Shown: positions 1-64,000 of the stretch, piece by piece | How the letters are laid out: the number at the start of each line of letters is the position of its first letter | How positions within the stretch are numbered: the stretch's first letter is position 1 | From: Uloborus plumipes | Lineage: Eukaryota; Arthropoda; Arachnida; Araneae; Uloboridae | DNA: 64,000 bases | NCBI GenBank assembly: GCA_038373865.1 | Contig: JAXGGA010003000.1 | Location: forward strand, 46,505 to 110,504 | Reading direction: 5' to 3' | Notes under the pieces: model-generated | The model's database searches: none | The model's input: the letters and a program-made list of their open reading frames with translations, nothing else | What the model was told of the DNA's origin: nothing | Position numbers and translations under genes: made by a program

Positions 1-271
1 AATCGCTTTTTTCCCTTCCAGACATTCCAAGCACACACACACAAAAATAAATAAACAAATAAATGAATAAATAAATAAATCAACAAATAATAAAGAAATA
101 ATTTAAATTTAAAAAATAAATTAATGAATAATTTTTATTAAAAATATCCGTAAATAATTTAAATTTAAAAAAATAATTAAAAAATAATGTAAATAAATAA
201 ATTAGTTTTAAAAAATCCCCCCTCCCATTTTGATGTCGCCCCCCCCCCCCCCCCCACTGTGGGCACCCCTA
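1..271 (-). mobile_element. Truncated inverted copy of a CAGGGGTG-ended repeat
   Basis: This is the reverse-complement relative of the element at 25529-26058. It shares the motif around a CA microsatellite next to a conserved block at 1-35, an AT-rich core of TAAA-type repeats, a long poly-C run at 240-255, and a terminus reading gggcacccct. It runs off the left edge of the window. No coding capacity is visible. Class is unassigned; the inverted ends of the full copy suggest a non-autonomous DNA transposon. Confidence 0.6.
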
Positions 272-1026
272 CTTAAGACCACGCTTTTTACACACATAAA
301 ATATTTTTACACATCTTGTAATTATTTCTAACAGCTAAAATTTTGCTACTCGCATTATGATCTACCGAAAAACATTCTGGTCCAAACAAAGTCTTTACAT
401 CTTTCCGAGCATCCCAAACATAAGGCGGTGCCTGCGACCCTTGACTGGCTGATTTCAGAAATCCTATCTGCACTGAATCTCGAAAGAGTGACCGCCGGAA
501 AACGAAGTTCCGCTGTTTACCACGCGTTCGAAATAGTCTCTGTTCTCACGCCTCGTCTTCCAGATCAAAGAAAAGAACAACATGGCACTTGGAGATAGCA
601 CTTCGTAGCATATAGACGGAACTTAGTAAGATTATCTATTGTCGATGGCATCCAGTCTTTCAATTATACTGTCAACAGATATACTTTGTATCTTAAATGC
701 ACTTTTTGCGTTCAACAATTTGTTGATACAATTACGGTGACAATAACACAAAAAGAGTTTAGTGACTTCTCTTCCATAGCTACTTTTCCCCCTTAACTAT
801 CGTACTCCTCTAATTGAGACTACAGAACAAATTTCTGAATTTTTAGTTGCCTGGATGCGATTTGAGCAATTTAAACACTATTGCATTGTTTTAAATAACC
901 AATCACCAGCAAAACCCAAAAATTAGAGTTTTTAGCAACGAAAAAAATATCCAAACATTACCATCAGCACTTACACTCGCATTTTACTCACGCGTTACTT
1001 TATCGAAATTTGAAACTTTGCATTTG
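272..1026. other. Unassigned AT-rich sequence
   Basis: No exon, RNA gene or repeat terminus was recognised. The short open frame near 288-473 has no recognisable protein character. Confidence 0.4.
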
Positions 1027-4000
1027 TATAGAGCGATTCCATACCAAATCACCGAATGGGGGTCGCACGACCGACTCGGATTTTTTTTTAATTTGGTACA
1101 CAGATTGATGGTATAGAGGTATGAAAAAGCCCAAAAGGAAAGTTACCTGCTCCACTTATTTTCTGAGATACATGCCCTCAAAGTTTGTCCGCCACGTCAA
1201 AATACTAAAAAAGTGATGTTATTTAATCATTTTTTATAAAAAATTGTACTCATGCAAAATAAAAGTGTTAGATATCTATGGAAACTAGTTACTCCAGGCA
1301 TTCTGAAAAAAAATACTAGAACGTTCATAATGAAAATTGCCAAGGTACAGGGCTCTTTGAAGTTGTCACCACAAAAACTTGATTTTGCAGATTTTGCTAA
1401 AATTCAGGCATTTATTACAAAAAAAGGCAAACAAAACCAAAGGTTTTCTCACTTTCTGGTAATGTACAGGTCCTCCCTGTAAATTGCTACGCAATAAATT
1501 TTTTGGGTTTCTCACTCCTTCTTGGAAATATTTTAGCTTAAAGATAAGCCGTATGGCAAAAAATGCGTTTTTGGCCATCTTGGCAGCCATTTTTCTCATA
1601 AAGGGGGAGCAGTAGAAACTTTAATTTTTTTTTTAAACAAGCCACTGATATGTTAGCTATTCACAGGAAAAGAGTTTACTTTTGGTTATTTCTCCCATTA
1701 AGAGATATCCTGCTGACAGTATATGCATGTTTTTCGCGACGACCATATGCTTTTGTTCCCCCTCTCATGGACTTAAAATTAATTAAACCAAAAAATAATG
1801 ATATATTTATTATTAGCAGTATTATCTACCCAATATGTCATGAAATTTAATTTATTAAATCATTGAACAATAAATTAGATAATTGATGAAAAAAAGAAAA
1901 AGTATTTCTCTGATGCCTGAGCATTATGCATTCATAATTATAAAGCACTAAATACTTTCTTGAGAAATTAATTAACATAAATGAGCTCTAAATAGTTATA
2001 TTATAAGCAATACCCAATCTTGTGATTGGGATACTCCTGTTTTTAATTGAAGAATTTCTTGAATATCACATGAATATCAGGAAAATAAATGAGGTCTTTT
2101 CGTTTGATGTAGGATACTTTATGACAAATTTCATTTGATGGGCTACTAACTGAGCATGGTGATAAAGAGCTATTAATTTCAGCATCGAATTCCATTTTAC
2201 TTTATTAACAGTTAAATATTTACAAAATAATTAAATAAATAATTTAATATAAAGCCATGCTTGAAGAATTAAAATGAGTGCAACTAATTTATTCCCATAC
2301 TGATCTTCACAAAACTGACATGTGTTGAGCACTGATAAGAACTGACAAGAATAAGTTTACTCACTAAAATACTAGTTCACAGATACTATAAAGCGTACAT
2401 TCTATTTTCTACAAAATAATACTGCAACAAAGAACAAGGGTATAAAGGGATAGGTACTAAAGAATTTCTTGAAAAATCAATTAAAATAAAGGAGCTTCGA
2501 ATATTTATCTCATAGGCAATACCCAATCTTGTGATTGGATGTTCCTGATTGATGGCTATAAACAGGAGGATACCCTTGTTCTTTGTTGCAGTATTATTTT
2601 GTGGAAAATAGAATGTATGCTTTATAGTATCTGTAAACTAATATTTTAGTGAGTAAACTTTTTCTTGTCAGTTCTTATCAGTGCTCAACGCATGTCAATT
2701 TTGTAAAGATCAGTATGGGAATAAATTAGTTGCACTAATTTTAATTCTTCTAGCATGGCTTTATATTAAATTATTTATTTTATTACTTTGTAAATATTTA
2801 ACTGTTAAGGTGAGAAGGGACTTTCAGATGAGCAAAAAATGGTCAAAAAATCGGTTCTTCTTTGATGATATTTCTAAAAACTATATGATTGAAATACATG
2901 TTATTGCTATTGTAAATAAATAGCTTTACCTTATTTGTGGTGAATTTGTATTCAAAACTAATTTAATAATGAAATATACAACAGTAAATGTTGATTTTCT
3001 CAAAACATAATTTTACGCGTGTTTACAAATTTCATACTGCTCCAGTGTAAAAAATTATTATTTAAATTTGCTAAAAATTTTTTGCCATGTACTTAAGAGG
3101 TTTTTTAACATTTTGTTGGGAAGGAATTTTCTATTTTACTAGCTGTGTTGAATATATTTGCTATGTTTTATTGAAATATGGATATCTTTCACAAAAAAAA
3201 AATGTAAATTTTAGTTTGTTTTTTTTCTTTAATTTTTGCCACAATATATAGAAAAAGTACTCCCAACATTTCACTTTCTGGTGTTTTATGTTCCACATTT
3301 TGCTTGTATTTTATCATTTTGATGAAATTTCAGGCGCTTGGAATAAAAAAGAAAAATCGTTAAAATTCAAATTTTAAATTTAAAAAAAAAAACAAATTTT
3401 AAAATATTTCAACGAAAATTTTTATATGTGTTAGTTTTTGCAACATATAGCTATGCTGCAAATTTCAAAGAAATTCATTGAAAATTGCTAAAGAAAAAAA
3501 TGATAGTCCCTTGTCGCCTTAATAAGGTAAAATGGAATTCGATGCTGAAATTAATAGCTCTTTATCACCATGCTCAGTTAGTAGCCCATCAAATGAAATT
3601 TGTCATAAAATATCCTACATCAAACGAAAAGACCTCATTTATTTTCCTGCTATTCATGTGATATTCAAGAAATTCTTCAATTAAAAACAGGAGTATCCCA
3701 ATCACAAGATTAGGTATTGCTTATAATATAAATATTTAGAGCTCATTTATGTTAATTAATTCCTCAAGAAAGTATTTAGTGCTTTGTAATTATGAATGCA
3801 TAATGCTCAGGCATCAGAGAAATACTTTTTCTTTTTTTCATCAATTATCTAATTTATTGTTCAGTGATTTAATAAATTAAATTTCATGACATATTGGGTA
3901 GATAATACAGCTAATAATAAATATATCATTATTTTTTGGTTTAATTAATTTTAAGTCCATGAGAGGGGGAACAAAAGCATATGGTCGTCGCGAAAAACAT

Positions 4001-4709
4001 GCATATACTGTCAGCAGGATATCTCTTAATGGGAGAAATAACCAAAAGTAAACTCTTTTCCTGTAAATAGCTAACATATCAGTGGCTTGTTTAAAAAAAA
4101 AATTAAAGTTTCTACTGCTCCCCCTTTATGAGAAAAATGGCTGCCAAGATGGCCAAAAACGCATTTTTTGCCATACGGCTTATCTTTAAGCTAAAATATT
4201 TCCAAGAAGGAGTGAGAAACCCAAAAAATTTATTGCGTAGCAATTTACAGGGAGGACCTGTACACTACCAGAAAGTGAGAAAACCTTTGGTTTTGTTTGC
4301 CTTTTTTTGTAATAAATGCCTGAATTTTAGCAAAATCTGCAAAATCAAGTTTTTGTGGTGACAACTTCAAAGAGCCCTGTACCTTGGCAATTTTCATTAT
4401 GAACATTCTAGTATTTTTTTTCAGAATGCCTGGAGTAACTAGTTTCCATAGATATCTAACACTTTTATTTTGCATGAGTACAATTTTTTATAAAAAATGA
4501 TTAAATAACATCACTTTTTTAGTATTTTGACGTGGCGGACAAACTTTGAGGGCATGTATCTCAGAAAATAAGTGGAGCAGGTAACTTTCCTTTTGGGCTT
4601 TTTCATACCTCTATACCATCAATCTGTGTACCAAATTAAAAAAAAATCCGAGTCGGTCGTGCGACCAACTTTTTTTATTTTCGGTGATTTGGTATGGAAT
4701 CGCTCTATA
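1027..4709. repeat. Large nested foldback (inverted-repeat) element
   Basis: Two arms of about 1.2 kb (roughly 1027-2210 and 3528-4709) are near-identical reverse complements. Both ends begin gagcgattccataccaaatc. Because the arms match, identical short open frames occur on opposite strands (for example 1366-1599 and 4128-4361), which shows these frames follow from the palindrome and are not genes. The middle holds a second palindrome and about 700 bp of AT-rich DNA. This is a non-autonomous foldback or MITE-like element with no transposase seen. Confidence 0.8.
2210..2812. repeat. Inner palindrome nested in the foldback element
   Basis: Sequence at about 2212-2443 reappears inverted at about 2569-2810, including the shared stretch around atacccttgttctttgttgc. 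The outer-arm sequence is interrupted here: the continuation of the left arm (aaggcgacaagggact type) reappears only after 2806. This suggests a separate palindromic element inserted into one arm junction. Confidence 0.65.
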
Positions 4710-5037
4710 GGAAAAATTAATGAATTTCACAAACACCGCCTTCGATTCCGATAACAGGAAAAAAAGCAACTTTCACCCCCAAAACGAAACTGCATTTTGC
4801 CATAAATTAGATTTAACACCAAGAGTTTTCCTCAAACGTGCTGGAGCTCACCCCCCCCCCCCCCCATTCGTGGCATCCCTCACTTCCGTTGTCAGACACA
4901 AACATAATTTAATTTCCCTCTCCCTCTTAAAAGCGTCCTCCTGATCTGCATATCTGGGACATAAAGCGCGTCTTGGAAAATTAGCCACAAGTAATTTGAC
5001 GCATCGCACAGTCGTAGTAGCACTCTGAGAATTGAAA

Positions 5038-6680
5038 ACCATGCTGCCTTGCTAAGTGCAAAAGTGGTATCTGTAGTCAAGCCCAAACTGAGATATTACT
5101 CCTTAAAGTTTAAGGCGTCCATATATTTGATCCACATACTTTTTCAGAATTTTTTTAAAAATATTTCTTGTTCTAAAATGATCATAAAACTTTGGGCCGA
5201 ATTCAAGTGAAACACCATTGCAATCGCTTCGAGGCGATCGCAAATTGCAATCGCTACTGGAAGTCGAATTACATTAGAACCGCATCTCGTAGCGATTGCA
5301 ACGTATCCAAATTTGGGAATTTGCGATTGCATTGGTGAGTTGCGATCGTCCGTGTTTCACTTGAATTCCTGCCTTTGACTTTTGGTAAAATACGTCACAA
5401 AAAGCCACCTGGTGTCTATAACTCAATTCTGTACCTCAGAACCAGACTAACGCAAGTTTTTTCGTCACCATTTTCGTCACTTTTCATTAGAGGGCGAAAA
5501 CGATTGTCAGATACATGCAAAGGATGGGACTCGTGCTCTTTTAATGCTGCTAAATAATTGTGAAGGAATTTCTTTTCTTGCATAACGTTCTTGTGGGTCG
5601 ATGTGGAATAAGATTCTACATACGGGCGATTCTCTGTAAACTCGTCATTTTTCACACGAAATCTGTCCGGGCATGGTTTTTTTGAAATGTTCGTATAGTT
5701 ATAATAAATACTATTGCTCAGAAAAGGAATCTATTACTTTGGTCTGAAAGAGGGTCGATTGAAGCTTGTTTTTCTGATAAATCGTGATAGGGGGTAAGTC
5801 CCCCGCCTGGTATAACTAGTCAGGGGACTGTGCCAGGTGACTGTGTTTTTGCTCTTTGTTGCGTAATATCTGCATATTGGAACATAATTAGTTACGAGAC
5901 TACCTATAAATTTAGGCACAAATCGTGGAGATAATAACTAATATGTTTCATAATTAAACTAATTTACATAAATAAAATCACTTCCCAGAGGACTGTATTC
6001 GCAACGACCCTGATGCATACTTTCATCACAAATGTGGTTCTCAAACCAAAGTATCGTTTCAGCACCGTTCTCGGCAATTTCAGCAAATTCACACTGATTG
6101 CTTTAAACTTTATGTCAAAAAACATTTGCAAGAGTAACAGATTTTTTCTATTGGAGCTTTGAATTTGACTCAGGGGACTGTTTGAAAAATCTCCGGACAG
6201 AATGTACATGACAATTTTAAGTTTTAGAAATACGTAATTAGACCTTATATCATGAAAAAAATTTTGCTGCATTATTCTATTTTTAGATAATAATTGCCAA
6301 ATTTATATAGTGTTGATAGGATTTTTGGAATATTACCTTGAAGTGTTAGACAATACGATTGGGACAGCCAGGGGACTGTGTCTTTAGCACTTAGATAATT
6401 TCTAGAAAAAAATATTAAATTGTTATCGCTCCAAATACAATTGGGCCACCGAGTATTAATGCATTACTTTTATTTAGAGCGATAATTATTTTACTACACT
6501 TTATTATTTTTAAAATACTAAGTTCGGACAGCAAATTACCAGTTTACAGAGAATCGCCCATACAATGTAGCAAAAAATTGAAAATCGCCATTTTTGGACT
6601 TACGTTGTTCTGGTTCTGAGGTACAGAATTTTGTTAAAAAGTGCAGGTACCACTTTTGTGCTTAGCACGGCAGCATGGTG
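5038..6680. mobile_element. DNA element with 36-bp inverted ends (GCTTAGCACGGCAG family)
   Basis: The left end (accatgctgccttgctaag) and right end (cttagcacggcagcatggtg) are inverted copies over about 36 bases. One-sided copies of the end occur at 47557-47594, and a short two-ended copy at 38734-39007. The interior has no recognisable transposase. It contains the phrase caggggactgt three times (5821, 6172, 6369) and a nested palindromic MITE at 5196-5373. Confidence 0.65.
5196..5373. mobile_element. Short member of the GGCAGGGATTCAAGTGAAAC palindromic MITE family
   Basis: It starts attcaagtgaaacaccattg and ends gtttcacttgaattcctgcc, with internal inverted blocks of the atcgcaattgcaatcgctac kind. 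It is a diverged or internally deleted relative of the roughly 300-bp copies at 47145, 57668 and 60541. Confidence 0.7.
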
Positions 6681-9600
6681 AAATGAAACGTAACTGGAGA
6701 GGGAGGTGGGGGAGGGGGGGCACCATGAAAATCATGCAATAGATATGTGTAATAGGCACATCCAGAGAGAGAGAGAGGGATGGCCAAAGAATGAGAGAGA
6801 TTTTTAGTCTTGTGCAAACAAGCCGCCATTTGCCACCGACAGATAGCTGTTTGCTCAGTGGCGAGTCTGTTGATATGAGTGGCGATAGAGCAGAAACCAT
6901 CGATTAGGTTTGTTTGCATTGAGGAGACGTTTGAGGGAAATTTCTTTCGATGGGCAAACACGGGATCGGCGTTTCATTAGGAGGTTTAAATTTCGCTTAT
7001 GTTCCAATAATCGTTCGATTTAAATGCGTGGGGGAAGATCGGCACGTGATGGACGTGAGAACGCTGACGTGCATTTCGTCGCAGTGTTGGAATGTTTTTT
7101 GAGATTCGAACTAACATTTCCCATAAATATCCGGAAGAATACATCGTGTTCTAAGCACTACAGCTAGTTTTCTACAAATTTAGCTAAAAAGAAAACTTCA
7201 CTTTTGTTGAACATTTTTGCTCGGAAGAAGACAAATATTGCCGTCATAAGAAGGAAAGCCCTAAAGGAAAAAAATGTTGAGAAAAACTAGAAGATAAATT
7301 TTAAATCTTCATTAAATGATTTTTTTTTTTTTTTTTTTGTAAAATGTCTTGTCTCATAAATAGAACCATGCAGGAACAAGATTTTAAATTTCTTTGAAAA
7401 CTATACCTTTAAACAAGCAATAAAAAAATCTGGCTAACGAATTGCAGCAGAATTTGGATTTCGGGCTTTTCAAATTACGGCGGTAGACAACAATCTCAAC
7501 TCAATTAAACAAAATTTAGACAGGATGATTGACGATATTTAGATAAAGTCTTCGCATTCTCTAAAAATCGCGAAGAAGCTTTTTTTTTTCTCTCGAAGCA
7601 ATAATAAAATGAACTGAATTGTGGTTACCTCATTACAGTATTCACCCCACGATATAGACAAATTATCGCACTCCCAACGATCGTTCTCTCGAGTTATGGG
7701 CGATGTTTGAAATAATAAGTCGTTAGTCACATTTTTAGTCAACTAATTCCGATTTGAAGCCTTAATTTATAACCCAAGGTGCCAAATTTGGTGCATAAAG
7801 TTTGGATTACATGGCAGCTTTTCTTTCTAGACTCATTGGGATTAAGAACCATGGGTTGCTCCATGGGACTGAAAAAAGTGCTCTTTAAATGCAATTAATT
7901 TTGGTATCAAACAATTATTTTCTTTTTTATATTTTACATGTATGCTATCGGCAGGATTTAGCATGCAGCAGTGCATGTCGGTAGTGTTTAAGTTTGAAAA
8001 ATGTATTTGAATACAAACATTTCATACATCAAAATTTTTACCTAGGTTTTTCGTTTTGAAGCCTAAAACCTTGTTCTAGTGCCATTATAACGCATAAATT
8101 AAAAAAAAAATTAACACTGACCGGAGTACCTATTTTACGTCGTTAGTTAGAACCGTGTTATTTATCAATATATCGTTGGGTACTCTACAACTACTTACGA
8201 TAATCATTTTTAGCTTTCTAATAGCTAATATTTCAGAAAAAGGCTACAACTGAAATTTTAAGTAAGGGACCAATTGAATTCAGAGAGACGTTCTTAAACT
8301 CTCTAAAATCCTAGAAAACGGAATTGAAACCTATAAAAAGATCATTAGAAACAACCTCTTTCGCACGTTTCACCGAAAAAAAGAGCTGTATTGGAAAATG
8401 ATAGCTGTCTCCGAAATTTCCAGAAAGCTGTAGTATCGATAAAAAGACGCCTTCAAGGCTTTTCCTAGTAGAAGATGATGGTAGTAATAATCATAATAGA
8501 TCCCTTAAATTTTCTATCCAAATGAGCAAGTTGGTACTTTTGTAAAGTTTCCAAATGATGTTTCTTGAAAATTTCAAGAATATTAGAGTTGACGTACTTG
8601 AAAAAATGAATGAATCATCGAAGAGATGAGGTCGAATTCAGCTTCTTACATTACTTACCATATCATGATGGAATTTAAATATGAGCTTGGCGAGATTTCC
8701 TATTGATTCTGGAAATATGAAAACTAGTATGCTTGGCGTTTAAATTTTCTAAACACATTGCAGTTTCCACTTATTTATGAGACGTACAAGAAAATGTATT
8801 CTCGAAAGAATTTTGGATTCGCCATTGAACGAAACTCACTAAGTTAGACGACTTTTACTAACATTTCAACAGACTTTAATAAGAACTCATATTTCGGTAA
8901 CTGGAAATGGGATACGAGAACTAATACTTTATCCGTCAATAAACATGTTTTACTATGCTCTCTTGATCGCAAAGTATGTTTTATTTTTTTCACTATTACA
9001 TTATCGTGTTGATTCCTGGTTAGGCAACATAAAATAGTAATGGGCACTGACCTTTAATAGTGCTACAATTAGTAATGCGTAAAAAAGGAAACATGGACGG
9101 AAAACGAAAAAATATACAGCTTAATTCGCCACTGCGTGACTATATATATAGTCACTACGTCACTTAAAGACAAAGAACTCGCACTGCAAAATTGTACTTT
9201 AAACCGGATTTTAAGGGAAAAATAACATTAATCTTTTTAAAGAAATTTAAGCTACATTAATGAGTACTAATTGGAGAGTCAACAAGATGTCTCTCTCTGC
9301 ATTGTAAAGGATATTTGAAATACAGTGAAGTCCTGTCACAAAGAATACCAATACAACAAAATTCACGTTGCAACGAACAAAAATTGCGGTCATGTGAAGT
9401 TCATAATTACAGGATTTCACAGAACGTTGCAAGGATATTTGAAAATCCTACTGCACAATGGCAAGGCAGGTTTTGAAGTTTTGGTAAAGAATAGTAACAC
9501 TTTGGAACGTCCCTTGCAATGACTTTTGCGGCCTAAACTTGAAACATTTTCACTCACATAAACTGCGATTGCAACGTACTGACCACAAGTTTACCACCTC

Positions 9601-11770
9601 TACTCCAGCAGAATGCCCCAGTTTATTTTTCAACCATTTTCAAACAAACAAAGAGCTATGTGTTCTCCCCTCAAGTCATTAGGTCATTAGCTGGTAACGC
9701 GGAAACAAAATCTCATCATCAACAACTTTAGATGTAAGAATTAAGATGCAACACCACTTTTAGAGTTTCATTTCATCACCGCATATTTTTGGCTTTTGGA
9801 TTTTTTCACTGGTTTCATTCAAGATACAGGGAATTCCATTCAAACGACAATCTCCGTTACTACACTTTGGTAGGGCGAGATTCTCCAATCGGAGTCCGAC
9901 TGATTTTAGGATCAAGTAGTTTGTGTTGAAGATTCTAAAATTTCAGATATGGGAGTCAATCATTTTCATTTAGACTCCGTAACCCTGACCAAAATGGGGT
10001 TAAGTTTCATTCTTTTCCGACTGAAAAAAATATTTGGTAACTGTATGTTTGTAAATTCATTTTTTCATAAAAAATAAGGAGCTGACTGCAAGATTTCTTA
10101 GGAATCCTTTACTTGAGCTTTCCAAACCAAACATGCTGCATTTAATTACTAGCAGAACATCTGCTAGGTCAAGACACTTATCAAACCTCCAGTTGGACTT
10201 TCAAAAGTGGAGACCGTAGGCAAAAACAGGAATTTTCCTTTGTGGGTTAAAAGCAGATGAAAATTAGCGACATACGTACCGATTTCTTTTTAAAAAATAA
10301 AAAAGAAAAAACAAGTCAGCCATTTTTAGCAACACATATTTACGCACTTTAACTACCCTTGAAAAACTTGTCATTTACTGACGTAATACGATGATATTTT
10401 TGGATGAATGCCACCAAAACATTAATTTTTACTCAACGTTTCACTCTAAACCTCTGTCAGACTTAACAACACGCCAGATAATTTTCTTGACATCTTGGCT
10501 TTTACGTCGTATTTTCTTTAAAATCGGAGTAAAACCAGACGACGGAGGGGTGGGGCGAAGAAGGGGCTTCCGCAAAGCGAGAATGCGAAGAGAGTTGGGG
10601 GGAAATAATTAGCCAGGAAAAGATAGTGTTTCGGAAAATTTTATTGTCCCTAAGTTTGCTTAACTTCAGAGAGATTTCAACGATAACAACACCTTAATCC
10701 AATTTGTGTTTATTTGCCAAAATTTTCGTCGTCTGATATGATTATTTTTCGAGGAATCTGAAATTTTAAAAGGTCTTAAACGACAAAACGTACTTTTTAT
10801 CCAACTCAAAAGAAAGAAAAACATTAAAAAGTGATCGTAAAAACGGACCATTTGGAAGTACGAAATACACGTAAGCATGTTAGAAATTATTAATTCTACA
10901 TTTTTAATTTATTCGATCTGAAATTAATTCGTCAATTTATTCGATCTCTTCAAAGAAAAAAATATGATTTGCACAAAATCAAGATAACGCTCTCTAGAAA
11001 CTCATTAGAAGGACTATAAGTGCCCAGTCAATTCACCTCGAGGCCGAACAGTGGTCGCCACTTTTGGCGACTGGGACTTGATTCTTTGGTAGCCATTGTC
11101 AGTGAAATAGTCACCCATTGGCGACTGACGACAGCTAATCTCTAACTCCAAGAATTGGAATCTGACTCCTTTGTAGAAGTTAATACCCACAAACAACGGT
11201 GTGTATAATTTACATCCAGCCTGATGATAGTTGAAAGAGGAGACATAGTTCAAGAATATTTTTATTATGCTTATGTACACGAACATAAACAAACATAACT
11301 GCCAACTTCGTAGCTAACATAATAACGCCTCAACATCACCGATACAGTTAACTTGTATTTATAGTATGATAATTTGCACATTTGTCTTCAGTTCAGTTCA
11401 AACAGTGGTATCTTACACACTAAATAAAAATAGTATGCAAATAAAGATTTTAAACTAAATGTACGTTCGAAATGAATAATTCTAACATCCTTAGCACTGC
11501 TCTGTACTGCGCTGCCATGTTACACCTCATTTTAAAAAACACTATTTAAACTACTTTTACAACAAATGTACCAAAAATCTCAAACTGCGCGATCGATATT
11601 GAAATTATGAAGAGCTACTGTCTGATTTTGTTAGGTAAAACATTCCGCGTATTTACGCATGCGTCAGGTTTTCTCTGATCTTACCAAAATAGGGGTGATA
11701 GGTAAGATAAAAATTTGGAGAAGAATAAGAAGTATTTTGAGCCGTATCAAAAACGTAGAACGATACTAAT
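6681..11770. other. Five kilobases without a recognised gene
   Basis: Mostly AT-rich sequence with only short, unconvincing open frames. A somewhat GC-richer, non-repetitive stretch at about 6690-7090 could be a regulatory region or a non-coding exon, but I see no splice-linked coding signal. Poly-T occurs at 7320-7338. Confidence 0.4.
9136..9155. repeat. Perfect 20-bp palindrome
   Basis: gtgactatatatatagtcac reads the same on both strands. It is isolated from other recognised elements. Confidence 0.7.
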
Positions 11771-12168
11771 CAGGGGCGGACACAAGGGAGAGGCGATGGG
11801 GCGATCGCACCTCCCTTGAGGCCCAGCCATCAGTAAATGTTAACATTGAAGTTCAAAAAACTTAATTTTAGACGAGTTTCAATGATGTTGAAGGAAGGAA
11901 AGGGCTCTACCACGCAAATGTTCCGAAATTGAAGTCCAAAACCTATGAGATCAATATTTGCCATCCAAAAAAGACAGTAAAAAGTTCGGGCCCTGCTCCA
12001 CATCAGCGGAAAACGTGACCAAAATCGAAAATCCGGGTATGTTCCACAGAAACACCATTTAATCCATTTTACGTCTCTGTGCTTTACGCTCACGTTTTTT
12101 GATGATGTGGAGCCCTAAGTAATAAAATCAACTGCCCTCCTTTGAAAAAATTCTGGATCCGCCCTTGA
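11771..12168. mobile_element. DNA transposon fragment with CAGGGGCGGA-type ends
   Basis: It begins caggggcggacac and ends ggatccgcccttg, the inverted-end style of common arthropod hAT-like elements. The middle contains another palindromic MITE (11988-12116). I saw no clear target duplication. Confidence 0.5.
11988..12116. mobile_element. Small MITE, GGGCC-TGCTCCACATC family
   Basis: Ends gggccctgctccacatcagc and gatgatgtggagccct are inverted copies. The interior shares a block with the copy at 21469-21614 (aatggtgtttctacggaaag in that copy, inverted here). Non-coding. Confidence 0.65.
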
Positions 12169-13056
12169 TGTTAATTTCAAAATGTATCAAAAGTATAACA
12201 AATGCAAGTTTTAAATTGAAAACTTCGAAAAGTTATCACCCATAACCCATCACCCCTTTTTTGTGTGGAATGACTCACGAGTGCTAAGCGCGGCTTTCAA
12301 AGACGGACAGTATCTCCCACGGCATATTTTCATTTCTGTCAAATAATATCGGTTAATTCAGTGTTTCAGTTATGCAATTACTCATAAAAAATTTCCAAAC
12401 ATCACAACCATTTTCTTTCCTTGAAGAAAAATATCAAGCACACGAACGCGCAACATGAAACAATAAAAAAAAAAAAAAACCGCTACAGCTTTCAAGTTAT
12501 TCAAATAAATCTTGTTTATTACACACAGAAAATATCCCATTCAGCCATCCATCAACCAAAAAGCGAAGATCAAAAAAATATATTTATACGAAGGTGCTCT
12601 TAAGACCAAGGCGGCCATTTTCCCTTTAATTAATAAAGGAGCACCAGATAATTGAAAGGAGCTTGTTCGACAACGAACATCGCCCAGAATATTCTCGAGA
12701 ACGCGACGGGTGGGCAGGAGACACACAATAGCCACGGAATATTTCATAGTGTGTTTGTTTAGGAGGGAAAAAGATTAGACTGTCGTGTGTTGAAATTTTT
12801 CGTTGTTAATAGGAGAAACTAATTTTCCTAATCAGAACGCTTCAATAACAATGGAACTTGAAAATATTGGGAAATATCAAGTGCTGATGTTCGAAGAATG
12901 TAAGATGATGATTTATTAACGACGAAAAATTGTTTTGTATTTGCCTGTCGTTGAATTTGGCAGCGATTTAATTAATTTTAAAGCGAGTTTAATTTGCAAC
13001 TACTAGTAATATTAGATAAATGAAAAATGATCAAATAAGCTTTGTGCTGAACTATA
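12169..13056. other. Unassigned sequence
   Basis: No convincing gene. A more complex block at 12600-12760 stands out from the AT-rich surroundings, but has no supported exon structure. Confidence 0.35.
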
Positions 13057-13105
13057 TTTGAAGTTAAAAATCAACGTAAATAAAGCACAAATAAGGTAGA
13101 AAGTA

Positions 13106-13157
13106 CAGCAAATAGCTATTTCAAGGCTACAATGGAGCCCCTTCATCAGTGCAAGAA
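13106..13157 (-). ncRNA. Hammerhead ribozyme-like motif, left arm
   Basis: On the minus strand the order is stem I strand, CTGATGA (13143-13149), a stem-loop with a GGGGCT/AGCCTT stem, GAAA (13118-13121), then TAGCTA forming a 2-bp stem III with an AGCT loop, then the cleavage position and TGC pairing with GCA. All invariant core positions are present. One extra A separates CTGATGA from stem II, which is atypical. Self-cleavage is inferred only. Confidence 0.6.
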
Positions 13158-13442
13158 GCTCAGCAAACAACATGAAAGCTGTAAGAGAACTGAGCGCGAA
13201 GCACGTGTGCCCCGGTATTGAATCCGCGTGACATCTTGAATCCGCGTTTTTTTCCCCTACTTTCCTTTGCTGTCTCCCCCCCCCCTTTTCTTCGCTCTCC
13301 TGCTGTTTCGCTGATCGCTGATTGGTCGGTGTTTTCCCGCTTTTGTCGTGAGTTCAAGCGCACTCGCCCATTTGTTATAAATACCGGGGCACACGTGCTT
13401 CGCGCTCAGTTCTCTTACAGCTTTCATGTTGTTTGCTGAGCT

Positions 13443-13492
13443 TCTTGCACTGATGAAGGCTCCATTGTAGCCTTGAAATAGCTATTTGCTGT
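13443..13492 (+). ncRNA. Hammerhead ribozyme-like motif, right arm
   Basis: CTGATGA at 13450-13456, GAAA at 13475-13478, a stem II made from aggct and agcct around ccattgt, and stem III TAGCTA. GCA before the core can pair with TGC at 13487-13489. It is the mirror copy of the left-arm motif, with small differences in stem II and the same kind of extra nucleotide. Confidence 0.6.
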
Positions 13493-13748
13493 ACTTTCTA
13501 CCTTATTTGTGCTTTATTTACGTTGATTTTTAACTTCAAATATAGTAATATTAGAATCTAATTTTTTGTAAATTTATAATTTTATTATATATTAAAGCAT
13601 GTTTTACCCATATCACAGAAAATTCAATTCGAATATCATGGAAGTAGGTTGTAACCTGACTAGCAGGCCCTGATAATCGAACAAGTGGCGTGGCCCTAAT
13701 TTTTAGGAAGATCTACAAAACCGATAGTAATTGGTTAAGCTTCAAAAG

Positions 13749-14695
13749 CAGTGGCGGCTCGTGACTCAAATTTGGGGGTGCTGCAATTTTTTTTAATGTA
13801 ACAAAAATGTATGCGCATGTCAATACGTTAAAAAAATGTTTTTAACGCACCAATATTGAAATAATAATCATTGAACATAATAATTTATATTTACTCAATT
13901 CAAACAAATGAGAAAAGAATAAACATTTTAAAATTATTTAAAAACAAAGCACATTTTCCTGTGTTTTTTTTTTTTTTTTTACAAATTCTTTTTTAACTTT
14001 TTCATTAACGTTTTTGATATTATTGATCAAACTTGTTTCGAGTGAATGTCTTGGTTAAATTTTCTGTGGTACGAGAACTTTCTACTCGTCGAAGCGTGAG
14101 CAATGTTAAAATCCGAAACAGGGCGACTTTTTTTTTAATAGCATTTTTTTCGGACAAAGATAACAGTGAAAAAGAAACACCCGGCAAATACTCAACACTC
14201 ATCGTTTCATACACTACTAAAGTTGAAAAATATTTAGTTTGAAGCAGCAAATAATAAAGCAGCGAAAAGGAAATATTCAGTATGCGAGTAGTCGGTTACA
14301 AAAACATCTCAGGGAGCTGCACCGGTTGCAGCCCACGCCGCGGTTGAAAAGTCCTACCCCCGATTGACCACACGTCACGCTGAGCATGCGTAGAAAGCTT
14401 TTCAGCGAGCTCAAAGGAGCTACTCGCTGTGCAGCGCCTTACGGAAAGTATGAGAATTTTTTTCCGCACTTTAGTTGAGGCCGTAAGATGACTTCACTGG
14501 TAATTTAATGTCGTGCGCTTGGGTGTGTAACGAAATCCCCTTCGATGACCAACTGTGGATTTTGTATGATTTATATTCACTCAGGATCAGAATGAAATAA
14601 AAATGTGAATGGAATAATAACTTAAAAGCATATTTTTTTGGAAAACCTACTGGGGGTGCTGCAGCGCCGCAGCGCCTATGGACGAGCCGCCACTG
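13749..14695. mobile_element. Non-autonomous hAT element with 8-bp target duplication
   Basis: Inverted ends cagtggcggctcgt and acgagccgccactg are flanked on both sides by ttcaaaag (13741-13748 and 14696-14703), an exact 8-bp duplication as expected for hAT insertion. The 947-bp interior has no complete transposase; the overlapping short open frames on both strands at about 14020-14250 are unrecognised. Confidence 0.88.
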
Positions 14696-15009
14696 TTCAA
14701 AAGCCTAAAATCCACAAATCTATACTTAAGTTCAGGCTCGAAGTGAATGTACTAATTTTATCAACAAAATAAACTTTATAACTACTAAAGCCCACATTAT
14801 ATAAGCAATGAAATCATCATAATAAACATGCAAATAAACAACAAAAATTCCAAAAATATGCAATACTTTTTTTATTCACTCAAAAGTCTTAAAACCTGGG
14901 GGGGTGGGGGGAGATTAGCCTTTCTATTATTGGATCTGTTTATATTTCTGACGAAAAGTTTTAATTTTTGGCTATAATGTACAAAAAATAGTACTGTCGG
15001 CCATGCTTA

Positions 15010-15648
15010 ATAGGGTGGGGCGAAAAATAAAAAGATTTTCAGATCAACTTCTAATAGTTGCCAAAAGTTGTCTTTGGTGATAGTTAGCTTTTGTGCAAAA
15101 TTTGAGAAAAATCAGTTAATATCTTCAGGGGGCGCTGCGATCGCAAAGTTTTATCATAGCTTTTATCGGGATTTTATGGTTAAAATATGAAAAACAATGC
15201 CGTTAGCTAATCTCATTGCATTTTTTTTACTCATAAGATATATTCATGCATTCAAAACACATGAAATAACTCACAAAAAAATATTTTATATGATATATTT
15301 ATATTTCAAACATTTAAAAAGAAACAAAAATGTGAAAAAAAGTGATTTTTTTTAAATATAAATATACCATATAAAATAATGTTTGAGTCATTTCATATGC
15401 TTTTAATGCATGAAAACATCTTTTGAGTAAAAAAAACGCAAAAAGACCTGCTAAAGGCATTCTTTTTTATATTTTAACCATAAAATCCATAACAAAGCTA
15501 TGGTAAAACTTTGCGATGGCAGCGCCCCCTGAAGATATTAACTGATTTTTCTCAAATTTTGCACAAAAGCTAACTATTACCAAAGACAGCTTTCGGCAAC
15601 TATTAGAAGTTGATCTGAAAAACTTTTTATTTTTCGCCCCACCCTAAT
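15010..15648. mobile_element. Palindromic MITE with TAGGGTGGGGCGAAAAATAA ends
   Basis: Arms of about 300 bp are inverted copies from tagggtggggcgaaaaataa to ttatttttcgccccacccta. The arms share a gggggcgctgc/gcagcgccccc block. TA-type flanks would suit a Tc1/mariner-mobilised MITE, but the class is not proven. Confidence 0.75.
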
Positions 15649-16870
15649 ATGCATAAGTAGTATACGCAAAAAAATCAAGACTGGGGAGAAAACACCACCG
15701 GTTTCCCAATTTTTTATTCTTAATGAACAACTTAGATTTTTGTAATCTTTCTAAAAAAAATCAAATACTTAGTAAAAAATCACAGTAGTATGCAGTCATT
15801 TTGAAAAAGAAAATGTGATGATTCACTGGTTACACGAATTCTCTGTCTGACATCTTGAACCACTTTTTATGTACAGCAACCAAACGCCAGAAGAAAAATT
15901 CTTGCTTTTTTTGCGGGGGGGGGGGGGTACTAGTTACACATATTAATGACAATGTTTTATACTATCATGTACTAAATGTGAGTTCATCATGAATTTGCCG
16001 AAAATTAGCTTGTGCTCAATACCTCTTAGTAGTCCTACTCCCATTACTATTTTTTTTTTTCATTCATTATTTCGTTCCTGACGAAAATTAATTCGAAATA
16101 TGACTGAGCACCATTTCTTTTTACTGATATCACTGCACTCATTTATAAAAATAGCGATCGTTAAATAATCAACTTGTCAACCTACGGAAAAACATTTGTT
16201 AGCCATATGGCACATCTAATGAAACATATTAGTACTATGTTATATAAATATATAACCACTAAAACTTAGTTTTAATCTCGATTCTCAACATGTCTGACGA
16301 TGTTTTTGAAAAGTTACCTAAAAGGCCTTTATTTAAAAAAATTTCCAGCTATTTTATTAAATTGACAAAAAAGTTTTCTAACTATTACCTCAACGCGAAA
16401 CGTACAGCTTTATAGCAGTTGACATTGATTTTTTCCCCCAAGTACATTAATTACCTCAAAATGATGTCATACAGGATTAGTACTCGACGCTGTAAATTAC
16501 CACTGCCAATGAAATTTTATTTTCGCACAGGCGAACATGACTATTAAGAAGACTCGCGTCAATGTGACAATCGTAATTCCAAGTCAAATTTATGAAAACG
16601 TTAACTGAAATTATGAGATCAATTTAAGGCTAGCAGTATTTGCAAATTTATGCTCCAAGTTGCACAATATATTATTTCCTTTTTAAATATGTTTTCTCCC
16701 TTTATTAGTTTTATGGCATAACAACTGCTTAATGTTGTCATACATCTGAGTAAGAGAAAATGCCATCCGTTTTATGTATGTTCTTTTGACTGATCCATTT
16801 TTCTACTTTTTTAATATTTTAATAGTTAAGTTTCGAAAACCAGCGATTAATTTCGGCTTTCATTTCTACC
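15649..16870. other. Unassigned AT-rich DNA with poly-G run
   Basis: No gene or clear repeat ends recognised. A G run lies at about 15914-15927. Confidence 0.35.
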
Positions 16871-18717
16871 AAGAAGTTCTGTCAAGAACTAAACGAGCCT
16901 ACCTTCCCGTACATCGACATCGGTATTCTCGCATCTGTCTCTTGATTATCTGAGACTGAAATTATGTCAACATACCTTTTTAGCACTTAGAGCTGATTTC
17001 AAAAAGCAAAATATACCACTCTCATCAGATGAAATAGACACGTAAAATGTAATTAACGAATAAATAAAGTTTTGTCGCACCTTTTAAAGAGTAACTGTTA
17101 CAGTTCCTCCGTAGAAAAAATTCTCCATCGTTTTCAAAAAAAAATAATAATAATAATAATAATAAAATAAATAAATAAATAAAAGTACAAAGAGCATCAA
17201 AACACATTTTATCCAAGAAAAAAAAAATCGTCAGTTAATAAAATGTCTCGAATTTCACTTTTAATCCGTTGCCAGTTGTTAAATATAAATAAAGAATAAA
17301 ATGTTCTCGTGAATGAAAAATTTTTGTTACAAAAAAAAAATCGTCTGCCAAAGAAAAAAATAATAATAATAATAAATTAAATAAAACAAATGAATAAATA
17401 AACAAAAAATCGTCTGCTCAGTCAATCATTTTTTTTTTTTCTGAGCCTGCATTTCCGACATGTTTGCGGAGTCTGAGTCGGAATCACAGTCCTCACAGAA
17501 GATTACTCAGAGAAGTACTTTACAAACATTTTTTGACAAAACCATTTTCTTACAAAGTTAGTTTGAAGGAAATCCGACTTTAAGTTCAGGATCAACATTC
17601 AACTAAAATTCCCCGTAGGCGCTAATGTTAAATATTTTCTCTGAACGGTTCAATATTGAACGAAAAATGGTTCAAATCAAAAAGCGAAGTATGGGAATGA
17701 GCCTCTCCGAGATCTTTCAAACAAAAAAAAGTTTATTCCATTCGGACGGTTCACTCAAAAGTTATTAGGTGGGGAAAGGTTGCTTGAATGGTTCAATGTT
17801 GAACGAAAAAAATGCTCAAGTGGAAAATTTAAATGCGGTAATGAAGTATCCTTGCTGAGATCCTTCGAACAAAAAAAAAAAAGTTTATTTAAATCGGACT
17901 GTTCACTCAAAAGTTATTAGGGGTGACAGCTTGCTTAAGCGGTTCAATGTTGAACGAAAAATTGTTCAAATCGGAAATGTAAATACGGGAATGAAGTATC
18001 CTTGATAAGATCTTTCGAACAAAAAAAAGTTTGTTCAAATCGGATTGTTCACTCAAAAGTTATTAGGTGGGGAAAGGTTGCTCGAACGGTTCAATGTTGA
18101 ACCAAAAATGTTCAAATTGAAAATTTAAACGCGGTAATAAAGTATCCTTGCCGAGATGCTTCGAACAAAAAAAAGTTCGTTTAAATCGGACTGTTCATTC
18201 AAAAGTTATTAGGGGTGACAGCTTGTTTGAACGGTTCAATGTTGAACGAAAAATTGTTCAAATCGAAAATGTAGATACGGGAATGAAGTATCCTTGAAAA
18301 GATCTTTCGAACAAAAAAAAGTTTGTTCAAATCGGATTGTTCACTCAAAAGTTAGCATCGCGGGACAGGTTGTTTGAACGGTAACAAAGTTGAACCAAAA
18401 ATTGTTCAAATCGAAAAATCAAATATAATGAGCTGTACTCGCCGAGATCTTTCCACCAAAAAAACGTTTGTCCAAATCGGAATGTTCATTCAAAAGTTAT
18501 TAGAGGGGGGGGACAGACAGACCGACCGACCGACACACAAATTCCCCATCTCAATACCCTGCTTTCAAATTTTTAATTTTTCGATATTCATTTTACCTTT
18601 TTATTTTTTTAACTTGGCGATATTTTTTGGACTTGGCGATAATTTTTAGATGCATTAAGCTACTTCTAATACTTTTTTCGTCTTTCTTTTATTTTTAACG
18701 GAAAAGTAGGCTAAAAA
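16871..18717. repeat. Dispersed repeat, long copy (pair of 40114-41256)
   Basis: It starts aagaagttctgtcaagaact and ends with the phrase aagtaggctaaaaa, as does the copy at 40114-41256. Shared blocks include an atcgtctgcc phrase, ATA/AAT microsatellites, a gacagacagaccgaccgacc run and aacttggcgatattttttgg. This copy is longer chiefly because it has more internal tandem units. The open frames in it are unrecognised; an element 3' end is possible. Confidence 0.75.
17640..18500. repeat. Tandem repeat, about six units of 145-151 bp
   Basis: Units restart at the phrase ggttcaatgttgaacg near 17643, 17787, 17938, 18084 and 18232, with a diverged one near 18377. Each unit carries a caaatcgg(a/g)(c/t)tgttcactc-type block and ttattagg. 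The phrase gttcaatgttgaac is itself a palindrome. Variable unit number in the sister copy points to recombination within the array. Confidence 0.8.
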
Positions 18718-19127
18718 GGGATTTCAGGTATTGTCTCTCAATAGAAATACTACGCTTTTGGACAACCTTTTAAAATGCTGTATAACTCAAAACTAATACA
18801 ACTTTATATCATTCGAAGGATTGACAGTATGGATAAACTCGCTCAGTGCACTCAACAGATATTTTCCAGATCTCGTTATTATTTTGTATAATTTAAAAAC
18901 TCGAATTTTTAAAAGTATAAATTATTTTTTTTAACTTTTTTAAACAGGCTCCAAGAATTTCAGACATTATGTTACATTTATAAACACAGATTAAATTTTT
19001 AAATATATAAAAACATACTTCAAGCTATTTTTATTTAAGGGATTAAGTATTTTTATGGTATTTAAAGATAAACTAATTTTTACAGGCATGACTCGGATCA
19101 CAATTATCGTTTGAGACACCGAGAACA

Positions 19128-21450
19128 GTACTGCCGTGGGCAGGTAAACGGCAGTATCTGCAAAAATGAGTTTTTGAGATATTTGAAGAAACGCGTTTTT
19201 GATTTCCCACAAACATCTATGAAACATTGAACTTCGAACATAGGCGATACTATATGTTTATACCGATATATTTTTTGGGTAAGCGATTGAATTTTGATTT
19301 TGCAAGCGCAGAGAGAGGTAAAGCAGATACTGCCGTTTACCTGCCCTTTTCACTCTAAATGTCATGCGGAATTGACTGGCAGTCGGCAGTAACTGCACAG
19401 TATGCTACTAAATGTCCAGTATTTACATATTCGACTATATGCGGAGTAGATATGTTATTACGAAATATATTATTGCATTGTGAATGATATGTTTTATTTA
19501 AAAATATACATAAATACCGCGTATCCACTTGATATAGATTTAATATAAACGAACGCGAAATATAATTAAAAAATATAATGAAACTGTATTGTATTATGCA
19601 AAATATGAAGCAAAACTTGATGATTCTTCAGCCATTTTTACTTCCTTTTACTTATTAAAGGAAGTATTGTGATCACAAAGAAAATTTCACTCAAAATTTG
19701 GTCTAAATTTTGATTTTGCTCACCGCCGAATGAATGTTGAGTAGTTTTTTCGACCTATCAGTACGTGCATATGTACCTACTAACATATAAACAGCCGAAA
19801 TATCCTTTTCGACCATGCCCCAGTTAATTACGACGAGTTTTCTCGTGACGTCTGCATGTACGTATGTATGTGCGTATGTATGTATGCCTGTCGCATAACT
19901 CAAAAACTTTTTGCCGTAGAAACTTCTAGTTTGGTATGTAGGCTCTGAGGGCGGTCTAGTTGTGCACCTCTCCTTGTGGTTGCATTCGAATGTTCCCAAG
20001 GGGGTCTTTTACCCCTTTGTGGGGTAAATCAGTGTTAATTTCAATGCAGATTGAGTGATATGATTTAATGCAACTACTTGGCAATATATCGCCAAACTTT
20101 TGGTCGCCAAGTGTTTGCCGCCAAGTTGGCGACAAATTTGGCGAAAAAATGATTTTTTTTTTAAATTTGGATTCAGTTTGGCGTTATTGGGTACATTTTG
20201 CGAAAAATTCACTGAATCATATTAAAATCGGCGATATTTAGAAAATAAATCATTGTAAAACATTATTTTGCATTGATTCGTGACAAACTGGGGGTGTAAA
20301 TATTTGAGTTGTTATCTTGCTCACTCTAATGCACTATTTTAACACTTGAGGCATTTATTATGGAATTTAAACGTAAAAGGGATTAGTGTGGCGTTCACAC
20401 CAGATGTTTTAAAATAACTACAAATCAGCTAATGCTTTGTACTTTGCATCAAAACAAGAAATCACTTTGAGAAAAAGAGCGCTTGAAATGCTTGTTGTGC
20501 TGACGATTTTTATTTCAAAGTACTATTAAAAATGCAACAGCTAGAGATTAAACTGCAAAAACTATCGTCTGTTAGTATGAAAGCAACTGTAATTAAAATA
20601 AAACAAAATAATGTAAATAAAATCATTTCATTGTTGCATTTTTGTTTGTCGTCTGCCAAGTTTGGCTTGTGTATCTTTGAAATCGCGAAAAACATTGTCT
20701 GCTAGTGGAGAGAAACTTTATTTGAAAGAAAAAAATCTGGTATGGACCCCAGACTACTTCCTTTATGAGCAAGAAACAATTCAAACATTTACGCCCCTCA
20801 TGTGCCACGAAACAATGCGAAAAATGATTTACAACGATTCATTTTCTAAATATCGCCGATTTTAGCATCATTCAGTGGATTTTTCGCAAAATACCGCCAA
20901 TAGCGCTAAATTGAACCCAAACTCATAAAATATTTTTTTTCGCCAAATTTGTGGCCAATTTGGCGATATGTCACCAAGTTGGCGACAAGCACTTGGCGAC
21001 CAAAAGCTTGGCGATATATCGCCAAGTGGTAGCGTCAATTCATATCACTTAAGTCTGCATTGATATTAACATCGATTCACCTCAAAAAGAAATAAAACAC
21101 CCCCTTGGGAACATTCAAGTGCAACCAATGACCTCCCGTGACCTCCTTTTAGGGCACCCCTACTTTCGATCAGTTTAGGTACAAAGGAAAATGGATTTTG
21201 CGGCTTGATGCAATTTTTGCACAGCGATTCATATTATGTTCATCCTGCAGACATGCAGATACTGCCGTTTACCTGCCCACAGGAACGAAAAATGCAGTTA
21301 CTGCTAATTACCATTGGTTAAAAAACAGTTTTTTTTCATCGGAAACCAAAAAAAGATGCTTGTACCATAAAACTAATGTAACATAGATTTCAAAAATGCA
21401 AAAAAATGAAAATCGAAAAATTTGCAGTTACTGCCCTTTACCTGCCCACG
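19128..21450. repeat. Repeated TACTGCCGTTTACCTGCC motifs flanking a palindrome
   Basis: The motif occurs at about 19128-19160 (inverted), 19327-19350, 21253-21275 and 21424-21450. The spacing suggests an older repeat split by the palindrome at 19976-21127. No function is assigned. Confidence 0.55.
19976..21127. mobile_element. Palindromic element with GGCGA-rich arms
   Basis: Arms of about 290 bp begin ggttgcattcgaatgttccc and end gggaacattcaagtgcaacc. Each arm carries repeated ttggcga and atcgccaa words that can fold locally. The centre (about 20270-20830) is AT-rich without a transposase. Confidence 0.75.
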
Positions 21451-21468
21451 GCAGAGTAATACACTGTA

Positions 21469-21614
21469 AGGGCCATGCTCCACATCGACGTAAAGCAGAA
21501 AAATTAGGCAGAAGCGTAAAATGGATTCAATGGTGTTTCTACGGAAAGTACCCGGATTTTCGGTTTCTGCCTTCAGTTTCGGTCGCGTTTTACGCTGATG
21601 TGGAGCATGGCCCT
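21469..21614. mobile_element. MITE, AGGGCCATGCTCCACATC family
   Basis: Ends agggccatgctccacatc and gatgtggagcatggccct are inverted copies. It is the better-preserved relative of 11988-12116. Non-coding. Confidence 0.8.
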
Positions 21615-21864
21615 AAGTGTAGAAAAAAATACAAGTCAGTTTAATTTAGAATTCTCCTTCACTTTTAAAAGCTGAAAAAAGCCAAGCAAATTGTGTTTAT
21701 GTTTGAAATATAAGCGCACTGTACTTTGTTACTCAGTACACTAGAACATTTTTTCTATTTGAATTTGCACAGATGTTAATGTTTTCAACTGCCCACTTAG
21801 TTAATTCAAAAGGTAAGGTTCGCTACACTGCTAAAAGCTATGAAAAGCAATCTGAATAAATATA

Positions 21865-22040
21865 CAGTGAAACCTGTGTATAACGATACTGTATATAACG
21901 ATAAACCTGCCTATTACGATATTTTGGTTTGGTCCCAGCCAACAGTTTGAGCTGTTTGCTCAAACTGTCTATAATGATAATTTGTCTATAACGATATTTT
22001 TTCTCGGTCCCTTGAGTATCGTTATACACAGGTTTCACTG
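21865..22040. mobile_element. pogo/Tigger-like MITE
   Basis: Ends cagtgaaacctgtgtataac and gttatacacaggtttcactg are inverted copies flanked by TA on each side. The cagtgaaacc terminus is characteristic of pogo/Tigger elements of the Tc1/mariner superfamily. The 176-bp length and absence of an open frame make it non-autonomous. Confidence 0.8.
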
Positions 22041-22126
22041 TATGCATGAAATTTGTAATGAAATTTGATTAATTTCTCAAAAATATTTCATAAATGTTAA
22101 GGTTCAGATCAGAAATATGTTATAAT

Positions 22127-22311
22127 CAGGCCCGTCATTTAGGGGGGCAGGGGCCAGGGGGGTCAATTGCCACCCCCCCTCCCCCCCCCCCGACTTTGAG
22201 AAATCAATGTATTTACAAAAAGTGGGCGTGGCTTTTGATGTTTTCCGATGAAATTGCATTGAGTTTGGACCCTTTGCCCCCCCCCCCCTGGAAAAACTTG
22301 AAATGATATCT
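22127..22311. mobile_element. MITE, GGCCCGTCATTT family, copy 1
   Basis: It opens caggcccgtcatttaggggg, contains aaatcaatgtatttacaaaa and gtgggcgtgg, and closes cttgaaatgatatc. Copies at 30623-30795 and 39065-39245 share the same order of blocks, each with poly-C tracts. Confidence 0.7.
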
Positions 22312-24361
22312 CTGGTTATAATCTGTGCAGTGTATAAAGAAGTTGTTTCGTTTTGAACAAAATCAAAAATTCGTAGTTTTTCATTCATTTGCATGTTTTA
22401 AGTAGAAGAATCTTACATTGAATGATTACCTTTTTTATAGACATAATGGTGTGCAATAGAACTGAACTTTATTCTCGTATTCTTCATTTCAATTCTGAAG
22501 AATGACAATATTTCTAGGTTTTGAAAACATAAAAAATAGTTCTGAAGTATTGGAATCATACACACAGTAACTTTGACAAGCAGAGAGCTTAGCTAATTCA
22601 ATTTATGTTGCAAATGCAACATATTTTATGTTTAAAAAAAATCTAAAACTGCAAAGTCATTTTTAAGAAAGTTTTTTAATGATTTTAATAATGCTTCGTT
22701 TGCTGTTGTTATTCAGTTAAGCTGATTCTTTTCAAAAAATTATTTGGTTTAAGCCGCGATTTAAATTAACGAACTCTTTGATTCATTCTATACACAGTAT
22801 ACGAATCAGCTTAAATCACAACTGACGTACTATGAAATCGATTATACACATTTTCCAATATGCAGCAAATATACTTAAATCCTCAAGTATACACATTTCC
22901 CAATTATGTGAACAACGCAAGCTCTTTACACTCAGCTAAACGTGTCCTGTTAATTAGAAGTTACAAACTTAAAGAGTACACACTTAAAAAAAATTTAAAC
23001 TGCAAAAAATCTATGAAGAATTCATAAAAATTATCACAATGCCTAATTAAATTAAAACTAAAATAAAGGAAAACATCACAAACAATTTAAAAGACCAATT
23101 AGTTATTCTTTTCCAAAGCCTCAAAATTTAGTAAAAGAAAAAAAACTATTACAAATTAGTTCTCAGCATTCCCTAGCAAAAGCTCAGATCTAACTAGACT
23201 TTAAGTACGAACGACTTTTCGAAATAGTCAGCAAAATGCAGCAGCGAAAATTTTTAAATCCCTCAAGACCCAAGTCAAATCAAACTACACAAATCCAAAT
23301 TTAATTAAAGGAATGAATTTAATAAGAGCATTTGCATCCGTAAATTAATATAAAATTTCGCAGACTTGAATGATTTATGAGCAAATAAAACACAATTAAA
23401 GGCGGCAAAAATGCACGGGGTGGAAAAAGGAATTAAAAGTTTGTCTTGGCCTCCGGCGAGCTTAATCAGGGGAGCACGAGTTCCCGGTTCTTTAATTGTG
23501 AAAATGCCCAAGGGCTCATAAGTTTGGGGAGAAAATTTAAAATGCGCAAGCGTCAATCGCATAGTCTTCTGTCATGAGTTTAGAAAAAAAAAATCTAACA
23601 AAGAGAATTTTTCTAACCATTTTCCCGGATGTCAAACTGTAGTGGGACAGAGCCAGTTTAATTTTGAGGAAAATACTAATAAGTATTACATTTAACCAGT
23701 GGTGTTCTAAGCCCCCCTACACCCAAAAAAATAATTTTTGTCATCTGGAATTCAAATTGAAGGGGCTAAAGGTGGTATGTGACAATTTTGGAAAAACATA
23801 CTTTTTACAATGGATAAAGGTCATAAGGTATTTTTTTTTAAAGCTTTTCTAGAAATTAAAAAAAAAAAAAAGTCACATATCAGCTTTATTCACTTGCCAT
23901 CTTCAATTGTATGTATGCGTTATCACAATTGGACACACATTAATTTGAATTTGTGTAAATCGGCGAAATTCAAATGTCACATATCCCCTTTTTCCACTTG
24001 CCCCTTCAATTTTGCTTTTCGCAATCACAAGTTGCGATAGGACTCCACTTACATTTAGATTTTTCCTCATATCGGAAAAAAATTCCCGTAAATGGCACCA
24101 ATTTATTTTCAACTCAAACTCACATCTTTCTCTTTCTTCTACTTCCGAAGCGAATCAGCTCGCGCAAACATCAAAGCTCAAGCAAAGCTCGTCATTGCTT
24201 AAAAAAAACTTATTCAAAATTCTATAAATGCTAACTTGTAATTGGAGGCTTTCTAAAAATGATGTCACACTCCCAACAAATATTACTCCTCTTCTCTCGG
24301 TCATAAAGTGTCACATTACCCCCTTCACCCTGAAGAAAATAAATACCTTTGTGCGAAAGAT
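22312..24361. other. Unassigned sequence with one more complex block
   Basis: Mostly AT-rich. The block at about 23400-23570 has higher sequence complexity, and a minus-strand frame there (23305-23562) has exon-like composition, but no supported splice structure or recognised domain. It could be an exon or a conserved non-coding element. Confidence 0.3.
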
Positions 24362-24404
24362 GTAGAGTTTAAATCCAACGTTTAAATGCACAAATTTACA
24401 GGTA

Positions 24405-24456
24405 TACTGTAGACACGTGTTTCGGGGCTACAAGGAGCGCCTTTTTCAATACAAGA
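24405..24456 (-). ncRNA. Hammerhead-like motif with altered core, left arm
   Basis: Layout as in the other motifs: stem I, core heptamer, stem II, GAAA (24420-24423), CACGTG as a short palindromic stem III, then TC. The core heptamer reads TTGAAAA instead of CTGATGA, changing positions 3 and 8 together. Activity is doubtful. Confidence 0.4.
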
Positions 24457-24533
24457 AGTGTGAGCTTTAGGATGAAGAGTCATCCGATAAAAGGATGACT
24501 TATCGGATGACTCTTCATCCTAAAGCTCACACT

Positions 24534-24585
24534 TCTTGTATTGAAAAAGGGGCTCCTTGTAGCCCCGAAACACGTGTCTACAGTA
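24534..24585 (+). ncRNA. Hammerhead-like motif with altered core, right arm
   Basis: Core heptamer TTGAAAA (24541-24547), stem II GGGGCT/AGCCCC perfectly paired, GAAA 24567-24570, stem III C-ACGT-G, cleavage triplet GTC, and stem I TTGTA pairing with TACAG in five consecutive positions (one G-U). The same core change occurs in both arms. It could be inactive, or a compensated U3-A8 variant. Confidence 0.45.
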
Positions 24586-24697
24586 TACCTGTAAATTTGT
24601 GCATTTAAACGTTGGATTTAAACTCTACCCCTTCACCCTTTTCAAATATTACGCGGTTTTTATTGGTATACTGATATTTAAAAAAGTGATGTCAAAC

Positions 24698-25199
24698 ACT
24701 GGCGTAGGAACTTTGCATAAACAGGGGGAGTCCAGCGCAATGCAGGATTCTTGCGCTTTCTGGCGGGGGGGGGGGAGAAACACTTTTCGCCCCTTTACAT
24801 ACAAGATCAACTATGAAGTCATAAATGTCCAAATAAACACTTTTTGTGAATAAAAAGAATTTAAAAACATTGCTAATATCTCTTTCCTCAGAAAGACAAG
24901 TTTTACTACACTTTTGCATTTTTAATGTGAACTTAGTTTTAGACGGAATATTTGCTCAGAAATAGGAAATCTCACTTTTCTAACAGCAAAAATTCCAAAT
25001 GTTACATTAAAAAATGACTTTTGACGATTTTTGGTGACATTGATTGAATTTTCTAGGAAAAAGTAGATCATACATTTGAAAACAGGTTTGAGGAGAAAAT
25101 GTGCAACAGAATGTTGTAGTAAAAAAATTTTCCGAGGGAGCTGAGACGGTCTGAAATATTCCAGGGGGAGCCAGAGCTCCCCCAGTCCCTACGCCCCTG
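24698..25199. mobile_element. Probable DNA element with GGCGTAGG / CCTACGCC ends
   Basis: cactggcgtagg at the left and ccctacgcccctga at the right are partly inverted copies, with inward G-rich/C-rich tracts of the kind seen in degraded arthropod DNA transposons. Coding potential not seen. Confidence 0.4.
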
Positions 25200-25207
25200 A
25201 TGTAAAC

Positions 25208-25768
25208 CAGCGGTAGGCAACCCGTCGATCTTAACCGATTTTGAGTCAATCGCGACAACACTTGAAGCTTGTTTTCTGGTCTGAGTATGGTTAATAATAT
25301 TAATTTCTGAAGTTATAGCCACTATTTTGAGTCTGAAAATATTTAATGTGAATTTGCATAGCATTAGTTTAGCAATTTAAAGCAACTACTTAACAAGTAA
25401 TCGTTTTTTTCATAAAGAGTTAACCAGCAATTTAAAATTAGTATTATCACAACTTAACCCTGTATGCAAAATATCCGCTTAAATCTATAATTTACGGATT
25501 GCCCTTCCCTTCTACAGTTGATTTTGTGCAGGGGTGCCCACAAGGAGGGATTATGGCGCAAGTTGCGCCATCAAAATTTTTGGGGGAGATTTTTTTAAAC
25601 TAATTTATTTATTTATTTAAATTATTTATTTTTTTATTATTATTCAGATTTTTTTAATTTAAATCATTCATTAATTAATTTTTAATTTAAATTATTTACT
25701 GATTTTTTTAAATTTAAATTATAAACGGAGATTTTTGATTTAAATTATTTCTTTATTATAATTTATTT

Positions 25769-25807
<39 letters not shown>

Positions 25808-26120
25808 TTGGAATGTCTGGAAGGGGAAAAAAGCGATTGTATTCTGCGCATAGTTAGTACCTTCAAAAAATTAATATGTAAAAAAAATAATAGTTTATAA
25901 TTTAAAAAAAATTAATAATATAAAAAAAAATAAATAATGCTTCAAAAATAAATGAAATAAAAAAGGGGGTAAAAATAAAAAGAAAAAAGCACAAGAGGTT
26001 TGTGAAAAATTTTGGGGGGGAATTTGCGCCATTGAGCTTGGGGGGGGGAGCACCCCTGATCTTGTGTACACACTAAACTTGGAAAGTAGATCTTCAGTCA
26101 ATTTAGGTTGCCGACCGCTG
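25208..26120. mobile_element. hAT element with near-perfect 8-bp target duplication
   Basis: Ends cagcggtaggcaacc and ggttgccgaccgctg match the Charlie-like hAT terminus. Flanks atgtaaac (25200-25207) and gtgtaaac (26121-26128) agree at 7 of 8 positions. The interior is occupied by another element at 25529-26058, so this copy is non-autonomous and older than its passenger. Confidence 0.75.
25529..26058 (+). mobile_element. CAGGGGTGCCCA element nested in hAT
   Basis: Left end caggggtgcccacaagg and right end gggagcacccctg are inverted. Inside both ends are gcgcca blocks facing each other, an AT-rich core and a TG microsatellite at about 25774-25804. The copy at 1-271 is the same family inverted. 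Confidence 0.7.
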
Positions 26121-26128
26121 GTGTAAAC

Positions 26129-27881
26129 GGTCCCTCAGACAAACTAAAAATTTCTGAGTTTCATACATTGTGGAAATATTTGTTAAAAAATGCAAATAAA
26201 ATCGTTCAGTTATGTTTGAAAAAAGAAAATCTAACCTGTCTATTCTGCGATATTCGTGCATCATTTGAAACAGCAATGCTTTTTACAAAGAGCAACAAGT
26301 GAAAAGTACGCGTTATATGTCACATAAAAACTAGCTATCGGACCTTTCTTCTGAATAACAGTAGGGTTAAACGGATGTTTTGCACGCGGTGATTGGAACA
26401 AGGAAGACAAACACAAGGCACGTTCGAACATTTTTACAACTCCCAGAACTATTCGTTTAAGAGAGAACGGTTGTCGCAGATACATATTCGCCCGAGGCTA
26501 TGCAAAGAAAGATATTTGAACTTAAACACAACGAGATAATATTTATCAACAATATCAATCGACGAGCGTCAATGCGTTCTCTTTTTGCGATAACATGAAG
26601 AACAAGTGAGCATAAAATGGATTTTTATGTAGTGTGCTGTTTTTTCTGAAATTCTATTTTCTTTTCGTGCTAGATTTCAAATATTAAGTTATCTAAAGCA
26701 GAGGTTCTCAATGAGGGGGAGCACCCTCCAAAAGGGGTGTAGAAGAATTTCAAGGGAGACGTGAATATAGAAAGAAATAAAATGAGCGCCCCGATGGGAA
26801 CATTTCCAACTTTATGTTCTGATGAAAATAAACAAATTTTATTTTAGAGCCTTCTAACGAAGCTCAATAATAATCGAAAACTAAAATAATAAAAATCAAT
26901 TCCAAGCACGCATGCAACGCCTTTGCATTTTTATCAGTAGCATGAAAACAGCAAATAAAAAGAACTTTTAAAAGAATAAATGCTTTTAAAATATTGTTTC
27001 AGTGTGGTCACGTGAACAATATTAATAATTAGCGACACGTTCGTTAGAAGTTTCTGGTAAATTTAAAAATTATGGAAAGCCAAATCTCTGATTTAGAATA
27101 CAATAACTTTCACAAATCTCTAAAAAAAAATGTTGCACTCGATCTCTTCAGAGTTTGTAGTAGTTTTTTAAAAATATTAAAACAAAAAACAAATAAATAA
27201 ATAAACAAAACGATAAAATTAAAAGTAAGGAAAGGACTGATGAATTTTGCAATAAAAGTTTTGCCAACGGTTCATCTGTGACTGAAAGAAGCAAACGTTT
27301 TAAATCTGTCTTGAATGAGATAGGACTTAGCAAAAAGATGAGCTGTCAAGTTGAACACTTAAGAAAATGCATTACTGAAAATTTAAACGACGAAATTGCG
27401 GAATAAGGTTTTAAATATACGTGAATAAACTCACGCACCTGGAAATCGCGGCACGAACTTTTTTTTTTACATTTCTGTTGCCCGTAAAAATCGCAGAATA
27501 AGCAAGCAGAGGATTTATTCATTAACACTTAAAATAAATTAATGTTATTAAATTTATTCACTCATGTCAAGATTTCTAAATCCTGAAAGCAATTTCGCAT
27601 TAAATAAATACTTTGCATCAGTAAAAAGTTCTAAATTTCAAGTCTTAAAGCTTACAACTAAATTAAGTAGATGCAGCTGATCAAAATAAATATTTTTCTA
27701 TCAACACCGTTAATAATAAAACATCGCATTGCGAAACCAGATATATTGGCATCGACAAACAATTTTAATATTCAATTGGTCAGTTTCAAATTTTAATATT
27801 ATGCTGAAAATTCAAAGGAATGTACAAACTGATAATCAGTAAGTATGCAAATAAATATTTCGAGACTCAAAAGAATAACAG
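26129..27881. other. Unassigned AT-rich DNA; possible hAT end at about 26700
   Basis: gcagaggttctcaatgaggg near 26699 resembles a hAT terminus of the CAGAGGTTCTCAA type, but I found no partner end. Nothing else recognised. Confidence 0.35.
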
Positions 27882-27889
27882 CTCATGAG

Positions 27890-28709
27890 CAGTGGTCGGA
27901 AGTACCGAGCTACAAGTAGCGAAACTACTGTAGTAGCTACATTTTTTAGTAGTTTGTAGTGTAGCGCACTACTTTTTTAAAAAAGAGTAGTCAGTAGCGC
28001 GATACAAAAAAATAGTAGTTTGTAGCGATTTCTGGAAACTACTTTTAAATTAAATTTAAAAAAAAAATAAATGAATGAGAAAATTAAAAAAAAAGAGAAG
28101 AAAGGTTTAATTGACTCTGACTAGTGCAAATCTTGCACGAGTACAGCAGCGGAAGCAATGAGAAATAAGAACCATAAAAATATGAGCTGATCCTTTTTAA
28201 TTTTGACTAAATTCTATCTGATGTCATTGGTTTATTTAGCATCATAATTTTTATACTCCTTGAAATAATTTTCATGTTTCTAAATATTCCCTGGCAGGAT
28301 TTTTTTTTAATAAATGAAGGTTGAATTCTTTTTAAACTTTTGAATAATTTCTTGTGGCGAATATTCGTAAAAATTGTAAAAAAATCTAAAACGGACAAAT
28401 TTTAGCAAAAAAAGGAACAAAAAGGAAAAGTAACAAATAAATTCAAAGACAGTTCTTAGTTCTATCCCATATTCAAATGAGTTAATTTATTAATGTAAAC
28501 CACTTTTCGAATTTTTCGGGTCAATCCTCAAACAGTGTATGGCTTTTTATTTATTTATTTTTTTAAAAAGTAGCGAAGTAGCGGCTACAATTCAAAAGTA
28601 GTTTGTAGTCGCTACATTTAAAAGAAAGTAGTTGTAGTTGTAGTTAACTACATTTGTAACAAAGTGGTCGTAGTTGGCTACAAAATAAATGTAGTTTTTC
28701 CAACCACTG
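27890..28709. mobile_element. Non-autonomous hAT element with exact 8-bp target duplication
   Basis: Ends cagtggtcggaa and ttccaaccactg are inverted copies. The 8-bp palindromic sequence ctcatgag flanks both sides (27882-27889 and 28710-28717). Subterminal regions are packed with gtagctac, tagtagctac and gtagttgtag words, as expected for transposase-binding subterminal repeats. No transposase remains. Confidence 0.88.
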
Positions 28710-28717
28710 CTCATGAG

Positions 28718-29760
28718 GGAAGTAAAGGGGAAAAAGAGGGGGGGGGGTAAAAGTAAAAGGAAGTACAAGCAATATTTAATACTTTTAAAAAGAAATTTGT
28801 AAATTTTCTTTCCCAAAAATAAAAAATAACTGCGGCAGTTTAGAACTTGTATAACTATTTCTAATTTCAGATACAACCCTGGCGATTTAAGAATATATTA
28901 ATAATTAATCTGGTAATATATTAATCTTTTAGCTTTAAATGAAAAATGTTGCTGCAAAATGAGAAAACGTAAGGGGTGATCCACAAACGATGTAACGCTT
29001 TAAAGGAGGCTCATGAAATTGTGACAGCTTCTGACAAGAGAGGGCGAAGTGTGACGTCTCGCTCAAAAAATTTTTAGAATATAATATCGTTATATAATAC
29101 AGAGTGACATCTGACGAGTGCGAGCTTTATTTTAAAACTACCAAAACAGCATAATTATTTTTCTTTTTTGTTTATTAATTAGTATACCTCACATTTTCAC
29201 TTCTAGATTCTGCATTACTAGAGATCTAGCTGTTTTTCTATTTTAGTGCTTTTACTACACTTAATTTTTCTACCAAGAGAAAAGAAGATGAAGTATTCCA
29301 TGATTTCATGTAATTTTACTTGCAAAGGGGAGGAACAATTTATACCAGTGATAGAGTATTCAACATAAATGTATGAATATTTAATTTTTTGATTGCAAAT
29401 TAGATTATCTTCTAAGGGACACCTACTCTTACCTTGACATCCTCAGACCAGACAGAAGGGGACCCCCCCCCCCCCTCCTTTGTGGCTTTTATAAATTAAT
29501 CTTATTTTCGTTCGTGCGACTATAATTTCATTGATTTTTTGATTTTAGATGAATTGTGTGCGTAAGCTTTGCCCTCTTAAAATATTTCAACTTTCTAGCC
29601 TGGCCTTCATTTCGCTTAATGGGGCCCCCATTAAAATTACAATACTACGTTTGACATAAGCACGAGGATTGAAATAACAGCATCAAAGTCAACCTCCAAA
29701 ACAAAAAAAGGCAGAGATATATGTTTGACATTTCAAAAATCTAACAGCATCGATCTAGCT
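28718..29760. other. Unassigned DNA with a transposon-like end
   Basis: ggggtgatccacaaacgatg near 28975 resembles a widespread arthropod DNA-transposon terminus. A poly-C run sits at 29464-29475. No gene recognised. Confidence 0.35.
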
Positions 29761-29907
29761 TTTGTAAAATGTTTCACAGGGAGAGGGCACACGCTGCTGC
29801 GAGGGCGAAGGAAGGAACGTGCTTCATTCGATTTATTTGAAGGGTCGCGCGCACGGGGATAAACACACAAGATAGAACAAAAACAAAAAAAAAATCGAAC
29901 CACTCAC

Positions 29908-30004
29908 CTCCATTCAAGTCGCTCACTGCACACACTTGTAAGTACACAGCTGCAATGTGGAAACAAACAAACCACTGCCAGTCGAAGTTCCACTTTGGAG
30001 GCAT
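29908..30004 (-). CDS. Candidate first coding exon with signal peptide, second minus-strand gene
   Basis: Starting at ATG (30002-30004), the frame reads MPPKWNFDWQWFVCFHIAAV, then YLQVCAVSDLNG, and reaches a strong minus-strand donor GGAG|gtgagt (donor GT at 29906-29907). The 97-base exon is 32 codons plus one base, so it ends in phase 1. A charged/aromatic start, a hydrophobic centre (FVCFHIAAVYLQV) and a small-residue VCA-V cleavage-like site suggest a secretory signal. It lies within the GC-rich island. Phase-1 introns after signal peptides are common in secreted-protein genes. Following exons would be at lower coordinates and were not found, so the product is unknown. It could also be a chance frame in GC-rich DNA. 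Confidence 0.45.
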
Positions 30005-30015
30005 GGTACGGCACA

Positions 30016-30038
30016 CTAACTGAGGGAGAGCTTAAATA
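30016..30038 (-). promoter_or_regulatory. Possible core promoter: TATA-like box and arthropod initiator
   Basis: On the minus strand TATTTAAG (30031-30038) is followed by TCAGTTAG (30016-30023), a match to the arthropod TCAGT initiator, just upstream of the ATG at 30004. The TATA-to-initiator distance of about 17 bases is shorter than usual, so at most one of the two may be used. Confidence 0.25.
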
Positions 30039-30622
30039 TGACGGATCACCATTCGAAAAGACGCCGGCTCGCTCACAATTCGAACGTAATATTCAAGAGC
30101 GAAAGCGGTGCACACTGACACACACACAAACACACCATTCACGAGGGTTCGCCCACCTGCGGGCGATGCATCGATCCACGTGCAGGTTTATCGGTTGTGG
30201 GCGATGTGCAATAACTGGAGAGTGGTGGAATAGTCCAGAGAAGCGCCCATCGCTTTTGGCCAGCGACGCCTGCCTTCGGGTTGCTACGATTGCGAAGCGG
30301 TGGATTGCGGCTGCGCCGGCGATGGAGTAAAAATCGTCTGCCCGCTCGCCCCGCCATCTGTTGTCGAGCCCCTCTTTCTCCCTCGCCCCTGGTAGCCGCG
30401 GCGGGAACTATCAAAGCGAGGATGTATGGATCGGGAGGGGGGGGGGAGTGTGAGGTTAAGTACAGATGTTTGACCCTGCCGCCCTAGCTTGTTGTCTGTT
30501 GTGCAAAGGGTTATGCAAAGATCGTCACAAAACTTGGTTTATTTGAAAAGTTCATGTTTGGTGTGAAAAGATTAACTCGAGGAATTCGTGCACTGGTTTA
30601 GGCAGAGGGGGGAAGGGGAGCT

Positions 30623-30795
30623 AGGCCCGTCATTTGAAGGGGTCGATTGCCGCCCCTTGCCTCAGGGAAATCAATGTATTTTTCATGTAAGTGAGCGTGG
30701 TTTTTACTATTTATTGGGATAATTTACATTGGGTCCACACCCTTGCCCCTCCCCCCCCCCCCAAAAAAAAAATAAAAAGTTCAAAATGACAGGCC
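30623..30795. mobile_element. MITE, GGCCCGTCATTT family, copy 2
   Basis: Opens aggcccgtcatttgaagggg, contains aaatcaatgtatttttcatg and a gtgagcgtgg block, and ends caaaatgacaggcc. Same block order as copies at 22127 and 39065. Confidence 0.65.
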
Positions 30796-32750
30796 ACAGT
30801 GTAGCAGTAAAAAAACGGAGAGGGGATGTGGTAAAATTGGTGAGTGGAGGATATGTTTGTTTTAGTCCTTTTTCTCTGATTTTTTTTTTTTTTTTAAATG
30901 GGGGCATTTCTGAGTTCGTGGGGGGGAGGGGTCAGCAAATACCCGCTTGTAAACTACATGGGATGGGGTGGGCTATATTCGTTCTCATTTGTGAGTAAAC
31001 AACCGTGTTAGGATTGACAACCCTTGTTAAAACCAATGACTTTAATTCGGGGATGGACCCATTGTGGGCCATTAAGTTGCTAAAAAAAATTCGGAAAAAT
31101 TAAGCTGAACAAAGCTTAAGATAGAAATTCGGAATCCGAATCCCCAGACTACGCCCTTATTTTGATGCTGTATTGTCGAAGATCCGAAATTTAATATTTT
31201 GACTTAGCAAAAGAGAGACATCTTTAAGAACAAAACTCAAGAATATTTATGAGTGTCTAAAATAACCCATTTATGTCACATTTAAAAAAAATAATAATAA
31301 TTTTTCAATCTATTTTGATCAAATTGCCACAGTTTTTTTTTTTTTTTTTTTGCTATTCAATTATTTCGGGCTCGTTAGAGCTGGCTCATTTGCAACTGGC
31401 CCAATTGCATCCCCTTGACTTAAGCTCCGCACTTCAACTAGCAGCGGGTGGGTTTCAGGGGGCCCAAGCTTGTTTAAAAATAATTTTACTATGCCTTCAA
31501 CTACTTTTTAATTTCTTCATAACAGAAGAAAACATTCTAAAACTATTTCTTTAAAAACAGCACACCCATACAAAGTATATTTTGAATAAAATCAATTTGG
31601 TTTGCTATGGCAGTAATATTGCTAACAGGGGTCATGTAAAAAAACCCCTTACGAGTTTCAAAATCAAGGGTACGTAATATCACGATACGTTCATTAATTT
31701 TTCTGCGATGGAAAAAAGTAATTGTTCTGTTTGATAACCTCTTGTTTTAACTATTTTGTCAATGTTTCTAAGTATAACACCGGACATAATTATACTAATT
31801 TGGTTGAATACTATTGAATTATTTGACATAAGGTTTCGTAGTTCATCGGTGGGAAATGTTGAAAATTAGTATAATAATTGTTTACTTAAAAGCAAATTCA
31901 TTGACTTCGAGGTTTTTTTTAAAAGCTTTTGAAGGATAAAAAATTATGTGACAGGTTGTTGGCAAAGGTGTGAACTGTTTAATATGTTTACCGATAGTAT
32001 GTGCCACATATTTTGCAAAAAAAAAGCTTGAACTTCCTCCATTAAAATTATTTTCAAGTGATTGGTTGAAAAAATGTTTCTATTCATTTTTTTTTTTTTT
32101 TTGCCCGCCAGTTGTTTAAATATTTAAAATGAAGTGTGTTAACATAGAAAATACCATTATTAGTGAAACGTTCATTTATTTGTTTAGAATTGCTGGTAAT
32201 AAATTTATAGCGTAGAAAACAATATTCAATTTCTTCACCATTTTAAGAGAAAAAATGTTTTTCAGGTAAAGAGGATAACTTATTGTGTAAATTGTAACTG
32301 ATCAATTAGTTCTATTCCGCCAATATAAGCATGTTTGAAAAAATAAGAGAGATCTCTTCCAAGAGTTTTTTTTTTTTTTTTTTTCAGAACAGGAGGTTTT
32401 AAAGATGTATATGTTTAAAAAACCTCTTCCGTGAAATAATAGTTTTTAAATATATTTAATGGTAATGTAGAATTAAATAAGCCTGCAAATCATTTTTTGA
32501 GTATATTTGTTTTTGTGTGCATACAGCACACGAATACTATTTACTTATGTTTTATTATCATTTATTACATTAAAAATGTTCTCAAACACTAACTACTGCA
32601 GTGTGGCAATAGTGTGAGTTTTAAATATGAGCAAATTGTCACTGTACGCTTGTTGACTTTCAACACTCATTTGTCTCAATAAATCCTTCATTTCTAATGT
32701 AAATAAAGTACATGAGAGAATCAAAACAGACGCTTTTTTTTTCAATACAT
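30796..32750. other. AT-rich intergenic DNA
   Basis: Sequence between the 3' end of the micro-exon gene and the GC island. Homopolymer T runs and short frames only; no gene supported. Confidence 0.4.
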
Positions 32751-32752
32751 AT

Positions 32753-32758
32753 TTTATT
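32753..32758 (-). terminator. Poly(A) signal AATAAA of the micro-exon gene
   Basis: AATAAA on the minus strand, about 107 bases past the stop codon at 32865-32867. It sits in an otherwise AT-rich 3' region, so chance occurrence is possible, but the position fits a short 3' UTR. Confidence 0.6.
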
Positions 32759-32864
32759 GAACATTCATTTCCATATCATAGTTAACTTTAACCCATTCTC
32801 AAAAAAGCTTGAGAAACTAATTTCAAAAAAAGTATTCCAGAGGAAATTTATGTCCTTTTTTTGT

Positions 32865-32890
32865 CTATTCTTCGTCGTCCTGTGGTTGAG
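32865..32890 (-). CDS. Terminal exon: acidic tail and stop
   Basis: After acceptor tattttacag the exon reads SQPQDDEE then TAG (the Ser codon is completed from the T ending the previous exon). This is the only exon in the set that runs into an in-frame stop without a donor, and a poly(A) signal follows. The 26 coding bases fit the incoming phase exactly. Confidence 0.8.
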
Positions 32891-33284
32891 CTGTAAAATA
32901 GATATATTAAGTGAGTAAATCGATAAGCTATTAAAAAAGTAGATAATCTGCAAATATGAGAGTATACATGTGTTTTACATACAGAATGACCATAAACACT
33001 AACAAAATAAAATGTTTAAAACTCCTATCATATGATTCAAGATAAATATTTTGAAATTGAAAACTTAACTTTGTGACGGAGAAAACAGCTCAATAAAACA
33101 CATACTTGCAGACATTTTTCTCTGCTCTTGTTGTTTACTCAGAGTTGCTAATATTAATTTAATTAGTTTATAATTGCTTTTATAAAGATAAACATTACTC
33201 CATTTGATTCCCCAAGTGCCTCAAGTTTGGAAAAACATTCTTTTTGAATAAAACTATCTTTTATGATTCTATCTCCATATATTA

Positions 33285-33942
33285 TTTCTCTAAGCCGAAT
33301 CCTATACCCGGTCGAAACTCGCTCATTTCTTTATCGAATTGCAAGAAAATTTATGATTTTGAAGCTTATCCCGCGGGCTATTGACGAAAATTAGACCCAC
33401 CCTCTAAAAAGTGTCGGTTCGTTTTTTATTCGAACTTCAATTTTTGGGCACAAAATTGACTCTATCTAGCAAAATGTCGTATCGTCTCCATTTTGATTTC
33501 ATTCGAAAGATTAAAAAAAATGCGTTCTTTAGAACATTTCTCCGCTAGCGCCGCGTAACGAGAATCTCGAAAATCCACGCTTAAGCGACTTATAAGCGAT
33601 TGAAGTTTGAAAAGTTAAATTTTTTGCTCAACTGTCAAAATCGTTACCATTTTTGTTCAAATCAATTTTAAATGCGACATTTCAAGCCAAGGCTTAGCTC
33701 GGTAAACCTTAATTGTAACTTTTATTGTTTCAAAATACTATGGTAGTTTTGCGATAACGTTAATATTTAGTTTAGTGGTAGCCTTGGGTATTTGATTTTA
33801 ATATAGGGTATCACTTTTGTAGTAGTTGTAAAAGTGAACGTGTCTTTGATCTCTTTGAAAAGTTGTCAGAACGACGGCAGTAGATGGCGATGTTGTGCAA
33901 TTAAGCCAATAAAAATTGTCGTATTAAATTTTAAGTTTAGAG

Positions 33943-33975
<33 letters not shown>

Positions 33976-33998
33976 GGAATTCCGCACGGGTCACCTAG
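33285..33998 (+). mobile_element. Probable Helitron, 3' end at 33998
   Basis: gcggaattccgc forms a terminal hairpin, followed by acgggtcac and CTAG with T next, the Helitron 3' signature and insertion base. The stretch from about 33285 is non-AT-simple and lacks open frames. The 5' boundary is not certain. Confidence 0.5.
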
Positions 33999-34082
33999 TT
34001 ATATGTTAAATAGAAAGTTACCCCCTTTGAAAAAAGCATCAAGGGCTACATGCAATATACCGAAAACCCAATTATGCCATCC

Positions 34083-34125
34083 AGAGATTGCAGTTTCGTC
34101 CTTATTATGGACTCCGCAGTCGGTA
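34083..34125 (-). ncRNA. Decayed hammerhead motif, relative of 49795-49840
   Basis: The minus strand gives CTGCGGA in place of CTGATGA, then a GTCC-ATAATAA-GGAC hairpin, GAAA (34094-34097), and CTGCAATC. Stem II bases differ from the 49.8-kb copy (GTGC/GCAC), but the pairing is kept. Two core changes (and a G-to-A in stem III) should abolish activity. Flanking sequence also aligns with the 49.8-kb element. Confidence 0.6.
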
Positions 34126-34338
34126 ATAGACAATAATCGAGCTGAAGGCAGATATCTTTTCAATCAAGCTGAAAGTCTTCAATAGGCAATAATCTTCAGC
34201 TAGGACCGAGCTGAAGATTTAATTTGAATTGAATGAATTTTGATTTGAAATGTTTGGAGTCGCTGCGGGCCGCTAGGTAGCGGTATGTGTTGTTCCCGGG
34301 GACTCTATTTTTGAGGCAAATGCGATAAGTATTTACAG

Positions 34339-34508
34339 AGCCTGATTACTGAATGGGCCAACGAGGCCGTGGCCTAGGGCTCCCACGATTTAGGGGCCCC
34401 CAAATGGCTAAAACTGCTCTAATCAATGTCTAAATTGCAAAGCCTCAGTCCAGGGGGCCTCAAAAAAGTATTTGGCCAAGGGCCCCGTGATATCTTAATC
34501 GAGCCCTG
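34339..34508. mobile_element. Degenerate hAT-like element with CAGAGCCTGATTA / TTAATCGAGCCCTG ends
   Basis: cagagcctgattactgaatg and taatcgagccctgg are partly inverted copies with repeated ggggcc words between. Ends are mismatched and no target duplication was confirmed. Confidence 0.4.
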
Positions 34509-34963
34509 GGTATTTAATATTTCGGGAGCGTTGATGTTAAACATCCAATGCACGATGTTACAGAAGGAAGCCTTCTCTACTTGTACGTTCAATATTTTTC
34601 GGACCGATTGATTAGAAAAACGGATTTGAAGCGAAAAGAAAGTGGATGGGCATTGAATTTTTGGCGAGAGAGCGCTGTGCACTTAAGGATATCCATAATC
34701 GCATGTTTATGGGGATGCCGCAATGAGCATCAGCAGTGTTGGGCTCTGGTGGAGTTGTCTGGCAAAAAAAAAAAAAAAAAAACTGACAGGCGACAAGTCA
34801 ACAATTTCAGTCACATATGTAAATCGAGGACGTGCTGATGAATGGATCACAATTCACAAAGTTGCTGATTCATTTAAAGTATCTAGTGGCTTTGGCCAAG
34901 GTTGACTTGGGACATCGCAAAGTTTGCGCCAAGTCAGTTCCAAAGAATTATGTTAAAAGAGCT

Positions 34964-34993
34964 TTAACCCCTTCCCAGTAGGGAAGGGGTTAA
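34964..34993. repeat. Perfect 13-bp hairpin with AGTA loop
   Basis: ttaaccccttccc is followed by agta and the exact reverse complement. A looser analogue (taacccc...ggggtta) is at about 42823-42851. Function unknown. Confidence 0.6.
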
Positions 34994-35880
34994 CTGGTTT
35001 GCCTTCCCTTTGGGGCCTTCACTGATTTGCCCGTGTCTAATTTCCATTTCGCCATTTCGCTTTCACTGTTTCGCCCGAATCTTCTCTATTTTAAGTAGCA
35101 AATTATTCGTAAAGATGGTGATAGGTCTCCAGCGAAAGATAATTTGCATTCTAGTGTGTTTTCTACTCTGATTAGCTGGTAAATGTAAAATAAACAAAAT
35201 ACGCGTCAAAGAATTGAAAATTTTTTTAGACCGAACTCGGGGGGGGGGGGGAGATGAAACTGTTAAAGAGTTAAATTCATGGCTAAACAAGCCAATTGCA
35301 CGATGAGTTCTTCCGAAATAATTGAATACCTGTCTTCAGCAATAGCGGAAAACAGAAAGATATTTCTGTTCAGAAGAAAGTTCAGGATGTGACATATCTA
35401 ATAACTTTTGCTGTTATTCATTGATGAAGTTTTTATGATAAAGGAGGCATCATATTTTTTTATTCCCCTCGTGTTTTTCCCAATCGCAATTCCAATGAAC
35501 TATAAGAGGCGCCGAATTCTCTTGTTCATGGCAGTTGAAAACATAAAACAAACAAATGCCGTAACTTGAAATCTGATTTTAAAGCTTAGTGAACGACACA
35601 GTAGCTTTTTATCATTGTTATGGGGTTTTCTTTTCTAGTAAAATTACGTTAAATCAAAAATTGTCTGAAGCCATTTTCCACTGAATACCATTTACTACAA
35701 AGGTAAAAGGTGGAACGGAATGTTTTACCTCTTTCGGTAATTTCTAAAATCACCGCAAAGTAGCGTATTCAAGCTCTAGAACTACAAATTGATTAGTTCA
35801 ATGAAGTATAACGTAAAGCTTTAGAATCTAAAGAATGATAATAATGCCGATTCCAGTTTAAGGAACAAAAAGAAACTTAC

Positions 35881-35934
35881 ATCGTCTCCTGTTATTTCTC
35901 CTGCGTTGTCTTCTTTCTGGCATCGGCTCTTCAT
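35881..35934 (-). CDS. Micro-exon: acidic then Arg-rich, 54 nt
   Basis: Reads DEEPMPERRQRRRNNRRR after acceptor ttatctttcag, and ends at donor CGAT|gtaagt. The final T starts a Ser codon shared with the last exon, the only exon in the set not ending in G or A. The strongly basic run followed by an acidic tail could act as a processing, nucleic-acid-binding or polyanion-binding segment; none is demonstrated. Confidence 0.82.
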
Positions 35935-36979
35935 CTGAAAGATAATCACTTTGTTTAATCATGTCGTCAGAAAACAAGAATTAAACTATAGAATTAAGAG
36001 ATAACTGCTCGATGAGAAAAGACAAATTTAAATCAAAAATACTACTTCACGGTTTAATTGCTTTTTGCATGCCTTTTATAAATTCAAAAATGCATTTCGT
36101 TATAAATCATGGCTTCATAAAGGAGTTTCGTATTTCTCGCCAATAATTCGTTTCAGTAATGAAATTGTTATGCAATCAGATTTTTAAATTTGTTTTGTTA
36201 ATTTATTAGGGTTTAAGGTAATTTTCTCGGCAAAAATTAAATTATTAACAGCTTTTTGTTTGAAAATAATATGAATAATATACATATTCTCAGTATCATT
36301 TTGGAAATTATAGGGGTTTTATTGAAATGGGTGTATGTCTCGATCAATATTTAGAAATGAACTTCTATTTTTATAGCAAAGATGTTACAAATACTTTTCT
36401 TAAAAATTTGAACCCGCATTTCTGTCTCAAAAATAGTTTATAGCAAATGCAATGGTTCTGTTTAAAAACTAATATTTAGAAACACTCTACTTATTCTGAG
36501 ACGAATTTTGGGATCGCACTCATTAGCAAGTATGAAATTTAAAAGTAATGAATAATGAGGACAGTGTATTCCCAGAAATGAAAATATACATTAATACCAT
36601 CTTATGGGCACCCTTAATTTCATTTTTTATTTTAAATATATTTGGGAATGTAACTTGAATAAATGTAAATAACACGGGAAGGTTCTGTATGGAAGATGTA
36701 ATGCGATTTGTATGTGCGACGTTGCCAAGATTTGTATTTATTATACTTTTTTTAATTTTATTTCTCTATTATTTATTTCTGTATTAAAAGGATTTAAATT
36801 TTATTTTTCCGCTCAGTGACATTACAAAATTAGTCGTTCGTATTACATAAAAATTTAACGCCTATAGGTATTTGTACAATCCCATAGATTTTAATTACAA
36901 AGCATTACATAAAGAGGCACTGTCTATTTAAATGAAATAAACAAAATAATTTATATTTAAATAAATATTAAAAATCTAC

Positions 36980-37012
36980 CTTGTTCCTGGGTCCTTTTTC
37001 TTCCTCTGCGAC
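36980..37012 (-). CDS. Micro-exon: GRRGRKRTQEQ, 33 nt
   Basis: Acceptor ttttctag, donor CAAG|gtagat. Basic module bridging the Gln/Gly-rich region to the Arg-rich exon. GRRGRKR contains dibasic sites that could serve for proteolysis if the protein is secreted (inference). Confidence 0.8.
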
Positions 37013-37764
37013 CTAGAAAAAGTAATGAAATAAAATAAATCGAACAATTTGCCGAAATTTGAGAAAATATGGGATTAAGGAACTGTATTGAAATTATAGT
37101 CATTCAGAGTAACTTTGGTCTGTGATTGCTCTACTTTCAGTAATTTTGTCGCATCAGCAAAAAATTAACTTCTAAAGTAATGCTCAAAATTATGAAATAG
37201 GAAGGAGGGTCATTTCCTTCAGCCAAAAGTATTGCTTTTAGTCACTGATATTTGTAGAATAAAAAAGAAAATATTTCATTTTTTTTAACAGTTCATAAAT
37301 TAATTACTTTTTTAAAATGTCCAATTCCTAAAACAAAGCGAGGTCTGGTATGACGGCACAAATGAAGAAACTCTGGTGTTAAGCCAGGCCGACGCATCAG
37401 CCATTTTGGATTTCTGGTAACCCGAGCTCAGCAACAATGAAAAATCTGATCTAAAATGCCAGATCTTCTATAAAGCGGATTTGCTAAGACCAATTTGTCT
37501 AGTGACGTCAGTAGCGAAAACGAAACAGTGACTCGAAGTTTTTAAAAAAAAATTTCAAGAAAGAAAGTGTTACGAACACTCTCGATCAACTTTACTTTCA
37601 AAAAAAAAAAAAGTTTTCAAATGCGGTTCATCCGTTTAATCGCTAGTTCCTTCTCCGCTTAGGCCATCCTTTTTGCGTCGGGGGTTAAAAAAAAGGCACT
37701 TCAGCAGCATATTCGAAAAAAAAAAATAAATAAATAAATAAATAAAATAATGCGGTTTGCTTAC

Positions 37765-37818
37765 CTTGGCCCATAAACGATTGAGGACCTTGTTGAAACA
37801 TCTGACCACCTTGTTGAG
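37765..37818 (-). CDS. Micro-exon: Gln/Gly/Phe-rich, 54 nt
   Basis: Reads AQQGGQMFQQGPQSFMGQ plus a shared G, between acceptor gtttcttacag and donor CAAG|gtaagc. It has the highest Gln content of the set and an internal QQGGQMF/QQGPQSF near-repeat, suggesting it arose by fusing or duplicating a shorter unit. Confidence 0.83.
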
Positions 37819-37979
37819 CTGTAAGAAACATGAAAGAGAAGATTACAACATTTCGTAAAATTGATACTGAACTGTAAAATTCACTATACCAGTAATTCCC
37901 TTTTTTTTTTACGTCGCTACCACCTTTATACCAACTGAAGAACTTAAAGCTCCATATTTTAGACGGATTTTTGTAGTGG

Positions 37980-38490
37980 TGGAGGGGAATGGGGCATTCC
38001 CCCGGAAATATTTCGAAATTGAAGTCCGAAAATACACAATAGTAAGTCATTTTTAATGATGGTGGGTATTGCTCAGAGACTTTCCCCTGGATATTTTTTG
38101 AAATTTAAGTTCGAAAAATGTAATTTTAGATATCGTTACTTGTGTGCAGGCACACTCCAGGATTTTCTTTCTTTCTTTTTTTTATTTCGAAATTAAAGTT
38201 CAAAAATCCCAATTTTTGATGAAGTTGCGGAGCGGGATTAGGTTCGGACTTTTCCCCCGAAATATTCTCAAAATTAAATCATAGAAAGTCATTTTTACGC
38301 CATCTTTGATGACGTAAGAGTAAGAAATGAGGAGCAAAGACGCTCTTCCAGAAACTGTTCGATATTGTTCTAAACGCGAAATTTTAGACAATTGTTGATT
38401 TTTCGAAGAAGTGAAATTGGAGACTTTCGCGGAAATTTGTAGAGATTGAAGTTCTTAAATCGAAAGAAGACGTTACGGGAAGGGGGGGGG
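37980..38490. repeat. Degenerate tandem repeat in intron
   Basis: A phrase of the type ccggaaatatttcgaaattgaagtccgaaaa recurs in diverged form near 38000, 38095, 38190, 38270 and 38435. Related phrases occur at 11920 and 61020-61370, so this is a dispersed repeat family. Confidence 0.5.
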
Positions 38491-38654
38491 GGATAAAGTT
38501 CTAACTTAGGGGTGGTGACGCCAGCACTATAGCCCCTCTTTTGAATTCACCAATGCGCTCAAATATTGATGCTACTCAAAAGAATTTCTATTTTTTCCCT
38601 GTATATATATGTATATCACTTTTCAAACTTGTAATAATAATTTTTTTAAATCTT

Positions 38655-38735
38655 GGGACAATGTCGCGACCCCATAAGAAATGCTTTGGGACCCCACTTG
38701 TGGTCACGTCCCACAGGTTGGAAACCACTCCACTA
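38655..38735. mobile_element. hAT terminal fragment
   Basis: Read on the minus strand the end is tggagtggtttccaacctgt followed by gggacgtgacc, a common hAT terminus. The other end was not found. Confidence 0.45.
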
Positions 38736-39007
38736 TGCTGTCATGCTAAGAACAAAAGTCGTATCTGCACTTTTTGTCAAAAATGACTTACTGTCACCAG
38801 CTTGTTCCTAGTCACATGTTTCACCCAAACACAATGTTTTATGGTCTTTTTGTCCCCTTTTGGCCCTTTTGTCCATGGTAAATAGCAAAAAAAAAAAATT
38901 GAAAAAATTTCATCTAAAACAAATGCATTAGGACTCAAAACTTTAAACGGCAATTTATCATTTTGAAGTTGTCTGTAGGTATGACTTTTACGCTTAGCAC
39001 GGCAGTA
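38734..39007. mobile_element. MITE with GCTTAGCACGGCAG-type ends
   Basis: Ends tatgctgtcatgctaag and cttagcacggcagtat are inverted and match the ends of the larger element at 5038-6680. No open frame of note inside, so it is a non-autonomous derivative. Confidence 0.65.
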
Positions 39008-39064
39008 TACATATTAAGCAAAAACTTTTAGGATAAGCCATGTTCAGATTCATGGCGGCATTGT

Positions 39065-39245
39065 AGGCCCGTCATTTAAAGGGTTCGGGGGGGGTAGTGA
39101 ATTGCACCCCCTTGACTTTGAAAAATCAATGTATTTACACATTAGAGGCCGTGTTTTTTGTTAGTTTTTTTATGAAGTTTACATTGGATTTGCACCGTTT
39201 GACCCCTCCCCCCCCCCCCCGGAAAAATCTGAAATGATGGGCCTT
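39065..39245. mobile_element. MITE, GGCCCGTCATTT family, copy 3
   Basis: Opens aggcccgtcatttaaagggt and ends ctgaaatgatgggcctt, giving the clearest inverted ends of the three copies. Contains aaatcaatgtatttacacat and C-rich tracts. Confidence 0.75.
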
Positions 39246-40113
39246 GCGGTATTGTACTAAGCAAAATGTATTTAGATAGAAATAGATCAGGGCCGTGTTT
39301 AAGGGGTGGGTTTTTAGGGTTCTTATCTCCTCCGAAATTTTTCAAAACTATTCCAAAAAATACTTGTCACGCACATTTTTGGCTGAAAAAATTATTATTG
39401 TTATTTTGTTTCAATTTTCTCATTTACTTTGAAATTGAATTTGAAAAGCGAAATTATCATTATTGAATACATGTACAAATTAGATGTTTTTTCTCCAATA
39501 TTTTTATTGCAGTTATCTCAAACCGATACACCTTTTCCCTTCAAACTTCGAATACCACTAACAAAAACACCGATTTTTTTTAACTTGAAAGTACTAATTT
39601 GTATATTTAGCACATTTTATAAGTGTCATGAAATAGAAAGTTCTGAACTATTACTTGAAATGCGCATATATGGGTAAACACATCTATCCTCTTGAGTGAT
39701 TAAAAGACAGATTTTTTTTCTTACAATGAAAAGATGCGTTTTTTTTAATTTTTTTTACATTTTTCATGTTAACTCCCTTTTAACATCTACTCTAACAAAA
39801 ACTAATGAAATATAGAATATGTAATTAAATTTTATTAACCATATAGATTTCACGAGAAATGAAATCCCCGAAACTAAATTCTGGTTTCGGTTCTGAAATA
39901 GATAACGTTTTTTGAGAAAGCTAAATCGCATGTAGTATTTGTTTGATAAAATTTTAACGAATCATCTCAGAACATTTTTAAAACCACCCAGAGCAGTTTC
40001 AGTAACATTAATAGGGCAAAAGTGTCTCACTAAATCGTGGAAAATGCTAAATGCTGATAAGTTATGCCCGCCTTTTGTTTACATAGTGCGAATATCTTAA
40101 TTATATGTATAAC

Positions 40114-41256
40114 AAGAAGTTCTGTCAAGAACTAAACGAGCCTACTTTCCCGTACATCGACATCGGCATTCTAGCATCTGATTATTATTCTCTTGATTAT
40201 CTAAGACTAAAAATTATGTCAAACATACCTTTTTAGCACTTGAAGCTGATTTCTAAAAGCAAAATATACCCCTCTCATCAGATGAAATAGACACATAAAA
40301 AGTAGATAAATGAATAAATAAAGTTTTGTCGCACCTTTTAAAGAATGTAACTGTTACAGTTCTTCCGTAGAAAAATTCCTCAATTGTTTTCAAAAAAAAA
40401 TTAAAAGTACAAAGTACATCAAAACACATTTTATCAAAGAAAGAAAAAAAAAAGAAAAAAAAACTCGTCCGTTGATAAAATGTCTCGAATTTCACTTTTA
40501 ATCCGTTGCCAGTTGTTAAATATAAATAAAGAATAAAATGCCCTGTGAATGAAACATTTTTGTTACAAAAAAAATCGTCTGCCAAAAATAATAATAATAA
40601 TAATAATAAATTCAATAAAACAAATGAATAAATAAACAAAAAATCGTCTGCACAGTCAGTCATTTTTTTTTCGGACTGTTTACTCAAAAGTTATTAGGGG
40701 TGACAGCTTGCTTGAGCGGTTCAATGTTGAACGAAAAATTGTTCAAATCGGAAATGTAAATACGGGAATGAAGTATCCTTGAAAAGTTCTTTCCAACAAA
40801 AAAAAGTTTGTTCAAATCGGACTGTTCATTAAAAAGTTAGTATCGCGGGACCGGTTGTTTGAACGGCTCAAATTTGAACCAAAAATTGTTCAAATCAAAA
40901 AATCAAATATGGGAATGAGCTGTACTCGCCGAGATCTTTCCAACAAAAAAAAGTTTGTCCAAATCGGAATGTTCATTCAAAAGTTATTAGGGGGGGACAG
41001 ACAGACCGACCGACCGACCGACCGACCGACAGACACACAAATTCCCCATCTCAATACCCTACTTTCAAATTTTTAATTTTTCGATATTCATATTACCTCT
41101 TTATTTTTTTAACTTGGCGATATTTTTTGGACTTGGCGATATTTTTTTTAACTTGGCGATATTTTTTGGACTTGGCGATATTTTTTAGATGCATTAAGCT
41201 ACTTTTAATACTTTTTTCGTCTTTTTTTTATTTTTAACGGGAAAGTAGGCTAAAAA
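40114..41256. repeat. Dispersed repeat, short copy (pair of 16871-18717)
   Basis: Same start and end phrases as the 16.9-kb copy, but only about two of the 145-bp tandem units (about 40670-41000). It carries an extra aacttggcgatattttttgg duplication and a longer gaccgaccgacc run. It lies in an intron of the micro-exon gene between the exons at 41293 and 37765. Confidence 0.75.
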
Positions 41257-41292
41257 AACAGACAGAAAGAAAGAAAACGAAAAAATCGTACC

Positions 41293-41325
41293 TTGATCCG
41301 TAAGTTGTGACTGAGCTTTCTGACC
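41293..41325 (-). CDS. Micro-exon: GQKAQSQLTDQ, 33 nt
   Basis: Acceptor ctttttttctcag, donor CAAG|gtacga. Same length and 1-1 phase as the array modules, but a unique sequence. Begins only 37 bases from the end of the dispersed repeat at 40114-41256. Confidence 0.8.
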
Positions 41326-42333
41326 TGAGAAAAAAAAGAAGCAATAATCAATTCGTAAGAATTTTATGAAACAAATCAGAGACTGAGGCAAATTATAAAA
41401 TGAAACATGTTTATATAGTTACAATCAAGCATCATCTTATTCAACTAAATTTAAAAGTCTCGCTCAATTTCATATTGTTACATGCTTGTTGTTGTTAAAG
41501 TGAAATTTGCCTTGGAAAGCGCTTTTCTGCAAAACTATTCTCCATTGTTTTGTGAAGCTGAAATTTTATATTTTGTCGAATGCTATAAATTGGTACAAGT
41601 ATAATTTACTTAAAAAATATTTTTCAGATAAGCTCATTGAACTTTTACCACAAGAATTTAAACTATAAAATGAGTGCTGGTGCAATTATTATTTTTGTGG
41701 TCATAAATTTCTTCAGAAAACAGTTTTAAATCAAATAAACCAATGCCGATAAATAAAAGTATTGAAATTCAACATTTTTTTTACATGCGTCATACGATTT
41801 TTAACATCTGCAAGAAAAGTGTAGAAAAGACTTTTTGTTTTTAAATTAAGAAAAAAAAAACGAACGGATCCTAGAAAGGTTAACAGCTGTTTCTGCATTT
41901 TTTTTCCTTTTGCATTTTTGCCATCTATTTTACTTCAGCTTCATTGTACAAAGTTCTGTTTTTGATTTAAGCTGAAAACAAAGCGTGAGGAATCAAAAAC
42001 ACTTCTCTTTAAACAAATAAAAAACTCATTTTCATCATCCAATAGTCATCATATAGTTCGGTTTAAAATATTTTTTCGTTGAATTAAACGAAAAGAAGAC
42101 GAGACGAAGAAGGAAGAAAATATCTTCAACACAGTGTCTCTATGAAAAATGTATACTTTTATGCTAAAACAATTTAAATTTTTATTTAAAAAAAAAGGCC
42201 TTTGGTATCGTTCGTCTGGAGGAAAAAAATACTGTAATAAAGAAAACTAAAGGCAATGTTTTACCCCTAAGTTATCAGAAAACATCATCCTTTAATCGTG
42301 AAGTAAAACTTTTACTGAGTTCTTTTGATTTCC

Positions 42334-42572
42334 CTACACTGAAAAAAATAATCTGTTTTTACAGTATAATACGGCAGCAGAGGTTACAGTTAACACTGTA
42401 AAATACACAGTAATAAACTGTAAAACTAGCAATTTTACAGTTTGTTATAGTGAAACTGTCAATTTTACAGCCTATTACTGTAAAATTAGCAATTTTGCAG
42501 TTTAATACTGTAGAATTACTATAAAATTAGCTGTATTATACTGTAAAAACAACATTGTTTTTTACAGTGTAG
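42334..42572. mobile_element. MITE built from ACTGTAAAA words
   Basis: Ends ctacactgaaaaaaataatc and its diverged inverse tgttttttacagtgtag enclose many copies of actgtaaaa and ttttacagt in both orientations, making a highly self-complementary 240-bp unit in an intron. Confidence 0.65.
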
Positions 42573-42681
42573 TGTTCAAAAAAACATTTTATGACATTTT
42601 TAGGTTTTCCAGAAAACCTAGAAATCTGAATATAGAATGTTACAAAAAAAATTTTACATTAGCTCAAAAACACAGCCGTAC

Positions 42682-42714
42682 CTCTTTTCATCATACCGCC
42701 ACCCATCTGTTGAC
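42682..42714 (-). CDS. Micro-exon: GQQMGGGMMKR, 33 nt
   Basis: Acceptor tttgtttcag, donor AGAG|gtacgg. Gly/Met-rich module, unique in sequence but with the G-Q-Q start of the GQQLSSMGQDA family. Confidence 0.82.
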
Positions 42715-43386
42715 CTGAAACAAAATAATTGCTCTTGAATGATTTTCTTTTATAAGTTTCACTTTTATACACAATTAAGTAATCAGGTAAAGAAAAGCAG
42801 TTAACATCATAAAAATATGTTTTAACCCCCTACGCAACAAAGAAAGGGGTTAAAAGTTTGTACTTGTACTCGTATAAACTTATACTGTACTTTGTACTTG
42901 TACTTTAAGGTCTTCAGCAGCTTTATTTTCAAAGAGGGTTATGTTTATTTTCTGAAACTGATTCATTATTTAGAATAAAAGAGAAATGACGAAAAAGTTC
43001 TTTATAATTTTATTAGTCAGAAAAAATTCCAAACTAAAAACAATTGTTAAAACTTTTTTTAATGCGTATTCAGAATGGCAACGGAAAGAAACAAAAGTCT
43101 TAAAATTTTAAAAAGTTGGAAAACTAATTAACGTTTTAATTAATGTATCAGCTAATTGAAGTCGTACAATTACTCGGTTGGTCGTATTGCTTTCCTTGAA
43201 AATTTTCGAATCGAATGGTACCTTGTTCCATTCTCTACTCTCAGCGGCTTTTGAGGAGTTGCAGCTTCAGACAGACAGAGAGATAGAAGCTCATAGATTT
43301 GAATAGTATAGATAAAAGGAAATCAAATGTAAAATTAAGTAGTTGTGACAAACTGTGCCATGCACTTGTTTGCAAATCAAACTTAC

Positions 43387-43407
43387 CTTGTTTCATTGCA
43401 GATTTAG
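43387..43407 (-). CDS. Micro-exon: AKSAMKQ, 21 nt
   Basis: Acceptor cttttttttccag, donor CAAG|gtaagt (perfect consensus). Diverged member of the AKAGMEQ family of 21-base exons. Confidence 0.82.
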
Positions 43408-43526
43408 CTGGAAAAAAAAGAAAAAATAACTATAATAAGCAAGCAATTTTCTAAGCGTTATGGTTCAAAAACAGTTTCATTATTCCCGCATATTAAAGTT
43501 CAGCTGTTTAGAAAATGATATTTTAC

Positions 43527-43559
43527 CTGCATCGCCTCCCATTGATTGAATTTGTTTCC
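43527..43559 (-). CDS. Micro-exon: GKQIQSMGGDA, 33 nt
   Basis: Acceptor attatttgcag, donor GCAG|gtaaaa. Diverged member of the GQQLSSMGQDA family, positioned at the 3' end of the last higher-order unit. Confidence 0.85.
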
Positions 43560-43748
43560 CTGCAAATAATTATACGTAAGACATTATTAGTATACAGCAT
43601 TGAAACGTCTAAAAGCAAATTACAAAGAGATATTAACACTATTATAAGCAGCGTTATTTCACATTTGTGCAGTCACGCTGTTGTTGGGTAAAAATAGACA
43701 ACGTTTAAAAAGTACAAAAAAAAATACGATTAAAAGAGTTAAAAACTC

Positions 43749-43799
43749 ATCAAACAGCTGTTTCGGGGCTATAAACTGCAAGTCCCATCATCAGTGCAT
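43749..43799 (-). ncRNA. Hammerhead ribozyme-like motif, left arm
   Basis: CTGATGA (43788-43794), stem II GGGACT/ATAGCCC with one mismatch, GAAA (43761-43764), stem III C-AGCT-G and cleavage site GTT. Stem I is weak (two clear pairs). Same extra nucleotide before stem II as in the 13-kb copies. It is on the sense strand of the micro-exon gene. Confidence 0.55.
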
Positions 43800-44102
43800 A
43801 AAAATAACATGCCGAAGACTGACAAGTGAACCTCGGTTCACTTGTCAGTCTTTGGCATGTGTACTGTCTAACATTTTTTCGCGAGACCTTCGTCGAATCT
43901 GCGCACGCGCCAAGTCACTTCTGACTTTCTCGAAATCGGGGGGAAATGCAACGAGGAAGTAGCAAGCGAAAAAAAAAACTGAAGGCATCGGAAAGCGCGC
44001 ATCCTTCAAATTATCTCCCCTTTTTCAAATGGAAGCGTTCGTGGCTGCCAGGCGCACAATACGCAAACAGACAGTACCTGTCTTTTCATTTTATTTTTAT
44101 TT

Positions 44103-44156
44103 TTATGTACTGATGATGGAGCTTGCAGTTTATAGCCCCGAAACGGCTGTTTGCTG
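44103..44156 (+). ncRNA. Hammerhead ribozyme-like motif, right arm
   Basis: CTGATGA 44110-44116, GAAA 44140-44143, stem III C-GGCT-G, cleavage site GTT, stem I GTA with TGC-type pairing including a G-U. The stem III loop has lost the palindrome seen in the left arm (AGCT to GGCT). Antisense to the host gene. Confidence 0.5.
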
Positions 44157-44752
44157 AGTTTTAAACTCTTTTAATTGTATTTATTTGTACTGTTTAAACG
44201 TTGTCTATTTTTACTCATTTCACATAGTACAAAGTTTTCAACTGCTGTTTTACAATAACACGCTGTTGTTGTAAAGGAGAAGTGTGCTTTTAAAATAGAA
44301 ATTTGAACCTAAGAAAGTATGTGATTTTGAAGGATGTGTTTAAAAATGGTTTCCAGCATGCCTTTGAAGACAAGAAGAAAAGATCCGACTGGTGTATTTT
44401 GATTGGGGATAAAGTCTGAAAAATGTAGTCAATATTTGAAGGATTAGTTTACATAATTATGTTTTATTAGTTTGTGATCATTCTTTATTGCACAGCACTA
44501 GTAATAAGAATTCCGCAGTTCAGATTATATATATAGTGTGTATATTAATTTTTCTTCAAAATTAAGTGACGTTATACATGTTTACTTTAAGGATCTTATT
44601 TGCAGATCACGTTAATAATTTTATTCTCAATTTAATACTTGTTTGTATATACAGAAAATTGAAGCACCAGTAAAATTTTCTGAAATTTCGAAAACTACTT
44701 TAAAAAAATAGCATGGTGAAACATTTTTTTTTTTAAATAAAACAAAATTAAT

Positions 44753-44773
44753 CCTGATCCATGTCCATTTTTG
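44753..44773 (-). pseudogene. Decayed micro-exon of the AKAGMEQ family
   Basis: Aligns base for base with exons at 48645 and 52925 and would read AKMDMDQ, but the donor is AT (44751-44752) instead of GT. The acceptor tttgcag is intact. Three residue changes and a dead donor indicate loss; skipping it keeps frame. Confidence 0.7.
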
Positions 44774-44975
44774 CTGCAAAAAAAAATTATAAAGAATGTA
44801 TTACTTAAAGCAAAAAATTATTTTATGAAAAAAATAATAAGAAAAACGACACAAAGTTAATGAAAATAAAAAGCATTTTTTAATGTCATAAAATATTTTC
44901 AAATAAGCTAAAGAAAATTAGAGAACTGCGATTATACTTTCATTTTAGCAAAGATTACTCCAAAATTAAAATTAC

Positions 44976-45008
44976 CTCCGTCCTTCAGGGCCGACATTCC
45001 CTGTCCAG
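44976..45008 (-). CDS. Micro-exon: AGQGMSALKDG module
   Basis: 33 nt, acceptor cttctcttatag (one base differs from the family's ttttag), donor GGAG|gtaatt. Uses AAG for the Lys codon where most copies use AAA. Confidence 0.88.
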
Positions 45009-45238
45009 CTATAAGAGAAGTACGTTTTAGTATTAAAGTATTACTTAAATTAAAAAACTATTTAACGATATAATTAGTAAAAAACAACAAGAAGTATATG
45101 AAAATGAAATCAATGTTAAAATTTAAGCATTAGAATAAGTAGATTAAATATGATAAAATATTTTCAAACAAGATAGAAAACAAGTGAAATGCGATTATAG
45201 TTTTATTTTAGCAAAGACAATTCCACAATTAAAATTAC

Positions 45239-45271
45239 CTCCGTCTTTCAGGGCTTTCTGTCCCTGTCCAG
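45239..45271 (-). CDS. Micro-exon: AGQGQKALKDG module
   Basis: 33 nt, acceptor cttctcttttag, donor GGAG|gtaatt. QK replaces MS. This sub-type is always the most 5' AGQG exon of its cluster (also 53420 and 59106), as expected if clusters were copied as blocks. Confidence 0.88.
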
Positions 45272-45350
45272 CTAAAAGAGAAGTACTTTAAATTAGACTC
45301 GAAACTGTTCGGAAAAGAATGAATAGACTTTTTGATAATGTTATCCAAAA

Positions 45351-45382
45351 AAGCAAGATTGAGCAGATTGAAATGACGACAA
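45351..45382 (-). pseudogene. Remnant of the VSQG mini-exon
   Basis: Flanking intron matches the 49.3/53.6/59.3-kb copies, but only the upstream part (gcagattga...gacaaaaat) survives; the coding ccttggg block and donor are deleted. Confidence 0.5.
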
Positions 45383-46832
45383 AAATGTTAGCATTATTAT
45401 TTTCAAATGTATAACACAATATTATAAAACAAACAGTATGTCATTCAAAAGCGTAAGACAGCAGAAAATTATGTTTTTTAGTTTTCCTGATTTAACTTTT
45501 AATTATAATTTGATTTTGAAGGATTGGTTTTGTACGTTTGCGTGTTATGAGCAGTTATAAGACTCTGTGAAAACAAAAAGTATTTTTTAATATCACAAGG
45601 GGGCTCCGCCCCCTGCTCGTTTCGCTCACCAACTTTCGTTCGTCGCCTGCAGCGACTACTTCACCGATTTCGGCGGCTCGATATGACCCCCTCCCTCCCT
45701 CCTCCCCCATCTTGATGTAAAATAATCATTTTTTTTCTGAAATGCTGACATACCCTTTAAAAGCACAGTAACAGTTCCTCTGCAACTTAAAATAATTCGC
45801 CAAATAAAAAAAGACCCCCCCCCCCTTCTCCCTCCTGAAATAAAAATGAAAAAAAAAAAATGTATATAACTAAAAAACATAGTAAAATATCTAGCCCAAA
45901 AAGAAAATCCAGTTCCTTTCCTTTGCAGAAAAAAGACTTAACTTAAACACGCAATGTAATTCATATGAAATCACTTAAAGTAAAATACCATATAAGAGTC
46001 ATGACAACCTTTCTTTAATGCTAAAAAAAGAGTAAAGAAAACATGCGGAAAAAGCAGTCGTGTATATTTTGTTGAATTATAAGACGAGCAATAAACAAAA
46101 CGAAGAACCACCGGTTTTGTTTGTCGAACACGACCTTGTTGAAAAGATTTTGAAGCAGTTTGGTTGAATGGTAATATAATTTTGCTCGATTTGAGCCTTG
46201 AAAAATAGCTAAATTAGAATCACCTCTATCTCCTGTTATAATTGATGGAGAGAAATGGAACACACATCTTCTTCTTCTTCAAAAAAAAAAAAAAAAAAAC
46301 TCTTTCCAACGACAGATAACATTAAGGAGTGGGGAGAGATTTTTGCCCCCCAATTTCGTGAATAATGTGAAAGTTGCGCTTAAAAAATTAATTAAAAAAA
46401 AACTAATTCGAAATTAAGAAGAATGGCTCCGACATGCAAGTCGATGGGGCTTGGACTAATTTTGTACCAAATTTCAAGTCTGTAGGTGCTATGGGGCCGC
46501 CTGGGCGCAGTCCGGCCACAAACATCCTTTAACACTATCTTTGAGCTTACTTTTTTTTAATGCATAGAGATAGATAAAATATATTCAAATAAGCTAAAGA
46601 AAACTGGAGAAACGCGATTACACTTTTATTTTAGCAAAGGCAAATTATTTTAGCAAAAAATTATAAACAAACTATTACTATTTTATGAAAAAAAAGTAAG
46701 AAAAATGACGCAGAGTTTATGAAAATAAAAAGTATTTTTTAATATCATAAACTATTTTCAAATAAGCTTAAGAAAACTAGAGAAATGCGATTATACTTTA
46801 TTTTAGAAATGCTATTCCAAAATTGAAATTAC

Positions 46833-46865
46833 CTCCGTCCTTCAGGGCCGACATTCCCTGTCCAG
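46833..46865 (-). CDS. Micro-exon: AGQGMSALKDG module
   Basis: 33 nt, acceptor cttttcttttag, donor GGAG|gtaatt. Its 5' neighbour in the unit pattern, a VSQG mini-exon, is cleanly missing at about 46937. Confidence 0.88.
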
Positions 46866-47144
46866 CTAAAAGAAAAGTACGTTTAATTAGGCTCAAAAAT
46901 AGTTGGAAAAGAATGAATAGACTTTTTGATAACGTTTAGGAAAAATTTTAGCATTATTTATTTATTTTTTAACATACAATACAGTAAAATAAAACAAACA
47001 TTATGTCACTCAAAAGCGTGCACGGACACGATCGAGATAAGCTCGTTATTGCTGAATTTCTGTTTTTAAAGCTCATGCTTTGTTTAATTTTTTATTTATT
47101 TATTTATTTTATTTTTTACATCCAACCTCAGACACATTTAAGCT

Positions 47145-47462
47145 AAGGCAGGGATTCAAGTGAAACAGCAATGCGATCGCTTCGAATGCAATCGCTACTG
47201 GAAGTGAATTACATTATCATCAGCTTAACTTGGCACTGATGTCACTACGAGCGGAGCCAATAAGAGCTCACAAGCAGTCGGCCATCTCCTCTTATTCGCC
47301 AAGTAGGCTGTGACGTTTTATCTAGCTCGTTTTTCATAGGCAAACGTCACGATGAACGTTCTAATGTAATTCATTTCCAGTATCAAGAAACGTTCTAATG
47401 TAATTCATTTCCAGTAGCGATTGCAGTTTGCGATAGCCTGTTTCACTTGAATCCCTGCCTTA
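47145..47462. mobile_element. Palindromic MITE, AAGGCAGGGATTCAAGTGAA family
   Basis: Inverted ends aaggcagggattcaagtgaa and ttcacttgaatccctgcctt. Interior arms pair around gacgt and cattccagta-like blocks. Three close relatives lie at 57668, 60541 and 5196, two of them in introns of the same gene. Confidence 0.8.
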
Positions 47463-47874
47463 AATATTTCCCGTTCTCAAATAACCATATAATTTTTTAT
47501 TTGGGTAAAATACGTCACAAAGAGCTACCTGGTGGCGATGACTCAATTTTGTCAAAAAGTGCAGATACGACTTTTGTGCTTAGCACGGCAGTATACTCCA
47601 CAAAAGGTACGGGGTTGGGCTCAAATAGTTTATTTTGAATTTTTGAACTCTCTAGAAAACATGATTGTGGTCTACCGACTCAAAACAAATAAATAAATAA
47701 ATAAATAAACAGTTAACGATAGGGGTTTTTTTTCCTATTCTTTTCTCCTTCAAAATAAAAAAGAGAAATAATTCCAAAAATATTTTGAATTAATACCCCA
47801 AATGAAATAATGATTAATTGTCCTTTTTTATTCCCGAATATTAAAGTTCAGGTGCTTCGAAAAAGATATTTTAC

Positions 47875-47907
47875 CTGCATCTTGTCCCATTGAAGAAAGT
47901 TGTTGCC
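47875..47907 (-). CDS. Micro-exon: GQQLSSMGQDA module
   Basis: 33 nt, acceptor attatttgcag, donor GCAG|gtaaaa. Marks the 3' end of one higher-order unit. Near-identical to 54023 and 50771. Confidence 0.88.
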
Positions 47908-48644
47908 CTGCAAATAATTACGGAATCCACTATTAGTTTATTGCATTGACACATCTAAAAACAGACTACAAAGATAAGCAATATTATCAACAGCGTTATT
48001 TCACATTTGTGCCGTCACGCCGTTGTGAAAGAGAAATGTGCCTTCAATATATAAATTTGAAACGAAGAAAGTATAAAAAAAAGTATTTACGTTGAACGGG
48101 AGCCATAGACTGAGCATTTTAAGTTATAGGAAAAAATATTTTAAACGTACAATACCTGCACTCAACATTAACTAAGCTCTGAAAACGAAATATTTAACAA
48201 TTACTTCAAATATGGCTAATCTGAAAATGAGAGAATTTTGTCACTCTATGCGTAAAATGATTTCATAGAATAGTTTTAACTAGTCTATTCGTTTTATGAA
48301 GCTTTCCGTTGATAGGAAAACATTTTTTATCCAGAGGAGAATGTAACTGCTGAATCACTTTTGAAATAACTGGAGAATCATTTCAGATTTTTGAAAAAGT
48401 CAATGATCACTTGGATACATAAGTGTTCCGCAGTTATGGTAATTAATTTTACTCCACAATTAGGTGAATCAAAAAAAAAAAAATATTTTAAGTATAAAAT
48501 GTCTCATTTCCAGTCGACATGTTAATGACGTGTTTTTATACCCAGACAATTGAAGCACTAGTAAAATTTTCTGAAATTTTGAGAACTACTTTGAAGAGAA
48601 TTAGCATGGGAAACAATGTTAAGTAATAATAAAATAATTCTTAC

Positions 48645-48665
48645 CCTGCTCCATGCCAGCTTTTG
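48645..48665 (-). CDS. Micro-exon: AKAGMEQ, 21 nt
   Basis: Acceptor ttttttcacag, donor CAGG|gtaaga. Intact counterpart of the decayed exon at 44753. Confidence 0.86.
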
Positions 48666-48870
48666 CTGTGAAAAAAAAATATATAAAAAAAGTATTACTT
48701 CAACGGGAAAACAATTTTATGAAAAAAAAATTGTAAGAAAAACGACATAGAGTTTATGAAATAAAAAGTATTTTTTAATATCATAAAATATTTTCAAATA
48801 AGCTAAAGAAAATGAGAGAAATGCGATTATACTTTTATTTAAGCAAAGACTATTCCAAAATTAAAATTAC

Positions 48871-48903
48871 CTCCGTCTTTCAGGGCCGACATTCCTTGTC
48901 CAG
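48871..48903 (-). CDS. Micro-exon: AGQGMSALKDG module
   Basis: 33 nt, acceptor cttctcttttag, donor GGAG|gtaatt. Synonymous CAA for the first Gln. Its intron unit of about 328 bases is shared with the neighbour at 49199. Confidence 0.88.
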
Positions 48904-49198
48904 CTAAAAGAGAAGTACGTTTAATTAGACTCAAAACTACTTCGAAAAGAATGAATAGACTTTTTAATAGTGCTTAGGAAAACAATTATATTGAATTTAC
49001 TTTAAGTATGAAAAAAGTATTGCTTAAAGTAAAAAACTATTTTATGAAAAAAAAAAATAGCAAGAAAAACGGCACAGAGTTTATGAAAATAAAAAGTATT
49101 TTTTAATATCATAAAATATTTTCAAATAAGCGAAAGAAAACTAGAGAAATGCGATTATACTTTTATTTTAGCAAAGACTATTCCAAAATAAAAATCAC

Positions 49199-49231
49199 CT
49201 CCGTCTTTCAGGGCCGACATTCCCTGCCCAG
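49199..49231 (-). CDS. Micro-exon: AGQGMSALKDG module
   Basis: 33 nt, acceptor cttctcttttag, donor GGAG|gtgatt (a gtg donor unlike the usual gta). Synonymous GGG for one Gly. Confidence 0.87.
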
Positions 49232-49352
49232 CTAAAAGAGAAGTACGTTTAGTTATACCCAAAACTACTTGGAAAAGAATGAATAGAATTTTTGATAACG
49301 TTTAGGAGAACGCTTAAGTCAAAAGTAAAAAGTTATCCAAAAAGCAAACTGC

Positions 49353-49364
49353 CTCCTTGGGCGA
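49353..49364 (-). CDS. Mini-exon VAQG (12 nt), or AQSAVAQG (24 nt to 49376)
   Basis: Two in-frame acceptors are possible: an inner ctgcag giving 12 nt (VAQG) and an outer tcctcag giving 24 nt (AQSAVAQG, to 49376). Both keep frame here. Across the three copies only the inner site is always usable, so the 12-nt form is preferred. The donor is GC rather than GT (49351-49352), making this the one GC-AG intron in the array. Confidence 0.65.
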
Positions 49365-49772
49365 CTGCAGATTGAGCTGAGGACAAAATTGTTGGAATTA
49401 TTATTTTCAAATGTATAATAAAACAAACATTATGTCCCTCAAAAGCGATAAACTCGTGACTGTTAAGATTAAAAGATAAACTCGTTACTGCTGAATTTGT
49501 TTTTTAAATCTCATGCTTTATTTATTTATTTATTTATTTCATCCAACCTCGGACACATTTAAGATAAACTTGTTACGACTGAGTTTCTGTTTTTCTAAAG
49601 CTCATGCCTTTTTTTTTCTTTTATCCTTTTTTTTTAACTTTTTTTTTTTTTTTGTATCCAACCTCAGACACATTTTGGAAAAACTCATTACCATTGAATT
49701 TCTGTTTTTTAAAGCTCTTGCCTGTTTTTTTCCTGCCAGGAATGACTTTAAGAAGACTCTTATTTACAATAC

Positions 49773-50085
49773 ACCGCCAACTTGGCTATTTTGATCCATG
49801 GACTGCAGTTTCGTGCTTATTATGCACTCATCAGCATGGAATACGAAACTCGCCGAGTTGGAGTCGAAAATCCTCTTATAAAGCAAAGAGAGCTAAAAAA
49901 AAACTGGTAGCTAATGTGAAATTAGAATACCAGCGAGCGACCGCACTTGGTACGGTACAACTCAAAAATTTTTTAAGGCAGAGCTCGGGTATAAAGCAGT
50001 GAATAAACGCCCCTAAGCAAGGGCTAAGGCAGGAACATGCAATACGCCGCCAACTCGGCTATTTCGATCCATGCTGCAGTCCATT
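49773..50085 (-). mobile_element. Retrozyme or Penelope-like remnant: tandem copy with hammerhead
   Basis: The phrase ccgccaacttggctattttg (49774) recurs as ccgccaactcggctatttcg (50047), each followed by gatccatg and ctgcagtcc-like sequence: a tandem duplication with a period of about 273 bases. The first copy includes a full hammerhead on the minus strand; the second copy keeps only the 3' portion. Metazoan retrozymes and Penelope-like LTRs have this layout. No reverse transcriptase is present. Confidence 0.6.
49795..49840 (-). ncRNA. Hammerhead ribozyme, all core positions intact
   Basis: Minus strand: TCCATG, CTGATGA (49828-49834), GTGC-ATAATAA-GCAC, GAAA (49809-49812), C-TGCA-G, TC, CATGGA. 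Stem I has 6 bp, stem II 4 bp, stem III 2 bp with a palindromic TGCA loop, and the cleavage triplet is GTC. Tiny stem III hammerheads are known from Penelope-like elements and often work as dimers. It lies on the sense strand of the micro-exon gene, within an intron. Confidence 0.88.
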
Positions 50086-50770
50086 TCCCCAATCTTGGAG
50101 TAAGATGACTCATATGTTTGGGTTAAGATGCCGTATAGAAAATCCATGCAAGAAAATTATTAAATCAAATCCAGTTTATGAAAGCGAAATTTATTCGTGA
50201 ACATATTACACGTTCATTTTAAATGACGTTGCTTCATATATTATTTTTTGAATGTTACTTTTTCCCCTTCAAAAAATTAAAATAAGTATTATTAGACTCT
50301 GATAATTTAAACTCCGACAGATTGAAGGGTAAACTGTTTCCATTTGGCAAATGAGGAGTGAAGAAATTCCGTATTTCTTTGCTAATAGTGTACTGGAATA
50401 GCTATGGAGCTCACGTCAATACAAGAATTCTATCCTATCACCCCAAGCAGAGTTGAACTCTTTCAAGGTTAAGCGTCTTTTATGACAGCTATATTTCACA
50501 AAAGCTACGGGATTGGGCTCAAATAGACTATTTTCAATTTGTGTACTCTCTGGAAAACAAGATTGTGGCCTACCTACCAAAAACAAAATAAAAAAATAAA
50601 CAATATGCGATAGGGTCACTTTTTTCCTTTTGTTTTTTCTTTACAAATGAAAAAAGAGAAAGAATCCTTAAAATATTTTGAATTAATACCCCAAATGAAA
50701 ATTATTGGTCCAAAACAGTTTTATTATTCCCGAATATTAAAGTTCAGCTGCTTAGAAAAAGATATTTTAC

Positions 50771-50803
50771 CTGCATCTTGTCCCATTGAAGCAAGTTGTT
50801 GCC
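50771..50803 (-). CDS. Micro-exon: GQQLASMGQDA module
   Basis: 33 nt, acceptor gtttgcag, donor GCAG|gtaaaa. One residue change (S to A) relative to 47875 and 54023. Confidence 0.87.
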
Positions 50804-50984
50804 CTGCAAACAATTACGGAATCCACTATTAGTTTATTGCATTGACACATCTAAAAACAGACTAAAAAGATAAACAATATTATAAACAGCGTTATTTCAC
50901 ATTTGTACCGTCACGCCGCTGTGAAAGAGAAATGTGCCTCCGAGATATAAATTTGAAACACAGAAAGTATAAAATAATCCTAAA

Positions 50985-51410
50985 TATAGTTTAAAAAACT
51001 AAAAAATACGCTTTTAGAGTAAATCAAATTATAAAGAAGTTTCAAAACTATTGAATATTCGCTTAGTTTACATGCACTTATAATGCATCAACACGTAATA
51101 AAGTTTAGCCTTCATATTAATAATAGTATAAAATATATTATTTTTGCATTTTTAAAGAACGTGAATTTTATCTTTCATTATTCAGAGTTACATGCATACA
51201 TAGATACAAACAAACCTACACGTGAAACTATAATTAAATTATATTAAAAAAAAAAAAAAAAAAAACTAAAAACTACGCTTTTAGAGATGAATAGAGTATT
51301 TTATGATACTCTAACTGATTTCCCTCTAATTTTCAAAACTATTGAATATCCGCTAAGTTTACATGCACTTATAACACATCAACATGTAGTATAGTTCAGC
51401 CTTTAGTATT
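50985..51410. repeat. Local tandem duplication of intron sequence, about 290 bp
   Basis: The stretch from a tacgcttttagag phrase through acatgcacttataa and aacgtgaattttatctt is present twice; the second copy is split by the Helitron at 51416-52218 and resumes after it (about 52235-52320). Confidence 0.6.
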
Positions 51411-51415
51411 AATAA

Positions 51416-52218
51416 CTAGCTGCCAGGGCAGCTAGATTAGCTTCCTGCGGCATGTTGATGCATAACGTCCCCCCTCTCTAACTTTTACCTCATTCTGAAG
51501 TTATATTATTTGATATAATTTAATGTTCATTCGATTTCAAGACATACCACGCACGTGGCCCGGCGTTGCACGGGCACTTCGTGCCCTGAAAGTAGTGAGG
51601 AAAATTTCAAGAAACTACTCCCCGCCAAGGCAGCTCGCTAACAGGCGCTTCACGCCTTTACTTTTTTCCTGTTTTAAAAAAAATCATTCGAATTATTGAG
51701 ATGCTTCGTGTCTTCAAGATGGTGAGGAAAGTTTCAGTAAGTTCAGCTCGCTCAAAGGAAAAAAAGCAGACTTTGATACTCAGTTTTTAATATAAGTAGA
51801 TGGCTCTTCAACAAATGAATGTTTCAAAATATTACAAGTAGCTAGCGATAAAAATACTATGTAAGTCGCCCGCTTATGAGTTTCGTGTTTGATTTAGTTA
51901 AGCCTTCATTCAAAATTCTCATTTTCATTGTTATTACTGTTTCATAGCAACGACGGTTTGCAAGAATGGATTTCATACTTAATCATTTATTAGGCTTAAT
52001 CGCTTTAAATTTGACTACTTATTAATTGATATCTTCGCTAATTAAAATCGTATAATTATATAAATTGAAACTAATGAAGCCTGAAAAATGACCTATCTAT
52101 CGGTACCTGGTTCGACTTTCAGTTCATTGGCGTTCAGGAGAAAGAAGCGTGACATAGAAAGATAGAAAGATAGTTAGAAAGAAAGTTAGAAAGATACTCA
52201 GTTTTTAATATAAGTAGA
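51416..52218 (-). mobile_element. Non-autonomous Helitron
   Basis: On the minus strand it starts TCTACTTATATTAAAAACTG after A and ends GCTGCCCTGGCAGCTAG before T: 5' TC, a terminal hairpin, CTAG and an A-T insertion site. A second copy of the start phrase at about 51779-51803 suggests nesting. No helicase sequence. Confidence 0.75.
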
Positions 52219-52924
52219 TAGTAATAGATATATTACTTTTAGATTTGTAAGAACGTGAATTTTATCTTTTATTCAGAGTTACATACATACATACAAACAA
52301 ACCCACATGTGAAACTAATAAAAGCGAATTAAAAAGTATTTACGTTGAAGGGAAGTCAGAGACTGAGCATTTTAAATTGTAGGAAAAAAATATTTTAAAC
52401 ATACAATACATGCACTCAATATTAACTAAGTACTGAAAATGAAATATTTAACAATTGCTTCTCATATGGCTAATCTGAAAGTGAGAGAATTTTGTCACTC
52501 TACGCGTAAAATGCTTTCATGGAATAGTTTTAACTAGTCTGTTCGTTTTATGAAGCTTTCCGTTTGATAATAGGAAAACATCTTTTATCCAGAGGAGAAT
52601 GTAACTGCTGAAGCACTTTGAAATAACTGGAGAATCATTTCAGATTTTTGAAAAAGTCAATGATCACTTGGATACATAAGAGTTCCGCAGTTATAGTAAT
52701 TAATTTTACTCCAGAATTAAGTGAAGCAAAAAAAAGTTTTTTTTTAAAGTATAAAATGTCTCATTTTCAGTCGACTCGACATTAATAATTTTAGGCTCAA
52801 TTTAATACGTGTTTTTTTACACAGACAATTGAAGCACTAGTAAAATTTTCTGAAATTTCTAGAACTACTTTGAAAAGAATTAGCATGAGGAAGCAATTTT
52901 AATTAATAATAAAATAATTCTCAC

Positions 52925-52945
52925 CCTGCTCCATGCCAGCTTTTG
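52925..52945 (-). CDS. Micro-exon: AKAGMEQ, 21 nt
   Basis: Acceptor ttttcgcag, donor CAGG|gtgaga. Identical peptide to 48645. Confidence 0.86.
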
Positions 52946-53148
52946 CTGCGAAAAAAAATTATAAAAAAGTATATTACTTCAACTGAAAAACTATTTTATG
53001 AAAAAAAAAGTAAGAAAAATGACACAGAGTGTATGAAAATAAAAAGGATTTTTTAATATCATAAAATATTTTTAAATGAGCTAAAGAAAATTAGAGAAAT
53101 GCGATTATACTTTTATTTTAGCAAAGACTATTCCAAAATAAAAATTAC

Positions 53149-53181
53149 CTCCGTCTTTCAGGGCCGACATTCCCTGTCCAG
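53149..53181 (-). CDS. Micro-exon: AGQGMSALKDG module
   Basis: 33 nt, acceptor cttctcttttag, donor GGAG|gtaatt, consensus sequence of the family. Confidence 0.88.
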
Positions 53182-53419
53182 CTAAAAGAGAAGTACGTTT
53201 TAGAATAAAAGTATGACTAAAATGAAAAAAACTATTTAAAGAAATAATTAGTAAAAAACAACACAAACGCAAAGTATATGAAAATTAAATCAATGTTTAA
53301 AGTTAAGCTTTAAAATAAGTATATTAAATATAATAAAATATTTTCAAACAAGATGAAAAACAAGTAAAAATGCGATTATACTTTTATTTTAACAAAGACA
53401 ATTCCAAAATTAAAATTAC

Positions 53420-53452
53420 CTCCGTCTTTCAGGGCCTTCTGTCCTTGTCCAG
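53420..53452 (-). CDS. Micro-exon: AGQGQKALKDG module
   Basis: 33 nt, acceptor cttctcttttag, donor GGAG|gtaatt. Synonymous differences from 45239 (CAA, AAG). Confidence 0.88.
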
Positions 53453-53591
53453 CTAAAAGAGAAGTATTTTAAATTATACCCAAAACTGCTTAGAAAAGAA
53501 TGAATAGACTTTTTAATAACGTTTAGGAAAAGAATTAAATCAAAATTAAGAAGTTATCCTAAAAGCAAAATTTGAGAAATTGTATTGTTAC

Positions 53592-53603
53592 CTCCTTGGG
53601 AGA
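53592..53603 (-). CDS. Mini-exon VSQG (12 nt)
   Basis: With the inner ctgcag acceptor this is 12 nt reading VSQG before donor GGAG|gtaaca. The outer acceptor (exon to 53623) would give 32 nt because of an 8-base insertion (ttgcgcag on the minus strand), and would shift the frame. Only the 12-nt form fits the rest of the gene. Confidence 0.6.
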
Positions 53604-54022
53604 CTGCAGACTGCGCAATTGAGCTGAGGACAAAAATTTTAGCAATATATTTTTTTTTTCAAATATAGGGGAATATGGGGCAAAGTGAAAAGGTAAATAT
53701 TTTCAGTTTGCAGCGCAACCTATCTAGCAGTATTTCAAATAAGTTCCTAGACATATAGTTAATTCCTGTCAAAAAATAAGTAGCTCCAAAGATCAACGAA
53801 AAAAATTATACAAGCTATTTTCAAAATTTGATACCTTTACTGTAATATTTGTGATTTTTCAAAAATATTTCTTGTTATTATAAAATGATAAAATTTTTAT
53901 GTTTATCATTTAAACTATTAATTGAGATCTACTGATGCCCAATGCAGTCCTTGTTGGTCCAAGACAGTTTTATTATTTTTCCCGAATATTAAAGTTCAGC
54001 TGCTTAGGAAAATATATTTTAC

Positions 54023-54055
54023 CTGCATCTTGTCCCATTGAAGAAAGCTGTTGTC
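54023..54055 (-). CDS. Micro-exon: GQQLSSMGQDA module
   Basis: 33 nt, acceptor attatttgcag, donor GCAG|gtaaaa. The first Gly codon is GGA here rather than GGG. It is followed (5' side of the gene) by a 4.2-kb intron swollen by insertions. Confidence 0.87.
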
Positions 54056-54887
54056 CTGCAAATAATTACGTAATCCATTATTAGTTTATTGCATTGAAGC
54101 ATCTAAAAACAGACTCAAAAGAGAAACATTATTATAAACAGCATTATTTATTAAAAGCATTATTTTTTTTTTAAATTAGGCATGTTTTGATTTTTAATGT
54201 TTAGTGTAATTTGTCAAGTGCACGCGGGGCAAAGTGAACGGGGCAAAGTGAAATAGTTCATTTCGTTTACTTATTGATTAATTTATTAAATCACTTACGT
54301 ATTTCTTCATTTATTAATTTATTGACATTCTTTTACGTAATTATTTACTAATTTGCTCCATTAATTAACTTATTTATGATCCCTTCTCTTATTTATTCAC
54401 TCATTTGTTTCTTAGGGTCAGGTGAGGTTAAAAAGGGTCACGTTTATTAGAAAAATTTTTAAAAAATGTACAAATGACATTTTCTTTCTCTGTTGCCATT
54501 GTTGTGCATTATTGACGCCTGGCAACATTTTGTATGCAAAATAAGGTGTAACTTCTACTTTAAAGTTACAAATACTACAGCGATTAAGTGTTTTTCTTGA
54601 AAGAAACTTGACTATGTTCATCTTAAAAACTTTTGACTTAAAGAAAATAAAATGAAAATACACGTTAAGTTTTTAACCTACTGCATAGAGCATATTTTCA
54701 GGAATAACTTCCTAAAATGGTGAAGAAAAAACAGTAAAACTGAATTTTTTGTAGTATTAAAACAAGCGTGGGGTAAAATGGGTCATTTATCGCCTTAAAT
54801 TAGGCTTAGAATATATTAAAGAGCTAATCATTTTTTTTGCTGATTAACTCATGTTTTGGTGTCATGAATGAACAAACTAATTCAAAA

Positions 54888-56523
54888 TCTTACTACTATT
54901 ATAAATGCGAAAGTTTGGATGTTTGGATGTTTGGATGTTTGGATGTTTGTTCCTCTTTCACGCAAAAACTACTGAACGGATTTCAATGAAACTTTTACCA
55001 TAATGTAGCTTATGCATCAGAATAACATATAGGCTATAATTTATAACGATATTCGAAAAAGTTCGATTGGTAGCGCTTTTTCATTCCAATTTAAGGTACA
55101 TTTTTCGCATAAATCCGCGAAGGCTTCTATCAAACTAATTCAGTATTTATTGCATTATCTCAACTCCCTGTCGATAGGTAGAATTGCGTGTATCATTTCC
55201 GCTTATCGCATTAAATGTTCAAGGCTTTTCTCAAGTCAAATCAAAAAGTAATTTTTTTCCAGCTTCGTGGTTAATATAAAGGCTTTTACATACGAGTAGA
55301 CATTGGAAACAAATGCGCGTCAGTAGGCAAACGAGCTTTTACTATGATTTGTATTTTAAAACATTTTGTAGTCTTAGTTGTAAGTAGAATATTTATCATT
55401 AAGACAATGTGTTTTTATTGTGCTTTGAAACTCGCAAATATTATTTTGTAGAATAAATTGTACTCCTTTATTAGTAGATTGTTCACTGCATCAATTATTT
55501 TCTCGAGTTTTGTAAATATGTGATTTAGAGTATCGGTAACGTAATCGCTTGAAGAGATTGGCAACTGGATTAGGTTCATTATTTTCCAATTTGATGGAGC
55601 TTTAAATACAACTTAACGGTATTTCTTAAATATTTTTGCGTTGATTGGTCACTTTCTCTGGGTACTTACAATAGGGCAGTTTCTTAGTATCCGATTGAAC
55701 TGGAATTTTGCCAAATTTGCTGCAAGATTTCAATAACTGAGATTCTCCTCGATTTTTTTCAACTGACGCCAGTTTTTGTGCCAAAGACTACGTAATAATA
55801 CTTTACTTTTTGCACGACATAACCAAAATAAAACAATTATTATCTGACAATTATTATCTGACAATTATTATCTGATCGACTGGCGGCAAAATCTCAATCA
55901 TTGATATAATACTCCCACATTTGAAAAGTTGGAGTATTATATTGATGATTGAGATTTTGCCGCAGTCGATAAATATCAGATAATAATTGTTTTATTTTAT
56001 TTTGGTTATGTTGTGTAAAAAGTAAAGTATTATTACGTATTTTTTTTCCTTTTGTTTTCCGATTCCGTATGTATCCATTAAAAACCTTTTTAAAATTATG
56101 TCAAAAAGTAAAGTAATCCACATACTAAATTAATAAAACCCTTAAACAAGACTAAAATTACCATTAATTTGCATTTTTGCATAAATAATTGCTAAATGTT
56201 CCCTATTAATTTCGAAATCATTTAGGATAAAAAATTTTAACGTCATTTTATGGTCAGCAATAGTATCTCAACATTTGATTTCCATTTCTCTGTGACAAAA
56301 ATTAGTGACATAATAATACTTAATGTATTTTCATAAAGTAAGGAGGGGAGCATAATTATCCTAGGTATCCCAAAACAGTTACGCAAAAATTTGGCGACAT
56401 TTTAAAAATCGTCAAAGCGGTGTGTTTTGAGTTCTTTCAGTTCAGGGGAAAAAAAACGAAGGTTGAGTATATAAATTGTTTCTCAATATTACTGACCCAG
56501 GCAACGCCGGGTATTTTTGCTAG
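54888..56523 (+). mobile_element. Non-autonomous Helitron, 1.6 kb
   Basis: Begins TCTTACTACTATTATAAATG after A and ends with a cccaggcaacgccggg hairpin, tatttttg and CTAG before T. A tandem ttggatgt repeat (x4) lies near the 5' end (54912-54945). Internally there is an inverted repeat of about 100 bp arms at about 55795-56040, with three tandem acaattattatctg units in one arm. No Rep/helicase frame. Confidence 0.78.
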
Positions 56524-56564
56524 TAAATAATACATTGCTTGGTCATTCTTTTGATTCACAAATA

Positions 56565-57229
56565 TACAGGGTGTCCAGTGTCCACTCCTATCGTGACCCA
56601 ATAGCTAATTTCTAAACCGTTAGAGATAAGCATATAGTTCATTTAGGAAAAAATCTCCAAATCACGAAAAAAATTTTGGGTCTATTCAATGTTTTTCAAA
56701 AAATTAAATTTTGAAAGAGTTACGAAATTTTAATTTTTACACAGCCCCCCAGTCCTATCAATCATATTTAGTAAAACATTCTTGACACTGTAACGTTTAA
56801 AACTAGAAAAAAATCACTGTCCTACCACAAAAATTGACCGAGTTATAACGTTTTAAAAAATCAAGATTTTGCATTACTTCATGACGTCATGGAGAGATCG
56901 CTTAAGGGACCGTATGCGAAATCCTTCAAAATCTTGATTTTTCAAAACGTCATAACTCGGTCAATTTTAGTCGTAGAACAGTGATTTTTTTAAAGTTTTA
57001 AACGTTACAGTGTCAAAAATGTTTTACTAAATATGATTGATAGGACTGGGGGGGGCCTTATAAAAATTAAAATTTCGTAACTCTTTCAAAATTTGATTTT
57101 TTGAAAAACATTTCATCGACCCAAAATTCCTTTCGTAATTTAGAGATTTTTTCCTAAATAAACTATATGCGTATCTCTAACGGTTTAGAAATTAGCTATT
57201 GGGCCACGATAGGAGAGGACACCCTGTAT
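56565..57229. mobile_element. Palindromic MITE with TACAGGGTGTCC ends
   Basis: Arms of about 310 bp are inverted copies between tacagggtgtcc and ggacaccctgta. It was inserted about 40 bp from the Helitron end. The spacer contains catgacgtcatg. Confidence 0.8.
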
Positions 57230-57310
57230 AAACTTATGCACAATAAATAAATTAAATTGAAAATCCAAAACTAAAAGCACAGCTTTTGCTCGATAAACTT
57301 CCTTCAAGAA

Positions 57311-57514
57311 ATGTTGTTAGGGACTAAAGCAAAAATATCTTATTTTGACCAAAGAGAGACGGATAGGCAAAAAATCATAGGAAAGCAATCTAAAGAGCTG
57401 AATTCAAATATTGTAGCTGAAGGAACGCAATCTACATCTAAGATCTCAACAACAAGTGGATCTGTTTCTTCGATATTGGAACAAGCGAGTCAATCATGTG
57501 CTTTATTTTTATGA
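57311..57514 (+). other. Unrecognised 67-codon open frame
   Basis: Starts MLLGTKAKISYFDQRE and has a Ser/Thr/Gln-rich second half. More protein-like than most short frames here, and antisense to the host gene. It may be part of an old transposon; no domain can be named and no splice context is evident. Confidence 0.25.
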
Positions 57515-57667
57515 AATAGTAAAACTTCTATTATAAGCACACTCTCACCGGAACCAATCACCAAAAGTAAAGAAGAAACTTTAAAAGTTACCAAAAGAGA
57601 ACAGCACGCATGCAGAAAGAAACTTGTGAAACACTAACAAGCTTGACAATATTGAAAAATTTCAATC

Positions 57668-57976
57668 TAAGGCAGGGATTCAAGTGAAACACCATTGCAA
57701 TCGCTTCGAATTGCAATCGCTACTGGAAGTGAATTACATTATCATCAACTTAACTTGGAACTGACGTCACTACGGATGGAGCCAATAAGAGCTCACAAGC
57801 AGTCAGTGATCTCCTCTTATTCGCCAAGCAGGCTGTGACGTTTTATCTAGCTCGTTTTTCATAGGCAAACGTCACGCTGACGTCACGATGTTTTTATCAA
57901 GAAACGTTCTAATGTAATTCATTTCCAGTAGCGATTGTAATTTGCGATCGCCTGTTTCACTTGAATCCCTGCCTTT
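57668..57976. mobile_element. Palindromic MITE, AAGGCAGGGATTCAAGTGAA family
   Basis: The most regular copy: taaggcagggattcaagtga to its inverse, about 309 bp. The arms carry tgacgtca-type words (for example in cacgctgacgtcacgatg). Confidence 0.85.
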
Positions 57977-58234
57977 AAAGCCTAAAGAGATAAAAAATCA
58001 ATTAAACTGACACGCAGACGCAAAACTAAATAAATAACCCTTTTTTTTAAGGGAATTCATAACTGAATCGAAGTGCATTGATAACACTTTAAAAAAGCAT
58101 TGATAACACTTTAAATAACCTTTAAAAGTTGGAAAGTGGGAACAAGTTAAGTCTTTAGAGAAAAATGTCAAAAAAGTATATTTTCATGCCATCATTCTTC
58201 CCCACAATGTAAACTATTCCAAAATTCAAATTAC

Positions 58235-58267
58235 CTCCGTCTTTCAGGGCCGACATTCCCTGTCCAG
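58235..58267 (-). CDS. Micro-exon: AGQGMSALKDG module
   Basis: 33 nt, acceptor cttctcttttag, donor GGAG|gtaatt. Last AGQG exon of the first complete cluster. Confidence 0.88.
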
Positions 58268-58519
58268 CTAAAAGAGAAGTACGTTTCATTAGACTCAAAA
58301 CTGCTTGAAAAAGAATGAATAGACTTTTTGATAGTTAAAAAAACTATTTAACGAAATAATTAGTAAAAAAGAACACAAAGTGTATGAAAATTAAATAAAT
58401 GCTTAACGTTAAGCATTAAAATAAGTATATTAAATAGAATAAAATATTTTAAAACAGAAAACTAGAGAAATGCGATTATACTTTTATTTTAGCTAAGACT
58501 ATTCCAAAATTAAAATTAC

Positions 58520-58552
58520 CTCCGTCCTTCATTGCCGACATACCCTGTCCAG
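58520..58552 (-). CDS. Micro-exon: AGQGMSAMKDG module
   Basis: 33 nt, acceptor cttctctttcag, donor GGAG|gtaatt. L to M change shared only with 58843, so these two arose from one duplication. Confidence 0.87.
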
Positions 58553-58842
58553 CTGAAAGAGAAGTACGTTTAATTACTCAAAACAACTTGGAAAAGAATG
58601 AATAGACTTTTTGATAGTGTTTAGGAAAACAATTATAATAATTTACGTTAAGTAATAAAAAACGTATTACTTAAAGTAGAAAACTATTTTATGAAAAACA
58701 TGGTAAGAAAAATGGCACAGAGTTCACGAAAATAAAATGTATTTTTTAATATCATAAAGTATTTTCAAACAAACTGAAGAAAACTGGAGAAATGCGATTA
58801 TACTTTTATTTTAGCAAAGGACTATTCCAAAATTAAAATTAC

Positions 58843-58875
58843 CTCCGTCCTTCATTGCCGACATTCCCTGTCCAG
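58843..58875 (-). CDS. Micro-exon: AGQGMSAMKDG module
   Basis: 33 nt, acceptor cttctcttttag, donor GGAG|gtaatt. Sister of 58520, 323 bases apart. Confidence 0.87.
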
Positions 58876-59105
58876 CTAAAAGAGAAGTACGTTTTAGTAT
58901 TAAAGTATTACTTGAATTAAAAAACTATTTAACGATATAATTAGTAAAAAACAACAAGAAGTATATGAAAATGAAATCAATGTTTAAATTTAAGCATTAG
59001 AATAAGTATATTAAATATGATAAAATATTTTCAAACAAGATAGAAAACAAGTGAAATGCGATTATACTTTTATCTTAGCAAAGACAATTCCAAAATTAAA
59101 ATTAC

Positions 59106-59138
59106 CTCCGTCTTTCAGGGCCTTCTGTCCCTGTCCAG
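59106..59138 (-). CDS. Micro-exon: AGQGQKALKDG module
   Basis: 33 nt, acceptor cttctcttttag, donor GGAG|gtaatt. Intron context nearly identical to that of 45239. Confidence 0.88.
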
Positions 59139-59278
59139 CTAAAAGAGAAGTACTTTAAATTAGACTCAAAACTGTTCGGAAAAGAATGAATAGACTTTTT
59201 GATAACGTTTAGGAAAACAATCAAGTCAAAATTAAAAAGTTATCCTAAAAGCAAAATTTGCGAAAATTTTATAACTAC

Positions 59279-59290
59279 TTCCTTGGGAGA
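59279..59290 (-). CDS. Mini-exon VSQG (12 nt), outer acceptor lost
   Basis: The inner ctgcag acceptor gives VSQG and donor GGAA|gtagtt, still in frame with 59106 (junction codon ACT, Thr). The outer acceptor has mutated from AG to AC (59312-59313), and the sequence before the inner site has an in-frame 9-base duplication. Weak donor; may be inactive. Confidence 0.5.
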
Positions 59291-60172
59291 CTGCAGATTG
59301 AGTAGATTGAGGTGAGGACAAAAATGATAACATTATTATTTTCAAATATATAACGCAATATAATAAAACAAACCTTATATCACTCAAAAGCGTAAGGCAG
59401 CAAAAATTATGTTTTTTAGTTTTCCTGATTTAACTTTTAATTATAATTGTATTCTAAAGGATTGATGCTGTACGTTTTTGCGCGTTAACTCGCGAGAATA
59501 TATCTCCGTTATTTGTCACACGAGCGCTCGAAACGCTCATTTCGCTACAAGGGTCGAAAACGACCCCAGTACTCGCTAAAGACTCCCGTTTTAGCAAGAA
59601 TGGAAAGGGTTTAGGAAAATTTCAAAAACAGCCTCATATTAATCAAGGACACAATTGCAGCTACCGAAAAGATGGTTTCCTTATCAGGCTATGAAATTCC
59701 AAGAAATGGAAAAAAAAAAAAATAGCTGTGGTCGTTTTCGACCCCGCTCAAGCTCTGAGCCTTTCGCAAATTGAAAAAAGGCAAAGGGTTTTGAAATGGT
59801 AGGAATGCGTACAAGAGGAGTTATTATGGAGCAGACTGCGCCACTGAAATTTTTAGGGAGAAAGTTTTACGGGCATTTTTCTCTTTCTTGGAAGGTTTTC
59901 GTTCTTGAGGGTTAGCCACGGTATTTGAAGGGGTGCTCGGATGGATACCCGTGCGACAGGAGTGCATAAAACACTAATAGTGTTACAGTATTTAAGATAA
60001 AAGAGAGAGCCAAACTTTGGAAAGAAACTCAGAAACCTCATTAACATATTTAAAATGAAAAACGTCTCACGATACAGAAAAATAATGCAAAGAGGGAAAT
60101 AAAACGTTTTTGATAATTACATTGCTTAGCCACTTGTTATTTATTACAACATAAGAAATGTTAATTACTTAC

Positions 60173-60205
60173 CTATATTATTTCCCATGCCGCCCACTTT
60201 TTTGC
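60173..60205 (-). CDS. Micro-exon: GKKVGGMGNNI, 33 nt
   Basis: Acceptor ttttctcttttag, donor ATAG|gtaagt (perfect consensus). Unique sequence, distantly similar in layout to GKKFAKMGTDA. Confidence 0.83.
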   Translation of the reverse strand, partial: AKKWAAWEII

Positions 60206-60410
60206 CTAAAAGAGAAAAAACATTTTAAATAATTCATATACTTATAGCAAAAATACTGATAATATCACTTCAAAATACTGATTATGGAACAGTTGACCTC
60301 ATAGACATGTACAGATACTTAAGTAAACTAGTATTTAATTTTATTCTAAAACATTTTCTTGCAGTTTTTTCAACGCTAAAAATATTGGGAAACATAAATA
60401 AATTATTTAC

Positions 60411-60443
60411 CTGCATCCGTACCCATTTTGGCAAACTTTTTCC
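60411..60443 (-). CDS. Micro-exon: GKKFAKMGTDA, 33 nt; most 5' exon seen
   Basis: Acceptor tttattacag, donor GCAG|gtaaat. Shares the G-x-x-x-x-x-M-G-x-D-A frame of the GQQLSSMGQDA family, so may represent the founding module. No initiator or signal-peptide exon was found between here and the right edge. Confidence 0.83.
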
Positions 60444-60540
60444 CTGTAATAAAGAGCAAGCATTAAAATAGATTTGTCGTTCGAAGGGTCAAAATTGAAG
60501 TTCTTAATTTGAAATGTTCATCACAAAAAACTTAAATGAT

Positions 60541-60847
60541 ATAGGCATGGATTCAAGTGAAACAGGCAATCGCAAATTACAATCGCGACTGGAAATGAAT
60601 TACATTAGAACGTTTCTTGATAAAAACATCGTGACGTCAGCGTGACGTTTGCCTATGAAAAGCGAGCTAGATAAAACGTCACAGCCTACTTGGCGAATAA
60701 GAGGAGATCGCTGAGTACTTGTGAGCTCTTATTGGCTCCACCCGTAGTGACGTCATGCCAATTTAAGTTGATGATAATGTAATTCACTTCCAGTTGCGAT
60801 TGCAATTCGAAGCGATCGTAGTGCTGTTTCACTTGAATCCCTGCCAT
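60541..60847. mobile_element. Palindromic MITE, GGCAGGGATTCAAGTGAAAC family
   Basis: ggcatggattcaagtgaaac to gtttcacttgaatccctgcc, in the opposite internal orientation to the 57668 copy, about 100 bp upstream (in the sense of the gene) of the most 5' exon seen. Confidence 0.8.
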
Positions 60848-63195
60848 AGGTAGACATAGCGGCGCACCCAGGAATTTCTCCTGGGAGGGGCTAGAAGTTT
60901 TGTGAGGAACTCTGATACACTTCTTTGGATATATTTTGGAATTGAATTCCAAAGAAAAAAGAAAGATGTATCAAGGCTATGGTTGGCGATTTTAAGGGGC
61001 TAGAGTTCAGGAGCTCTCCTCGGAAATTTTTCGACATTGAGGCTTCAAAAGGCAATTTTAAATTATCTTTGGTGATCCTAAAAGTAGAAGAGGAGAGATT
61101 TGGGAGCCCTCCCACAAAAAATAAATATGAAAGCTATTTTGAGAGATGTTAGACAAAGGAGAGAGTGCGGAGATTCCATAAACCATACTGGAAATACTCT
61201 ACTGAGGTCCCAAAAACTCATTTTAAGTTACTTTTGGGGAGAAAGAGCGGTAAGTGGATTGTCTTTAGAAATTATCTTGGAAAACAGCTTAAAATGATCT
61301 TTGGTAAAATTAGGAAGGAGGTTGGGGTTTCGGTGCTCTCACCCGAAAATTTTTCAAATTTAAAGGGAAAAAAAAAGCAATTTTAGTCTGTCTTTCGTTT
61401 TGTCAAGGGGTTCGTCTTCAGGCTTCTGGGAGGGGCTTAAGCCATTTAACTCCCCCCGTGGGTTAGCCACTTGGAAGACATACCAGTAAAAGAACACAGA
61501 GGAGGAATTAAATTTTCAAAAAATGTTAACATCATTGTACGTTAACGGCAAAATATTTTAATTGATAAACAGTGGAAACTCCTTTATCCGGAGTAATACG
61601 GATACAGGTCTTCTGATATTAACGAAAGTGCAAATTAAACGAAATGAACTATGAATTGAGTCCAGATACACAAACAAACTACAATACACATTAAAAATTG
61701 TATTTTGAATTCAAGAAAATGATATATGAACTGCAGAAGATAAAGTTACATACTATACGTACAACATTATTTTACAAGCCCACAAAAATACATTACGGCG
61801 CTAACTCGCAATTTATTTTACAGAACAAGCCGCCAGTCTCGAAAACATTTCCATTCCCAGCAGTGTACTTCGGGGGCGCGGTTTACCTCTAAAAACATTT
61901 GATTCCATAACTTAGCTCGCCTTTTCTAAGATTGATTTTTCTGTTTGCCTTTTATAAAAAAGCGCGCTTTACTCAAGCCACTATTTTTTTTTTCAATACT
62001 CTCGGGTCGATTAATTTCCTTGAGGTAACTGATTTATTTCCTCGAGGTAACTGATTTATTTCCTTGAGGTAACTGATTTATCCCCCTCAAGGTCCTCAAT
62101 TTAGTTCAACAGCAAATTTTCACGTGTTTCTTAAGTGATCTAGTTATCCCTTCCATTGTAGGTTCCACATAAATTTTAACGTCCAAAAAAGTTAATACGG
62201 AGTTGGAAAAATGATTTAAATTTAATCATAAATCTTTTTTTAGGGTCATTCCACGTCAAGTGATCCAAAATCTGAGAAAAATTTTACCTTACATTTTTGT
62301 ATTTATTTCACATTTGGCTCATCAATTGTACCCCTTGAGGTAATCAAAAGTCTCAATTTTTGGATTTTTATCTCTATTATTTTTTCATTTATGAGACTTT
62401 GAACTTTGGAAAAACCCTCGTTTTTCCATGGATAAGGGTACATAAAAGGGACCATAACTCAGCACCAAATATAGATAGAAAGATTTGGTAAATGGCATTT
62501 TAAAGTATGTTAGTTGCCGCTTAATCGGATATGCAACATGACTAATTTGATAAAAATTTTCTTTTTCAAAAAATGAAATTTAAATTTCAAATTTAAATTT
62601 CTCAAAAAACATATAATGAATTTTTTTGAAAAAATTCTCAAAAATTCTTGTGTATTTCATCTATGTTTGTACAAATTTTTAGATTGGGATCTCAATGGGA
62701 TCATATTTTTTTGAATTTTTGAATAAAACTGTATAGGAAAAAAATGATATTTTTTAGATTCTATTTATTTAAATACTAAGTTCTCTTGCTCGTGATGGTC
62801 TAAAAAGTTGTAAACAAACATGAATATGTTTAACTCTTTAAAGCCGGCTCCGGCCGATACCGGCTTTGTAGCTTAGAGCCGAGGCCGGCCGAATCCGGCC
62901 CACTTAAGAGAACATAGGGGTGGTTGGTAGCAAAAGACCCCTGCTGTGAGCCCCCTACGGACGACTCTTTCTTCTCTCCGCTGGCCTCGGAGCAAGTGAT
63001 AGCAACAATTGAATGAAAAGATAGCTGCTAATGACTGCAGATCGTGAGGTTTCCTCAAAAAAAGAGAGAAAACGAATTCATTGCAATAAAATTGCGTTTG
63101 GTTTGAATTACCGGCACTTTTAATTTCACAAATTTTTATACCATGTTTTTTAAACAAACATTATTCTGGTTTTTTATAAATTTATGCGTAATGTA
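60848..63195. other. Unassigned DNA with transposon fragments
   Basis: Diverged copies of the ggaaatttttc...aggaggttggggtt type repeat at 60870-61440, an agggtcattccacgtcaagt element end at about 62244, and a GC-rich ccggctccggccgatacc block at 62845-62900. If the micro-exon gene continues right, this is one of its introns. Confidence 0.4.
62015..62080. repeat. Three tandem 22-bp units
   Basis: tttccttgaggtaactgatt followed by ta, repeated three times with one substitution (ttgagg to tcgagg). Confidence 0.8.
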
Positions 63196-63790
63196 CAGGG
63201 TTATTCTAAATGATGGACCCCTTTTTAAAAATTCATATTTATTAAAGTACAAATCCGAAATGAACAATCTTTATTGCAATGGAAAGATGAAATTTCAAAT
63301 TTTTTTAGTGGAAATTTTTTTTCTGAAGCTGCAAAAAGAGGGCGCACCAGTAGAGTTTGAACCGGACTAGATTATAATTTGATTTACTGGCGCAGCTGAG
63401 GAAAATGGCGACCGTGGACCGAAAGGTTTTCTGCGTTCTTCAGTTTGTAAAAACTGCGTCACAAATTTTAGTGCAGCGGGCATTTCGTGCCAAATTAGGA
63501 ATTAAAGCCCCAACTAAAAAAAGCATAAGCCTATTGGTTTTAACAGTTTCAAAAGACTGCCGCCGTTCACTCCGTAACGGTAGATACACTTCGCCGTGTG
63601 TGGGACGAATTCGGTTACCGCACTCATGCTTGCCGTACAGCACGCGGTGGACACATTGAACATTTATGATTATATTTGAAAAAAAATTTCAAATCTCCTC
63701 TTTCCGTTGATATAAAGAATGCTAATTTTCGTTGAAAACTTTAAAAAATATGAATTTTTAAAAAGGGGTCCATCATTTAGAATAACCCTG
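63196..63790 (+). mobile_element. Internally deleted mariner-like transposon with TA flanks
   Basis: Inverted ends of about 45 bp, starting cagggttattctaaatgatg on both strands, with TA on each side (63194-63195, 63791-63792). The 595-bp length is far below an autonomous element. Inside are the two ends of a transposase gene. Confidence 0.85.
63405..63669 (+). pseudogene. Mariner-like transposase remnant: DUF4817-type N-terminus joined to C-terminus
   Basis: From 63405 the frame reads MATVDRKVFCVLQFVKTASQ and continues with LVQRAFRAKLGIKAPTKKSI, a helix-turn-helix typical of the DUF4817 N-terminal region of arthropod mariner-like transposases. From 63580, in another frame, it reads VDTLRRVWDEFGYRTHACRT then ARGGHIEHL and stop, like the usual C-terminal end of such proteins. 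The whole catalytic DDE/D core is missing and the two parts are out of frame, so it cannot encode an active enzyme. Confidence 0.75.
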
Positions 63791-64000
63791 TATACTGATT
63801 TAAAATAATGCAAAACAGCTTGCATAAAGCACAAATAATTGCATACATATGCTTCAGAGTTGAAACAAACCTTGAATCATGCGTATTGAATTACTTGCAC
63901 TATTTTGCATCCATTAACTTTACTTTCTTAATTTTATTTTTGGTATTTAAAAGTACCTACTTATTTCTTTCCAGTTATAGAATATCAAAAGCAACGCGCG

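Follow-up and report, generated by a model that had tools for sequence, protein, structure and literature searches.

Symmetric micro-exon genes are known from schistosomes and aphids. The schistosome micro-exon genes (MEGs) form a multi-gene family linked to isoform diversity; their secreted products start with an N-terminal signal peptide, soon followed by a hydrophobic/aromatic motif with Trp, and their many small internal exons (6-81 nt, mostly multiples of 3 and mostly 15 nt) are separated by long introns, an architecture reported to be hard for automatic annotation. The aphid bicycle genes, too, are built of numerous small exons in one phase, phase 2, and encode secreted proteins of an arthropod that bear CYC motifs. 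Tropoelastin, a low-complexity secreted protein, is encoded with one exon per domain, is alternatively spliced and ends in the basic motif GRKRK. Perilipin 4, an intracellular lipid droplet coat with 33-residue repeats, belongs with alpha-synuclein and the apolipoproteins to the 3-11 helix group, being a run of 11-mers readable as such a helix. These accounts draw on PMC8692038, PMC9170102, PMC9932165, PMC9168663, PMC10526429, PMC7947355 and PMC5889406.

The locus described here lies in a window of 64,000 nucleotides (contig JAXGGA010003000.1, positions 46,505 to 110,504) from the assembly GCA_038373865.1 of Uloborus plumipes. The analysis supports a symmetric micro-exon array gene in an arthropod, a spider; no paper on spider micro-exon genes was found among the open-access papers searched.

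The exon array and its 5' end

The micro-exon array noticed in a sequence-only reading of the window was confirmed. Twenty-six exons, picked for fitting, run on the minus strand from 60443 down to 32865 (Table 1), comprising 25 internal exons (33 nt in 20, 21 nt in three, 54 nt in two) and a last coding exon of 26 nt. That reading had counted at least 27 exons of 12-54 bases; the 12-nt size was recovered solely as a shortened form of the D copy near 53.6 kb, in which an inner AG makes an in-frame exon possible (53603-53592, VSQG). Its claims on phase and splice sites held throughout, as all 25 internal exons are phase 1-1, AG precedes 26 of 26 exons and GT follows 25 of 25 internal ones. Joined, the 26 exons give a single open frame of 285 aa ending in a TAG stop, with a poly(A) signal AATAAA starting 106 nt past the stop. 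Because every internal exon length is a multiple of 3, any of these exons can be skipped in frame, as had also been stated. The fixed order ascribed to the exon families proved looser: B-(D)-A-A-C is visible and recurs, but imperfectly and with damaged D copies. Across module junctions the predicted product reads, for example, ...ALKDGAGQGMSALK. An exon-like stretch at 40229-40252 (KSASSAKK, phase 0) was discarded, since its inclusion breaks the frame. The introns contain repeats and inverted repeats, and no tRNA or Rfam match was found inside the window.

Table 1. Coordinates of the exons, damaged copies and 3' untranslated region in the window
Feature	Peptide	Positions	Strand	Remarks
Exon B0	GKKFAKMGTDA	60411..60443	-	AG/GT, phase 1-1; identical on C13237
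Exon K	GKKVGGMGNNI	60173..60205	-	C13237: GKKVGGMGKNI
Decayed D copy		59278..59311	-	acceptor replaced by CAC
Exon A (QK type)	AGQGQKALKDG	59106..59138	-	
Exon A	AGQGMSAMKDG	58843..58875	-	
Exon A	AGQGMSAMKDG	58520..58552	-	
Exon A	AGQGMSALKDG	58235..58267	-	
Exon B	GQQLSSMGQDA	54023..54055	-	
D copy		53592..53623	-	32 nt, frame-breaking
Exon A (QK type)	AGQGQKALKDG	53420..53452	-	
Exon A	AGQGMSALKDG	53149..53181	-	
Exon C	AKAGMEQ	52925..52945	-	
Exon B	GQQLASMGQDA	50771..50803	-	
D copy	AQSAVAQG	49353..49376	-	24 nt, GC not GT downstream
Exon A	AGQGMSALKDG	49199..49231	-	
Exon A	AGQGMSALKDG	48871..48903	-	
Exon C	AKAGMEQ	48645..48665	-	
Exon B	GQQLSSMGQDA	47875..47907	-	
Exon A	AGQGMSALKDG	46833..46865	-	
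Exon A (QK type)	AGQGQKALKDG	45239..45271	-	
Exon A	AGQGMSALKDG	44976..45008	-	
Decayed C copy		44753..44773	-	without GT donor
Exon B-like	GKQIQSMGGDA	43527..43559	-	
Exon C-like	AKSAMKQ	43387..43407	-	top splice-site scores among candidates listed
Exon F	GQQMGGGMMKR	42682..42714	-	
Exon G	GQKAQSQLTDQ	41292..41324	-	
Exon H	AQQGGQMFQQGPQSFMGQ	37765..37818	-	54 nt
Exon I	GRRGRKRTQEQ	36980..37012	-	basic tail
Exon J	DEEPMPERRQRRRNNRRR	35881..35934	-	54 nt
Last coding exon	(S)QPQDDEE	32865..32890	-	stop TAG
3' untranslated region, first part		32743..32864	-	AATAAA begins at 32758

Splice-like sites were counted by scanning 32.7-60.5 kb for acceptors scoring >=5 that lead an open phase 1-1 exon. 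The scan returned 27 on the minus strand and 1 on the plus strand, and 300 dinucleotide shuffles gave a mean of 1.6 and a maximum of 6; in these counts a single exon is sometimes represented by alternative acceptors, and some listed copies with weak scores are missed.

The window's contig stops inside the gene, and the 5' part lies on another contig of the same genome, C13237, which adds a TATA box, a signal peptide, an acidic region and two further modules, the matching 5' end being in the same phase as the window exons. Upstream of the ATG, TATATAAA is located at 150 nt and TCATC at 120 nt. The signal-peptide-like start, judged by eye, reads MKFLFVVALVGALALA/ELSE and is followed by ELSEARKQKQQPKPKY, lysine/glutamine-rich and acidic sequence. 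Over both contigs, internal exons measure 21-69 nt, all multiples of 3. Of 264 exon bases compared between the contigs, 2 differ, against 2.3-3.1% in introns, a weak difference, and the module count is not equal.

If expressed, the full product, a mosaic of the two contigs, would have about 374 aa, arranged as a signal peptide, an N-terminal region that is acidic and contains tyrosine, about 25 Gly/Gln/Ala-rich short modules and a basic C-terminal tail. The net charge is -17 for the head and +4 for the tail, glycine makes up 23%, cysteine is absent and mean hydrophobicity is 0.09. From its predicted sequence, the product looks secreted.

Variants within exon subfamilies were 10 synonymous and 2 non-synonymous (P = 7e-5 versus a neutral 27% synonymous), and no gaps occurred in exon columns, versus 4-12% in the wider flanks. 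The 20 nt upstream of each exon are conserved as strongly as the exon, so low divergence alone is no proof of coding. Judged by the substitution pattern, the exon copies have been under purifying selection.

Helix register of the joined modules

Among the 25 modules, 20 have 11 residues, three have 7, and one each has 18 and 10. Lengths of 11, 7 and 18 residues approximate 3, 2 and 5 turns of an alpha-helix, which covers 24 of the 25 modules, although the exon families are related by duplication and the sizes therefore amount to few independent observations. By calculation from sequence, the joined modules, taken without the tail and the acidic exons (12, 13 and 23 aa), would form a 269-aa amphipathic helix in register. 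The hydrophobic moment peaked at 98.75 degrees, to be read with the caveat that 11-mer repeats give harmonic power near 98 degrees. None of 5000 within-module shuffles matched the observed moment, and it was reached in 0 of 20000 trials with one permutation per family. The strictest control, which applied one permutation to all modules of a given length, reached it in 10 of 20000.

The moment survived random skipping of modules: isoforms with a random half of them had a median of 0.447, and the full set had 0.435. Deleting random segments instead brought the median down to 0.294. Adding one residue per junction lowered the moment near 100 degrees to 0.117 and gave rise to a 0.31 peak at 90 degrees, as in a 12-mer repeat. 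The helix faces of the modules point from -46 to -149 degrees, and the single 10-residue module rotates the face by about -80 degrees. As the modules approximate whole turns, joining them would yield one amphipathic 3-11 helix with a nearly constant face. The glycine content disfavours a stable helix in water. The earlier description as a modular low-complexity protein overlooked the main feature, this amphipathic 11-mer helix in register.

Comparison with known systems and database searches

The schistosome design suggested for the locus applies to its architecture, with many small exons, multiples of 3 in the MEG size range, long introns between them and, by eye, a signal-peptide-like start of a product that looks secreted. 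It does not extend to exon size (33 nt in 20 of the 26 window exons, 15 nt in none), to the post-signal motif, where the spider gene has ELSEARKQKQQPKPKY, or to copy number, as one copy was found, a lower bound from a search detecting close copies only. Unlike the bicycle exons, all 25 internal window exons are phase 1, and the mosaic has no Cys for a CYC motif. Tropoelastin, whose exon borders are phase 1, shares the low complexity and the basic C-terminal motif, but sequences like its hydrophobic and cross-linking ones were not seen in the spider protein.

A 3-11 helix is recognised by 11-mers with one hydrophobic face, as found here in the 20 11-residue modules and the register tests. Proteins of the perilipin 4 type are also marked by being unfolded by themselves and helical on lipid. 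Like the spider protein, perilipin 4 is glycine-rich, with a weak hydrophobic moment and few aromatics: in 33-residue windows the spider helix region has a median moment of 0.31, its residues being 32% hydrophobic, 2% aromatic and 19% charged, and the reported perilipin 4 values are 0.257, 35%, 0.2% and 15%. Perilipin 4 is, however, intracellular and is not known to have a signal peptide.

Protein searches returned nothing at E<=10, either for the 285-aa model of the window, with the 7999 best candidates scored, or for a 268-aa shortened mosaic (2515 candidates), and the PDB gave no match at E<=1. Pfam listed two families for the 285-aa part, both under their cut-offs: HK97-gp10_like (E 0.018, 16.4 bits versus 21.4), taken as chance, and apolipoprotein A1/A4/E (PF01442; E 0.11, 12.6 bits versus 90). 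The perilipin family was absent from these two, as was elastin, for which the existence of a Pfam model was left unchecked. The A-exon pattern had 0 occurrences in viral contigs. The searches agree with the earlier reading, which knew of no described arthropod family with modules AGQGMSALKDG/GQQLSSMGQDA. Spider proteins are present in the searched database, the best of four spidroin hits being 62% identical, and yet an annotated relative did not turn up, perhaps because gene finders easily miss such genes.

Within the assembly, 22 of 29 matches fell on the gene's two contigs and 7 on four others, all 7 hitting the acidic stretch of the query. Two candidate paralogues among these, L026 (C4001) and L029 (C3434), were rejected as simple trinucleotide repeats; the other two contigs are C1161 and C4461. 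The head and tail exons occurred once each (lower bounds, close copies only), and the gene appears to be single-copy in the assembly.

Explanations considered

We give an even chance to the reading that the gene encodes a secreted 3-11 helix protein comparable to perilipin 4, with one symmetric exon per module, that coats an apolar surface and whose length is set by exon number. The module region would be unfolded in solution and fold on such a surface, for which a lipid coat, a silk or cuticle surface and the air-water interface are candidates. More modules would bind the surface more tightly. The helix would be made longer or shorter by the number of exons, which copy number and perhaps alternative splicing would determine, with frame and face unchanged.

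A less probable though serious alternative is that the product is a secreted polymer with a structural or silk-associated role, similar to elastin or to the SpiCE proteins (spider silk-constituting elements, a class defined by mRNA and protein shown in silk). The modules would self-associate as coiled coils or coacervates, the acidic head would pair with the basic tail, and the register would serve packing between chains, not lipid binding. The signal-peptide-like start, the Gly/Gln/Ala-rich modules and the opposite charges of head and tail suit it, as does the case of tropoelastin with its exon-per-domain design, alternative splicing and basic end; the host is a silk-making spider, and non-spidroin silk proteins of unknown function have been reported; the low mean hydrophobicity and many glycines would nevertheless make a weak coiled-coil core, and there is no cysteine.

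It is rather improbable that the gene serves isoform diversity as proposed for MEGs, so that a gland secretion would come in many spliced forms and the helix would be incidental. All internal exons are symmetric, the contigs differ in module number, and MEG-24 and MEG-27 were reported to bind liposomes, possibly via amphipathic helices. Yet the A, B and C copies are nearly identical in protein, so that skipping alters length more than sequence, their synonymous excess shows no diversification, and the assembly has a single match each for the head and the tail exons.

Very little probability attaches to the array being the relic of a once-active, now decaying gene: the D copies and one C copy, with their damaged splice sites or lengths, and the repeat-bearing introns would fit, but the 26 exons, chosen for fitting, share one frame to the stop, the synonymous excess, promoter-like start and poly(A) signal speak against decay, and so does the weak exon-intron difference between contigs. 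Chance or a low-complexity artefact is scarcely credible: AT-rich sequence does give weak splice-like sites (shuffle mean 1.6), but the strand and shuffle controls, the synonymous excess and the in-phase 5' end on C13237 already make it unlikely.

A wider idea, held tentatively and at slightly under even confidence, is that the alpha-helix quantises exon sizes, with every micro-exon contributing nearly a whole number of turns, so that splicing or copy-number change would resize one secreted amphipathic helix, a ruler or adhesion dial, with frame and face constant. In fibrillar collagen, 54-bp exons are quantised in size to the structural repeat of the protein; collagen exons count Gly-X-Y triplets of the triple helix, whereas those of the spider would count alpha-helix turns. 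If true, this gene would be an alpha-helical counterpart to the 54-bp collagen exon, in a spider and with no known relative. The near-identical modules and the synonymous excess suggest a reason for the design other than isoform diversity, namely that exon borders at helix turns permit length change without structural penalty.

Exon array and 5′ end of the gene

Strand reading and scripted joining gave 25 internal exons on the minus strand (20 of 33 nt, three of 21 nt and two of 54 nt), all divisible by three in length, with the first base at codon position 2 and the last at codon position 1; the terminal coding exon has 26 nt. The phase 1-1 micro-exon array proposed in the sequence-only reading was borne out by the joining, and its count of at least 27 exons was reduced to 26. 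Together with a G from the would-be preceding exon, the 26 exons encode 285 residues ending in TAG, with AATAAA starting 106 nt past this stop, and the introns range from 119 to 4179 nt.

Chance occurrence was assessed by scanning for acceptors that lead into an open phase 1-1 exon of 9–75 nt, thresholded on total score, using general metazoan splice-site weights set by hand and untrained. At a score of at least 5, the 32.7–60.5 kb region contained 27 such units on the minus strand and one on the plus strand, against a mean of 1.6 (maximum 6, n = 300) in dinucleotide shuffles; at score 10, the numbers were 7, 0 and a shuffle mean of 0.15. In the whole window, minus versus plus counts were 24 versus 5 at score 6 and 8 versus 0 at score 10. 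The scan differs from the exon list in including some alternative acceptors and omitting some weak-scoring copies. The array is very likely a real gene.

The window corresponds to C3000:46505-110504 and its end is the end of contig C3000 in this 1.42-Gb genome; a second contig, C13237 (35,920 bases), aligns to it in two blocks, the stretch between them being present in the window and absent from C13237. C13237 reaches further 5′ and carries six additional head exons with AG/GT sites and the phase of the window array; upstream of the ATG lie TATATAAA at 150 nt and TCATC at 120 nt. When 674 nt of distinct exons were searched against the genome, the six head exons matched on C13237 only and the tail exons H, I and J on C3000 only; the contigs are therefore read as overlapping pieces of one locus, probably its two alleles. 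The exceptions, seven matches on other contigs, all fell on the acidic stretch, and the two of these loci inspected are simple repeats.

Features of the array gene and its surroundings (window coordinates unless a contig is named)
Feature	Position	Strand	Remarks
Array gene, part in the window	32753-60443	minus	
Aligned block 1	53279-54888		95.4% to C13237
Aligned block 2	56524-62241		95.9% to C13237
Head exon 1	C13237		signal-peptide exon, MKFLFVVALVGALALAELSE
Head exon 2	C13237		ARKQKQQPKPKY
Head exon 3	C13237		TEDYDDDDYADDG
Head exon 4	C13237		EDSYGDEDDAEEDDDDAGGFLGN
Head exon 5	C13237		SNDLFKMPGNA
Head exon 6	C13237		GKQFGKISEK
A exons between A(QK) and C	53181; C13237: 4471, 4296		A(QK), exon with AGQGQKALKDG
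Exon-like segment	40229-40252	minus	24 nt, KSASSAKK, phase 0, between AG and GT; would break the array frame
Mobile-looking element	57659-57977, 60540-60857, 47137-47469	both orientations	ends GCAGGGATTCAAGTGAAACAG; two copies in array gene introns, one directly 5′ of exon B0
146-147-bp tandem unit	17642-18509, 40671-41000		second array in array gene intron
Possible start exon of neighbouring gene	29908-30020	minus	ATG near 30005, MPPKWNFDWQWFVCFHIAAVYLQVCAVSDLNG, then strong donor gtgagt
Inverted repeat	1061-2208 / 3519-4666		near-perfect; arms 1148 nt, 99% complementary, spacing 1310 nt
Spidroin N-terminal domain	C2995:96987		followed by glycine/alanine-rich repeat of major ampullate type

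Duplication, relatives and selection

The modules, each the peptide of one symmetric exon, include families A (AGQGMSALKDG or AGQGQKALKDG), B (GQQLSSMGQDA and relatives) and C (AKAGMEQ). They had been described as recurring in fixed order; a B-(D)-A-A-C order is indeed seen, but interrupted by gaps and extra A copies. The exons were duplicated along with the introns beside them: twenty-two self-match pairs of at least 250 nt share 70–93% identity, some of these pairs stemming from a mobile-looking element. Damage is seen in the D copies and in one copy of C. Module number varies between the contigs, with one A exon between A(QK) and C in the window and two on C13237. In this part the contigs cease to be near-identical, and the blocks holding the C and B exons of C13237 match the closest window copies at 82% and 84%.

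No protein match at E ≤ 10 was obtained among 5.8 billion proteins for either the 285-aa model or a 268-aa mosaic, in agreement with the earlier statement that no described arthropod family with these modules was known. Spidroin N-terminal domains gave 21 matches on 19 contigs of the host genome and none in 14 control genomes, confirming the host as a spider, and one used as positive control matched four spider proteins at 55–62% identity, so spider proteins are present in the searched database; gene models there may omit such micro-exons. Pfam returned nothing above cut-off and two matches below it, HK97-gp10_like (E 0.018) and apolipoprotein (E 0.11). The former is regarded as a chance match; the latter is compatible with an 11-mer helix but is not evidence of homology. 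Within the databases searched, the protein likely has no known relatives.

Within four exon subfamilies, variant sites comprised 10 synonymous and 2 non-synonymous (P = 7e-5; neutral synonymous share 0.27, transitions weighted 2), in 20 copies, four from C13237, with the divergent copies at 43559 and 44773 excluded and one site variable in two subfamilies counted twice. Aligned copies have no gaps in exon columns and 4–12% in wider flanks. Mean divergence is 10–14% in exons, 16–39% in wider flanks and 6–9% in the 20 nt before exons. These 20 nt are conserved as acceptor tracts, and the coding part therefore cannot be told apart by low divergence alone. Comparison of the contigs shows 2 of 264 exon bases to differ (one N to K) versus 2.3–3.1% in introns, a difference that is weak when taken alone.

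Helix register and proposed mechanism

Helix analysis covered 25 modules (23 from the window, two from C13237), excluding acidic exons and tail. At 100 degrees per residue, modules of 11 (n = 20), 7 (n = 3), 18 (n = 1) and 10 (n = 1) residues rotate the helix by +20, −20, 0 and −80 degrees. The joined modules show a hydrophobic moment peak at 98.75 degrees (3.65 residues per turn) of 0.435 normalised, with a spectrum median of 0.039, and module directions span −46 to −149 degrees (mean resultant length 0.89). This moment was reached by none of 5000 shuffles within modules, by none of 20000 in which each family had its own permutation, and by 10 of 20000 in which modules of equal length shared one permutation. 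In silico, it was kept in random half-module isoforms (median 0.447, 5th percentile 0.418) and single module skips (0.420–0.448); random deletions of 5–17-residue segments gave a median of 0.294 (95th percentile 0.393), and one added residue per junction gave 0.117 near 100 degrees, yet 0.31 at 90 degrees. Helix-quantised exons are a quantitative observation with controls, but drawn from few independent exon families.

On the scale applied to known helices, 33-residue windows have a median moment of 0.31 (range 0.22–0.42), against 0.257 listed for perilipin 4, and mean hydrophobicity is 0.08; hydrophobic residues make up 32%, aromatic ones 2% and charged ones 19%, against 35%, 0.2% and 15%. 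Perilipin 4 is reported to be unfolded when in solution, and its binding to improve with length (PMC5889406).

Exon architecture, frame, helix register and synonymous excess are shown by the sequence of the array gene. The 374-aa protein analysed, a mosaic of both contigs, has net charges of −17 in the acidic head, +10 in the modules and +4 in the tail. Its start resembles a signal peptide by eye, and the tyrosines of the acidic run are possible sulfation sites. The protein would be made and secreted, its module region disordered alone and turning helical on an apolar surface, for which the silk lipid coat, glue droplets, and cuticle or egg surfaces are candidates in the spider, none preferred. 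Affinity for such a surface would grow with module number, which would be set in the genome and perhaps by splicing.
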